A DNA stretch of 64,000 bases. Origin: Muricea muricata. Lineage: Eukaryota > Cnidaria > Anthozoa > Malacalcyonacea > Plexauridae. The notes beneath the pieces are model-generated. The model did no database searches, was not told the DNA's origin, and saw nothing but the letters and a program-made list of their open reading frames with translations. The DNA lies in the NCBI GenBank assembly GCA_963855995.1, contig OY979729.1, forward strand, positions 9,938,115-10,002,114. The letters are read 5' to 3'. Below are positions 1 to 64,000 of this stretch, one piece after another. How positions within the stretch are numbered: position 1 is the stretch's first letter; each line of letters begins with the position of its first letter. Position numbers and translations under genes: made by a program.

Positions 1-301
1 GCGGAAATTAGAGTATGCTACCATCGCTTTTTGCCAGTGATTGCACTCTACTGACGAAAAACTACAATCGAACACTGTACACGGAAATGAGAAACCGGAA
101 TTACAATTAGAGAAATGTCTCTATTGAGTTTTCCATAAAGCGTCTTTGTCTTTTTTCAGACAAAAAACCATTTAAAGTCTTTCAACTTTCAACTAACTTT
201 ACGATAAACTTTGATGTACAGGTTTATAACGTCAACTACGAACATGTATCTCAGTAATATGCCAGTACTTTTGAAGGTCTGCTAGTCCAGTTAAAGAACA
301 G

Positions 302-519
302 GGGCCGGTAGTATCAAAGGCGTTTAGCTTAAACGGTGGATAAGTCAAATTTAAAAATCACTTTTACACCTAGTACGGAACCGAAATTACGAGTTTAATA
401 GAATAAATATTTAGTTTTATATACAACTTTATCTGGTTTGTTTATACAGCATGCAAACTTGTTCTATATTTTTCACTTATCCACCGTTTAAGCTAAACAC
501 CTTTGATAGAACCGGCCCT
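302..519. mobile_element. Short inverted-repeat element (MITE-like), family A
   Basis: The two ends are inverted copies of each other for about 43 bp. The left arm begins GGGCCGGTAGTATCAAAGG and the right arm ends in its near-complement. The centre is AT-rich and has no coding potential. A second, degraded copy lies at 19877-19998. The structure indicates a non-autonomous DNA transposon; the superfamily cannot be assigned from what is visible. Confidence 0.75.
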
Positions 520-1764
520 GAGAGCTACGGCGACAAGTCGAGAGACCAAAAAATTGCACAAAAATTGCCACCCCTTCAATAAATTTGTTGAAATATAAGT
601 AATATTCAGAATATGACCACGGATGCTTTATCAGAATAAAGACGAGATGCCCGGCCGATCGTTGTACATCTTATAAACTGCACAACATAGGGGGAGGTGC
701 GTAGCAATTTAAATAGCTTCAGAAGCCATCCATTTTATACCCATCTAATTGTAAGAAATTTTCAACATGGATATTGTTTAAGCCGAGAGAATCAAGGCAA
801 AAGTTTTATGTAAATCAACGTGAAACTTCATAAAAAGCCTTTCACGGTCATTATTTCCTATAATTCTATTTGTGTTTTCCTCATGAATGGTATTCATTCG
901 TTTTTGAAGTGATGGGCAACAGACGACAAAACCTTTACTACCGCTGCATTAAACGGGGTCGCATATGACATTTCATTTCCGTCGCACGTGGGCAAATCAT
1001 TTCATTTCACCGAAAATCGTGACTTCCAAAAATCATTCTTCCTAATCTCTGATACAATTATTTCGTTTGACGTGTGAGAAGAGCTTAATTCAAATGTTTG
1101 ACTTTCCGTGATCCGTGATCCGTCACTTTTTAGCCCGTGAACCGTATATATCAAAGTTTCCCTGTGCGGAAACTATATTGACAAGCGATGCCCTAGTTGA
1201 GTTTTTTACACCCACATTCAGGTGTTTAGTACGCTCTTAAATCATGATTGAGTCGGTTTTCTTTGATCTTCGTCAACTTTTATTTGGCGTAATCACTCCT
1301 TCGGTCTTAAAGCCCGGGGGGGGGGGTTGATTTTCTGCAGGGAAGAGCGGGGCTGATGAATTATATGGGGGTATTTATCTAAATAAATACCTGATTAATA
1401 TATTAATGAGGTATTTATCTAGATTAATACCTCATTAATATATTAATCAGGTATTTATTTAGATGATTTAAAATAACGAATATTTTGCGTAATGTATATT
1501 TTTCGTCACTGCTCTCCTCTTAACGTGCGTATTAGTTATATAGTTCACACAAAACACAAGCCACAACATAAATGAATATAAATTAATCGCCAGTTGGAAA
1601 AAAACAAAAACTAGAACAAAACCAAGCATACTATAACGACGTCTTTCCCTTGTTTATTCAACTCATACTCGCTGATAAAGAACGCAATAATCCTCAATGA
1701 ATGCAGCTCTCAAATTACCTAAATACCTTGTGTTCACCTTGTAATTAACGGTAACTTGTCGGCA
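520..1764. other. Gene-free stretch with a small palindromic AT repeat
   Basis: No exon-like open frame with splice sites was found. A poly-G run lies near 1317-1327. At about 1370-1465 an AT-rich palindromic repeat is built from alternating copies of AATACCTGATTAATATATTA and its complement. The rest looks like ordinary intergenic sequence. Confidence 0.6.
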
Positions 1765-2285
1765 TGGTGGAAAAGACGGAGTACGGAGTATGGAGTACGG
1801 AGTGCGGAGTATGGAGTATGGAGTCTCTCTGTAAACTGTGTTTCTGGACTTGGCGGTGATTTTTAAACAGACTCCGTCTTTTCCACTTTATGGAGGCATA
1901 AAGTGGAAAACACGGAGTCTGTCTGTAAAGTGTTTCCCCAGACCTGGCGGTGACCGTTTTAAACAGACTCCGTCTTTTCCACTTTATGGGGGGCATAAAG
2001 TGGAAAACACGGAGTCTGTCTGTAAAGTGTTTCCCCAGACCTGGCGGTAACTTTTAAACAGACTCCGTCTTTTCCACTTTATGAGGGCATAAAGTGGAAA
2101 ACACGGAGTCTGTCTGTAAAGTGTTTCCCCAGACGTGGCGGTGACTTTTAAACAGACTCCGTCTTTTCCACTTTATGGGGGCATAAAGTGGAAAACACGG
2201 AGTCTGTCTCTAAAGTGTTTCCCCAGACTTGGCGGTGACTTTTAAACAGACTCCGTCTTTTCCACTTTATGGGGGCATAAATATA
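1764..2285. repeat. Tandem repeat, about 95-bp unit, each unit with an internal palindrome
   Basis: Units begin with GACTCCGTCTTTTCCACTTT at 1870, 1966, 2061, 2155 and 2249 (spacing 96, 95, 94, 94). In each unit this 5' part is followed within a few bases by its own reverse complement, so every unit can fold into a hairpin of about 22 bp per arm. It is preceded by a short GGAGTAT-type microsatellite at 1780-1825. Open frames on both strands here come from the repeat and are not genes. Confidence 0.9.
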
Positions 2286-3282
2286 TCTCCGTTCATATTA
2301 CAGCGTTCTATTTTATTTAATCATATGTCATATAATCGTAACTGATATCGATATCATTATATCTAACCATATAAAAGATTTCACCAGCGTCCAACCGCTA
2401 ACACAATTATGCTCTTAACGTAGCAAGAAATAACATGAAATTAAGCTCTATCATTGGTAACTTTTAGCTATGAACAAACCAAAGCGGTCTAAACAGGCCG
2501 ATTAACAACTAAATTAACAACTATATACTTAATAAGTATTTGTGAAACATGAACATGCAATGCACTGTGTATACCATCTCTGTCACTGTGTCAGTGGTGT
2601 CAGTTAGACAGTTCTGAATAATTAATTTAAATTAACGCATCACCACAACGGGTCACCGTTTAATACAAGTGCCAAAACAACTGAAGAGAATACATTAGCC
2701 GCACATTAAATACATAAGATCTGAGGTTTGTACCATAATACCATGGTAAGGTAGACGCTTCCATAATTTTTTAGAAACTAACATAATACGAGCCGATTGT
2801 GCAATGGTGACCCGTTCAAACAAAAAAAAATATTACATAATAATGTATTATTTCATATTTCCTCGGATCACAGTGGTGATCCGCCGCTTATTCAGCGTAT
2901 GCAAACTTCAAACCATTTAAAATTCCAGAATTTGTTGAATAACTTATCAATGTTTAAGTACATTAGTCAACAAACCTTGTAGAAGAGAACTCAGATGTGT
3001 AATTTTGAGAGTTTTAAATGGTGACCCGTTTACGTTGCCGGTCATTATGAACACTGATTAATATGCTAATTGCATGTATAATGTATTCCCCGCTAAAACG
3101 CATACATGTACGATAAGCGTATGTATAGACATTCAAATATTCAGTGAAGAATAAACTCTGCAAAGCAACGCGGGTATGACAGGATATCCACTTGTTCATC
3201 TTGCGGGATTTGCGAGAAGAACTGAAAACAGCGTCATCTGGTCTTCGATTTCCATTTGATGTTCAAATTTAGAAAAACTACA
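2286..3282. other. Gene-free stretch, nothing recognised
   Basis: AT-rich sequence. The phrase GGTGACCCGTT recurs near 2655, 2807 and 3018, suggesting old repeat fragments. No plausible exon, RNA gene or complete element was seen. Confidence 0.5.
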
Positions 3283-3909
3283 CACGTAAAAATCTCACAA
3301 CTTGTAACAAGTCTGCAGACAAGCCGTCAACAAGATGTGTTCGCACTGCTTGTTCCAAAGTTGTCAACAAGTTGTTCCAAACTTGTTGACAACTTGTAAC
3401 AAGCTTGACGAAAATATCAGACTTGTTACAAGGTTGTTCTAACAACTCTGATACAATCCTGTTGTAGCAAGTTTGTTACAAGATTGATAACACAAGGCTG
3501 TAACAATATTGTTATATCATGCTATATCAGTCTTGTTGGAACAATCTTGTAACAGGTCTGATAGTCCCATCAAGCTTGTTACAATTTGTCAACAGCTTGT
3601 TCCAAACTTGTTCTAACAAATTCGGAACAAGCAGTGCGAATACATCTTGTCAACAACTTGTGAACAGACTTGTTACAACTTGTTTGCAGGTCTGTAGCAA
3701 CTTGTGCGTTTTTACGTGTGTAGTACACATTGTATCAGAGTTGTTAGAACAACCTTGTAACAAGTATGATATTTTCGTCAAGCTTGTTACAAGTTGTCAA
3801 CAAGTTTGGAACAACTTGTTGACAACTTTGGAACAAGCAGTGCGAACACATCTTGTTGACGACTTGTCTGCAGACTTGTTACAAGTTGTGAGATTTTTAC
3901 GTGTGTATA
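3283..3909. mobile_element. Long inverted-repeat (foldback) element of ACTTGTTACAAG type
   Basis: About 180 bp at 3283-3462 is the near-perfect reverse complement of 3729-3909. The outer ends are ACACACGTAAAAATC and its complement. Arms and centre are built from short words such as ACTTGTTGACAACTTG, CAAGCTTG and GGAACAAG. A third outer end (TTTTTACGTGTGTA) occurs internally near 3708-3721, so this is probably two related elements nested or fused. The 142-codon frame inside runs through repeat words and is not a gene. Confidence 0.85.
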
Positions 3910-4296
3910 CGAAATTCACCACACCGCTCTACTGCGTGTACATGTGATAGCTACAGCTATATATGAGAATAATTGTTGTTGTGGAATATTTCAAGATTAT
4001 GAATTCTTGTGTCAATTTCATTATTTCAATAATTAACTACAGTATATTCTCACTAATATACGTATATTTATTGACGTTTCTTTTGTCACATATATTATAA
4101 CTTTTCACCAAAATAAATATAAAATACATAGGTGTTACTCTTCAAACGATGTGTGTTCACATTTTGGAATGATTCTCAATAAAATTTACTGGTTTTATTA
4201 CTTTTAATTTACACTTGCATCTTACACAATTAAGATGCGCCAAGTGTGCATTCCAAACGTCCCTATTTTAGACTTTAGATTCATGTTAATAATAAA

Positions 4297-4460
4297 ATTC
4301 GTTGTCTCGAGCGGATTTGAACTCGCATCTTCGGGTTTGTAGACCGCCGCTCTACCAATTGAGCTATCGAGCCAAGTGGACAACTAATTTTCGTTGTTCT
4401 CTGCAGTGTCAGATTAATATGAATCTAGTTTTTCATATCTCTGAGGATTTTTCTGGCAAG
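4297..4460 (-). repeat. tRNA-derived SINE
   Basis: Read on the minus strand, 4374-4305 resembles a tRNA: an acceptor-like GGCTCGA, an A box (TAGCTCAATTGGTAGAGC) and a B box (GAGTTCAAATCC). The T-arm pairing is broken, so it is not a working tRNA gene. The flank CAGATTAATATGAATCTAG, followed by TTTTTCATATCTCTGAG, is repeated almost exactly beside the second copy at 39080-39230. This establishes a dispersed family. Confidence 0.75.
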
Positions 4461-6500
4461 CGTTAAGTAGTCACGAAAATATTTCGTGCACTTAGACCTC
4501 GGCACGGTACCTGATCCGCATGGTCACGATATCAAATTCATGAATAGTTTCACGACAAGTGGGACTCTTACATTTACAATAGTATTGCAAAGCTCAATTG
4601 GTTATTGTATACTATAACAGTTTTGCCAACAAGAGGGGGCTGTTTTGGAGTGTTTGTGTTTTTGGCGAACGACTTTGCAAACTTCGGAATTTATTGTGTC
4701 AAAGTTCATTTAAAGTCTCTTATATTGAAATCACTTAGGAGCTATGCATGGTCACCAAATTCACAAACCTTGAAAGGTTAGGTCATTGAAGGCGAAATAG
4801 TTTAATTATCCATCCTATGTTTTCATAACCCACCGTTAGGGCCAACCTGGCCGAACATTTTAATAGCATAATCAGGAAGGCAAGTAGATTTGTTAATTGT
4901 TTTGTATATCCTTATACTGAGAGAGTTGCCAACGTAATGCTTGCGTGCTATATATTGCTAAATGTATAGCACGCTATTTATTTATATATAAATGCTATAT
5001 ATTGCTAAGTTTAGTGAATGGAAATTACTGACCAACTCGAGTTTTGTAAGAGGATGTTTACACGCGGTCAAATTTGACATCTTGCACCAGACTAGTGGTT
5101 ACGAGTAATAATAAGATATCAGGATGCGTTCGCATGGCTTGGGCAGCTTCTTGACAAGAAGGCTGACCGAAGTTGTCAACAGACTTGTTGCAGCTTGATT
5201 GACACAATTTGTCATTTAACGGCTCGCTTCAACAGGTTTTAGCAAGTTTGCACTGGAAGGACAATCTGAAAACACGGAAAAGTACTAGCACTATCTACAA
5301 TCCTGGACAAAATATATGGCAAAAATGGCATTTTATTCCCCTTCCCCCCAATATCAATGTTGTTTGCGCCAATACACCTGTTTTACGCGAGGATTTTCCC
5401 GAAAATAGCAACATTGATACAGGGGGAGGGACAAGCGTACCTAAGAATAGAATATAGTAGACAAATAACTATATGACGAAAAAATAGGAAAGCAAAATAG
5501 GTTTTGCCAAACTATTTTGTCCAAGATTGTAGAGGGTGATAAGGGGGGGGGGGGGGTTGGATCACGTTTCATGAGAGGGAAAACAGCCATTTCACATTTC
5601 ACTGGTAAAAAATTAGAAATTTAACGAAATTTAATGAACTCGTTCTTAACTGTGTAAATTTAACGCCTTTCTTAACCCGTCAGCCTATTTTTACGTTGTA
5701 AAAAGTAAAAAGCACCATTGAAAGCTCAAATTCGGACGAATTTTTGTAAAAACAGCCAATATATGTAGAAAAAATGAAGAAAATGAATGAACTTACTCAA
5801 TTTAGTTAACCAATGCATTGTATTTAGCTCTTCAGCACTTATCCCTACTCGTCCAGCTGCCAATCACGGCTCAAGAATAGGCATGTAAATCACATTTTAC
5901 GACACAAAAATTCGTCAAATCTCATTTCACAACAACAAATACTGGCAATTCACGGCTCACGAAAAAACCCTTTACCACCCAAACCAGCAGATTTTTCATT
6001 AATTAAGTACAATTTATGTATGAATTGACATTTGATTTAATTAAGTATGAATTGACATATCAAGTTTGTTTCAACTTGTTGACAAGTCGCAAAATTGACA
6101 CTATTCAACAAGTCTGTGGCGTATTTGCCTGTGTGATAAAATATTCTCTTGCAAGTCTATCGTTCATGTTCATCAGCCAGCAAAGTTGCCCCGAAAATAA
6201 AAGCACGTGCCACAGCTCACATATCTTAAAAATCCCCCCTTCCATGCAAGCCGATCAAAAGTGTAGCCGTGCAATTGCCAGTACAAGTTTCTACTCGAAA
6301 TCCAGTGAGTGTATTTAAGGTACACGAGTATATGATTTTGTTTTTTGTTTAAAATTTATCGATATCCAGCATTCTCTAATCTAGTAACCTGCTCGCAGAG
6401 AATAAAGGTCCAAGCTTGCGGATCGAAAGCTTTGCAATAACAAATTTACGTCGTGTTAACGTTTCATTAATAGGGAGCTTTAGCAGCGACTACACAGCTA
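4461..6500. other. Gene-free stretch with scattered low-complexity repeats
   Basis: It holds a local repeat of a TGCTATATATTGCTAA word near 4945-5010, ACTTGTTG-type fragments at 5140-5215 and 6055-6125, and a poly-G run near 5548-5560. Open frames of 60-100 codons occur but none has coding character or paired splice sites. Confidence 0.5.
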
Positions 6501-6509
6501 GAAACGCCA

Positions 6510-6920
6510 CAGACCTGCTGCAAGTTGTGGACTTTACCGGCTTGCTGCAAGTTGTCATCAAGTTGCAGCAAGCCTGTCGACTTCATCAAGTTGCAGCAAG
6601 TCTGTGGGGATCAGACTTGCTGCAACTTGATATTTGCAGACTTGCTGCAAGTTGTTTCAACAACCTTGACAAGTCTGTCGTAGCAACTTGCATCAGGCTT
6701 GGTGCGTTCGTCAGACTTGCTGCAAGTTGATAATTTCAAACTTGCTGCAAGTTGATATTTTCAGATTTGCTGCAAGTTGATATTTTCAGATTTGCTGCAA
6801 GTTGATATTTTCAGATTTGCTGCAAATTGATAATTTCAAACTTGCTGCAAGTTGATATTTTCAGATTTGCTGCAATTTGATATCACAGACTTGCTGCAAG
6901 ACTGAAACCACAAATTGCAG
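6510..6920. repeat. GCTGCAAGTTG low-complexity repeat with a 30-bp tandem core
   Basis: The words CTTGCTGCAAGTTG and TTGCAGCAAG alternate through the region. At 6718-6890 a roughly 30-bp unit (GCTGCAAGTTGATATTTTCA plus GATTT or AAACTT) repeats about six times. It is related in style to the ACTTGTTG elements but built on GCTGCAAG. Confidence 0.8.
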
Positions 6921-7301
6921 CAAGTTTGTTGAAAGCATCAGTGCTGATACAAGAGAATCTTGCTGCAAATTGAATAATGTATGTTTGCTAAACCCATATG
7001 CTTGAATACTAAAAGTATCTTGCTTATTGACGCACCGGCCATTAAAGTAGCAAAACTAGTGGCGTAGCCAGCTTCGACTATCTGCACCTGTATATATTCT
7101 TTTGCTATTCCTACAAAATGCAAAGCCTAATCGAGCATAATGCGTGTAGGATCGAGTTGGTTAATTTAATTGAATTCACATTGTGTTTACACTATGACGG
7201 AGTGATTTGCGGTAGCATCGCAATAACAAGTCACTGCGGTAAATTAACTAAATTTGCGTAGCGTTGTACTGTAAACACTCAGCTCGGTCTGTTTAAAAAA
7301 T

Positions 7302-7663
7302 CGAAGTGACTATATGGCCGGCAGCCGGTCACGTTCATCAATTTACTAAATGGCCGGCAGTTCGCTTTTTACCTAAAACCATTTTTAAAATTGTTCCCTA
7401 ACCCCTACCCTAATCCTAACCCTAACCTAACCCTAACAAATCAATAAAATGGGAAGTATCCAAGAAAAAAAATTAAAAAGTTTTAAGTGTCCAAAACGAA
7501 CCCACGTAGTACGTCGTAGAAGGCGTGCATCTAACCTTCTGAGCTAACGCAGGCTCGCTAAAACTCCTTACGAACAAAACAGTTTAAAGTTTATGAACTG
7601 CCGGTCATTTAGTAAATTTTGAAACGTGACCGGATGCCGGCCGGCCATATAGTCACTTCGTTA
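7302..7663. mobile_element. Inverted-repeat element enclosing tRNA-like and telomere-like sequence
   Basis: The ends read CGAAGTGACTATATGGCCGG on the left and its complement on the right, with arms extending through TTTACTAAATGGCCGGCAG. Inside are a CCCTAAC-rich tract (7389-7436, an interstitial telomere-type repeat) and, on the minus strand at about 7570-7500, a tRNA-like segment with A box TTAGCTCAGAAGGTTAGA and a partial B box. This appears to be a non-autonomous composite element. No open frame is present. Confidence 0.75.
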
Positions 7664-8656
7664 AAAAATACGCGCCGAAATATGATGCTAGACTACTTTG
7701 TATTGCTGATGAATAACCTCACAGTATAGTGTTATTGCTGTGGCAATCGACCATTTACACCACGACACTACTCCTAGCATTATGTTCCGTCATCGTTACG
7801 GCATAGTCTAAACGGGACCTTATATATAAGAGCATGTGCGGCGTTGTTCTTGTCGCACTCATACATGTAAATAACCTTTGCGGAGGAGAGAGCTTCGGCA
7901 TGATTTGGTTTCCGGTAAGAACTAGCGTCCAGACCTCACTCGCGGAAAAATTCAAGATGGTGCACCGGGTGCAATTCCTCAATTTAGCTGCTAGTTAGTT
8001 ATACGATTTCACAAGGTATAACATGCCCATTTGCATACGTCATCAATGACCTTTGGCACCGTCTGACCGCGCGATAATTTGACCACAAAATCCCGCATTT
8101 TCGCTATGTTTGATGGGTTGTAACTCGCAAAATATTGTACGGAATTACTTCACATTTCGCACATAGCGTTTTCTTGAGCAATTCTTTCATCTGGCGCGAA
8201 AAAAGAGTAGTGATTTTTGAGTTCATAGGCACTTTAAAAATGCATAGATTATAATCTATGGTCTAGGTCTAATCTGGGTCTAATTCCCCACCCCCGGGCT
8301 TTATGACATGAATAAAAGTCCCACCCCCGGAGCTTTTCAAGGGTCAAAGTCCCCAGGGTCACCCGGGGGGGGGCATGGGCACAGCTGGAATTGACTGATA
8401 CATTATACATTGATGTTTCACTTTCATATGGTTTTAAAATAGTGTTAAAAGTGCATATACTGTAAATAATATTACAGAATGGAGGTCCAGTGTAAACGTT
8501 CCTTGTCCAACTTAAAACAAAAAATTACCAGGATTATGCTTGCTTTAATACAGCAATTATACCTCTGCCAATATACGCTGATGTTTAATGTTTATTTCTT
8601 AAAAGAATAAAGGCGGCATCGGCTGACGAATCGCGGGACAAACTGAACAAATCTAA
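7664..8656. other. Gene-free stretch with a solo end of the palindromic MITE family
   Basis: The words ATAACC and TTGCGGAGGAGAGAG at 7869-7891 match the terminal part of the palindromic element at 12169-12385. A GC-rich patch with CCCACCCCCGG words lies at 8285-8370. No exon was recognised. Confidence 0.5.
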
Positions 8657-9581
8657 TGGGGGCCCCGGAATTTAAGTCCCGGAGATATACTGCAAACACA
8701 CAGTTTCGTCAATTTTTGCTTATTTTTATGACCATGATGCACGCAGATATTGGCTATAATGAGAAAATATGTTGTAGCTTTCCAGTTTTTGTAATTTTAG
8801 GCGTAGACAGCCAGATTTTTGTGTAAATATTGAAGTTTTTAACCTTAGGTTCTTCCTAGCAACGCATAGCAACCAGTTTTTGACCGGCTTTTTGCAGCGA
8901 GGTTTTGCAAAATATCTGCTAAATTATCCCACATCTGGACACAAATTGAACTTATTTGCCTTCAGACAGTTATCAAAATTGTTTTAGAGGTGCAACAAGG
9001 TGTACAACCACAATACTGCGATGTATTTAAACTTTAAGGACTTTTCTAGTGTGTTCATCTGATGTTTCGAATACAAAAATTGCATTTTCACTCACAAATA
9101 CTCAATTCTTTGTTTGCAATCGACGCCATCTTGGTTGATGTTTGAAACAGATGGCAACCACAAAGTATTTATTCGTTATTTCTGATCCTATCGAGCCATA
9201 CATCTTTAACGTATCATTCATAATACTCTAAAACTAACGATGAAATAGTAAATTGACACAAGTACTTCGCTGTAAACAGCTGAAGTAATCGGCAGAGTCA
9301 ACCAAGATGGCGCCCAATGACACGAAATGACGTCATGTGCAAATCAAGAATACTAAACATACCCAATTTTATCCTGTATTCAAAACACAAAATTCAAAAC
9401 GTTCTAGGCAATCCCACACTAATCTTTAACATTTTCGCCTTTGTTTTCATAAAAAACTTTGAGTGCGAAAAAATCGGAAAAAACTTTTCTCGAGCTTTCT
9501 CGAGTCGATTCTTGTTGTGAAAAGTCGATAACCAGCCAATAGACGCACAACCATACATCCGGGTCTTAAATTTGGCCCCCG
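8657..9581. mobile_element. Long foldback element with YY1-like motifs in both arms
   Basis: The left end (GGGGGCCCCGGAATTTAAG) and the right end (CTTAAATTTGGCCCCC) are inverted relatives. The inner arms carry GCCATCTTGGTTGA near 9125 and its counterpart ACCAAGATGGCGCC near 9300. No transposase-like frame was seen, so it is probably a non-autonomous DNA element. Boundaries are approximate. Confidence 0.6.
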
Positions 9582-9871
9582 TTAGCAAGCTTCAATCCCC
9601 TTCAATTTGTCCCTTTCGTTTGACTGAATTTATCCTACGATGCCCCCTCTATTCCTTTATACAGAACCACTGAGGACAGAACTCGCAGACATTGGAACAG
9701 GGACAAGGCGAGAAAATCGAAAAATTTTAGTGTACTTTTCCGTTTCTTTTTTATAGAAGTCAATGAAACCTTTTCGTAATTGACTGCATTTATAGACTGA
9801 GTGGTAAATTATTTTAGAGGCGTATTTATTATCGTGAGAGTATGCAATCATAAGTGAAGAAAGTACTTTAT

Positions 9872-9916
9872 ATGGCCGGTCATCGAAGCACAAAAACCGA
9901 AGTCGATTACCAATGA
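9872..9916 (+). promoter_or_regulatory. Upstream ORF (14 codons) overlapping the ATXN2 copy-1 start
   Basis: An ATG at 9872 opens a 14-residue frame (MAGHRSTKTEVDYQ). Its TGA at 9914-9916 overlaps the main ATG at 9913-9915 as ATGA. The same arrangement is kept in the second copy at 20681-20725 with two residue changes. Overlapping stop and start codons are a known set-up for controlled re-initiation. The transcript start is not known, so its presence in the mRNA is inference. Confidence 0.5.
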
Positions 9917-12900
9917 GTTATAACTCGAGCCGCCTCCGGATGAAGCGAGCAGGAGCTGGTCGGGGAAACTCTGGTGGAAGGTAAGGTAGTATACCTTGTA
10001 TTTCAATTGTCACCCGGCTAAAAATCCATCGAATTCCTAAATGTTTATTTTCGATACAGGTATGTTTAATTTGTATTCATATGTTGTTTTAATTTTGTAT
10101 ATTAACCTGTCATCTCAAAATTTCGTCATTTTGTTCACTAAAGACTATACTAAACGCAACCTGCCTAGCTTAGAAGTGTCTCTGTTGTGCCTTTGTTGTT
10201 GCTGACAAATCTAAGACTTTGAATATGCCATAAATGACAGGTTTTAGCGCCCGACGTCTGACAATAGACCAATTGCGAAACTTAGTAACCGCGCCTTCGG
10301 GTGGCATGAAAAAAAACGACGCTTATGGAAAAGCTCTGTTTTTCTTGTTTACTTTTTCCGAATTTCAAAACGCGAGTCTCCGGGTCTTACAACAATTTTG
10401 ACTAGATTTTTACACTTTTTCACATAAGTTTTCTGTTAATTTGGTAAATCATTACAATTTTCATCAGAGTGGGAAGTTTTGTTGGTAATTAATGTGTTTT
10501 TGTTGGATATTGTTAACTTTACTGTTGCTTCACAAATTCAATAAATATTTAACCCTGAAGGCGTAACTTAAGTTTGCTTTGATATTTGTACTTTTGCATT
10601 CATATTCAGTCTATCAAACTGTAATTTAACACGTAAAAAACATAAAAATCATCAATGCTGATGAACGTGGAAAATACAAAGGCAATATTTATACGGGATT
10701 TACGAAAACATAACGAGTTATGAATGGGCCAAGGGTCTAAAAACAAGCCGTCTACAGAACCAGCAAAACTAAAACTTTTTTTATAAAAAACTGATGAAAT
10801 ATGTGACCTTACTTGACTTCATGTTCATATTTTCCATGACAATTCCACAGGCGTGAAGCAACAAAAAAGTTTAAAAATATCCAACAAAAACATGTCAATT
10901 ACAAACAAAACTTTCCATTCTGATAACAATTATAACGATTTACCCAACTAAGAGAAAAATACCTGAAAACTTGCAAAAAACGAGCCAAAAATGCTGTAAA
11001 ACCAAGCGACTCACGTTCTTAAATTCGGAAAAAGTAAACAAGAAAAGTAGTGCTTTTGCATAATAAGCCTCATTTCCATGTCGCAAGAAGGTGCGGTTAC
11101 TGAGTTTCGCAATTGGTCTATATGAAACGAAATCTGAGATAATAAACCTGATATAAAGACGGATCCACGTGCGTAGTTTAAATGGTTCACAAGAATAAGC
11201 CAAGTGTAATTTTACATTACAGACGCAGAGGGAAACCTCCAAATTTAAACTTGCCACCGAACCAGGTTTGTGACGATGTTGTTCATGTAGTACCAATGGG
11301 TTTAATAGTTTAATGCTTACTGTAATTTGGTACTGGGGTAATTTCCTTTTTTTGTATTTTGCTATTCTGTGACGAAAATTGTATAATTGACCTTCTTTTT
11401 TCTATAAAACTTAGCCTGTGGAGGGATTGTATTCCAATGAACGGATTGTCAATGCTGTCACTTCCGTTGTGGTAAGCAAAAATATCAAAATGACCACAGT
11501 ATTTATTATTAACTTTCACTTTTTGTAGGTCATTGTAATATGAGTAAGGCTAGGGGCTGTTGATGGATATTGAACTCAGACTGGCCCATGTAGCAAGACA
11601 AAATTGGCAAGCGGTTATTAAACAACGAAATGTATATTGTTTACTGGCCAAATCTTGTTGTTTTGACATTCCTAGACATTAATTGTGACATTGATTCCAC
11701 CATATTGGACAGCTGTTAGAAATGCTCCTTAGCAGAATCATTGAACTTATATCTTGTTGATTGAGCCTGCTTTTTGTTAGTGTTTCTTTATATTTAAACA
11801 GTTGTTTTTACTGTAAAGTTTGAAATGAAACAACTTCGCCACCAAAACAAAGTAACGAATTGTTCTGGGTCTTGCGGCATGCCTTGTGCTGATTCTTTTA
11901 CATGCTTGTGTCTTCGAAATGCTATTACCCACCTTTGGAGAGCAGTATTGATGACGGCATATCATTCAATAGTGTCAAAATATTTAGGCCAAATGTATAA
12001 TTTGGCATCATGTAAAATACAGTGACCATAATTTTATGTAAGTGCAAATTTTTTAAAAAATCTACGAGGAGAATCTGAAGATATATTCAGACTTCCTATT
12101 GGGTACAAGGGTGGAGTAAATGTTGTTGTCGAATAAAAATGGTGTCCCAAGGTGGTTTTGTAGCAAAGACTCTCTCCTCCGCAGACGTTATTTAACCTGC
12201 TCTTAAACAAAGTAACAAAATCAATCTTAAACAAAGTAACGAAATCAATCAAACCGCTGAAACACGCTAGAAAATAGTAATGCGGTTCAGCAGTTTGATT
12301 GCTTTATTGATTTCGTAACTTTGTTTAAGATTGATATCATTACTTTGTTTAAGAGCAGGTTAAATAACCTCTGCGGAGGAGAGAGTAGCAAAGGCTGTGA
12401 GTTTATGCTACAGTCTGTACAGTGAAACGTTAGCTGAAATCAGCAGTAATGCTCTCCTGTCTAAAATATAACTTTAATTTTCAATGTAGGGTTGTACTGC
12501 AAATGTGACAGCTCTTACTGGAAAACAGTTTGAAGGAGTGTTCAAAACTATTTCTCCAAAGGTAGAGATGATATTAAGTAACCCTAGTCAGTGTTTCCGC
12601 ATTGAACGAAGTTTATGAATTTGAAAATTTCCAGCCTGACACTCACTCTTTCGGTGCTTTTTTTAACAGGCAAGTTTAGTCCTTGGAAAAGCCAACCAAG
12701 TTGATGATCAGAGACAAAATGGGGTTGTTGTAAGTTCATTTTTTACTTGACATCCTTGGTTGTAATTGGTGTTGTCAAACATGATTGTACTACCACCTGT
12801 GTTTAAATGATGCATTGTTTGTGTTAATGTTTTCCCTGCTGTTTGTAATTGGTTAGGATGATGTGGTACAGAAAATAGATATCTTTGAACAGCTTGTGAT

Positions 12901-15403
12901 TCATCGCAAAGATTGGACAAGGGTTGAGTTTGAAGATGTCAATTTGGAAGAATGTTATTATAAGAACGGTATAATATAGGCATAGTTGTAGCTTGCATGC
13001 TCAAATTTCATATAACATGTTTGTTACATTTGCAGGGTTCGAATTAACGGTGTGCAATGTACAATTTGCACTTCATTTTTGGCTAAAATCAGGAAAACTG
13101 CACACCTTTTTTGTTCAGCAGAACTCTTTTCCTTTATAACTTAGATTACAAAAAAGTGATAAGAAGTTTATTTGCGATATATAAAAGTGTTAAAATTTGT
13201 TAGTTCATCACGCCATGTTAAATTTTTCCCTGAATTGCAATATATTTCCAAATGCACGTACATAATTGACAGTGAAGAGTGTTCTGTCGAGTTATATTTA
13301 GGAATTCATTATTGCGTGAATCTGATTGGTTGGAAGCATTTCCTTAGTCACCCATAGCAACACAGCAGTCTTCTGACATTTTATCTTACTATATATGCCT
13401 AAATACATTTTAGACTTAAGTAGTTGTAAAAGACTATATTCCATGAAATTGTTTGATATTAGATATTTGACTATGCTAGTTCGACCAAGTTATTGGTGGT
13501 TAATTTTTGAAATAACGCAGTTCACAAGCATGTATACATGCTAATAATATTCGGCTGAATGGGCAAGTTATGACAGCTATCTTGTCAAAAACTTATGATT
13601 TTAAGCCATATGCTCCCGGAAAAAATTGCATATCGTTTTTCTCCACTAATTTGAACCCTGTGCATTTGACATCTTTATAAGGGTTTATTTAACTTTTTTT
13701 CTAAAATTTTGTTTGTTTACAATCGAATTCAAAACAGTCATTAGTGGCAGTAGAAGAATGAATGTGCAAAAGCCTTTGGAAGTAAGTTTTTTCATAAGAA
13801 AACCAATTATACCAGCTGACAATTTCATGAAGAATAATAACAGTTTTCAGAACAATTTCTGAACCTTGGCATTTTTTCTAGAAATGGGAGCCTGAGTTAT
13901 CAGAATCAAACATGCTTGAAGGCCTAAGTAATATGGTATGGTATATTAGATATTTTTAAAGATATGTGTTTTCCCAATTGTATTACTAAACCCATCAAGC
14001 ACCAATGCTATCCTCCAGACCCATAAGATGGTCTGGCGTTTTAGCGCAGCACAGTTGTTCGATGCTGGTTCAGGACTTATCCTTTAGTTTCTGTATAGTA
14101 CTACGTATTCATTTAATTCAAACTTCTGGAAACAAGACTACCATAATCTGAAGAAGATTTCTCAGGAACCCCATAGCTTTTTGGCGTTTTTTTTCTCCAA
14201 CACTGTGAATATAATGCAGCCATTTTCCAAATTTGTTATCATTTTGTATTTTTCAATTTATTTTAGGAGACTGGTTGGAGTCCCAAGGAAATGTTTGAAG
14301 TGAATGCAAAAATGGTAATTTCTACAGACTTCTAGATATTTTTTGAGTCAGTGATTTTTTAATACTGATTGTATGAATTGTGTGTTTCAGGGAGTGAAAT
14401 CCACATATGATGAGGACATGGAGGAATATACGTAGGTCAAAGAATGGGACTAAATCATGGGCCTAAACTAAACTGTGTGCTTTCTGATATCTAAATCGTT
14501 ATTTTAAAATGATAGCAAATAACATAAATTATTATATAGCTTTGAAGAATCCTGCATTCTGATTGGTAGATGTGCGGCCCGTAAAAACCCGTATTTGGAC
14601 TGTGGTCCATAAATTTCTGTATTCGGACCAGGCTTTTTCCCAATGTTTTTAATTGCACTTTTTACTGCATGCAATATACTTATTAAATGAAATTAATGTT
14701 TTACTGATATGTTTGAAAACTTTATGTGTAAAAAATAAAGTTTTGTCAGGTTCAACCTTTTTGTATTCTAATTAACGAAATCACACTCGACGTCATTCAA
14801 ATACAAAATGTCACGCTAACTCTGAAAATGACTGCGAGCCATATAATAAAGAGTTTATTGGCCTCGCTTGTTCAGTCTGTACCATGAAATATCGGACTTC
14901 GGTTTTTTTAGTACGGACCTCGCTCGCTAAGCTCGTTCGGTCCGTACTAAAACCTCAGTCCAATATTTCAAGGTACAGACCTCACGCTCAGTCAATAATT
15001 CTTTAATATCAATAAATGGTAACCGCAACGATATATTAAGAAGATTTTTCATCTTATTTTCATGATGAGTTTTAACCACATAGAAATCAGCACTTTTAGA
15101 ATTACTCTGTCTGAGTAGGTTGGAAAATAATTCAAATAGGTTCATTAGGTTGCTCCAAAAAAGATCCATCCCCCACAGAGAAAATTAAGCTCCCCCCCTC
15201 TCCGGACATCCTATACAAATTGAGACATCTCCCTCCCCGGGTGTTTCCTCTGTGGGTGGGTTATGGATCTTTTGGAATGACACAGTATAGTAATAAGTAA
15301 ATATTAAATGTAATTTGACAGGACAAAACTGGAGAAAGTTGATACTCCTGAGTACCGAGAAAGGGAGAGGTTTGCCGCTCAGAAAGCAGAAGAAATTTTC
15401 AAG
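9913..15403 (+). CDS. ATXN2: Ataxin-2 5' module, copy 1 (Lsm + LsmAD, 11 exons, no 3' half of its own)
   Basis: Exons: 9913-9980, 11223-11265, 11415-11471, 12490-12561, 12670-12729, 12857-12968, 13738-13781, 13882-13935, 14267-14314, 14391-14431, 15322-15403. They total 681 nt, or 227 codons, all open and ending in phase 0. The Lsm domain spans exons 3-6 (NERIVNAVTSVV, FEGVFKTISPK). The LsmAD begins in exons 9-11 (GWSPKEMF, STYDEDMEEYTT). The sequence is very close to copy 3, with substitutions in exons 1, 2, 4 and 6-9 and none in exons 3, 5, 10 and 11. Homology to copy 3 stops within the intron just before exon 12, so the module can only make full ataxin-2 by splicing over copy 3 to 26281. 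It may be an alternative 5' module with its own promoter, part of a tandem-Lsm transcript, or a decaying duplicate. No disabling lesion is visible. Confidence 0.7.
10267..11118. mobile_element. MITE with TA target site, inserted only in ATXN2 copy 1
   Basis: It has terminal inverted repeats GACCAATTGCGAAACT and its complement, with arms extending over 200 bp (inner words TTGTTTACTTTTTCCGAATT and complement). It lies in intron 1 of copy 1 and is flanked by TA. The matching spot in copy 3 (about 21066) runs straight through, giving an empty site. It therefore inserted after the duplication or was lost precisely from copy 3. The TA site suggests the Tc1/mariner type. Confidence 0.85.
12169..12385. 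mobile_element. Palindromic MITE with 8-bp target duplication, only in ATXN2 copy 1
   Basis: It is a near-perfect palindrome whose ends are ACTCTCTCCTCCGCAGA and TCTGCGGAGGAGAGAG. It is flanked by direct repeats TAGCAAAG at 12161-12168 and 12386-12393. Copy 3 has a single TAGCAAAG at the matching place (about 22609), so the empty site is directly visible. An 8-bp duplication is typical of hAT elements. It sits in intron 3 of the copy-1 module. Confidence 0.9.
14875..14980. repeat. Foldback hairpin in ATXN2 intron 10, copy 1
   Basis: The arm GTCTGTACCATGAAATATCG, continuing through a TTTAGTACGGACC word, is followed by its reverse complement. Related hairpins lie at the same intron position in the partial copy (16369-16467) and, degraded, in copy 3 (24987-25050). 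The hairpin therefore predates the duplication. Confidence 0.8.
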
Positions 15404-16808
15404 GTAATTTTGAAATTCACCTCAATTACAAGCCTTGAAATAAATATTTTGTCCAGCAACTTCTTGTTAAACTAACATACTTTCTATTTTTAATATCTGC
15501 ATAAACTATGAACCCAGAGATACAACACAAACTTCTTTTCAATTTTCTTAATTGATTCCCTTTCAAATCTGCGTGTGAACACTAAAATATTCTTCTGGAA
15601 GGACATTTGCAAGCAACTGAGAATGCTGGTGGGTAAAAACAACAAGTGTTAGGCCTTAAAAATACCTATGGTTCCCGTTTCAAATTATGAAAAATTACGG
15701 TTGGTAGGTCGAAAAAAGTTTTCAATAAATTTTTTTCATCGTTTTGGCTGTTTTGAATAAAGTCAAAGTACGTATTTCCTATGGATAATTTTAGGCAATT
15801 AGTTGTTGTTCATTCACATATCCTATGAAAATAGAACACAGGATATGTACTCGCATTTTGAATAATTCATCATAAATCAAGGCACAAACAAAGGTCACCT
15901 GGGCAAACACTTGGAAAAAATAGTAGGGTTGGCAGAAAAAAATTGGAAAACCAGGTACAACAGTGAAATTTCCCCTTCAAAAAAAAACTGCCCAATCAAT
16001 TTAGCTATAGCAATCACACAGCAATGCTCAGCCTTTGGCTTGGTGTATGTAAACCTTGGGAATCCTAAAGTCCATAGATTGTTGCAAAAACACTGTTCTC
16101 CCATGTTTCCCTGTATTAGCAAACTAGGAAACATTGTTTCCGCATAAAAATGTTTCTGAGTTTGATGGAAACATTTTTGCTTTCCAGAAAGCAAAATCTT
16201 GTTTCCGCAACAATGTTTCCTGTGGTGGGCAACCTGGGAAACGTAAGGAGCATAATGTTTCTGCAACAATGTTTCCTAGTTTGCCCAGGGCTTAAGTTTT
16301 GCATGACTATTCAGGGCTGCATAATATACAGTTTATATAATAAACAGTTTATTGACCTCACTTGTTCAGTCTGTACCATGAAATATCGGACTTCGTTTTT
16401 TTTTTTAGTACGGACCTCGCTCGCTGGCTCCGTACTAAAACCTCAGTCCGATATTTCATGGTACAGACCTCACGCTCGGTCGATAATTCTTTAATATCAA
16501 TAAATGGTAACGGCAACGATATATTAAGAAGATTTTTCATCTAATTTTCATGACAAGTTTTTACCACATAGAAATCAGCACTTTCAGAATTACTCTGTCT
16601 GAGTAGGTTGGAAAATAATTCAAATAGGTTCATTAGGTTGCTCCGGAAAAGATCCATCCCCCACAGAGAAAATTAAGCCCCTCCCTCTCCGGACATCCTA
16701 TACAAATTTGAGACATCTCCCTCCCTGGGGTTTCCTGTGTGGGTGAGTTATGGATCTTTTGGAATGACACAGTATAGTAGTAAGTAAATATTAAATGTAA
16801 TTTGACAG
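15404..16808. other. End of ATXN2 copy 1 and start of the partial copy
   Basis: Intron sequence similar to copy-3 intron 11 runs to about 16310 and stops at GACTATTCAGGG. In copy 3 the equivalent GACTATTGCAG is immediately followed by exon 12. From about 16335 the sequence restarts with intron-10 material matching 14840 onward. The duplication joint is therefore at 16310-16335. No exon 12 is present here. Confidence 0.75.
15897..16290. mobile_element. Inverted-repeat element of GAAACAATGTTTCC type, copy 1
   Basis: The ends are CACCTGGGCAAAC and GTTTGCCCAGGG. Internal words such as GGAAACATTGTTTCC and GCAACAATGTTTCC are themselves palindromic. The orthologous element lies in copy 3 at 25873-26255, so insertion predates the duplication. 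Related fragments occur in the GGT gene (52840-53220) and near 43550-43640. Confidence 0.8.
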
Positions 16809-16890
16809 GACAAAACTGGAGAAAATTGATACTCCTGAGTACCGCGAAAGGGAGAGATTTGCCGCCCAGAAAGCAGAAGAAATTTTCAAG
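16809..16890 (+). pseudogene. Extra copy of ATXN2 exon 11 (partial third copy, about 16335-16987)
   Basis: This 82-nt exon has intact splice sites and encodes the same peptide as exons 15322-15403 and 25268-25349 except Val to Ile (LEKIDTPEYRERERF). Most differences from the other copies are silent. Only this exon and flanking intron are duplicated. Homology ends near 16987, where foreign sequence begins. The exon enters in phase 2 and leaves in phase 0, so it can replace another exon 11 but cannot be added in series without a frameshift. It may be an unused relic or a mutually exclusive alternative. Confidence 0.65.
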
Positions 16891-17005
16891 GTAATTTTGA
16901 ATAATTTCACCTCAATTACAAGCCTTGAAATAAATATTTTGTCCAGCAACTTCTTATTAAACTAACATACTTTCCATTTTTAATATTCTGAAACATAATC
17001 GTATC

Positions 17006-17746
17006 GTGTACGAAGAGCAAAAATGTATTCGGATTTCTTGGTACCACAATCAATGGCAAGAATGTTACGAAGAGTTAAAAAGTAGAAATGAGAAATGCCC
17101 AGTAGAAAAAAGTAGAAATGCCCAGTACTTGGCTCTCTTCCGAAGTCCTAGCGATCGAAAACAAATCGGAATTATTGGAGAACGCATGTTTGTCAAGAAT
17201 AGAGTGCACTTTATGAATGCTTATTACAAGGAGACCGAAAAACCGTTTGGATACTTATTGGTGGACAACAAGCCTGATACACCAGCCGATCAGCAAATTC
17301 TTGCAGACCTATTTGGAGAATGCTATGTTTATCACTTCGGTGTAAACAGTACTGAGCCTACACGTGTGGAAAACCAAGCCTGTAGGCAAACACAGCACAG
17401 CAACCAAAACCACCTTTTCAAGGAAGAAGCCTGTGCAAACCGTCACCTGGTCCAATGCAACTATTTCCGAGTGGAAAAAATCTTGGGAGCACCGGGGGTC
17501 CGTAAGATTCCGGAAGGATATGTTATCATCGAAATGTACAACACATCGTGTAATACAAGTTATCAGCCTGTCCGTGGAGGTGTTGAGATCAATGGCGAAA
17601 ATTATTGGCCTGTGAAATTAAAGCACCGGTCTACAGGTCATACCAAATGGTCGAATTTACACAGCGATGAGCCTGCCGTCCAATCCATTGTCAAAGAAAC
17701 CATGAGAAACACTACAGAGCCAAAGATAAACTATTACCCTAAGTAA
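17006..17746 (+). CDS. Unrecognised 246-codon intronless ORF, probably 5'-truncated
   Basis: The open frame actually runs from 16961 and has no early ATG; coding-like sequence starts near 16991, close to the end of the partial ATXN2 copy (about 16987). It is the longest frame in the window outside recognised genes and has normal amino-acid composition, for example KETEKPFGYLLVDNKPDTP, DLFGECYVYHF and EINGENYWPVKLKH, with several Cys and Trp. I do not recognise a domain with certainty. Being intronless and beside a foldback element, it may be a fragment of a mobile element or retrocopy inserted here. It ends with TAA and no in-frame stop interrupts it. Confidence 0.45.
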   Translation: MYEEQKCIRISWYHNQWQECYEELKSRNEKCPVEKSRNAQYLALFRSPSDRKQIGIIGERMFVKNRVHFMNAYYKETEKPFGYLLVDNKPDTPADQQILADLFGECYVYHFGVNSTEPTRVENQACRQTQHSNQNHLFKEEACANRHLVQCNYFRVEKILGAPGVRKIPEGYVIIEMYNTSCNTSYQPVRGGVEINGENYWPVKLKHRSTGHTKWSNLHSDEPAVQSIVKETMRNTTEPKINYYPK

Positions 17747-17844
17747 ATGCTTGTCATGAGAAGGCTATATCTTAACAAACATGTGGAAACACAGTTCTCT
17801 TTTATATGTTTACTCAACCATATTAGGCATAACGCTATTGATAA

Positions 17845-18175
17845 CGTTATCATGCTGAAGTTAGCCGCCATCTGATCGGTAACGTTACCGGTAACATTAG
17901 AGAGGTTAAAATTTATGTTTACGGCAGACCGGTAACCGCAAACGCCAAACTTCAAGTCGCATTTGAAGGTAAATTCTACAAGTTTTGGAAGGTTTCGACA
18001 AGTTTTTAGTCAATCCATTTTTCAATAGTAATGCACAAATTATCCTAATTTCGAACAGCTAACACTTCACCTGAAAATCCGACTTGAAGTTTCGCGTTTG
18101 CGGTTACCGGTCTGCCGTAAACATCAATCTTAACTTCTCTATTACTGGTAACATTACTGGTAGCATTATCATGAC
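17845..18175. mobile_element. Foldback element downstream of the unknown ORF
   Basis: Left-arm words GGTAACGTTACCGGTAACAT and GTTTACGGCAGACCGGTAAC are mirrored on the right by GTTACCGGTCTGCCGTAAAC and GGTAACATTACTGG. Arms are about 130 bp with some mismatches and the centre has no coding sequence. It may mark the 3' side of the sequence that carried the ORF at 17006-17746. Confidence 0.75.
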
Positions 18176-20486
18176 GTCAGTGCATGACGTACTCGTTACT
18201 TGCGGCGCCAATACCATCCTGCATACTCATTACTTCCGGCGCCAACCTCTTGCATACTAATTACTTCCGCCGCCAACCTCCTGCATAAATTATTTCGCCA
18301 TCTTGAATTTATAATTACACCCCAAAGGGGCCGTAGAGTACTACTGCCAGTCAACATTGTTGAATATCCGGCAGTAAATGTGAGAAAAATGAGGATTCGT
18401 TTTCTAAAATCAAAGTGTCCGTGACGAGCCGGGTCAAACGGAAACTTAATGGGATCCTGACATTGGGAATCGATTCAATTTGTGTCGCATTCCCCTGCGG
18501 CCGGCATTCAACATATTTTATTGGGGAATATCAATGTTAACAGAAGCTCTCTAAAACAGTTACAGCTAATCGAAATTTGGTGCGTTTTTGGGTTGGAAAC
18601 TTCTCGGCAAGTCAAGCTTTTCATTGGTCGAGAACCGTGATCTATTTCAGCGACAAGCCAATCACAGTCATTTCATAATTATCAACAGCCAATCGGGTTC
18701 TAAGTTTTGTATATGGAATGTCACGTCAAATGGCGTACTAAAATCTTCTCCCCGCGCTACAAAACCACAGCTTGGCGAAATTTTAAATTTTATATTTTCC
18801 AGGTATTCTACACCATCAAACGCCACCAAACTTTGGGATTTTACAAATTTTAGGATGCTGTTTTTAGCTGTGATCAGAAAGATTTTGTTCACAGCTCACA
18901 TATTGCCTGGTCGCTATTGCACTTTCTGCATGTTCTCATGAGAGTGCCTCATGCTGTGTACCATTCTGCACTAGATCCAATTTGTTAAATTATGCTCAAA
19001 TATTTTGTTAATGTTACTATAAAAAGGAGACATTAGTTTGAACACTTAATGTGACGAAGGAAATATATGTACTGAAAATTGGATAATTAGAATAATTAGA
19101 TAACGAAATAATTAGATAAAAATGACCACCGAATATTCCATAGATAATTATAATAAATTCTCTGATGTAATTATAGACCTTATACGGTAAATGATTGTAA
19201 ACCAAATTCCTTGTAATCCCATATATATGTATGTAATTGTGCTGTAAAAATAGATTGATACAAAACTCTGATGTTGTAAGTTGTACTTAATCTGCAGTAG
19301 ATAGTGATGGCCGCATCCACAACACTAAGTGCTCTTTGTGTATCAAGTTGGTTTATTATTGTAATCAATTGCACGTTATCTTCGTATCCAACAATTACTG
19401 TATATATTTATGACCAGTCGCCCTATGAGTTCTGAAGGGTCTTACCTTTTTTTAAATAAATTTAAATGATAATAATAATGGTGTTATTGTTTACAAATTT
19501 CAGTAATCGTCGAAAAAACGTACTTAATTTCAATGCAAAAACGTTTACCTTATGAAACAAAATTTAACTTAAAGAAGCTCCCCGTCCAGCAATAGCTTGA
19601 AGTGCCATTGCGGTAAATGAGCATAATTTTTTTGGGCTTGTTGATCACAACACCTTTTCATAAACATACATAATACACGACTTTTGCGACAATTTTGTTT
19701 GAAGCCTAATTGAGAAGTGTTTATTTCGGTAAAATAATTGAATTGTAGCTTTTTTATTTAGTACATTTTTCGTACGGTGTACTTATTTTGCAGTCGCCTG
19801 CGGAAGTTTAGGGAGGCCTCACCTAATAGCTAAGCCCAGGGACTACTGCGGAAACATCAATGTTTCAAATTTGTCTGGGCCGGTTGTATCAAAGGCGTTT
19901 AGCTTAAACGGTGGATAAGTTGAAGATATAAAACAAGTTTTTACATTACATGAACAAACTTTACGCTAAACGCCTGTCAACAACCACAGCCCCAGCAATC
20001 AAAATGCCAAGTATACGAAAAATGCAAAATAAACATTATTGCAATTACAACAGTTACTTTTTAAGATTTCCTACGTGCGTAAATGGCATCCAATACAACG
20101 TAATTATCCCTTAATATCATCTTGAGAATTAAGCCGAGTTGTAAAAAAGACAAAATTTCTAAGCAGCGATATTGGGGAGTTTATTGAAGGGGTATATCTT
20201 AATATTAAAAAATAATAGCAATAAATAAATCCTTTCGTCGTTTCTGTATTGCAATGGTGTATATATGTTGAAGTCTTCAAATCAATTTTTTTATGGAAAT
20301 CACAAAATTTCCGTGATTTAGCAATGAAAAGGTCACGAGCCAATTAATGTCACGAATACATCCACAGGCGAGAGAACTGGGGGTAGGTAGGTTGAGAGAA
20401 GTTGAAATGATCAGAGCGTTTTGTACAGCCCCAATATTGTTGAAGGTTGAATTCTCCCAATGTGTTTTTTAAACGCGTGCTTCCTG
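18176..20486. other. Spacer between the ATXN2 copies, no gene recognised
   Basis: It begins with three imperfect roughly 31-bp tandem units (TTACTTCCGGCGCCAACCTC type) at 18196-18290. Copies of a family A inverted-repeat element follow at 19877-19998. Two frames of 117 and 74 codons on opposite strands at 18588-18941 look like chance. Homology to the copy-1 upstream region starts at about 20487. Confidence 0.5.
19877..19998. mobile_element. Degraded copy of MITE family A
   Basis: The left end GGGCCGGTTGTATCAAAGG, followed by GCTTAAACGGTGGATAAGT, matches the element at 302-519. The right end is diverged (GCTAAACGCCTG). The centre is shorter than in the first copy. Confidence 0.7.
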
Positions 20487-20680
20487 ACAGAACTCGCCGA
20501 CATTGGAACAGGGACAAGGCGAGAAAAATCGAAAAATTTTGGTGTACTTTTCCGTTTCTTTTTTATAGAAGTCAATGAAACCTTTTCGTAATTGACTGTA
20601 TTTATAGACTGAGTGGTAAATTATTTTAGAGGCGTATTTATTATCGTGAGGGTATGCAATCATAAGTGAAGAAAGTACTT

Positions 20681-20725
20681 ATGGCCGGTCATCGAAGGAC
20701 AAAAACCGAAGTCGATCATCAATGA
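20681..20725 (+). promoter_or_regulatory. Upstream ORF (14 codons) overlapping the ATXN2 start, second copy
   Basis: The frame MAGHRRTKTEVDHQ ends in a TGA that overlaps the main ATG at 20722 as ATGA, exactly as in copy 1. The roughly 230 bp upstream of both starts is also highly similar (from about 9673 and 20487), so each module carries its own presumed promoter and leader. That this leader is transcribed is inference. Confidence 0.5.
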
Positions 20726-23700
20726 GTTATAACTCGGCTAGCCCACGGATGAAGCGAGCAGGAGCTGGTCGGGGAAACTCTGGTGGAAGGTAACGTAATA
20801 TACCTTGTATTTCAATTGTCACCCGGCTAAAAATCCATCGAATTCCTGAATGTTTATTTTCGATATGTTTAATTTGTATTCATATGTTGTCTTAATTTTG
20901 TATATTAACCTGTCATCTCAAAATTTCGTCATTTTATTCACTAAAGACTATACTAAACGCAACCTGCCTAGCTTAGAAGTGTCTCTGTTGTGCCTTTGTT
21001 GTTGCTGACAAATCTAAGACTTCGAATATGCCATAAATGACAGGTTTTAGCGCTCGACGTCTTACAATACGAAACGAAATCTGAGATAATAAACCTGATA
21101 TAAAGACAGATCCACGTGCGTAGTTTAAATGGTTCACAAGAATAAGCCAAGTTTAATTTTACATTACAGACCCAGAGGGAAACCTCCAAATTTAAACTCC
21201 CCACCGAACCAGGTTTGTGAGGATGTTGTTCATGTGGTGCCAAGGGATTTAATAGTTTAATGCTTACTGTAATTTGTTACTGGGGTAATTTCCTTTTTTT
21301 GCATTTTGCTATTCTCTGGCGAAAATTGTATAATTGACCTTCCTTTTTCTATAAAACTTAGCCTGTCGAGGGATTGTATTCCAATGAACGGATTGTCAAT
21401 GCTGTCACTTCGGTCGTGGTAAGAAAAAATATCAAAATGAACACAGTATTTATTATTAACTTTCACTTTTTGTAGGTCATTGTAGTATGAGTAAGGCTAG
21501 GGGCTGTTAATAGATATTGAACTCAGACTGACCCATGTAGCAGGACAAAATTGGCAAGCGGTTATTAAATGATAAAATGTATATAGTTTACCGGCCAAAT
21601 CTTGTTGTTTTGACATTTCTAGACATTAATTGTGACATTGATCCACTATATTTGGCAGCTGTTAGAAATACTCAGTGAACTGTAATACAACTGGAACGTT
21701 AACTCAATACAAAAGTTCAGTTAATGGCTGAAGCCAAATTAGTTTTTCTGAGTTTTGAGACGAAATACTTAGTGCCAAAGATCGGACCGTATATCAAATT
21801 GAAGCTATTAAAAAGTTACATTTCATGTAAGAAATTGAAGACTTTAGACAAAAAAGGAATGCCTAAGAAATACGAAAACAACTGCAATTTCAAAAAATAC
21901 GGCAAATTTCCCTTCAAAGTTTAAGGTGTTTGTTTTTCACCTAAAGCCTCAAAATTTTTACATCAAATACAACTTTTTAATAGCTATCATTTGATATACG
22001 GCCCATTTTGTCACATTTAGTACTTCAACTCAAAACTCAGAAAAACTGAATCAAATTTGCTTCAATTTTCCCCCGACTTATCGTTCCAGTTTACTTATAG
22101 TTCAATGGAAATACTCCTTAGCAGAATCATTGGACTTATATCTTGTTGATTGAGCCTGCTTTTTGTTAGTGTTTCTTTATATTTAAACAGTTGTTTTTAC
22201 TGTAAAGTTTGAAATGAAACAACTTCGCCACTGAAACAGAGTAACGAATTGTTCTGTAGGGTGTTAGTCAGCAAAAAAGTAATGTTTGATTAAAATTGAG
22301 AAATTTAGTGGAATCTGGGTCTGGCGGCATGCCTTGAGCTGATTCTTTTACATGCTTGTGTCTTTGAAATGCTATTATCCAGCTTTGGAGAGCAATATTG
22401 ATAACAGCATATCATTCAATAGTGTCAAAATATTTAGGCCAAATGTATAATTTGGCATCATACAAAATACAGTGACCATAATTTTATGTGAGTGCAAATT
22501 TTTTACAAAATCCACTAGGAGAATCTGAAGATATAATCAGACTTCCTATTAGGTACAAGGGAATAGTAAATGTTGTTGTTGAATAAAAATGGTGTCCCAA
22601 GGTGGTTTAGTAGCAAAGGCTGTGAGTTTATGCTACAGTCTGTGCAGTGAAAAGTTAGCTGAAATCAGCAGTAATGCTCTCTTGCCTGAAATATAACTTT
22701 AATTTTCAATGTAGGGTTGTGCTGCAAATGTGACAGCTGTTAGCGGAAAACAGTTTGAAGGAGTGTTCAAAACTATTTCTCCAGAGGTAGAGATGATTAA
22801 GTAACCCTAGTCAGTGTTTCCGCATTGAACAAAGTTTATGAATTTGTAAATTTCCAGCCTGACACTCACTCTTTCGATACTTTTTTTAACAGGCAAGTTT
22901 AGTCCTTGGAAAAGCCAACCAAGTTGATGATCAGAGGCAAAATGGGGTTGTTGTAAGTTCATTTTTTACTTAGTTGTAATTGGTGGTGTCAAACGTGATT
23001 GTACTACCCTCCCCCTGTGTAAATGATGCATTGTTTGATGATGTTTTCCCTGCTGTTTGCGATTGTTTAGGATGACGTGGTACAGAAAATAGATATCTTT
23101 GAACAGCTTGTGATTCATCACAAAGATTGGACAAGGGTTGAGTTTAAAGATGTCAATTTGGAAGAATGTTATTATAAAAAAGGTATAATATATGCATAGT
23201 TGTAGCTTGCATGCTGAAATTTCATATAACAAGTTTGCTGAATTTTGAATTTTGGAATTTGAATATGAATTTGCAGGGTTCGAATTAACGGTGTGCAATG
23301 TGCAATTTACACTTCATTTTTGGCTAAAATCAGGGAAACTGCACACCTTTTTTGTTCAGCAGAACTCTTTGCATTATAACTTAGATTACAAAAAAGTGAT
23401 ACGAAGTTTATTTGCAATATATAAAAGTGTTAAAATTTGTAAGTTCATAGTGCCATCTTAAATTCACGTACATAATTAACAGTGAAGAGTGTTCTGTCGA
23501 GTTATATTTGCAAATTAATTATTGCGTGAATCTGATTGGTTGGAAGCATTTCCTTAGTCACCCATAGCAACACGGTAGTCTTCTGACATTTTATCTTACT
23601 ATATATGCCTGCATAAGTTTTAGACTTAAGTAGTTGTAAAAGACTATATTCCATAAAATTGTTTGATATTAGATATTTGACTATGCTAGTTTCACCAAGT

Positions 23701-26700
23701 TGTTGGTGGTTAATTTTTGAAATAACGCGATTCACAAGCATGTATACATGCTAATAATATTCGGCTGAATGGGCAAGTTATGACAGCTATCTTGTCAAAA
23801 ACTTATGATTTTAAGCCATACACTCCCGGAAAAAATTGCATATCGTTTTTCTCCACTAATTTGAACCCTGTGCATTTGACATCTTTATAAGAATGGTTTA
23901 TTCAACTTTTTTTCTAAAATTTTGTCTGTTTACAAAAGAATTCAAAACAGACATGGCTATTAGTGGCAATAGAAGAATGAATGGGCAAAAGCCTTTGGAA
24001 GTAAGTTTTTTTTTTAAGAAAACCTATTATACCAGCTGACAATTTCCTAAAGAATGATAACACTTTTGAAAACAATTTCTGAACCTCTACATTTTTTCTA
24101 GAAATGGGAACCTGGTGACATCAATGAGCCATCAGAATCAAACATGCTTGAAGGCCATCGTAATATGGTATGATATATTAGATATTTTTAAGGATATGTG
24201 TTTTCCCAATTGTATTACTAAACCCATCAAGCACCAATGCTATCCCCCGGACCCATAAGATGGTCTGGCGTTTTAGCGCAGAACAGTTGTTCAATGTTGG
24301 TTCAGGACTTATCCTTTAGTTTCTGTATAGTACTACGTATTCATTTAATTCAAACTTCTGGAAACAAGACTACCATAAATAATCTGAAGATGATTTCTCA
24401 GGAACCCCATAGCTTCTTGGCGTTTTTTTTTCTCTAACACTGTGAATATAATGTGGCCATTTCCCAAGTTTGTTCCATTTTGTATTTTTCTATTTATTTT
24501 AGGAGAATGGTTGGAGTGCCAAGGAAATGTTTGAAATGAATGCAAAAATGGTAATTTCTAAAGACTTCTAGATATTTTTTGAGTCAGTGATTTTTTAATA
24601 CTGATTGTATGAATTGTCTGTTTCAGGGAGTAAAATCCACATATGACGAGGACATGGAGGAATATACGTAAGTCAAAGGATAGGACTGAATCATGGGCCT
24701 AAACTGAACTGTGCGCTTTCTGATATCCAAATGGTTATTTTAAAATGATAGCAAATAACATAAATTATTATATGGCTTTGAAGAATCCTGCATTCTGATT
24801 GGTAGACACCCGATCTGTAAAAACCCATATTTGGAACTTTTTTGTGTTCTTTTTTGTACCGTGGAACGTTTTTGTATTCAAATTAATGAAACCACGATCG
24901 ACGTCATTCAAATACAAAATGTCACACTAACTCTGAAAATGACTGAGAGCCATATGATAAACAGTTTATTGACCTCGCTTGTTCGGTCTGTGCCGTGAAA
25001 TATCGGTCTTCGGTTTTTTAGTAGACCTTGCTTGCTCGGTCTGTACTAAAATCTGGTCGATTAGGTTGTTCATTCAAATGGGTTCATTAGGTTGTTCCAG
25101 AAAAGATCCATCCCCCACAGAGAAAATTAAGCCCCCCTCTCTCGTAGACATTCCCCTTCCCTCTTCTCTGGATGGCGGAAATTTCCTCTGTGGGTGGGTT
25201 ATGGATCTTTTGGGATGACATAGTATAGTAATAAGTAAATATTAAATATCATCTTGACACTTTACAGGACAAAACTGGAAAAAGTTGATACTCCTGAGTA
25301 CCGAGAAAGGGAGAGGTTTGCCGCCCAGAAAGCAGAAGAAATTTTCAAGGTAATTTTGAATAATTTCACCTCAATTAAAAGCCTTGAAATCAATATTTTA
25401 GGCTGACATACATGTACTTTGTCCAGCAACTTCTTATTGAACTAACATACAGTACTTTCCATTTTTTATGTCTGCATTAACTATAAACCCAGAGTAACAA
25501 CACAAACTTTTTTTCAATTTCTGTATTGGATTTCCTTTCAAATTTTCTTTTAAATGCTAAAATATTCTTCTGGGAGGACATTTGCAAGCAACTGAGAATG
25601 CTGATGGGTAAAAGCAACAAGTGTTAGGCCTGAAAAATACCTGTGATTACCGTTTCAAATTATGAAAAAATTACGGTTGGTAGGTCGAAAAAAGTTTTCA
25701 ATAATTTTTTTCATTGTTTTGGCTGTTTTGAGTGAAGTCAAAGTACATATTTCCTGTGGATAATTTTAGGCAATTGGTTGTTGTTCATTTACATATCCTA
25801 TGAAAATAGAACACAAGACGTGTACTCGCATTTTGAATAATTCATCATAAATCAAGGCACAATATATGGTCACCCAGGCAAGCACTTGGAAAAATAATAG
25901 GGCTGGCAGAAAAAAAAATATAGGAAAACCAGGTACAACAGTGAAATTTCCCCTCCAAAAAAAAAACAAACTGCCCAATCAATTTAGCTATAGCAATCAC
26001 ACAGTAATGCTCAGCCATTGGCCTAGTGTATGTAAACTTTGGGAATCCTAAAGTCCATACATTGTTGCAGAAACACTGTTTTTCCATGTTTCCCTGTATT
26101 AGCAAACTAAGACAAAATGTTTCTGAGTTTGATGGAAACATTTTTGCTTTCAGGAAGCAAAATCTTGTTTCCGCAACAATGTTTCCTGTGATGGGCAAAC
26201 TGGGAAACGTAGGGAGCATAATGTTACCGCAACAATGTTTCCTAGTTGCCCAGGGTTTAAGTTTTGCATGACTATTGCAGGAAAGTCCATATGAACGCAA
26301 TGCGTTTGATGCCGGTAGAACGGAAGAACAATTGTATAGTGCTGTTGTACGCAAGGACAGATCATCGACGCCGAACTGGAGACAGCCCGCTCACAGTAAC
26401 AGGCCACCAGAACGAGACCAGCGAATGACTAGGTTGTCACAAGAAGGTTCTGGGTCACCTGTGCCTGCTAGGAAAGAGCCAGGTATGTTGTGATGGTGAA
26501 GACAACCTCGTACCCAGGCTCTCTTCTCTACGTTCCTCGCTGGAGGAAGTGACCCGGGTTAATGCTGGTCATCTGGCTCCCAGATTTTGGGAGGCATTCG
26601 GATATGCATTACTAGTTAAAAGAGGTTCATACTTTATTTTTGATCAACTGTAAGACTAAAATAACATAGATTAACGAGTGCTACCCACAATCCCTCACAA

Positions 26701-29700
26701 GCTGGTTCCCAAAATCTGGAAGCCACGTGACCAGCATTCACCAGGGTCTCTCAGGGATCTCTTCCTCCAGCGAGGAGCCTAGAGAAGATAGCCTGGGTAC
26801 GAGATTGTGCGTAGAGACATTTTGCAGGTCACAAGGTTCATAAAGGTATGTGTAATGTGTACAATACGAGCGACCATGTTATATTGAGTATACAATCCCG
26901 AGTCGAAGACGAGCGATTGTATGTTCAGGACAACATATGGTGAGCATTGTAAACAAATTGCAAAATCAATTTATGCAAGTCAGTTACATGCATTTCTGTG
27001 GTTGTAACCAGTTGTATACAAATAGGGAGACATGTTGAACTGCTGGATGGCCCTACTGTCAGTGTGGAGTGCAACAATTTTGCTTTGATCTTTGAAAAAA
27101 GTTTTCCACGTAATTCTAAAATGTCCTTCAAAGTGAGGCAAATTAAAATCATATTGCCATATCCCTTCAAGCAGTACTATTGACTTCTATTATATCTGAT
27201 CAGTCACAAATTGATCATTCATTCAGCGTGTACATTGTTTCCCATATACTCGATTCCTGGCCATTGTATTCCCCACTGCCTACTGTTCATTTCCTACATT
27301 GTGACGTAGCATTGAGTTACCTTATCCCGTGAGCTGTTTTGCTGTGCGCAATTATTTCTACACAAATTACAAAATAACTCTCATAACTCATAACAAACTC
27401 TCTCTTTCTCCGTTAGTGAAAAGTCAAACGAAACCAAATGAGGAAACGACGGATGCCCAAGAAGTACGTGAAACTACAGTCAGTGACATAAGTATTGGAC
27501 CGACAGTAACGGCTATGGTCTTGTATGATGGCGCCAATAATTTTTATGGCCGATATAGCAACATTGAGACGGGGGAAGGGGGGTTTACATGTGAATTTTC
27601 ACAAATGCATTCAAAAATATCTTATCGATCTAAGTGTGGGACCAAATTTCAATGTCTCTGATTGTAACTTTAGTTCTTTATACGTTTGGTGACTAAAGTG
27701 GCAACAAAAGCCAACAGTGACAAGAAATGTGTTATACTTGAAATTGCGGCCGTACTTGACTTATGACTTGCGACTTGGCATCCTGCAGCAAACTTGGTAT
27801 TAACAATCTTGCTGACGGCATTACTATTGTTAGTTGTCAGACCTGTCCTTAAGGTGGCTCGATAGTCAGAATTCATTAGAAATTTATTTTATTTTATTAT
27901 TAGTCTCTACGATTAAATGTTTTGTAGTGAATGCTTGAGCTTCGTTTTAGGTCATTGCACAGCTCTATAGCACTGTTTGCTGTATTTAAAAAAAATTTCT
28001 TCAAAGTTTGCCTGAACATAGAAATCACGTTTCCTGTTGGAACTCAATTCTAATTATAATTCATTTGCATAAACTCCACACCTCACCTATGACAACAATA
28101 TTTCTGGACATACGAACGGTAGGAGTATAAAACTTTTCCAATTATGAAGACAACCAGTAGAGCTATGCAATGACCTAAACTAAGCTTTACACGCGACCTA
28201 TAAAAGATTCTATGGCGATAGAAGTATTATGTGCTATGAGTTAGACTATCGAGCCACCTTAATAGTCTTGCTACAAGTTGTGACAAGTCTGCAAATAACA
28301 AGTTGCAACAAGCCTGATTCTGACAGACTTGTCGCAACCTCATGATGATTGGCAAATTTGTTGTTACTGGTTGACAAGCTGTATCAAGCGAATAAAATTG
28401 ACAACTTGAAATTTCAATAAGTTGCAACATACTTGTCAATTTCATCAAGTTGCAACGAGTCTGTCAAAATCAGATGTTGCGACTTGTCATTTTCAGATTT
28501 GTTACAACTTGTCGTAACAACTTGCGGCAAGCCTGTGGATAACAAGTTTTGACGATCAACTCAAAACGAGTCTTTCAACAACGTGCGACAGATTTGTCAT
28601 CAACAAGCTGTCGAACCCATACAGATATCAGCTTGTCATCGAATTGTTGCAATTTGTGCGTTTTTGGCTGTGTGTGACAGTGACACTTTAAGCAAAGATT
28701 TGTGGTCATTCCTTTACATATGCATTCTCGTATTTCCGAAGGTAAAAGAAAAAATCGACAAGCCCGTGACAGAAACGCCTGTGGAATGTACACCTGAACA
28801 AAAATTAGAAGGTAATAATTATTTGATTCTCACGTTTAAGAGTAATTCTTGGCTTTCACGTGACGTCATAAATTTCACTGGGGGTCAACTCAAAATCGAT
28901 ACACAGTCATTAAAGGGAAATAATTTTTGACTGTATGTGTTGACCTTTTGTTTGGTAGCAAATATGTGCAATTTCGTGAGATTTGTTCACTCCAGTACAG
29001 TATAATCATCAATACATTTTGTTTTGCCCCCCACTCAGATTTACTGCAAAATGCCCTAGTGAAACCCAAGAATAGCAACAAGGAATATTCGTTGCTCGTT
29101 TAAATAGCTTTTGAAATAACTAACAACGCCTTTTACAGATTTTTCATGTCTAGTTTCACTCGAGAGATTTTTCAGCTGGAACACACGGGCAGCAGTCCGC
29201 CATCTTGGATTTTCAAGAATATGCATGTTTAGGTCACAAGTGGGGTCACGCAGCATTTAGTTATTGACAAGCAACGATCAGTTCCTATTTGCTATTGGAT
29301 ATCACATATCGAGCAAAAGCATTTTGGCCAACTAATGTTTGTTACTTACTTTCTTACGAGTAATTGTTTAAGGCTTATCCCACTTGTGCCGTCATATAAT
29401 AAGCTCAAAAATTTATTCAAGATGGCGGACTGATGACATGTTTGAGTCCAAATATCTCAAGAATTAAGCAACAAATGAAAAAGCTGTAACAAGTTTTGTC
29501 GGTTATTCCAGGGTCTTTCAATTGAGCAAAGAACTTTTTTGTTGCCTGTGACCCAAGAAATGTTGTTAAGACATATTATATATTTAAAATAATGTTATCC
29601 AGAGAGTCAAATGGTCGAAAATAAAAGTACACGTTTGTCAAAATAGAAAGGGTTGTTTACATGAGACGTCCTAACCCTGGTTAGTCACCCTGATTTGTGA

Positions 29701-32700
29701 TCATTGAACTGTAATACAACTGTAACGCTAACTTGATACAAAAGTTCAGTTAATGCATGGTTGAAGCCAAGTCAGTTTTTCTGAGTTTTGAGACGAAATA
29801 CTTAACGCCAAAGATCGGACCGTATATCAAATTGAAGCTATTAAAAAGTTACATTTCATATGAAAAATTGAAGACTTTAGACAAAAAAGAAATGCCTAAA
29901 AAATACGAAAACAACTGCAATTTTACAGAATACAGCGAAATTCCCTTAGAACTTTAAGTTGTTTTTCTTTTGCCTGAAGTCTCGAAATTTTTACATCAAA
30001 TACAACTTTTTCATAGCTTTTATTGGATATACAACCCATTTTTTGACGTAAGTATTTCAACTCAAACTCAGAAAAATGAATCAAATTGGCTTCAATTTCC
30101 CCCCACTGACGTATTGTTCCAGTTTACTTATAGTTCAATGTTTGTGATACGAAAATTTTTCCTCTTTGGCTGACGCAAAACAAATTTACGAACAGACTCT
30201 AAGTTTTTCATCTTGATTTTGTTAGCAGCATTCAGTGATGTGGTAAAAGCCGATGCAAAATCTGTCCAAAATGCCGATCAAGATAAACCCTCATGTACCC
30301 CAGATAAACCCTCAGTCACCCTAGTCAACGCAACCGTTACCCCCGTTAACCCAACGGTTACCCCTGCCAATACAACTGTTACCCCTGCTGCAACAGCACA
30401 GCAATCAACAGAAATCTCCCAGAGTCCCAGTAATGTCCCTGACGTAGTCGCCCCGAAAACAAATAATGCTGAGAGAGGCAAAGATCTCAAAAACTTCAGC
30501 GTCAACTTCAAGGTAAATTGAAAACGCGAAATGTAAAGATGATCTGACATTTTCACTATAATTTTGCAGAAACTCCACTTAAAACTATTATCAGTAAGCG
30601 CGCGGATCCGATTCTATGTGTACGTCGTGTCCACATCAAAAGTTCTGTTCCCAGAAAGTTGTATATCTTTCAAGGAACTTCTTCGAAATTTTGAGGAATT
30701 GGTCAAATTTACGTGGTGTATATTTCGAGACTTTGCATGTGTGTAAACTGAAAAATTTACGTAGTGCTTTCACAAATATTGATATTCACCATGAGAAAGT
30801 GCAAAGGTCTTATTAATTAAAGATGTTGCTTGTATCTCGGTTGAATTTAATTAAGATGGAATCTACCTCTGAAATGGATGCACCAATCCAACGAGATTGC
30901 CAATCAACTGTAAAGGTTGTGTCAAACAAGAATAACAGTTGATTAGAGTTTGCTGTCAGGAATGCGACAAGAGGACATTTTAAGCTTCGCACTGAAAAGT
31001 AAAAGCATGAGTGTTTTTGTTTTCATTTCAATAAAATACGCGATTGTGTTGGGAAAGCACCAAGAATAGTGGCCAGCCAAGAGCACACGAGTGCTAACTC
31101 TCATCAACTCTCATAGAGAAAGTGAAACTTTTGAACCAACATACAACGGCAATATTTTTGCAGTCCAAAAGAACAAGCGTTTAGTGCTGCTTTTTATCTT
31201 CTTGCAACAAAAATTTTGCGTGCACGTTACATGCAGCTCGCACTCTTTCCTTGCGACTTGTTAACGCGCATGCTCGAAAAATGTTTAGGCGCAAAATGTC
31301 GCTCCGCGCGCAAAATTCCGCCCAGTGGAAACAGTCTTGCGTCGCAACAAAATTGCGGCGTAATTGCACAATGTAACAGCACTTTGAGCCGTCGTTTTAA
31401 TCAATGGATGAGTTAGTAGACGCGCATAACTTTTACAAATGAAGTAACAGTGTGTTTATCTCGCCAGCTTGCCGAAAAAAAGGGAAAAGGAAAAGTGAAA
31501 AAAGTTGAGGAAGAAGTCAAGACGCCAAACGGAACAACGAATAAAGAAGAGAAACCTGATGGTTGGTTTAAAATTTTGATTTTAATTTTTTTTTGTTTTG
31601 ATGGCCGTCAAGGAACAACTTTATAAGCAATTGAATATGTCGTGCATTTGCTCATGTCTGTTTTGATGTTTTCTTTCAAGCTCAAGTACCAGACGTCAAA
31701 GCAGACACGGAATCTGCTGATAAGAAGGCAAAATCCGAGCTCAATCCCAATGCACAAGAATTCCGGCCCAGGGGAAAACGTAATACCCCAAGTCCGGTAA
31801 GTAAACGGCGCCGTGACAGAGCATTGATGGGAAACAATGCTTCCCAGTTTGCCGTGGGTTTACTGTCGTTGCAGTTGAACTGTTTGTAAAGTATTGTATC
31901 AATGCACTTTCCGAGGCTGATCAATTCATTTGCTAGAAAATTCATCAACTTCCTTGAAATTTGCTCAACTTTCTGTATACGTTTACGTGTTCTGGTTGGT
32001 CAATATGTCCTGAAGTCAAATCTAATTGGTTAACTGGAAAAAAGAAGTTGGTCGACTGTCTGTCCAATGAGTTGACGCAATTTATTATTTCCATTTCCAT
32101 TGCAGCGACAGTAAATACGAAAAAACCGAAACATACCATAGCTTTGTTTAACTGTGTCTTTGTTTTTCAGAGAAACAGCACACCTTCAAGTAGTGCAACA
32201 ACATCCACTTTCCAAAATAGCCCCGCGTTCCCAGGGCAAGTCTCACCCTACCCTCAAAACAATATTTACCAGCGTAATGGACCCAGGGGTAGAGGTAAGA
32301 TGATAAATATTGCATGATTCAAATACATTGTAATCTGAATCAGTCAACGTTGTATTTTGTTGCAATATTTACTAATAATGAACGAAACGAGAAAATACAA
32401 TTTTTTGTATTTTCTTTTCTTCTAAACTTTTTCTTCTACTGGTGTCCATGTTGACTGGAGATTCTTGTTTCGGTAGACACGTAGAAAAAAAAATTAAAAA
32501 AAAAAACGAGGCAAACTTGGGAATTGAACCGTCGACCTTGAGTACAAGGCCGCATTGACCACTGAGCTGAACGGATTATGCGCGGAAAAGTGTAATCAGA
32601 TTTTGAAATGTGATAACAATTCTCCGCGCATGGTACAAAAGTATACAAAATTTACAAACTTCACAGGACTATGTTTTTGACGTTATGCAATATTTTGCAA

Positions 32701-35700
32701 CCAAACTTCGCCATTTTACTCCAGCTGTGCTAATGGTATTCCTAATTCAAAAGTTTGTCTAAAAGGGGAATTGTCCATTGAGCGTTTAAAAACTGTATTT
32801 ATAGTGCTACGTAGTAATCTAAAATTGTACATTATCAACTTCCGTTTGATGCTAGTGAAGTAAACCTTTTTCAAATGCAATTTTTCCCATTTTTGCGCAC
32901 TACCTATTCTACTTAACAATTAGATTACGAGGTGATAGTGACGAAGCCCGAATCAACCCCCGAATATAGGCTAGTAATTACCGAACCTGAGGCGACTAAT
33001 TGTTTTGGTATAAATTTCTAGGTGTTTACAAATAATAATCAAGTAAACTTAACAAAAATTCACTTCAAATTTATTACTGTATGAAAAAAAGAAAAAAGCT
33101 ATAGTCACTAGTCAGTGGCTATCAGTGAATCTTGACCAATCAGAATGCTGGAAAATCAATGATCATCTGGAAATTTATACTAACGTCTCATATAGAAATC
33201 GAGAGCGAGTAATCTAATTGTTTTAGTAGGATCAGATAACAAACATTATATTCAACGATAAAATTGATTTTAAGCATTCTTTTCCAAAATAATTTCAAGT
33301 TGGGTGTTTCTTTCGCTACTCGCTATCTATCGAGGAATCGATAACGGCGAGAGTAGCCGCGTGGAATAGCCAATAGTGCACTACACGCGTGAAAATTATG
33401 AGTTGTCGAAGGGTTTTGAAAACAGAATTGAACAATGTTGTGCTGCCCACATTGTTCAATGTTGTCAACAATACTGAACAAGTTGTTGAGCCTGAACTAG
33501 CCTGCAATCGGGTGTAACAATACTGAACAACAACATTGAACAGTATGGGCAGCACAACGTTGTTCAATCCTGTTTTCAACAGCACTATGATTCTTCTAAT
33601 CTGCGCTATGATCAACTCAGTTCAATGTCCTCTTTAGGCATACGACACGAGTACATGGATACAGCAGCAGGCTACATCAACGCCAGCACTGCCACTGGGC
33701 AGCCGTTCTTTGCTCAACACATGCCCCCTCAGTTTATACATCAGCCCACCCCTCCTGGAATGAACTTCATTTCCCCTGGAGGCCTCCGTCATCCTGGAAT
33801 GCAACCTGTTTTCATACAACAGTCCCCTCACCAACCTATGATGGTACCTGTGGGACAGATGCCCCCTCATTACCCGGACAACGCCCTCTACTACGGTATG
33901 TATGCCTTTGCGGAGACGTTATAATTCTACCTGGAGCGATAACTTGTGATATAAGTGATTAACAACAGCAAAATTGATTTCTGTGTGGTAGCTAGTTCCA
34001 GGCCTTTTACTCACGGTCAGATCAGCTAGAATGACTCAGCGATCATGGGCAACATATCGTCAGCCGAGGATTAACGAGGTCTGCATGTGTTTCGAGAAGA
34101 TGGGGGACGATCACTTTTAAACATGCGGAAGCTCAAACAAAACTCTTAAAGGGGAATGGCAACAAAAATTTTTATTCTCTCATTTAAAAGAGACTCTAAA
34201 AGTAATATATAACCGTCTTTTACAAAATTTTTATATCTGTTTTACTTTGGGAGATATTGTCACCTGAATAATTGAACTGTCCGCCATCTTGGATTAATTT
34301 TTAACCTCATTAACAATGTTTTGGTGACGTCACAACAGGGATAAGCCATTCAAAGCTTCTCCTAAACATGTACCAACAATCAAATATTGTTTAAAATCTT
34401 TTCAGTCCGTGCTGAAATCTGAAACACTTACCATGTGTGTGGTTATTGGAGAAGATTAATCATTGTGTCGTAAGAAAAAAAAATTGCGTGACCCCTGTTG
34501 TGACGTATCATGCATATCTACAAATATCCAAGATGGCGGACAACTAAAGATTTCAAGTGAAACTATCCCACCAAATAAGGCAGATATAAAAATTCTGCAG
34601 TAGACTCCTATATATTGTTTTGGAGTCTCTTTCAAATAAGCCGATAAAAATTTTTGTTGCCATTTCCCTTTAAGTTGAATCAACTCGTCGACGTAGGACA
34701 TCTACATAACAATGACGTGAAATTAATTTTGATGGGCACCTTTGTTCGATTTTCCGAAAATTCATCTCGCATCTTCTCAAAACACAGATAGACTTTGTTG
34801 GCCCTCAACTGACGATATGAGAACCAGATGTATGTCTCATGTCACGACATTTCTCCTTCAAGGTCCTGCAATGCCGACAATGCTTCAAAGTCCGCCTCAG
34901 CAAATCACGTCGCCCTCCTTACAACCATCACAGTTTACCTTTCCTCCCACTCCAATCAGCACGGTACGTCCGGCGACACAACCCCCTCCTGTGATCCCCC
35001 AGCAACCCGGCGGTCCAGTGCTGTACGCTGTTCGGAACAGCGAAATGCCGCCAACACAAATAATACAAAGTAAGTAGCGAGCAGGAATGCCGCGGTCAAA
35101 ACGTTTCGCACGTGCAAAAGAAATCCGGACGAAATTTCTTAGCTACTTGTTTGTAAGTTTGGAAATATTTCTTTAAGAATATAGAATATCTATAATGAGA
35201 TGATACACTAAAATCGATCAAAATTTCTGCAAATCCAATCGCGACGTGTAAAAACTGGTCAAATTATAAAGGGAAATGTCTTTTCCATATCAACTGCAAA
35301 GACATACGCTGCCGCAACTTTTCTAATGGTTTCGAGAAGGTTTAAAACACTTCATAATGAACTCAAGGCGGCTATCTTGGACTATCCTCATTAGTTATTT
35401 ACAGGCAAATTCAAAAGGGAACAGAGATTATTGGTGAAAAATTTTTATTCACACAATGTTTGTTCACTCCCACCGATAACCTAAAACTGTAAAAATTTCT
35501 TCTACGTCGATAGTACGAATGTAGATTTATAGTCAATAGTCTAATATGGCCGCCATTGGCTCCATTTATGCGTGGCAGAAGCTTTATCCAGTTTTAGTTA
35601 TTGATCAGTGGAACGGCTGACTCCAACATTCAACTATTGGTTGTTTAGGTAAAAATACAGTAGGCACGTGATGTGATAGGTACCGATGTGTCCATAAAAC

Positions 35701-36033
35701 ATGACAATAACATTATAACAGTGTAGCGGGTAAGCAGTATGCCCACTCAGCAGTGCAACATGTCCCCTATTTTTTATGCCATTAACTGGCCATAGGAATG
35801 GCTGAACAGCCAGTTCAGAGTTTCTATTGGCCAGAAAATGTAGTTGGCTGGCCACAACCTGAATAATGAAGATGCGTAGTGCGACATGTCTGGGGACACA
35901 AACTTCAAAGGCGACTTCCAAGCGACGACCCACTAGGTCTTATGATACTTTGATCCATTCCTTCATCCAGACGGTCTATTTTGTTTTTCCAACAGGTAGG
36001 CCACCAGGACCTCAGTCATTCCAAGGAAACTGA
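20722..36033 (+). CDS. ATXN2: Ataxin-2 (Lsm, LsmAD, PAM2), 21 coding exons
   Basis: Exons: 20722-20789, 21170-21212, 21362-21418, 22715-22786, 22893-22952, 23071-23182, 23951-24000, 24102-24167, 24503-24550, 24627-24667, 25268-25349, 26281-26482, 27417-27463, 28742-28811, 30226-30512, 31468-31561, 31681-31796, 32171-32294, 33638-33895, 34863-35069, 35996-36033. All phases agree; the product is 713 aa. Ataxin-2 is a cytoplasmic RNA-binding regulator of translation and stress granules. Lsm is at about aa 38-137 (FEGVFKTISPE) and LsmAD at about 177-265 (GWSAKEMF, EEYTTKLEKVD, ESPYERNAF). The PAM2 motif ELNPNAQEFRPR (about aa 486-497) binds poly(A)-binding protein. The C-terminal third is Pro/Gln-rich (QQSPHQPMMVPVGQMPPHYP), as in the family. 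It is shorter than human ataxin-2 (about 1300 aa) and has no polyglutamine tract. Exon 15 has a tandem TAGCAG acceptor. Confidence 0.93.
21673..22107. mobile_element. hAT-type MITE, family B, only in ATXN2 copy 3
   Basis: The 435-bp element is flanked by 8-bp direct repeats GAAATACT (21665-21672 and 22108-22115). Its terminal inverted repeats are CAGTGAACTGTAATACAACT and the matching AGTTTACTTATAGTTCAATG. Copy 1 of ATXN2 lacks it at the matching site (about 11720), so it arrived after the duplication. A second full copy lies at 29702-30140; partial copies lie near 41555-41640 and 48980-49090. The 66-codon frame inside also exists in the second copy but differs mostly by amino-acid-changing substitutions. 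Confidence 0.92.
25873..26255. mobile_element. Inverted-repeat element of GAAACAATGTTTCC type, copy 3
   Basis: This is the orthologue of 15897-16290, in intron 11 just before exon 12. The right end reads CCTAGTTGCCCAGGG. Divergence from the copy-1 element is modest, in line with the surrounding intron. Confidence 0.75.
26503..26808. mobile_element. MITE with CTCGTACCCAG ends in ATXN2 intron 12
   Basis: The left end AACCTCGTACCCAGGCTCTC and the right end GCCTGGGTACGAGATTGTG are inverted copies. Inner arms carry CCCAGATTTTGGGA and TCCCAAAATCTGG. There is no coding potential. Confidence 0.85.
28260..28670. repeat. ACTTGTTG/CAAC low-complexity repeat in ATXN2 intron 13
   Basis: Words such as AGTTGCAACAAGCCTG, GACAAGTCTG and TTGCAACTTGT recur on both orientations. 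It belongs to the same loose family as 3283-3909 but lacks clear terminal arms. It ends just upstream of exon 14 (28742). Confidence 0.7.
28850..29074. mobile_element. Short inverted-repeat element, family C
   Basis: It is bounded by CTTGGCTTTCACGTGACGTC on the left and GTGAAACCCAAG on the right. A second copy lies inverted at 59308-59530 with ends CTTGGGTTTCAC and GTGAAACCCAA, sharing internal words such as CACGAAATTGCACA and AACACAAGGTCA. A diverged relative lies near 48030-48240. Confidence 0.75.
29075..29550. mobile_element. Foldback element with YY1-like motifs, ATXN2 intron 14
   Basis: Paired words lie in inverted orientation: GTCCGCCATCTTGGAT near 29195 with CAAGATGGCGGACTG near 29418, and CACAAGTGGGGTCA near 29235 with its counterpart near 29385. 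The outer ends are diverged, so limits are approximate. Confidence 0.55.
29702..30140. mobile_element. hAT-type MITE, family B, second copy (ATXN2 intron 14)
   Basis: The 439-bp element is flanked by perfect 8-bp direct repeats TTTGTGAT (29694-29701 and 30141-30148). Its terminal repeats begin CATTGAACTGTAATACAACT and end AGTTCAATG. It aligns over its whole length to the element at 21673-22107. It lies just upstream of exon 15. Confidence 0.92.
32488..32590 (-). repeat. tRNA-derived SINE (Pol III promoter and T-run) in ATXN2 intron 18
   Basis: On the minus strand the sequence has A box CAGCTCAGTGGTCAATGC, an anticodon-like loop, and B box GACGGTTCAATTCCC. Long T runs follow at about 32512-32488, which could act as a Pol III terminator. 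Acceptor pairing is poor, so it is not a standard tRNA gene. Confidence 0.7.
33417..33580. mobile_element. Foldback element of TTGTTCAATGTTG type, ATXN2 intron 18
   Basis: The left arm GAACAATGTTGTGCTGCCC, preceded by TTTTGAAAACAGAATT, is mirrored by GGGCAGCACAACGTTGTTCA and CCTGTTTTCAA. It lies about 60 bp upstream of exon 19. Confidence 0.8.
34146..34673. mobile_element. Foldback element with YY1-like motifs, ATXN2 intron 19
   Basis: The ends are TTAAAGGGGAATGGCAACAA and TTGTTGCCATTTCCCTTTAA, with long AT-rich arms. The inner arms hold TCCGCCATCTTGGATT near 34280 and CCAAGATGGCGGAC near 34529. TTAA is at both ends but is part of the symmetry, so it cannot be called a target duplication with certainty. 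Confidence 0.85.
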
Positions 36034-37255
36034 ATTGCTTTTCTTTCCACGAGGTAAGTTTTTGTACTATTTTGAATGACTGAGAATAAACGATTTTAAA
36101 CATAAGGAACTTGAACGTTAAAACTACAGCCAGCGTTTGGCATTTCAAATTTCCATATACCTGCAGAAAAGATGTTTTAAATGAGAAGTTTCTTTTCTAG
36201 TAATAGGTTACAAAATAAATCTAGATTTGCCTTGACCATAAAACAATTGCGGAGATAAATGCATGTATCTGAACTGCTCGAAAAAGATATCTCAAACGCT
36301 GTGGTCCAGTGTAGGTAGTATTCTGCAATATATTGTCCTGGTTTGTGTTTGAACTTCCTGAAAACGATATCTCGAACTTGGTGGTTCAGTGTAGGTAGTA
36401 TTCTACAATAAACTGTTGTGATTTGAGGAATAGAGAGGTTCAGATTTTACTTTACCACTACCTCTACCTTTTCCCGATTTTTAAACAATTTGATTGGTTA
36501 ATGGGGTAGGTCCGACACATCTGATTCCCTGAAAGGTAGATTAACGTAATGGTAGAGGTATTGGAAGCAAAATCTGAACCTCTCTAATATAGGTAGAACT
36601 GGAGTATGACTAATTCCATTGAATTCTCTCGCGTAGAAATCAGTCCTGTACCAACTGCGAAAGTTAAACAAGTGAGAAAATTCAATCGAATTGTTAACAT
36701 GCAACCATCGTCTCAGGGAATTAGATCTTAACGCGAGCTATGTCTTTGTTTCAGACTATACGGGCGCGCTATCGTTGGTGGAGAAAAGCGAAACATGAGA
36801 ACTCGTTCAAGATTTTTCTGTGAAAAACGCAAAGAAAATGGACACGAACATTCGATGAAAACGACAAATAAATATTGTTTTCAGATGTTTTGAGTTTTGA
36901 GTCACTTTCAATTTTTGAGGGTCGGTCTCTAACAATGAACTGGAATGGATTGCCATTTCTTGATATCATGACAACAAAACTATTAAACTTTGAAAATAAA
37001 CTTTAAAAAGATCTTAAACGTGGCGGTCCATTGTTTTGTTGTCCGAACTACCTGAAAAAAGATATCTCAAACGTAGTGGTATAGTGTAGGTTGTATTCTA
37101 CAATAAGCTGTCGTGGTTTGTGTACTGTGAATTATCTGAAAAAAAGATATTTCAAACGTGGTGGTCCAGTGTAGGCAGTATTCTAAAATAAGCTGTCGTG
37201 GTTTGTGTCTGAACTCCCTGAAAAAGATATCTCAAATGTGGTGGTCCAGTGTAGG
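36034..37255. repeat. Downstream of ATXN2: about 80-bp dispersed satellite units and a foldback
   Basis: An AATAAA-type signal lies near 36085. A possible 3' UTR donor (CACGAGGTAAGT) is at about 36049-36060. At 36285-36420 and 37040-37260 are copies of a roughly 80-bp unit containing GTGGTCCAGTGTAGGTAGTA and GATATCTCAAACGTGGT, the same satellite as in the GGT intron at 50880-51560. A small foldback at 36432-36588 has ends GAGAGGTTCAGATTTTAC and AAAATCTGAACCTCTC. Confidence 0.75.
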
Positions 37256-37509
37256 CATAGATATTAGAAAGGGGAATGGATTGGCAACGCTATTCAATAC
37301 TATACACGATCTTCGGTTCAGTTATTTTGAATAAACCGGAAATAAACATTGCACAACTCACTATGGTAATTATGCGCATAAACGAAATTGAGTTCATGAG
37401 CATAATTACCATACAAGTTGGGCAATGTTTGCTTCCGGTGTGCTCAACTGAAGATAAAATATAGATAACAAAAGAGTTGCCAATCCATCCCTTTTTCTAA
37501 TATCTATGG
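37256..37509. mobile_element. MITE inserted into the 80-bp satellite
   Basis: The ends are CATAGATATTAGAAAGGGGA and TTTTTCTAATATCTATG, with inner arms ATGGATTGGCAAC and GTTGCCAATCCAT. An inner palindrome has ATGGTAATTATGCGCATAAA and GAGCATAATTACCAT. The satellite phrase AGTGTAGG stops at its left edge, and GTATAGGCA follows the right edge. Confidence 0.85.
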
Positions 37510-38539
37510 TATAGGCAAGGACGTAACTAGAACGTTAATTAAGGTGTCTATATTCATACATTCATGTTTTTCCCCCGACAGATTTCTTTTGAAATTGAGA
37601 AATTTGAATGTGATTTGAAAAGAAAGTCGTGGGGCAGAACATGAATATATGAATATACCCCCCCCCCCCGAATTAACAATCTTGTACGTCCCTATAGTAT
37701 AGGTAGTATTCTATTGTAATCTCTCGTGGTTTGTCTCTGAAAACATGTCTCTATTCTTCGAAATTTGTTTGTGTTTACATTTTTTTAAATTGTTGGCTGG
37801 CCGTGGTTTGTGGTAGCTAATTGCTGGTATAGTATTCTACAAGAAGCTATTGTGCTTTGCCATTGTGCTTTGCCATTGTGCTTTGTGTCCAAATACTCTG
37901 AATGACGTGTGGACCTGATTAGGGGGGAGCTCCGTCTACCGGTTATCCAGCTCGTTAGACAAATAATGACGTCACGGTCGGTATTTTACAATATTCACGA
38001 TAGGTACCCACACAGTAGACAGGTATTGTGTAAAACTGCACTGCCAAATTGTTATTTTTGCATATTTGGGTAACAAAAACAATTTTCGTTCAAGGTTTCG
38101 TTCAAGAAGAATTTAGAACTCAGAATTTTGAATACTGTCTTTTGATTGGTTTATATTGGCCAATCAGGATGCAGCGGCAAATATAAGTTCGTACAAGATG
38201 ATCAACCATATGTCCATATTGAGATCAATGCCTTGTTTCGATATTTGTTTGGGTTTTTGGCCTTATTTTTATGTATATGTTATTCTGAGTATTTGAGTTT
38301 TCGACGAAACACATGCTGTTTAAGGGCTGAAGACAGACAGTGCTAAAAAACTGGGCGAATTGTAATCCCCGTAAGCGTTTGAAATAATTTCAAACGAGGT
38401 CAAGAGTCGTGCGCTGAGACATCGCCTCCCAGGTAAAGAGTGCAAATGCATCTAATAAGCATGTTTTGACGAACTTTACTGTGTGTTTTGTATCCTTATT
38501 TTATTTTAAATTAATCATAAATACATTTTTAGGGAAAAA
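37510..38539. other. Intergenic stretch upstream of KMT5A
   Basis: It contains a poly-C run near 37660 and a few more satellite words (GTAGTATTCTA) near 37705 and 37830. A possible 5' UTR exon donor (CCTCCCAGGTAAAG) lies near 38424-38437, and an acceptor lies just before the KMT5A start (TTTTTAG ending at 38532). KMT5A therefore probably has a non-coding first exon here. No other gene was recognised. Confidence 0.5.
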
Positions 38540-41500
38540 ATGCCAAAGAAAGCAAAAGCGACCGAGCAGTCTGCTGAATCTTCAGAGCTTTCCAAAGAGG
38601 GCAATGGCAAAAAGGTATGAACATGATGCTGATTATAAGGTTTACGACATATCCGTAGACTCTAAAGTTGTAAGAGTTGCAGGGTTTTATCGTGGAGGCA
38701 AAATAATTTGGTATTTTAGTGAAATTATATGAAATTGTTGTTATTGAAATACATGATCAATATTATGCTATTTTTGGTAAACACCTTGAAGCTTAAACTT
38801 GAGCCACCATGGAGCTATGGTGGATGCTGGACAACCTGTGTTTCTAGTATTTTGTGCTGCTAGTAACTACAGTGATTTCAATGTGTGAATGGATGCATAG
38901 ATCCATTCCCATAAGAAATTCCAGAAAAGATGTATACCCCCAACAGGAAAAATTATGGCGTCTAGAGGGGAGTGTAAGTTACCCAATGGGGAGGGAGGCA
39001 TGCTATACAAGACTGCCAAGTAAAGTTGCTATGGTAACCATCAGTAGCGATAGGTGATTGAGATAGGTGAGGTGTGACTGAGATTGATAGATTCACATCT
39101 TTGGGTTTCTTGACGGCTACTCCACCAATTGAGTTATCAAGCCAACTGGGATTAGCCAGCCTCAGATTAATATGAATCTAGTTTTTCATATCTCTGAGAA
39201 TGGTTCTGAAATGTAGTATCAGGATTGGGCATATTTTAGTCTCTGTCTAAGACCCTGTTGTGGATGCACATTTGACCTTAACCAGGTTCTTTTCAGGATT
39301 TTTCCTTGCGTCTGTTTTTTTACAGAAGATCAAGTTTAGGTGAACTGCAGGAGGTCTGAAGTGGCTGCCTTGTATAAGTAGTTGAGATAAGGGGTATTAT
39401 ATGACAATCACAATAATGCATAGTTTCTCTTGTATTGTGAAATAATTTCCAACTAATTGCCTTAGTATTCAAGTTTCGAACTGACAAATAATTCTACCTG
39501 TAATGAATTTAACTCATGACAAACAACTTTATTTTAACTGCACTGAATGCTTTGGTGAAAAGATTGGGTTTCAAAACTCAATTCAAGATTGAGTTTCCAG
39601 GGCTGTTTTATGGTCCTGAAAATATCCTGAAAAACCACTGTCTTAACCCAAATTGAAACTGATCCTTGATGCTCCTTTAGTCACCATCATCAAATATTTC
39701 ATCACCGCCAAGTAAACTTTCAAACATCACAAAATATTTTAAAAGTCCTTCTGGAGACGAGAAACCCAAGAAAAGTCAAACCAAGAAGCCTCACAGGAAA
39801 GGAAAAGGAAAGTCTAAAAATAGTAAGAAAGATGCTGTAGGAAAAACAACAACTTCAGAACAGGCACCTGAAAAGCTTGCGGCCACATCAAGTATATCCT
39901 GTGAAAAGGAACAAGGGGATGTGCCAAGCACCTCTGGAGATGCCCAAAACAAGGTTGTGTGTAGTGCATCAGAAGAAGTAGATAGGAATGTTCCCAGTAC
40001 CTCAGGAAAAGATAGCGGCAAAAAGACAATGGTTCAGACTAATTTATCCGTGGGGAAAGATGGTGTAGAAGTTATATCCAGCCCTGAACAGCCAAGTGGA
40101 AAAAAGAAAGGAAAAAAGACAAGGTAAATACCATAGATTTAAGCATGATTTCAAGTAGCTAAAGTAAACAAGCACTTTGTTGCCACCATTCAAATACTCT
40201 GTATATGGTTTCAATGATCTGCAGCAAAAATGGTGATTGTTAATTAAATTTTAAAATTATAGTTCAAAAAAGAAGGCTGAATCTGGCAAGAAACAGACAA
40301 AGATTTCAAGTATTTTTCCTGTGAGAAAAAGCAACAGGAAGACCAAAGCTCAACAAGAAGTGAGTGGCAAGGCTAGATTTTTGTAATGTATGGTTGGGCC
40401 TGGAGGCTGTTGGTGGCATAATGAGGGGTGTTCCACTTTGTAAAAAACATGTTCAGATTTGACTTCCACTCCCCCCCCCCCAGTGGTTGATAAAGTAAGC
40501 CTGACTAATGGTAGTGAGAGTCAGATCTGAACCTGTCTGATCCTGTTGATAAGTTTCCTTATTGATATAAGATTGGCTTTGCTGACAACCTCCCTCCCTC
40601 CCCAGTGGTTTGTAGTGTAAGTATGACTAATGGTAGTGACAGTCAGATCTGAACCTGTCTAATCCTGATGATAAGTGTTCTTTCCCTTATTGACATAAAA
40701 TTGGCTTTGCTGACCCCCCCCCCCCCCTTCCCCATTATGCCCTATGAATGAAAAAAACTGAAGAGTAGGATAGTGCAAAAAACGCAAACATATCGTGATG
40801 TCAATGAAAATGATTGAAAACTTTTTCTTCGTTTTTTAGAAAGATGAGCAGGCAAGAATTACCAAAGCCATTTTATCCCAAACATTTGATGGTTTAGAGG
40901 TAAGGACAAACTTTGCATGTGTATCGAGAAAAGTGTGTGCTAACTGAAGTAGCATGTGTTGAGTAAGTAACAGTCTCGTACTTTAAAAAGCCAAAAAGCA
41001 TACGTTGTAGCGTCTCTGTTGCAGGCTTGTTACCTTGCAGTCATTAAGCCGATATGAGGAATGTGTTTTCATCGCTTGCTCCGGCTGGATGACAACAAGT
41101 CTGCTGCAAGTTGTCAACAGGCTTAATGCTAACTAGTTGATTGTCGGAACTTTTCGTCTACGAGCAGCAATCTCGCTGAAACTAACAGCCTTGATGCAAC
41201 TTGATGACGAAATTTCTAAATTCGCCCCATTCATTCATTGCTTTCAAAACAGGTGCGTACGATCGAAGGCAAAGGCCGAGGCGTGTTTGCCACTCGTGCT
41301 TTTCAAAGAAGCGAGTTTGTGTGTGAGTACTCTGGCGAGTTGATCAGTTGTGATATGGCTAAAAAACGAGAGAAACAATACGAAAAAGATGCAAATATTG
41401 GATGCTATATGTACTACTTACAGTGTAATAATAAAAAATATTGGTAAGTATACACTTACATTCTCACTTGGATTATCAGTCAAAGTATAATTTTATCGTA

Positions 41501-42184
41501 AAGCTTTGGGTTGATAAATTTTCGTGGTTTTTCCATAAAATTATACTTTGAAAATTTAAGGTGTTTACGTCAAATACAACTTTTTAATAGCTTTCATTTG
41601 ATATGCGGTCCATTTTTTGGGAAAACAACTCCAATGATATCGCGTCCTGCAGTTGTGAAAAATGCAGGCAACAAAACATTGTTTTATAATCCTGTTTTCA
41701 TCAACATTTTAATACGTTGTTCATTTTTTGCACGGTACAATTAGGTACCCTTGCTGGGCTTGTTTGTCCGGGTCGCCAGTAACCTATAATTAGCAAGCTT
41801 TGTGAGTGGTTGGTTATAACAGTAAAAGACAATAAACTGCATAGAAAAAGAACGAATCACAAACAATGACGACTTTTGTTTCAGAAGTCCAATCACAAGG
41901 CCTGATCATTTTAGGCTGGTATTTACCCGTCCGTCCTTAGAAAACTATCTCTCATTGAAATAATATCTTGCAGTATCGATGCTACGGCCGAAGATGGGAC
42001 ATTGGGTCGCCTGTTAAATCACAGTAGATCTGGTAACTGTAAAACCAAGGTTCACTTAATTGGAGAGAAACCGCACTTGATCTTTGTAACAACACGTGAT
42101 GTAAAGGTTGAAGAAGAACTAACTTATGATTATGGTGAACGGAATAAGGATGCTATGGCGTCACATCCTTGGTTGAAGCACTAA
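38540..42184 (+). CDS. KMT5A: Histone H4K20 monomethyltransferase KMT5A (SET8/PR-Set7)
   Basis: Exons: 38540-38614, 39681-40123, 40263-40359, 40840-40899, 41253-41443, 41974-42184. All phases agree; the product is 358 aa. The enzyme monomethylates histone H4 Lys20 in chromatin and governs chromosome compaction and S-phase control. The C-terminal SET domain (about aa 225-358) has EGKGRGVFATRAF, GCYMYYLQCNNKKYCIDAT, the catalytic-core RLLNHSRSGNCKTK, ELTYDYGERN and the family-typical ending ASHPWLKH. The N-terminal half is Lys/Ser-rich and disordered. The equivalent of the vertebrate PCNA-dependent degron is KQTKISSIFPVRKSN (about aa 181-195), in which the usual aromatic pair and the TD motif are changed. 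A second PIP-like site is SNITKYFKSP (about aa 38-47). The start is the first ATG after a splice acceptor. Confidence 0.95.
39080..39230 (-). repeat. tRNA-derived SINE, second copy (KMT5A intron 1)
   Basis: The CACCAATTGAGTTATCAAGC and CAGATTAATATGAATCTAG blocks match the SINE at 4297-4460. The tRNA-like head is more decayed here. Confidence 0.65.
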
Positions 42185-42241
42185 ATTATCATGTAAGTAC
42201 TGACAGCGTACTACACTCTGATACTGTAACACTTTTATGTA

Positions 42242-42424
42242 AAGGCCCGCTCAAACGAAGCCAACTTTCGACATTGTTGGCCCAACAATGTTGGACGAAA
42301 TTTTAAGCAAGTTTAAAATTAAGCCAGCATCTTCCAACATGGTGTTCAAACGAGGCCAACATGTTGCATCCAACAATGTTGGGTGATGTTGGACCAATAT
42401 GTTGGCTTCGTTTGAGCTGGCCTT
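42242..42424. mobile_element. MITE downstream of KMT5A
   Basis: Terminal inverted repeats are AAGGCCCGCTCAAACGAAGC and GCTTCGTTTGAGCTGGCCTT. The interior is made of CAACAATGTTGG palindromic words. It lies about 60 bp past the KMT5A stop, possibly within its 3' UTR. Confidence 0.88.
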
Positions 42425-44564
42425 AATGTAAATGAAGTTTGTGTAGTGTGTTAAGCGTGTGACCTTCATGGCGCTACAATACAGCATAGCAAATATAACA
42501 GATGGTTTAGAAGAAGTCAATATCTAGGCCTATGTTTTTGTTCTGGTTGATGCAGAAAAGTTCTTTATCGTCACGTGCGAATTGTGTTCTCGCTAATACT
42601 AACCAGTAGCAACGTTTTAGGAAAGTTAGCCATCTGCGATATGAACAATATGGCAATTAAAGAATTACTATTGGTAGTTTTGGCGAGAACACAATGCTTA
42701 CATGACGATGAAAGACTATGCTTTCGCATAAAGGTTGACCAACATAGATAATAGTTATGTTAATTTTATATTCTAATGCATTTTTAAACCATCTTTTCTA
42801 GTAACTATAAAATATAGTGAATGGATATTAGCAGTGCAACGTGGCGCCCAATGTGCGCTCGTAGCCTCGTTTTAGGACCCAAAGTAGCCTGCTAGCAGGG
42901 GTTTCTGGTCAACCGTTCGTTTGTTCGCAGTGGTTTCTCATCCTTTACCTCAAGCTCAGCCCAAAAACCACTGCTAGCAAGGTTAGGGCCACAGTGAAAG
43001 TTTTCAAAATTTGTTTACCTCGTTTGTATATAACTGCTTGTATATATGTACAGAAACGTCGGTGAATATATGCTTTTTGTACTAATGAAGAGTGTTCTGT
43101 GGGATCTGTGTCAGTCCCCCCGGTTCACGATTTTGAGATAAACTAAAGCTGTGCCGAAATGTTTGTCTACCTCAGAAAACACCGTTTCCTTGTTGACAAC
43201 AACACTTGTTGACAACTTGTAACATGCTTGACAGGGAACATCAGACTTGTTATGAGGTTCAACTGTTATAAGGATAACAGTAACAACTCTGATACCGGCC
43301 TGTAACAAGATTGTCACAAAGTTGACAACACAATGTTGAAATATCATGACTGTATCAATCTTTTAACAAGTCTGATAGTCCCATCAAGCTTGTTACAAGT
43401 TGTTAGCAGCTTGTTCCAATTTTGTTTCAATAACTTGGAACAAGCAGTGCGAACACAACTTGCGAACAACTTATGAACAGACTTGTTAATGTAATTTCTT
43501 TGCAGGTTTGTTTCAACTTATGTGTTTTTACGCGTGAATGCGTAGCGTGTGCGATATGTTTCTCACAAAATTGTTTCCTAATATGTCCACACTGAGAAAT
43601 ATGACAAAACATAGACAGGAAACAATTTTTCCACATTAATGTTTTCTACCTTTGCCGAACGTTTGAGCCGACCAAAGGTTGAACGACCGGAATGCGCGTG
43701 ATTTAGCTTATTCGCGGTCAATAACATTGAACTAGTATTCACCAAAGAATGCTAAGAATATATTTATAAATGAAAAAAATATCAATTCTCAAATCATGGA
43801 AAACAGAATATAATTAGTTGTTAACAAATTGTTCTTAGTTGCTGAACTTGTGATCACGATGTCATCTTCTAACGCATACTAAATACAAGTTCTATTTTAC
43901 AAATACTTCAAACCTTGTACCTTCAAACTAGCAAACAGAATTTATCCAAATTTCACAGGAGACTACATATACTAATGTAATTGTAATGTAGAGGCTTGTC
44001 TATGCATAAATTGGTCGAATTTTGCTGGCTTTTTTATGGACACTTTCTTTAGACACTATCACTTCAAATACGTGTCATGACATATTTGATTGTTTTAAAA
44101 GATGAACATGTAAGAAAGAAGACAAGATCACAGAGGAACTGGTTTTGTTTTAGGTTGGCAAATTTTAATTTTGCCGACTTGATTTTTCATTAATTGAATG
44201 GTTTTTCTAATAACACAATTTCTAATAATCAATATTTGGAATAAGCTAATATCAATATTCTTTTCCACACAATGTTGGCCAAAAAAATATCCCCAATTTC
44301 CGTCTCTGCGTAGGTTTATGTGGATTATCATAAGACTCAATTTGAATGCTAACTGTAACAAAATTATGTACACTAACTTTCAACTATTAAATTAATAAAA
44401 TCTGAATATACCTACAGACTAAATTTTGACCTAAGCAAGAAATCTGAAATCTATCAGCAGAACTAGATAGAGCATCGTGAGATTAGTAAAAATGCATAGT
44501 TGTAAAATGCAAAATGTTGTGAAATATATACCCTGGTAAAATTTATATATATTGATTATTGTTA
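42425..44564. other. Intergenic stretch between KMT5A and RNF34, repeats only
   Basis: A weak foldback lies at about 42548-42712 (TTTATCGTCACGTGCGAATT with a diverged partner). ACTTGTTG-type repeat, including GGAACAAGCAGTGCGAACAC as in 3283-3909, is at 43140-43540. GAAACAATTTTTCC words are at 43550-43640. The remainder is AT-rich with no exon recognised. Confidence 0.55.
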
Positions 44565-45312
44565 TACAGGGTGCATAAAAAAAGGTAGACAATTTTGAAA
44601 CGGCTCTTAACCTCGCGAAACGGCTTGAAGTATGAAGTTTTTTATTAATATACATGTCTTGGGTACTTACGGTGTAGAATAAATAAACATATTCTGAAAT
44701 TTTAATGTTTCACACACAGGGGTGTGCGTATTTTGAAGCACATTGGCTTGCGCGCGAAATTTAAAGGCTTAAAGGTAATTTTGAGTTGGTAGGTGGACAA
44801 TATGTTAGGTGTTTTAATGCTGTTCAAAATTTCAAGAAATTTGATTTAGTATAAGCCATTCAAAACGTCGCACGAACGTATTTTTCTCAATAAATCTGAA
44901 GAAATGTTCCAATCTTAATTAAATGCTCCTTGGGAGTTGTATGCAAATTAGTAAATACATAAATTAAACATGCACAAAGCTAATTTTGGAAGTTCGCGCG
45001 ACGTTTTGAACGGCTTAGACTCAAACAAATTTTCTGAAATTTTGTACAGCAATACAACACCCGACAAACTTTCCATCTACCAAGTCAAAATTACTTTTAA
45101 CCATTTAAGTTTTGTGCGCAAGGCATATTTAAATTGCTGTAAAAGACGGAACCCCCCCCTGGGTATTGAAATTTGAAATTTCTCATTTTTCGGTTTATTT
45201 TAGATTACAAGCACCAAAACAATCTATTTTAATACAAAACATGGTACATTAAGACACTTTGAGAAACAGAGAGCGATTTCAGATTTGTCTACTTTTTTTT
45301 ATACACCCTGTA
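44565..45312. mobile_element. Long foldback element with TACAGGGTG ends
   Basis: The ends are TACAGGGTGCATAAAAAAAG and TTTTTTTTATACACCCTGTA, with arms continuing for about 300 bp (inner words AAGCCATTCAAAACGTCGC and GCGACGTTTTGAACGGCTT). Both ends carry TA, which fits a Tc1/mariner-like target site. No transposase frame is present, so it is non-autonomous. Confidence 0.85.
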
Positions 45313-45673
45313 GAGAACCAACTTCAATGAAAAAGGGAAGTTCTAAAGAATTTCGCTTGGATAAACTGTATAATTTAGCAATGCCCATATGCATTCACAA
45401 TAGGGATTTGGAAAGTTGTTCCGGCAACAATGTGGAACATACGTGAGGAGTGGCTCTAGAGTGTTGATTAAAGAGGGGTGTGTTTATTTGTGTCCTGTCT
45501 GACTAATTTCTTCTGAAATGAACTCTAGTAATGACAGGTTTCAAAATAAATTATTTGGGCAGAACCTATGCTTCCATTTAACACTCTAGTGCCCCCTCCC
45601 CCCTCATATAGATTCCATTCTTGCTTTGGCTCTATCAGAACTGTGCATTGTGTTTTACTACAGGTTTCTAGAT

Positions 45674-48600
45674 CTAAGTCTTGAATACTCGAACAATCCT
45701 AACAATATTTTGCCTACACATTGGACATTCCCTTAGTTGTCTTCCACAATCCACGCACGTCACAAGATGCCCACATTCTAGGAAAACACAATCGATAACA
45801 CGATCCATACAAACTTTACAAATTTCGTTCTCGCCACCTGGTTCCGATGTTTCGTTTGTACTTGTGGCAGCTGCAGAGAGATGGTCAAGATAGTATGAAA
45901 TTTTAAAGCTTGTAGAATGTCTATTTGGCTTGTGCAAACACAATTTGCCAACTGATTTGGAACACTTTTGTGCACTTTATATGCCTACTGTATAACACAA
46001 CACTCTAACATAGTGCCAATTCTATATAGACACTTACCATTTTGTCCAACCTTTTTAGCCTCCCAAAGCATTACAACACGCTGAACAAGCTCTTCTTTCT
46101 CAACACAACCTTTGTAATCAATAAAGTTATCATCTAGTAAAACTTTTAATTCCTTTGCTGATAATTTCCTTACGTCACTTTCATCCTTTATGCTCCCTAA
46201 AGATATCTTGGACTGAGCTTTGACCTAAATTGGAAAATGATAAAAACATGATCATAATGCATTATGTAAAATATTGTGATTTTCAAAGAAAAGTAGTGAG
46301 CCTGACAAGTAGGGCATGTTAAAACACAATAGTATGATTAACACATTCACTTTATGTTTCCTTTGTCTAATTGTAAATCTAACAATTGTAATAAAAGTTT
46401 ATTATCTATGGTTATTTCAGTATTGCAGAATTTTCATAGCAGTTGTAAGAATTATTGTTAAATGATTCATTATACCCCATTTACCCAGATTATATCAGGT
46501 GCATACCTCTGTAAACTCCATACAAATTAATGCTAATCAGTTACAAACACTTGTTGCAACAAAAAATATAATTGCAATACGCTTGATCCGACTTCTGACC
46601 ATAAAATAAAAAGAACATTACACGTTAGCTTGAAGATATGAATATTATTTTCTCGTGTTTTTACCACTCGAAAACAATATTCATATCTTCGTGCCACTGT
46701 GTCATATCCTCTTTATATATTGAGTCACTTTATATTTGATCTCTTTGTTTTGTTTGTTATTGTGTCTATTTCAAAATTGATAATGAAAAAAATCAGATCT
46801 GGGTCTGGTCATGCTTTGCCATCGAATCAGGAGAAGTGCCTACTATGGTGGGCACATTGCTGGTGGCTTTGCTGTTGCTAACCTGTGTTGGACGAACACA
46901 TGAAGGTGTAAAATCGTCCCGATACCCTGGCATTCTAAAGCTCATTTGCCCACTGCTTTCATTTTGTCGATTGTTTGAATCAGCTTGGCCCGGTGTCCGT
47001 GAACCCCTGATGTCTCCTTCACCCACGCCAAAAAGACTTTGAACAAAATGATCAATTTCTGGACTGATGTTCAATCCGCCAAAAAAGTCGTTCATTCCTT
47101 CAGACGTAACACGAGGCCTTGGTTGGGATTGAGGTTGTTGTTGACTTGACGAGCCAGTTGCCGAAGTTTGGGTGCTATAATAAGGTCCGCTGGTAGGTGT
47201 TTGGTAGGTGCGAGCTTCGTTAACATGCGATGTTTCTACTGGTGGTCTAGCCTGATGGTTTATAATAACATCGACTAAATCTCGTTTTTCTGTACAGCCT
47301 GTTGAAGACACATTCTTCTGTTCTAGAAAACCTTTTAGATCCTTTACAGATAGTAACATGAGCTCAGATCGTTTAAAAGGTTGAGATGAGAGAGCGTGGC
47401 ATCTGAAACATTGTCTAACATTTCTACGAGGAAGGGTTTCACCTTTTTTAAAACAAGGTGAGCAGTATAAAGATTTGCAAGCTGGACAACGATTCTAAAG
47501 AAAAAATGGAATATTTTAATTTTATCAGCCTTGACACAAGGGCAAGGTCATCACAGTGGCTTACAGCAATTACTGTGAAAGAAGACCGATACTTTCCACA
47601 ACCGGTACAATACAATGTGTAAACCAGTTGTTGGAGAAAATGTTCGGGAAAGCTAGAATTACATACAATATAAACATTTGCTTGTACAGTACAAGTGTTT
47701 GTCCAGTTGACATATGGAACCAAGGCAAGAAAACTTTGGGGCTCCAGAATTCACCAGATTTCAAATTATGACAAACATTTATCTCAGAATTGTTTATATT
47801 AGGAAACATTTTTTATGTCATAGGCGTTCTGTATACTTGCATTGCAACTACAATAGAATTTAAGTATTATTTTTAAGCAAAGAAAATAATTATTTTACAT
47901 AATATCTTTAACCATATACCTGCACACTTGTACAAGGGTCTAGATATTTTTGTAGACCAAGGCTGGCAACAAATACCAACGGCTTGTTGACAAATAACAG
48001 CTCTCAGCTGTGGTCAGAAATGTTTACATGGGTTTCACTCAATACTTTCACATGGACATTGCTTGATGGTCAACTTCACACATATTGCCTGCTCTGTGTA
48101 TTGTGGAAGCGAGAAAATTTCGTTAAATTGCATATACGTGCCACCAAACACAAGGTCAACCCCTATGAGGAATACTTTAGTCAATCCAAATAACTGTTCC
48201 ATTTTCAGTTGACCACCAAGCGATAAATGTGTCAGATGAGTGAAAAACCCACCTATACAGGTATGTGGCATTTCAAAATTTTCTTTTAATTAACTAATGG
48301 GTGGAATTCTGGTGCTGAAACTAGCTTTTTTATTTATTTTACCCACAATGGTACAGAAATATTTGTCAAAAATAACCTACATAAATGTCCACCTACAGCG
48401 CAAACAACGGCACCGTCGACATAACACCTGATTTTATCAAATTACAAAATATCCAACACATAAATTCTAATAAAATATCGAACATTTATGACATTCTAGA
48501 TAAACTACATACTAGTATCGGTTACACAGATAACTAGTGTATTAATATTTAGCAACTATTCACAGGCAAATATGCTGCTACATCATCAGGAAATACAAGT

Positions 48601-48709
48601 CAAAAATACAATTTTATAATATGAAAAAAACTCTTATTCCTTCCCATACCTTTTTCTTGAATAGCGTGAATTGCATGGAGCAGCTAACACATAAAGATGA
48701 ACGACTCAT
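45674..48709 (-). CDS. RNF34: RING E3 ubiquitin ligase of the RNF34/RFFL (CARP) family
   Basis: Minus-strand exons: 48709-48650, 47494-46883, 46224-46038, 45870-45674. They total 351 aa, close to human RNF34 (372) and RFFL (363). The family ubiquitinates signalling and cell-death proteins at membranes. The N-terminal FYVE-like zinc finger has paired cysteines: CVSC, then CPACKSLYCSPC and CFRC. Two SAP-like helices follow (LLSVKDLKGFLEQKN; RKLSAKELKVLLDDNFIDYK) with a Ser/Gln/Pro-rich linker between them. The C-terminal RING is CKVCMDRVIDCVFLECGHLV through CPMCRQN and ends IVRVFKT. The 3' end of exon 2 has two possible donors about 45 nt apart, both in phase 0 (CAACACAG|GTTAGC and ACCATA|GTAGGC), so length may vary. 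Whether it is closer to RNF34 or RFFL cannot be judged; a pre-duplication ancestor is likely. Confidence 0.9.
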
Positions 48710-49303
48710 TTTTGTGGTTTTGGTTTTGTGTTTTTTGTTATAAACTCAAATATTCGCAAACAAATAAGCCGAATTTTTGTTGCTATATGTTATGAACACT
48801 TTCGAACAAATACATTGCCTCACATCCGGTGCGGGGGAGGGGTTCGCAGCATCTGGCAGCATTCATATGTCGATCACATCAGTGGATCAAATGTGCAAAA
48901 TTACTCACCCTACCCTCCTAAGGAAATCAGGTCGCAACTTTAATCTATATCTTACATTGTCTCCATTCAGTATATATATAAAAATCAAGACTTTAGACAA
49001 AAAGAAATGCTTAAAAAAGACGAAAACAACTGCAATTTTATAAAACAATTCGCCACAAAGTTAAGTTCTTTTGCCTAAAAGCTCAATTTTAATTTTTACA
49101 TACACAGACCAGTTGGGAGAAAGCGCCGACCCCTCCCCCCCCCCTCCATACATATTACTGTAATACCATTCTTGCGCGCTCGCACAATCTGCAATTGGTC
49201 TGTATTTGTAAGACCGGATTAACTGGTAATACTTTTTTTAACCAAAAGCGCCTCGGTGCGGCGCTATGCTCGTAACATGAGAGAATAACCTGACTTTTTT
49301 TCC
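48710..49303. other. Spacer between the RNF34-like and GGT genes
   Basis: It carries a partial copy of MITE family B (about 48980-49090, words AGACTTTAGACAAAAAGAAA and ACGAAAACAACTGCAATTTT) and a poly-C run near 49130-49142. It holds the presumed RNF34 promoter and the GGT 3' UTR. No other gene is seen. Confidence 0.55.
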
Positions 49304-52300
49304 CTAATATCCTGCCGCCCTTCCATCCTTGCGTGGATCAGAAACAGCCTGAATTCGTCCCTGCCCATCTACGGATATAACTTGCACAGTACTGGTGGTG
49401 ATAAAAAATTTATATCGATGTCCTAGCTTCTTTAGTCCGTCAAGAATCGCCTGCTTCATTCGGTACCCTTGTTTTCCCTCCGCGCGAATATACTGTGGTA
49501 CCAGTTGGTGGTGTAGGCGAGGAGATTTTACCGATTTTACTAAATCTTGCCCAAACCACAAGTGATTCATGAACACCTGAAATGGAATCAAATTATATCA
49601 TAAAGCTGGAATTTTCAAAAGATTTGAGAAAATCTTCAGGTGTAAAATAGAAAATTCTTTCCTTTCCTGATTCCCTTTCTCAATCTGAACTCTTATCTCA
49701 TTTGTAGCTGTAGTCTAATCCCTACATTAATCCTTGTACAGGCATACATAAATTCCTATCTAAATCTCATCCTAACTTTAATCATAACCTTGAGCCTAAT
49801 CCTAAATTTGATCGTAATCCCAAATTTAATCCCAACCGTAATCTTTAACTTCAGTGTCAACGTCAATCTCTCAACTAATTCCAATTGTAATCTTTATTCT
49901 ACTTCTAAACTTAATCTAATCATATAATTCTAGCTCCACTACCTCCACTGCCAACCACAATGTCACAAAAGCCAAACCAACCTGTGCTACTCCAGTTGTA
50001 ATTCTAGTTCCCCCAGATGCCCCCAGAATCAATTTCACATTCCCCAAATGATCGACCATTATCGTGGGGCTCATACTAGACATCATTCGTTTGTTGGGTT
50101 TGATGAAGTTCTTTGGCGAAGGTTCAACTCCAAACGTATTGACCTGGCCAGGTGTGGAGAAGTCATCCATTTCATTGTTGTAAACGAATCCTAAAGTTGG
50201 TGATCTCATTTTGGAACCGAACCTGAAAGACATACCCCGAGATTTTGTTTTATCAACATCTGGAAACAACTGTCGTGAAGATCCCATATTGAGATCTTGT
50301 CCTTGTAATGCTCGAGTTGTTACTTTGACTTCTTTATCCACATTGGCCAAGTTGCAAAATGTACGACCTTTAAATGCTAGCCCAATGCTCTGCCAACCGA
50401 GCTACGCGCTTAAAGTCGAATCTAGTATTTGATAGCTCGGAACTGATTCCAGTTTCTTCGGTATCAATGTGGAAACAAAGCGGAATTTTATATCGAAAGA
50501 ACTACACTCCGAATATCAATGATGTACTCGAAGCGACCTGATGTTGGCAGAGTATTGGATTAGCATTCTACTGCTATCAAGTGTCACCCTCAGTCGATAG
50601 AAACTTGTGATAGAAACTCTAAGTTCGTGTTGGCGAATAAACTTACACTGTGTTTATTGTGGACGTTACGGCAACAGCGTCTCCTTCTTTGGACAGCACC
50701 GAGAGATGAGTGGTACCTTGGTCATTCCAGTCTGAATAGAAACCGCCGTAATATGAGACATTTTCAATCTTATTGTCATTTATTTTTCGACGAAGCTCTT
50801 CTGTGAAGGATTGGCTTGTCATTTTCGTGACGGTCTGAAAACATACATGAGAATTTCCATTTATTTCTGGCTTTAGTATACGTAGTATTCTGTAATAAGT
50901 TATTGTTGTTTAAAGTAAGTTGTGGTGGTTTGTATCTGAGCTACCTATGAAAACATATCTCGAACATGATGGTAAAGTGTAGGTAGTATTCTACAATAAG
51001 CTGTCGTAGTTTGTGTCTGAACTACCTGAAAAAGGTATCTCAAACGTGGTGGTCCAGTGTAGGTAGTATTCTACAATAAGCTGTCGGTGCTTGCGTCCGA
51101 ACTACCTGAAAAACATATCTCAAACGTGGTGGTCCAGTGTAGGTAGTATTCTACAATAAACTGCCGTGGTGTGTGTCTGAACTACCTGAAAAAGATATCT
51201 CAAACGTTGTGGTCCAGTGTAGGTAGTATTCTACAATAAACTGCCGTGGTGTGTGTCTGAACTACCTGAAAAAAGATCTCTCAAACGTGGTGGTCCAGTG
51301 TAGGTAGTATTCTACAACCAGCTGTGTCGTGATTTGTGTCTGAGCTACCCTATGAAAACATATCTCGAACGTGGTGGTCCAGTGTAGGTAGTATTCTACA
51401 ATAAGCTGTCGGTGCTTGCGTCCGAACTACCTGAAAACAACTCAAATGTGGTGGTCCAGTGTAAAGATAGTGTTCTACAAGAAACTGTCTCGGAAGCTTC
51501 CGCTTCAGTGTAGGTACTTTTCCACCGTAAGTTGTCCTGTCTTGTGTCTGAACTACCTGAAAACGTTTGAAAGAGATATCTTATGTGCATACTTCCTCGA
51601 TGTCTTCGAAATCAGGATCTCCAAGTAAGGCACGGTAGGCGTAAGAGAATTTGAAAGCTTCAATGATGCGATGGTATGTTCTTATGAAATTGATATTACC
51701 CTCGTAGTCTTCACTGTTGAAATTGTACCCTTAAATGACACATAAAGTATTGTTAATGGCTTGCAAACTTCAGCTAAATGTTAACAAAAAATCAGTTAAA
51801 ATGTACGTTGAACACCACTTCCCAAAGCACAAGTCTTCACTAGGTCCCTGGTTAACTAAGCCGCTCTGATTTACCTTTCAGTATTTTCAGTATCATTGCC
51901 AAGACGGGGCCACTGGACGGGGGGCGAGATGTCCATATATTATGTTTGTTTAGAGCAACTTCCAACGCTAAAGCTTTTCCAGCATCGTAATTTCTCATGT
52001 CAGAATGCGTAATGACCCCCCCTGCTTGCTGTATGTCACGCACGATTTGCTCCGCTATTGAACCGTGATAGAAGCTCATTGGATCTTCGGCGAGTTTTTC
52101 TAAAGTCGAACCTAGTTCAGGATTGATTAATGTCTCGTTTAACTTCAACGCCGAACCATCAGTTTTGAAGAAAAGTTTCCTGGAATGTATAATTTGATGA
52201 TTATGATGGTAATAACTGTTTTTAGGTAGCAAGTATTGATGGTGGTGGTTATGATGGGATGTTAATAATGGTGATGAATGTATTGATAGTAATGGTGGTA

Positions 52301-53721
52301 AAAACGTAGCAAGTATTGATGGTGATGGCTGTGATGGTATGTTGATGATGTTTATGAATATATTGATAGTAATGGTGGTAAAAAGGTAGCAAGTGTTGAT
52401 GGTGTTGGTTATGATGGGTTGTTGATGATGGTAATGATAGTTATAAGGTAGCAAGTGATTGTGGTTGTTGTTATGGTAGACATCATAATGATGGTTTTTG
52501 CGAAAACGTAATGCTATTTATAACATAAAATATTTAAGATATGTTACCGACAACAGAACATTGCATGCATACCTAAACCCCGTGTCATTATACAACAATT
52601 CTTTCTTTTTCTGCATCTGTGCATATAAAACATCGGGGAGTGGAAATCCTTTCTTGCACAAATCAATCGCAGGTTTGACTAAGTCTTTCCATGGTAGTTT
52701 ACCGTGTTCCCTCCAAGCTCTGTACAAAGCGCTCACCTCACCTGGAACCCCCACCGCCAGCGCACCTATGTGGCAGACACAGGAATGTATGTTTAGAGCT
52801 TGCCTGAGGGAATTAGGGAACTTGTGGGAAGATTATTTCAGCGTTTTCTCGTATGTTTTTCCTCTGATAAAACAATGTTTACTGGTCTGTCCACCTTTGG
52901 GGAACATGGCCTGGAAACAAAGTTTCCTCGTTTGTTTACCTTTTTGGAATATTGTTGGGAAACAATGTTTCCTGGTTTGCCTACCTTTGAGAAACATGGC
53001 TAGGAAACAATGTTTCCTGGTTTGTTAACCTTATAGGAACATGAAAAACTAAATTTGACGGCTGAATTGATAGAGCAGGGGTTTAGAAACACGACGATAC
53101 GAGTTAAAATCCCGCTGGATGGTTTTGGAATTATAGAAACATGGCTAGGCAACAATGTTTTCTTGTTTGTTTAGCAGTTCATGTCTGGAAAACATAGCGA
53201 AGAAACGATGTTTCCTGTTGTGTTATACATCAAGGAGCTACTGTACCATTCTTAGCTGCCTCGGTGTTATTAACAAACATATCCCTGGTGGCTTTAGCCG
53301 GGGCCTTTTCTCTGCCGTTGTAAAACCAAGCTTTTCCAAGTTTCTTATCGTACACAACCATAAAAAGACCTCCTCCTATTCCGGACGAATGTATATTCGT
53401 TGCTCCTTGACAAAATAACGTTGCGATAGCAGAGTCGACAGCCGTTCCACCATCTTTGAGTATTTTAACGCCAATATCTGAGCACATCCCAACGTCAGCT
53501 GCCACTGCTCCTGAATGATAGTATGTCGTTTCATCTGCTTGCTCGTTTTCCGGCCGTGTTAGGATGATTGCTACTCCTATCACGCTCAACAGTATCAGCG
53601 TTGTTGTCAACACGACTGGCCAAAAAACTCGTCCTTTAAACGCATTTTGAAGCATTCTGCTGTAAAGGAAAGACGCATGGTTAAAAAACGTTGTTAATTG
53701 TTCTTCCAAAGCACGTTCCAT
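49304..53721 (-). CDS. Gamma-glutamyltransferase (glutathione hydrolase), type II membrane protein
   Basis: Minus-strand exons: 53721-53247, 52765-52573, 52179-51875, 51729-51593, 50834-50647, 50222-49982, 49576-49304. All phases agree; the product is 603 aa. The enzyme cleaves the gamma-glutamyl bond of glutathione at the cell surface. A short cytosolic N-terminus is followed by one membrane helix (about aa 34-55, [20 protein letters not shown]). Family motifs: [52 protein letters not shown] and YHRIIEAF. The self-cleavage site is DQGTTHLSV, with catalytic Thr at about aa 411. Substrate residues are in [11 protein letters not shown], the oxyanion Ser pair in [10 protein letters not shown], and the ending is [11 protein letters not shown]. 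The start is the ATG at 53721; an in-frame stop lies a short way upstream. It is equally like GGT1 and GGT5, so no single symbol is given. Confidence 0.94.
49680..49915. repeat. Degenerate CTAATCC-type repeat in GGT intron 6
   Basis: Words of the form AATCCTAA, AATCCCAA and AATCGTAA recur roughly every 20-25 bp. It looks like a decayed simple repeat; it is not a clean telomere repeat. Confidence 0.6.
50355..50415 (-). repeat. tRNA-like segment (SINE head) in GGT intron 5
   Basis: On the minus strand it reads GCGCGTAGCTCGGTTGGCAG, then an anticodon-like loop within GGGCTAGCATT. The same loop and AAAGGTCGTA are found in the plus-strand copy at 55992-56085, which shows a family. The B box is lost here, so it is not a functional tRNA. 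Confidence 0.6.
50880..51570. repeat. About 80-bp tandem satellite in GGT intron 4
   Basis: About eight units carry GTGGTCCAGTGTAGGTAGTA, TTCTACAATAAGCTGTC and GAACTACCTGAAAAAGATAT, with spacing close to 81 bp. The same unit occurs as short runs downstream of ATXN2 (36285-36420, 37040-37260). Divergence increases toward the right edge. Confidence 0.9.
52190..52490. repeat. GATGGT-rich minisatellite in GGT intron 2
   Basis: A unit of roughly 85-90 bp containing GGTAGCAAGTATTGATGGTG and TATTGATAGTAATGGTGGTA repeats about three times. The long minus-strand frame through here reads into the repeat and is not coding before 52179. Confidence 0.8.
52840..53220. repeat. GAAACAATGTTTCC repeat with tRNA-like insert in GGT intron 1
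   Basis: Words TGGCTAGGAAACAATGTTTC and GGTTTGCCTACCTTT repeat about six times; the type is related to 15897-16290. At 53047-53105 a tRNA-like stretch appears (GGCTGAATTGATAGAGCAGG, then GAGTTAAAATCCCGC). Confidence 0.75.
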
Positions 53722-56186
53722 CTCTGAGATAATGGTTTTATTGAGGTCATTTTTGTGGTGAGAAGAGCCGGTCAACTATAAGCATAAATTCTAACCCGGC
53801 TTTTCTTCGGGTACCAGTTGTGTCACGCAAATAATAAGGAATGATGGCAAAGCAGCATGTTTGCAGGTACATAGCCAGAAAACGCGCAGGTTAACGTTGC
53901 AGCAAGGAAGAAAATTCGGATGTTCGGAATTCTGTCACGTCGCATGAATTGTTTCTGTCAACTGTCAAATTGATTTGCAAGATGATTAAAATGCCCACAG
54001 TGATACTTTGTAAATCTCAGATTTGTCTGAAGTGTTGTTTGTTTGCTCTTAGTCTTATGTGTACTAGGCACGTTCGACATAAAACTCAGTCGTAGACCGG
54101 TCTACTGGATAACTCTAGGAATTTCTTAGTCTTTACACAATGCATTTCAAAAGCAACAGTATTTTTCTCCAAGTGCGCCACTCCGCACCCATATTCTATG
54201 CACACCTCCAAAATGAACATCGTTCTTGTTTACAAACTCTTCATGGATAAACAAGATGCCGATTGGGACTATTTAATTGTCTAATTGCAGAATTCTAGTT
54301 ACCAACATGCTAGTTGGTTACATTACAGAATTATCCAGGCCTAAGGATGATCATGTATGTAAGTTCTGTTTCCAGAGAATAACTAACAGCGCCTTGCTAT
54401 TGTACAAATTGATGAGAAACTCATTAGGCCGACAAAATCCACAACGTGCATCGACTGTGATAATTTTCGCTGTTTAGCGGACTCGCTTAGCAATTCGCGT
54501 ACATTTACAATCCATGTCTGAAGTCAAAAAACTTAAATAAGTCTTAAATACGTGCCTTGCGTATAAAAGTACATAAATTCCAATAAGAGTAATTTGATCC
54601 TAGTAGGCGCAAAATATGCTAAGCGCGCGGGCCGCAATAATTCGCATGATCCTGTTGGTCATTCTCATTTTTGCGCACTTTTGCATACCTGTTTGATGTT
54701 TTAGATTTGCGTTGTTCTTCACAACTACACTCTGAGCTATACTTCACTTGTACCACACTGATTGACCTCCTTTGACTGCTGTTAGCTCTCTTTAGGTGAA
54801 GTGTTGAAGTGTTGTTATCAATCCGAATTTAATAACTGAAATATCTTCGCCATATGACAGAAATTCAACACTGTGATGACCTATGATTTTCTGTGGTAAG
54901 AATTTAGAAACCCAGAGTATTCTGCTTTTAAAATACAAGCTCGTGGACCATCCAGAGATTTCATGAAAAGTAAGTATAAAAATCTCATAACGCACACAAA
55001 AACAGAACCTTTTACCACCTAAAATGTTGTGAACAAAAATTCGATATTTCAAACAAAGGCCCCTCAACTTCCCGACGAAAGGCCGTAGTTGCTCGCAACA
55101 TTGAATACTGTTTATATATGTTTTCAGGTAGTAGAAGATCCTATGTTTTTGTGATTTTGACTGCTGTACCGATAATGGTAACGTCGAGACTTATGCAAGT
55201 AAACACCATAGTATTAGTTTGCCGTAATAGTGTGTTGAGTTGATCCATCCTCTCAGTTCTCATATATCTTTGAAGTGTGTACACGTTTTGCATTTGTCTT
55301 GTATGTTTCTATTTATGAAAGGACTAAATAGCATTAGGCGTAATTTGAAATTTCATTACGATTGTCACTTCATATTCAGTTCAAGTTGAATAAAGTTGGT
55401 ACACTTTATACATTTTAGACTATATTTATAATATATATATAGATTCCATAGTAAATTAGTAATACTACGAAGTGAAATACGAGATTGAATGATAACGCGC
55501 GCGCGAATTGCACTAAATGGAAATAACCACTAATCATGTTATCGTAATCCATACTTTTGAATTGTAAGAGATTGTCAGCATTGATGGCATGTATTTGCTA
55601 TTAATGATTAGGACTTCAAACCAGCATGAAATAGCTATTGTGTAAGTACTGCAGTCAAAAGTAGACGAAAGGTGTAGGTTCTTTCACTACCGATAAAACA
55701 GAATTTGATGTTGCGCGCGAAGACCTTTCGTCGGGAAGTTTCTAGTGTCAGAGTTTCAAGCGAAAATTTATATGTTTGTAATGCTACTCTGACTTCTGAA
55801 TTTATATCTGTACCGAGTAAGCTGAAAAATATGCCAGACCGTCGCAGGAGTCGAACCTGCCAACTTTGGAACATCCAATTTGCACGCTGTAACCGAACAG
55901 GATCATGGTATCGAGAAGATTATTCGGATGGTTAGTGTTAGGACTTAGCCTTAGGGTTTTTGGGTCATAGGAGATTGGCTGTTTGGTAAGGCATAAAAAA
56001 CCAAACCGCGCAGCTCAGTAATGATAGTGCTTTGGGCTAGCATTCTAAAGGTCGTAGGTTCAATTCCCGTCTTGGTTAGGCATGTTTTCAGCTTGCCCGG
56101 TGTGGATATCATCGAAATAACACAAGAAACAATGACACGCCATTTCTTCATCTTCTTCAAATATCTCTTTTTTGTTTCGATTGCAG
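53722..56186. other. Intergenic stretch between GGT and the coiled-coil gene
   Basis: The two genes diverge from here, so both promoters probably lie inside. A minus-strand tRNA-like piece at about 55910-55838 has a perfect T-arm (GCAGG, TTCGACT, CCTGC) but no matching 5' acceptor. A plus-strand piece at 55992-56085 has a B box (GTAGGTTCAATTCCC). Both look like SINE heads. Open frames of 60-90 codons show no coding character. Confidence 0.5.
55992..56085 (+). repeat. tRNA-derived SINE head (Ala-AGC-like loop)
   Basis: A box GCAGCTCAGTAATGATAGTG, anticodon-like loop CTAGCAT, and B box GGTTCAATTCCC are present in order. The D-arm carries extra bases. The same loop is in the minus-strand copy at 50355-50415. 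Confidence 0.6.
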
Positions 56187-56224
56187 CAACCTGCGGACAC
56201 ATTCTACAGAGCTGATACTTGAAG

Positions 56225-59071
56225 ATGAGCGAGAGCAGGGAGACTGATAGTTTATCAACAGATTTTTCTCAATCCAGTGAAGAAGATTCTGGAGTACAAG
56301 TCTCTTATGATGGCAGCGCAGAGATTGGAGAACATTTAAAAGGTAATGGGGAAAATTCTCGAGCGAGTTGCTCAGATTTGTTCGCAGAATTGTTACAAAG
56401 CCAGAAGAAGATCAAAGAAGTAGAAACGCAAGTTAGATCTTTGAGTTTGATCTTAGATCAAGATGACGGTGAAGGTGCCAGCACGGGAATCAATCATGCG
56501 GTCTTTCAAGAAAATAAGCATTGTCTTCAACAAGAGATGCTAAAAATGAAACAGGATATTCGTGATAAAGAAATGGTTTTACAGAAGATGGATGCGAAAT
56601 TATTTGAGCAATACGTAGAGTCCGTTAACGATGAGCCAAACATCAAGACACCAAAGCTAACCTCTTCCGAAAATCGACAGAATATAATTTCAATGAATAG
56701 TGAAGACACTAGCGATGACGGAGTGGAAACAGGAAAGAAAACGAGAGACAACACAAATCTCAATGAAAGTGATTCTTCGTCCGTCAGCTTAGAGCTCGCG
56801 GTTTTTCCGGATGAATTCGAAAAAATGAACAAAAGTGATCAAGATTTTGACAAAGACTTTGAAATTGCAAAACTACGTCGTACATTGAACGAAACCAGGC
56901 AAAAATACAAGGAAGAGCGGGACGAGATTATGAAACAGCTGAAAGCTTTGCAAGTCACAACCGTGCAAGGCGAGGTCAACTGGAAATGCGTTGTGAAGGA
57001 AAAACAACTGAAAATCGAAGAGCTTACTGAAAGAAACGACGAACTGGGAAAGAAACATGCTGAGGCTGATTTGAGTTTGAAAAATTGCGAGAGGTTGCGG
57101 CAAACGGAAGCGAAGGAGGCAAATAAAAGAAAACGAAAAAATGAAAAAATCATTTTGTCCTTGAGGACACAGAATTCGAGAAGCAAAGAAGACATTAATC
57201 AGTTGCTAAGTGAAATTAATGAATTGAAAAACTTTAAGGAGGGGCATGAAAGTTTGAAGCAATTGAGTGAGCTAAATGAAAAACTAGAAAAAGATTTGGG
57301 CGATAACATTGAAGTACTCGACCAAAAGAATAAACTGATTCAAGAATATTCACACGAAATCAAAGAAACGAATATCTTAGTAAATAATCTTGTCATGGAA
57401 GTAAGCAGTCTGAACACCGAGAAGGCAAATTTAAGCAAAGAAATTGAAGAAGTAAAAGCAGAGAAGAGTAATATTGGCAGCCAGACTTTAGATGAAGAAC
57501 AATTGAGAATTGACTGTGAATTTTCCGTTCACGTTGGAATACAAACGGACGAAAGTTGGTGCGAGGTAAAAGATGACTTGCAAAAGGTGAAAGCGGAACT
57601 TGATTCGAAGCAAGCAGAAAACTTACATTTAGCCGAGCAACTTGTGAAACAAGAAAGCTTGATAGAGCGTTTAAAGAAAAACCAGATCAAACATGAAAAT
57701 GAATCCGAAAGATGGAAGCATAAATCTCTTCAAAATGAAAGGTAAGGCAATTTTTAACTGAGTTAATCATTGTATTCTAATCATTTCTAGTCTGACTATC
57801 AAAAGCTACTGCCCAAAAAGTACTTGAAAATCATAATAGGCCACTTTATATAGCGACGTTTCATTTCATTTTACCTTCTAGTGTATATTTTAATCCTAGC
57901 GCTCGTAAACCACGTCTTGAGCGCTCATGTTTCATGTCATTTGTTGTCCATTCAGAACAGTTCAGGAACTTACAATGTCGCTTGGGAAAACACGGGCGGA
58001 GATACAACTTTCCCGCGAAAGAAAGATTGAAAGACATCAAGGAATATGCGCCACAATCGAAGGACAGAGGACAGTTACAGAATCTTTAAAAGAATTTTTT
58101 CAACAAGTAAAGTAAGTCCATATAAATTTTTGATCGCAGCCATACCTGTCTCAAAATGTTCAAACGTCTTGAGATGTATTGTTTACCATGTTGTTTCAGA
58201 GGGCAATTGAGTGACTTAGAAGACGATCTATCGATACACAAGGACAACATTTATTTGCTTCACAATAGATGGAGGTAATTTTTATAAATATACTAGATGA
58301 TTTTCAGCAAACTACCCCCCTAGTGTCTATTATGTTTTTGCAGGTATTTTTCAAAACAGGGTTAGGTGATAACATTGATAAGAATAACAACAAAACTGTT
58401 CACCAGAAAGAAGCATGGATATATAAACTTCGACACTTTACGCTCAGTTACTGAGCCAAAATGCTGTGAATAAATAAATAAAAAGTCCCTTCTAATGTAA
58501 TTATCTAAACAGTGTGTTTTGTAGACCAGAAACTACCAATGTTTCCAGTCGAGGAAGACATCGACTGATCTCAGGGTGTTTGAGATCAGGCTACAAAACA
58601 CACCTTTTCCCGAAGGGGGCAGTAATTATGTTATTCTTTAGGGTCAAAATAGAAGAAAAGTACCACAAATTTTTGGATACAAAATCTCGTACTTGACTCG
58701 TCGACTGCGTATCTACCGGTGGCTGTACATAGCTAAACACCGGCTAGTCATTTTGTCAAACTCTCTTGTTCAGTAACTGGTAAAACCCATGTTAAAGTTC
58801 AGTATTTTTTAGTTAAAGTCACTTTTTATCTCTTGCGAGTTCAATATCTCTGGTATCATTGCATTGATGCCACCTTTCATACAACCGACCTCCTGAGTTC
58901 ATAAATCCCAACTGGACTATCGACGATGTATATTCTTTATGTCATTGTCAACGTGCATATATCGTGGTATTTCATCAGCAAGATGAACTGAAGGAGAGTT
59001 TATTGTTTTTTAGAAAGTACAAAAACTCGGTTGAGATGATGAGTGAAAGTGGTTTTGCAAAGAAATCCTGA
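56225..59071 (+). CDS. Unrecognised long coiled-coil protein, 601 aa
   Basis: Exons: 56225-57741, 57956-58111, 58200-58274, 59014-59071. All phases agree. A non-coding first exon is likely, since an acceptor (GATTGCAG) ends at 56186. The N-terminus is acidic and Ser-rich (about aa 1-45). From about aa 50 to the end the protein is rich in Lys, Glu, Gln and Leu with heptad-like spacing, for example LNETRQKYKEERDEIMKQLK and LSELNEKLEKDLGDN, interrupted by a Ser/Asp/Thr-rich linker at about aa 140-200. The three short 3' exons encode the most structured-looking part (QLSDLEDDLSIHKDNIYLLH, NRWRKYKNSVEMMS). No enzyme motif, signal peptide or membrane helix is visible. A cytoskeletal or centrosomal role is possible from composition alone; I cannot name the family. 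Confidence 0.85.
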
Positions 59072-59136
59072 AAGACAAGATTTCATCAAGCTTTGTTCAC
59101 GGCAATCGGGTGTAATATAATATCATAATCGAATTT

Positions 59137-59271
59137 AAACAGCGGAAGCAACAATTTGACCCAATAATTATTGGCAATCAAGCCATTGAGGTAGTAAGCC
59201 ATACAAAAATTCTGGGCCTTACAGTGTCAGATGACCTCCAATGGAACAATCACGTCAAGTCAGCAAACGCC
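59137..59271 (+). pseudogene. LINE reverse-transcriptase relic
   Basis: This reads through with IEVVSHTKILGLTVSDDLQW and NNHVKSAN, a pattern typical of the C-terminal part of non-LTR (CR1/Jockey-like) reverse transcriptases. Only about 45 codons are recognisable, with no catalytic core. It sits just past the coiled-coil gene stop and is followed at 59308 by a family C element. Confidence 0.7.
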
Positions 59272-59307
59272 TGTTTTTTCTTATCCAATTGTATTTAGTT
59301 CAGTTAT

Positions 59308-59530
59308 TCTTGGGTTTCACTGGAACCTTTTTCAGTAATTCTGAGTGCGGGTCAACCCAAAATGTATTGATGATTGTACTGCACTGGAGCAAGCAAATCT
59401 CACGAAATTGCACACATTTGCTGCCAAACACAAGGTCACACATACAGTGAAAATTTTTTTCAGTCTGATGACAGTGTATCGATTTGGAGTTGACCCCCAG
59501 TCAATTTATGACGTCACGTGAAACCCAAAA
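59308..59530. mobile_element. Short inverted-repeat element, family C, second copy
   Basis: The ends are CTTGGGTTTCAC and GTGAAACCCAA. It aligns in opposite orientation with 28850-29074, including CACGAAATTGCACA and GACAGTGTATCGAT. Confidence 0.8.
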
Positions 59531-59942
59531 ATTGCTAATATTGATCATTAACTTTATAATCACTTAATATTTATTTCTTCGTCGTCCATTTGAACTTAAC
59601 ATAATGTACCTTGTAAATAGCTATAATTTTTTAACCAAATATGTAATAATCCACGCAATATAGCTTTGCTGCCATGTAGATGTTTTTTTTAATAAACAAA
59701 ACGATCTAAAAAAATCCTAAGCCAGAGATTCTAACTGGCTATATTCGTTTATTTAGAGAAAAAAGGGATTATTTAGAATACGAGTTAGAATAACTGTATC
59801 AACATGAAGTATCACCAGGTATCGTGTTAAAAAGTCATGTGAGCTCTTCAGTCAATTATTGTTTTGACGTAAAATGGCTTGGAATTTTACAATACGGATA
59901 TCGAAATATTGTTGTTATAGTTGGTTATGTACGGGTTGAAAC

Positions 59943-62900
59943 ATGGACACAATCTTGCAAAACAGGTATGTACTTGGTGAAAAAGGTTTGATATAAAATG
60001 AATGTATTAATTGTTCAGTTTTTGATGTATATATTAAACTTGGTATGTGATATTGAGTGTTCTATTATATGGACGTTTGTTATTTAATAAACAATTGTTT
60101 ACTTTATGGTATAAAAAGTAGTCAAATACAATAGTAACAGTTGTAGCTACATCTACAAAATGCTCTGGGTGGAAAATTATTGAAAAGAATGCTAATTGAC
60201 TGATTTGAACTTTGTTCATATTGGAAGTACTTTCCGGCATTTCTTTGGCCACAGTTTCCTGACCAAAAAGTCAAAAGTTTCCGTACTCAGGTGGTGTATT
60301 AGTCCTGCTTCTTCTGGAGATTTGGTGTATTTGCTTTCACAGAAAATAATATTCTAAAATATTTGCCCCATTGATAATTTACTATGTTTATTATTACTGC
60401 ATTTATAATTCAAATAAAATTCTTAATAATGTTAATTACAGTAAATATAATAATGACATGTTATTATGATCAACAAAGAGTTCATGTCCATATTAATTTT
60501 GCCATGTCTACATCACATTTGTGTATTGCTTCAATGTTTTCTGTGGCAAGATGCATACTTTAATTTCATGGACAGGCTTCAGGGATTGCAACATGTTATA
60601 TTAAGTGGAGGGGGGGGGGGGGGGGGCAGCTGTCTGGTCTCTGGAAGCCTCAGAAATATATTGAATTCATCTGATATCTTTGTACAAATTTGTATCTTTT
60701 ATGACCTAGTAGGGCTGTCGGAATCTAGAAATCATCTGGGTGATTTTGATATTTTTGGTCATAAGGTTTCGGTGAATATATTTATTGTTGATGTTTTCAT
60801 GCTCTAAGAATTTCAATTGTTGGAGTATTTTTTAACACATGAAGTTTACTTTTTGCAAATGCAGTAAAATTAACATGTTGTCGCCTGTTTTATTGTGTGA
60901 ATTTAGGAATCTAGTGAGAGAACTAAAAATATTTACACGGGTTGTAATTACATTTGTTTGGTTAATCTAATTAAACAATAGCTACATGTTTTATCAACTA
61001 AAGCTACATGTATATGGAAGAAAATTAATATTTCCACTTTTCAACAATTCTTTTGAGGTTTGAAGGATCGATATTCTTTGTTTATGATCGTCATTTCTTG
61101 AAGCATGAAGAGGACCTCCTGGAGGATGCTATCATTTATTTTTATCCACATTCCGTAAGATCAATATAATTCAGTTTCATAAAGTATTTGTTGAATTGTC
61201 TTCCTATAAAGCTGTGGTTGGTTGACTTAGGCAACAGATGTGTAACTTCATAGAACTTTGTATGCTCAAATTTTCCTTGGATATACATGACATGCTCATA
61301 CCATGGCACTTTGGCGATGCATAACATCTTGCATGAGTGCAGGTTTTGCTCTTTTTCACAACCGTATTGGATTGAACTTTTGGGATTGAACAATCAAAAG
61401 AATTTCTGGTGACAAAGTTGAAAGAAATTTGCAATAATGATCATGAGGATGCCTGTTAAAAATGTATGACAAAAACAATGATATATATTTTACCAAATTC
61501 AATGACAAATTGTCACTCAAGCGACAATTGCCAGGAAGATGGCAATTGTGGATCAACTTCTTACCTGAAGTTACACATCTGTTTTTATCTAATCAGTGTC
61601 TTTGGGTTGTATAGCTAGAGTTGAATGTGGGGGGGGGGGGGGCTATTGAGTCGTGTGTCCATGAACTGCCTAGGAAAGTCTGTGAGCATTAGCCCCTGGG
61701 AAAAGGCAGAGGCACATAATTTATCTGCAAGCCACCAACAATGATGTTTTGCAAGAAACAAGTTCAATAATTGTTTTATCATTCTTTTACATGAAGACTT
61801 TATAACTAGGAACAACAAGCTTTTCACACAAACCTTTTAAATGTTCAGCAAAGTGAGCAGCTATTATTTGCAAAATTGGAAGCAATGCACATGCTCAGAG
61901 TATTATTTATAGCTCGGCCATGTTTTTAACATGTGCATGGCTCAGAGTGCTGATTGTATGCAGTTATTTGCATGTAAAGTAACCAATCAGAATTAAGAAT
62001 ATATATAAAGGGAATGATGATACCAATTATCATACAACAACATACCCCTTCCCATCAACAACCAGTGTGGTCTTGAGAAAAATAAGGGTGTGTCTTTGTA
62101 ACCCGTACTTGAGATTCATTATAAAATTGGAACAACTGAGACTACAAACAAACTGGTTTTATTTCAGATGCCAATAGACATACAATGCAGATTATGTGGT
62201 CAGCTCATGGGTGTGGTCCAATTTTCTGAAACCCTGTTTGAATCTTGTCCAGCATTGTTCCGCTTTCAAAATGAAAAAATTGCTGTGAAACATGTCGGAA
62301 AGTATTCTTTTGTAAGTATTTTTTAAGTAATTCCGTCTCTGGTGCAGGTTTATAATCTTCCCATGTTTGCATTCCAGCACTCTGCCTTCTAATTAATTAT
62401 GAGCAACACTCTAAGAATTTGAGCGTTAAATATACACCAAACAGCTTACAAATTTCAACTCAATGTGTTGTTACAACATGAATATACCAAAATGTTTGGT
62501 ACAGGATAGCATTTGAAACAAAATCACTGATTTTTTATAATAGTTCAAACGAGATAAAACAGGCCTGACACTCTAGTTACCAAATCCAAGTAGCTTCGAA
62601 TTATTATCACATTGGATCTTCACCTTATTGTAGACAGTGTTTTCACTTTTTAAATTTCTTGCTATTCAGAACATATTTTTTGTCCAGTTATAGGGTTCGT
62701 CTAAAAAGCCCATACATACTGGTAATATCCCTACATTAATCAGATGTATCTACCATTACAATATTTTTGTAGGCTTTGGCAGGAAGTTCTGTTGAACCAG
62801 ATTCAGCATTACTGACAACGGTTGATCAACTGTATTTTCTGTTTGCTTTTTATCATGGATCAATTGACCAAGTTGAATTGGTGAGTCTTAAGAAAGTCAC

Positions 62901-63640
62901 ATAAACTTTTTCCAAGTGTTATATTCTAGCTTAAATTTTCCTTGTCCCCTTTATTCTTCATAATAGTCAAATTGTGGGAGTGAAGAAGTGCACACCTCAA
63001 TACTGATTGAGCTTATACAACCTATCCCTTTAAGCACAATTAGTCAACCCTTCTGATATATTTCTGTACCCCCCCCCCCCTCACCTGCTTACTTTTAAAA
63101 GGTTATTTAGGTTAGCGAATTGATCATCACCTCTTCCCCAATACCCATGATGAATGAGCCACCAGTATTATACCCCACGCCAACCATCCACCACTTACTG
63201 TAAGAAGTTTTTTTTGGGGGGGGGGTTAACATTGCATTCATATACATCATAGCATCTGTAAACCCTGGTCCTTGCTAGCAAAAGCTAAAACAACAAAAAA
63301 AAAACAAAGAAATGCAGTGAAGTGTGCAACATAAGCATTGACATAAACACAAGCATAAGACTACGGGCGTATGCTATGATGGAACAAAGCAAATTAGAAT
63401 GAAAATTCTTGATCTCAATTCATAAACCTCTTATCCTTTGTTATGTTACTTGTGATTATGTCGCTAGTGAAGACTCAACTAATTATCTGCCTCATGTTTT
63501 TCTAGGAATGTGACAATAATCGCGAGAAGTTCATTCCTGAAATTCGTGTCATATTTGAGCTATATTTGGCATTCATTCGTAACTATGGCGACAAGCTCCC
63601 TTCTGTTTTTAACCCTCTGCCGTATCAAACGTTGAAAAAC
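59943..63640 (+). CDS. HPS4: HPS4 homologue (BLOC-3 subunit), 5' part, continues past the window
   Basis: Exons: 59943-59965, 61058-61154, 62168-62311, 62773-62880, 63506-63640. They total 169 codons ending in phase 0 at a GTACGT donor; the gene runs off the window. HPS4 with HPS1 forms BLOC-3, a guanine-nucleotide exchange factor for Rab32/38 needed for lysosome-related organelles. The visible part is the N-terminal longin domain: FFVYDRHFLKHEED, AIIYFYPHS, then CRLCGQLMGVVQFSETLFES, a HVGKYSFALAGSS strand and VDQLYFLFAFYHGS. The last agrees in order and spacing with my memory of human HPS4. The ATG at 62168 is internal. The proposed start is a tiny exon (MDTILQN plus two bases) with a strong donor and matching phase; it is the least certain part. 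Confidence 0.8.
59966..62167. other. HPS4 introns 1-2, no other gene
   Basis: It contains a poly-G run at 60609-60627 and another at 61628-61642. The frames at 60466-60807 and on the minus strand at 61142-61556 look like chance: the first crosses the poly-G tract and the second overlaps nothing splice-like. Confidence 0.5.
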
Positions 63641-64000
63641 GTACGTAGAAAACTGGGCAAAGCAAATTTAGTAGTGTACCAGAAAAAATTTGATTCAATT
63701 TTTCATCCTTTGTCGGTGCTGTTAGTTGAAATTTTTGTTTGGATGCAAAGTTTTTTTGTAACCAAAGGCCGGTTGTACAGAAGAACTTTTAAAGGACTCA
63801 CTTTTTAGTGATTAACAGTTCCTCAAACGTTCTTCTATGCAACCGACCCCCCTGGTAACAAAAAAACTTTACATCGAATTCTTAACTGGTATACTTCTAA
63901 GTGATTAAAATATCACTGTTTTGTAGCTAAATAGTGATTTAAGTACAAATTACGTGGTTCTGATATGTCGACGTTTCCACTAAAAATAGTTATCACTTTT

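Follow-up and report, generated by a model that had tools for sequence, protein, structure and literature searches.

Organization of the ataxin-2 locus

The window analysed here is a stretch of 64,000 nucleotides from Muricea muricata (assembly GCA_963855995.1, contig OY979729.1, positions 9,938,115 to 10,002,114), and all features described lie on its + strand. SM-ATX (Lsm), LsmAD and PAM2 domains are all recognized in one gene, which identifies it as ataxin-2. Eleven exons of this gene, at 9913-15403, are repeated in tandem at 20722-25349, and exons 12-21 are present once, downstream of both modules (26281-36033; the genome search for further copies covered exon 12 of this set). Self-BLAST of the window aligns the first module (copy 1, 9675-16315) with the second (copy 3, 20486-26281); the aligned blocks are collinear, lie on the same strand and are 86-97% identical. 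Adjacent same-strand copies of one part of a gene, with the remainder single, constitute a partial tandem duplication, and together with the gene models this bears out the eleven-exon repeat proposed in the initial annotation.

Copy 1 extends from ~236 nt 5' of the ATG to approximately the 3' splice site of intron 11 (9675-16314). In the gene model, exon 1 with the start codon lies at 9913-9980, exon 2 at 11223-11265, exon 3, in which the Lsm domain begins, at 11415-11471, exon 4 at 12490-12561, exon 5 at 12670-12729, exon 6 at 12857-12968, exon 7 at 13738-13781, exon 8 at 13882-13935, exon 9 at 14267-14314, and exons 10 and 11, which encode LsmAD sequence, at 14391-14431 and 15322-15403. Exons 7 and 8 are 6 and 12 nt shorter than their copy 3 counterparts, the latter in frame. 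A small exon at ~13036, between exons 6 and 7, was considered and discarded by eye, as it has no GT donor of the right phase; exon 6 joins exon 7 directly.

Copy 3 (20486-26280) runs on into exon 12. Its exons 1 to 11 are modelled at 20722-20789, 21170-21212, 21362-21418, 22715-22786, 22893-22952, 23071-23182, 23951-24000, 24102-24167, 24503-24550, 24627-24667 and 25268-25349. The common 3' half consists of exon 12 (26281-26482), where LsmAD ends, exons 13 to 16 (27417-27478, 28742-28811, 30229-30512 and 31468-31561), exon 17 (31681-31796), which encodes PAM2, exons 18 to 20 (32171-32294, 33638-33895 and 34863-35069) and exon 21 (35996-36033), which carries the stop codon.

Between the two modules, self-BLAST reveals a third, partial copy (copy 2, 16335-16990) that duplicates the region of copy 1 around exon 11 and holds only this exon, intact at 16809-16890. 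The initial annotation does not describe copy 2, although it names a "copy 3". In the region of exon 11, 94 sites vary, of which 54 pair copies 1 and 2, 31 pair copies 1 and 3, 8 pair copies 2 and 3, and one differs in all three, showing that copies 1 and 2 are nearest kin. Copies 1 and 3 are separated by a 3.5-kb spacer (16991-20485) that shows no long homology to other parts of the window. The spacer contains the greater part of an open frame at 16961-17746; this frame matches no Pfam family, and its comparison with viral contigs, a poor collection for an animal gene, gave a single pattern match that tblastn did not confirm. An RNF34/RFFL SAP domain is found in the neighbouring sequence and, like the structure of the ataxin-2 gene itself, points to an animal source.

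Both modules are open and in phase with exon 12

The eleven-exon models comprise 681 nt in copy 1 and 699 nt in copy 3. In both, every intron is GT-AG, the phases are identical, the frame is free of stops, and exon 11 ends in phase 0, meeting exon 12 at 26281. Joined to exons 12-21, they yield frames of 711 residues via copy 1 and 717 via copy 3. Each ATG is preceded by an in-frame stop with no in-frame ATG in between, and ~235 nt upstream of it are common to both copies (7 of 229 counted sites differ). Each 5' unit thus has a start codon of its own and an uninterrupted frame whose phase fits the common exons, one feature expected of UGT1-like alternative modules. The initial annotation was correct in regarding both sets as open, with intact splice sites, phase 0 ends, separate start codons and similar upstream DNA, and its phase statements for the junctions 15403|26281, 15403|21362 and 9980|11223 agree with the exon models and translated joins.

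The SM-ATX profile scores ~46.5-47.1 bits in copy 1 and ~51.0-51.6 bits in copy 3 (cut-off 29.8). With exon 11 joined to exon 12, LsmAD is matched over profile positions 2-72 of 72 at 46.9 bits for copy 1 and 47.0 bits for copy 3. PAM2 in exon 17 scores 25.8 bits (cut-off 20). A search of solved structures returned three chance matches (best E 0.82).

Divergence and constraint of copy 1

Copies 1 and 3 are equally divergent in exons (37/649 sites, 5.7%) and introns (177/2996, 5.9%), counted inside well-aligned 41-column windows only. The dN/dS between the modules, suggested as a check in the initial annotation, gives an omega of ~0.35 (95% range 0.20-0.64), with dN below dS (Fisher p = 0.004). 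Nonsynonymous differences (23.5/539 sites) compare with 247/4032 noncoding sites at p = 0.14, where the noncoding count, like the indel rate, excludes 14481-15250 (two gap-rich bins, 14 and 18% different) and a 6-nt gap at the exon 7 border is treated as noncoding. If copy 1 were neutral and copy 3 constrained, ~19 nonsynonymous differences would be expected, which the observed number fits (p(>=24) = 0.15); were both copies to evolve at the intron rate with an omega of 0.35, 12 would be expected where 23.5 are observed (p = 0.0016). Constraint outside the LsmAD exons, in the Lsm and linker regions, is weak.

Exons 10 and 11 carry four synonymous and no nonsynonymous differences, a zero expected with p = 0.043 under neutrality of copy 1 only. 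In simulations, the chance of finding copy 1 intact is 0.0135 if half of the divergence was neutral in one copy, 0.11 for a quarter and 0.0025 for three quarters, and no intact copy arose in 4000 runs when all of it was neutral. An intact copy 1 after long neutral decay is unlikely, and its intactness, the conservation of exons 10 and 11 and dN < dS argue that copy 1 was in coding use during some of its history.

Copy 1 may have changed more than copy 3. At five of the six differing Lsm sites, its residue lowers the profile score, though in one case the loss is just 0.1 bit; at site 59 copy 3 is the worse fit, and the copy 1 residue gains 0.8 bit. Attempts to find an outgroup used collections ill suited to an animal gene: the 280-aa copy 3 protein gave six pattern matches in viral contigs, several of the patterns crossing exon joins, and exon 19 gave 54 in contigs of prokaryote genomes, none of either set confirmed by tblastn.

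Splice joins and the possible use of copy 1

We translated nine joins, of which four run into stops and five remain open. The stopped joins, those of copy 1 exon 11 to copy 2 exon 11 and of either of these to copy 3 exon 2, end after 233 or 249 residues. The open ones connect copy 1 exon 11 with exon 12 or with copy 3 exon 3, copy 1 exon 1 with copy 3 exon 2, copy 1 exon 10 via copy 2 exon 11 with exon 12, and copy 1 exon 10 with copy 3 exon 11; all of them skip exons.

We put the probability at roughly 0.6 that the locus arose by a true partial tandem duplication in which copy 3, continued by exons 12-21, acts as the working gene, and copy 1 is a 5' fragment under relaxed constraint but not dead so far. 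The likeliest reading of copy 1 from sequence is a 5' fragment that would give rise to truncated or frameshifted transcripts. Its relaxation is suggested by the shortened exons 7 and 8 and the lower SM-ATX score; its complete intactness, dN < dS and the lack of amino acid change in exons 10 and 11 point against the fragment reading.

The initial annotation saw two modules feeding one 3' half; that both are complete, open and in phase stands, but feeding by both is not supported. Use of both modules is possible as judged from their frames, and it is unlikely that they act as alternative 5' modules, each with its own promoter and both spliced to exon 12, to give two ataxin-2 forms that differ in the Lsm-linker region. 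Such forms would be consistent with the matching phases, with the separate start codon and upstream in-frame stop of either copy, with a full-length LsmAD whichever module is joined, and with an intactness of copy 1 that exceeds the neutral expectation for at least half the divergence, along with identical amino acids in exons 10 and 11; Drosophila ataxin-2 forms likewise differ in the first exon and have a common second exon (part of PMC5095142). However, copy 2 exon 11 and the internal exons of copy 3 would have to be skipped across ~11 kb, joins into the next copied exons run into stops, and the excess of nonsynonymous differences over the 12 predicted points to Lsm and linker exons that are weakly constrained.

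Less likely again, copy 1 may be a separate short gene encoding Lsm and half of LsmAD without PAM2, which would use a candidate terminal exon at 16315-16494 made up of the retained acceptor, 59 open codons and a stop. The acceptor at 16315, the earliest considered 3' of exon 11, scores 8.2 (top 2.1% of 1442 AGs; the 30 modelled sites of this gene span 3.1-15.2) in a matrix that was derived from this gene's own sites, the homologous exon 12 acceptor among them. An AATAAA follows at 16499, but AATAAA/ATTAAA motifs are frequent in the AT-rich DNA here (eight sites in 15.4-17.0 kb), and the bulk of the predicted tail is intron-like DNA of copy 2.

Genome-wide matches and assembly

Less probable than either of these is an assembly artefact in which both modules are two haplotypes of one locus set in tandem. 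Searched against the 453-Mb, 74-contig assembly, the 5' protein has all 18 of its 18 matches (E up to 1) within C14:9948027-9964595, exon 12 has a single match, and the block of exons 4-6 has 23, the only two of full length being copies 1 and 3. The ataxin-2 gene described here is the only one detected in this assembly. A search of the genome with the LsmAD family gave no match, but its control likewise matched nowhere and LsmAD is split over exons here, so this negative carries no weight. Matches confined to the locus, a single exon 12 and a 3.5-kb spacer between the copies make a real duplication much likelier than a haplotype artefact. The marks of haplotype duplication, homologous flanks or a gap at the seam, were not found: the flanks of copies 1 and 3 are unrelated, and the window, whose contig measures 12.5 Mb or more, is free of any N. 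A third, partial copy is also present, and 21 of the 227 aligned codons encode different amino acids in the two copies, in our judgement a high number for alleles of a protein of this kind. In favour of an artefact, a divergence of ~6% can occur between haplotypes in highly diverse animals. As context only, heterozygosities of 1.14 and 2.3% are given for two corals in part of PMC10236652.

It is highly improbable that copy 1 exon 11 is spliced to copy 3 exon 3 to yield a read-through protein that carries a pair of Lsm-LsmAD units, as raised in the initial annotation, for although this join is in phase and opens a 907-residue frame, it requires skipping of copy 2 exon 11 and copy 3 exon 2, whose nearer acceptors (16809 and 21170) lead to stops.

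Discussion

Returning to the relaxed 5' fragment as the favoured reading, we infer the following course of events. The doubled stretch begins just 5' of exon 1 and extends through intron 11. Copy 3 presumably stayed linked to exons 12-21 as the working gene and may now be driven by the short upstream stretch carried along in the duplication; copy 1 holds the other 5' flank, without a connection of its own to exon 12. Later, a second copying of the exon 11 region of copy 1 would have produced copy 2, and the 3.5-kb stretch would have come in between. Copy 1 has retained open frames and intact splice sites, but its Lsm and linker exons appear to be under relaxed constraint; with transcripts expected to be truncated or frameshifted, it is probably a pseudogene in the making. 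Because copy 1 is readable but drifting, and its use only possible, the locus resembles an ordinary partial gene duplication.

The comparisons that follow draw on portions of the cited papers. Single-gene animal ataxin-2 has Lsm, LsmAD, PAM2 and one 3' half, likewise here, but here a tandem repeat has doubled the 5' half, which comprises Lsm and the beginning of LsmAD. No such arrangement appears in the portions of PMC12898128 and PMC4105795 covered by a partial search of the ataxin-2 literature. In Drosophila ataxin-2 isoforms B and C, two 5' starts lead into common downstream exons (PMC5095142); there only the first exon differs, whereas here eleven Lsm-bearing exons are doubled and the alternative starts are putative. 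ATXN2 and ATXN2L represent a duplication within the ataxin-2 family (PMC12898128), one of whole genes on different human chromosomes, in contrast to the 5' half alone, beside the original, found here. Tandem duplications in Drosophila yakuba copy the 5' part of transcripts and can extend it into novel sequence (PMC5460883). Like the present case, they are tandem copies of a 5' gene fragment; they are polymorphic in populations, whereas here the copies diverge by ~6% and a second partial copy exists. UGT1-type clusters, in which variable first exons with promoters precede common downstream exons (PMC3325998), likewise place tandem 5' units ahead of one common 3' set, but a UGT1 unit is one exon with its own promoter, and here there are two units of 11 exons with putative promoters.

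Should copy 1 be expressed and spliced to exon 12, the locus would be a natural experiment in which two RNA-binding modules serve one PAM2 tail, with the LsmAD core fixed and the Lsm and linker regions drifting. With such dual forms, an RNA-binding protein would have its own version of the UGT1 layout, built from two units of many exons each. If copy 1 is not used in this way, caution is advisable, as gene predictors may assemble chimeric ataxin-2 models at this locus, and the locus would offer a clean case of a partial tandem duplicate between birth and decay.

Structure of the duplicated locus

We rebuilt the exon models of the ataxin-2 locus with explicit splice borders. The window (C14:9938115-10002114, C14 being our handle for the contig) contains no N and belongs to a 453-Mb assembly in 74 contigs. 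Compared with itself, it shows same-strand, collinear blocks linking an upstream copy (copy 1, 9675-16315) to a downstream one (copy 3, 20486-26281). The rebuilt 5' modules, at 9913-15403 and 20722-25349, each have 11 exons with identical phases and GT-AG introns throughout, in agreement with the eleven-exon tandem repeat described in the initial annotation. Both coding sequences (681 nt in copy 1, 699 nt in copy 3) are open and end in phase 0 into exon 12, as had been proposed. Each module also has its own start codon, an ATG preceded by an in-frame stop with no in-frame ATG between, and the upstream similarity noted earlier does exist, for about 235 nt 5' of the ATG. Exons 12-21 occur as one set in the window, from 26281 to the stop at 36033. 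Pfam matches SM-ATX in both modules and PAM2 in exon 17; LsmAD is matched partially in a lone module and at full length across the junction of exons 11 and 12.

It is unlikely, judging from the sequence, that the assembly has placed a second haplotype in tandem. Such a haplotype should bring with it another exon 12 or flanks homologous to each other, but the left flanks of copies 1 and 3 are unrelated beyond that upstream stretch and exon 12 has a single match in the 453-Mb assembly. All 18 assembly matches of the 5' protein (18/18) fall at the ataxin-2 locus. Of 23 matches to the exon 4-6 block, two are full length, namely copies 1 and 3; the other 21 are confined to a part of the next intron (187 nt of the query in the longest, at 77%). 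The intron after exon 6 includes a stretch, 13009-13219, pieces of which occur again at other places in the genome (21 further matches). On its right, copy 1 extends almost exactly to the intron 11 3' splice site (16314 / 26280). Long homologues of the 3.5-kb spacer (16991-20485) are absent from the window, where it matches only an inverted repeat of its own and, close to the start, two stretches of 64 and 44 nt.

Divergence between the copies

Copies 1 and 3 are separated by 42 gaps, the largest being copy-1-only stretches of 856 and 225 nt and a copy-3-only stretch of 443 nt, and by substitutions in exons (37/649), introns (177/2996), upstream DNA (7/229) and the region after exon 11 (68/818). 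The 856-nt stretch (10265-11120, copy 1 intron 1) has long inverted ends, is missing from the matching copy 3 site and looks like a DNA transposon. The stretch of about 225 nt (12160-12386) consists of two complementary arms (93%) and is missing in copy 3. A single element, 87% identical between its occurrences, lies at 21672-22107 (copy 3 intron 3) and 29701-30140 (the intron before exon 15).

A third, partial copy (copy 2) lies at 16335-16990; it corresponds to 14841-15499 of copy 1 and has exon 11 and its splice borders intact. In a three-way alignment, 409 sites are identical. At the varying sites, copy 2 sides with copy 1 in 54 cases and with copy 3 in 8, copies 1 and 3 agree against copy 2 in 31, and one site differs in all. 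Because of the 54-site grouping and a stretch common to copies 1 and 2 that copy 3 lacks, copy 2 most likely derives from copy 1, later than the split of copies 1 and 3.

A 261-codon open frame (16961-17746, +) starts at the end of copy 2. No Pfam family matches it with an E value of 1 or less, no relative was confirmed in viral contigs, and it may be a gene that was captured or the remnant of an element. Further out lie a tRNA gene (Rfam; 4303-4373, -), an RNF34/RFFL-type gene with a SAP domain (Pfam; 46793-47494, -) and gamma-glutamyltranspeptidase pieces (Pfam; 49916-53775, -). Related repeats occupy 36264-37255 and 50916-51489, the latter an array with about 80-nt spacing inside the span of the gamma-glutamyltranspeptidase pieces.

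Tests of selection on the two modules

In the dN/dS comparison suggested in the initial annotation, dN is below dS, and nonsynonymous (N) sites are not significantly slower than noncoding ones (p = 0.14). By NG86, dN is 0.045, dS 0.127 and omega 0.35 (bootstrap 95%, 0.20-0.64; N versus synonymous (S) rate, p = 0.004); three further methods gave dN 0.042-0.047, dS 0.108-0.112 and omega 0.39-0.43. Since S sites outpace noncoding sites (p = 0.02), the neutral rate may be lower than dS suggests, which would bias omega downwards. The differences comprise 6.5 N and 2.5 S in exons 1-2, 8 N and 8 S in the Lsm exons 3-6, 9 N and 2 S in exons 7-9, and 0 N and 4 S in exons 10-11, where the absence of N differs from exons 1-9 (p = 0.013).

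At the intron rate, two neutral copies would be expected to show 34.4 N differences, more than the 24 observed (p = 0.04); omega 0.35 in both copies predicts 12.1, fewer than observed (p = 0.0016), and omega 0.1 in both likewise predicts too few. The observed number is compatible with copy 1 being neutral and copy 3 constrained (18.9 expected) or with omega 0.5 in both (17.2 expected). When one neutral copy was simulated with substitutions, splice sites and indels all at intron rates, it stayed intact at frequencies of 0.11, 0.0135 and 0.0025 with 25, 50 and 75% of the divergence on that copy, and in 0/4000 runs with 100%. Taken together, these results indicate that constraint on the Lsm and linker regions has been relaxed in one copy or both, and that neither has been decaying freely for long. 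The relaxed copy is likelier to be copy 1 than copy 3, because its exons 7 and 8 are shorter, its SM-ATX score is lower and its residue fits worse at 5 of the 6 differing Lsm sites (at one by only 0.1 bit); this polarity is weak, since the outgroup sought for it was not found.

Possible products of copy 1

The copied exons 3' of copy 1 exon 11 are, in order, copy 2 exon 11 and copy 3 exon 2; joining copy 1 exon 11 to either shifts the frame, with a stop after 233 or 249 residues. All the open products among the nine joins tested need exon skipping. Frames of 711 residues arise from copy 1 exon 11 to exon 12, from copy 1 exon 10 through copy 2 exon 11 to exon 12, and from copy 1 exon 10 to copy 3 exon 11, and one of 717 residues from copy 1 exon 1 to copy 3 exon 2. 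The join of copy 1 exon 11 to copy 3 exon 3, predicted to be in phase, indeed gives an open frame of 907 residues. As the duplication ends at the intron 11 3' splice site, copy 1 retains a plausible acceptor without exon 12. From this acceptor, at 16315, the frame runs 59 further codons before a stop, with an AATAAA at 16499, and copy 1 could conceivably end in such a terminal exon.

Origin and comparison with known systems

The locus is most simply accounted for by a partial tandem duplication of the ordinary kind, with the complete gene downstream and a 5' fragment left upstream of it. Among 1116 tandem duplications in Drosophila yakuba, 1004 are reported to have taken in genes or parts of genes, and neighbouring DNA may become activated by 5' fragments (PMC5460883). 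The layout also resembles UGT1 (PMC3325998). The defining feature of UGT1 is that transcripts run from every unit to the common exons; for the ataxin-2 locus, the likeness is one of sequence layout.

Outside vertebrates and land plants, ataxin-2 is a single gene among the species chosen for one survey (PMC4105795), and whole-gene duplicates in vertebrates and plants are the subject of a later one (PMC12898128). For Drosophila, two ataxin-2 forms that differ in their first exon have been reported (PMC5095142). In the portions of the ataxin-2 literature covered by our search, which was not exhaustive, we met no description of a tandem duplication of the 5' half. The functional stakes of this duplication rest on the family, in which the Lsm domain binds U-rich RNA, aided by LsmAD (PMC11898529).
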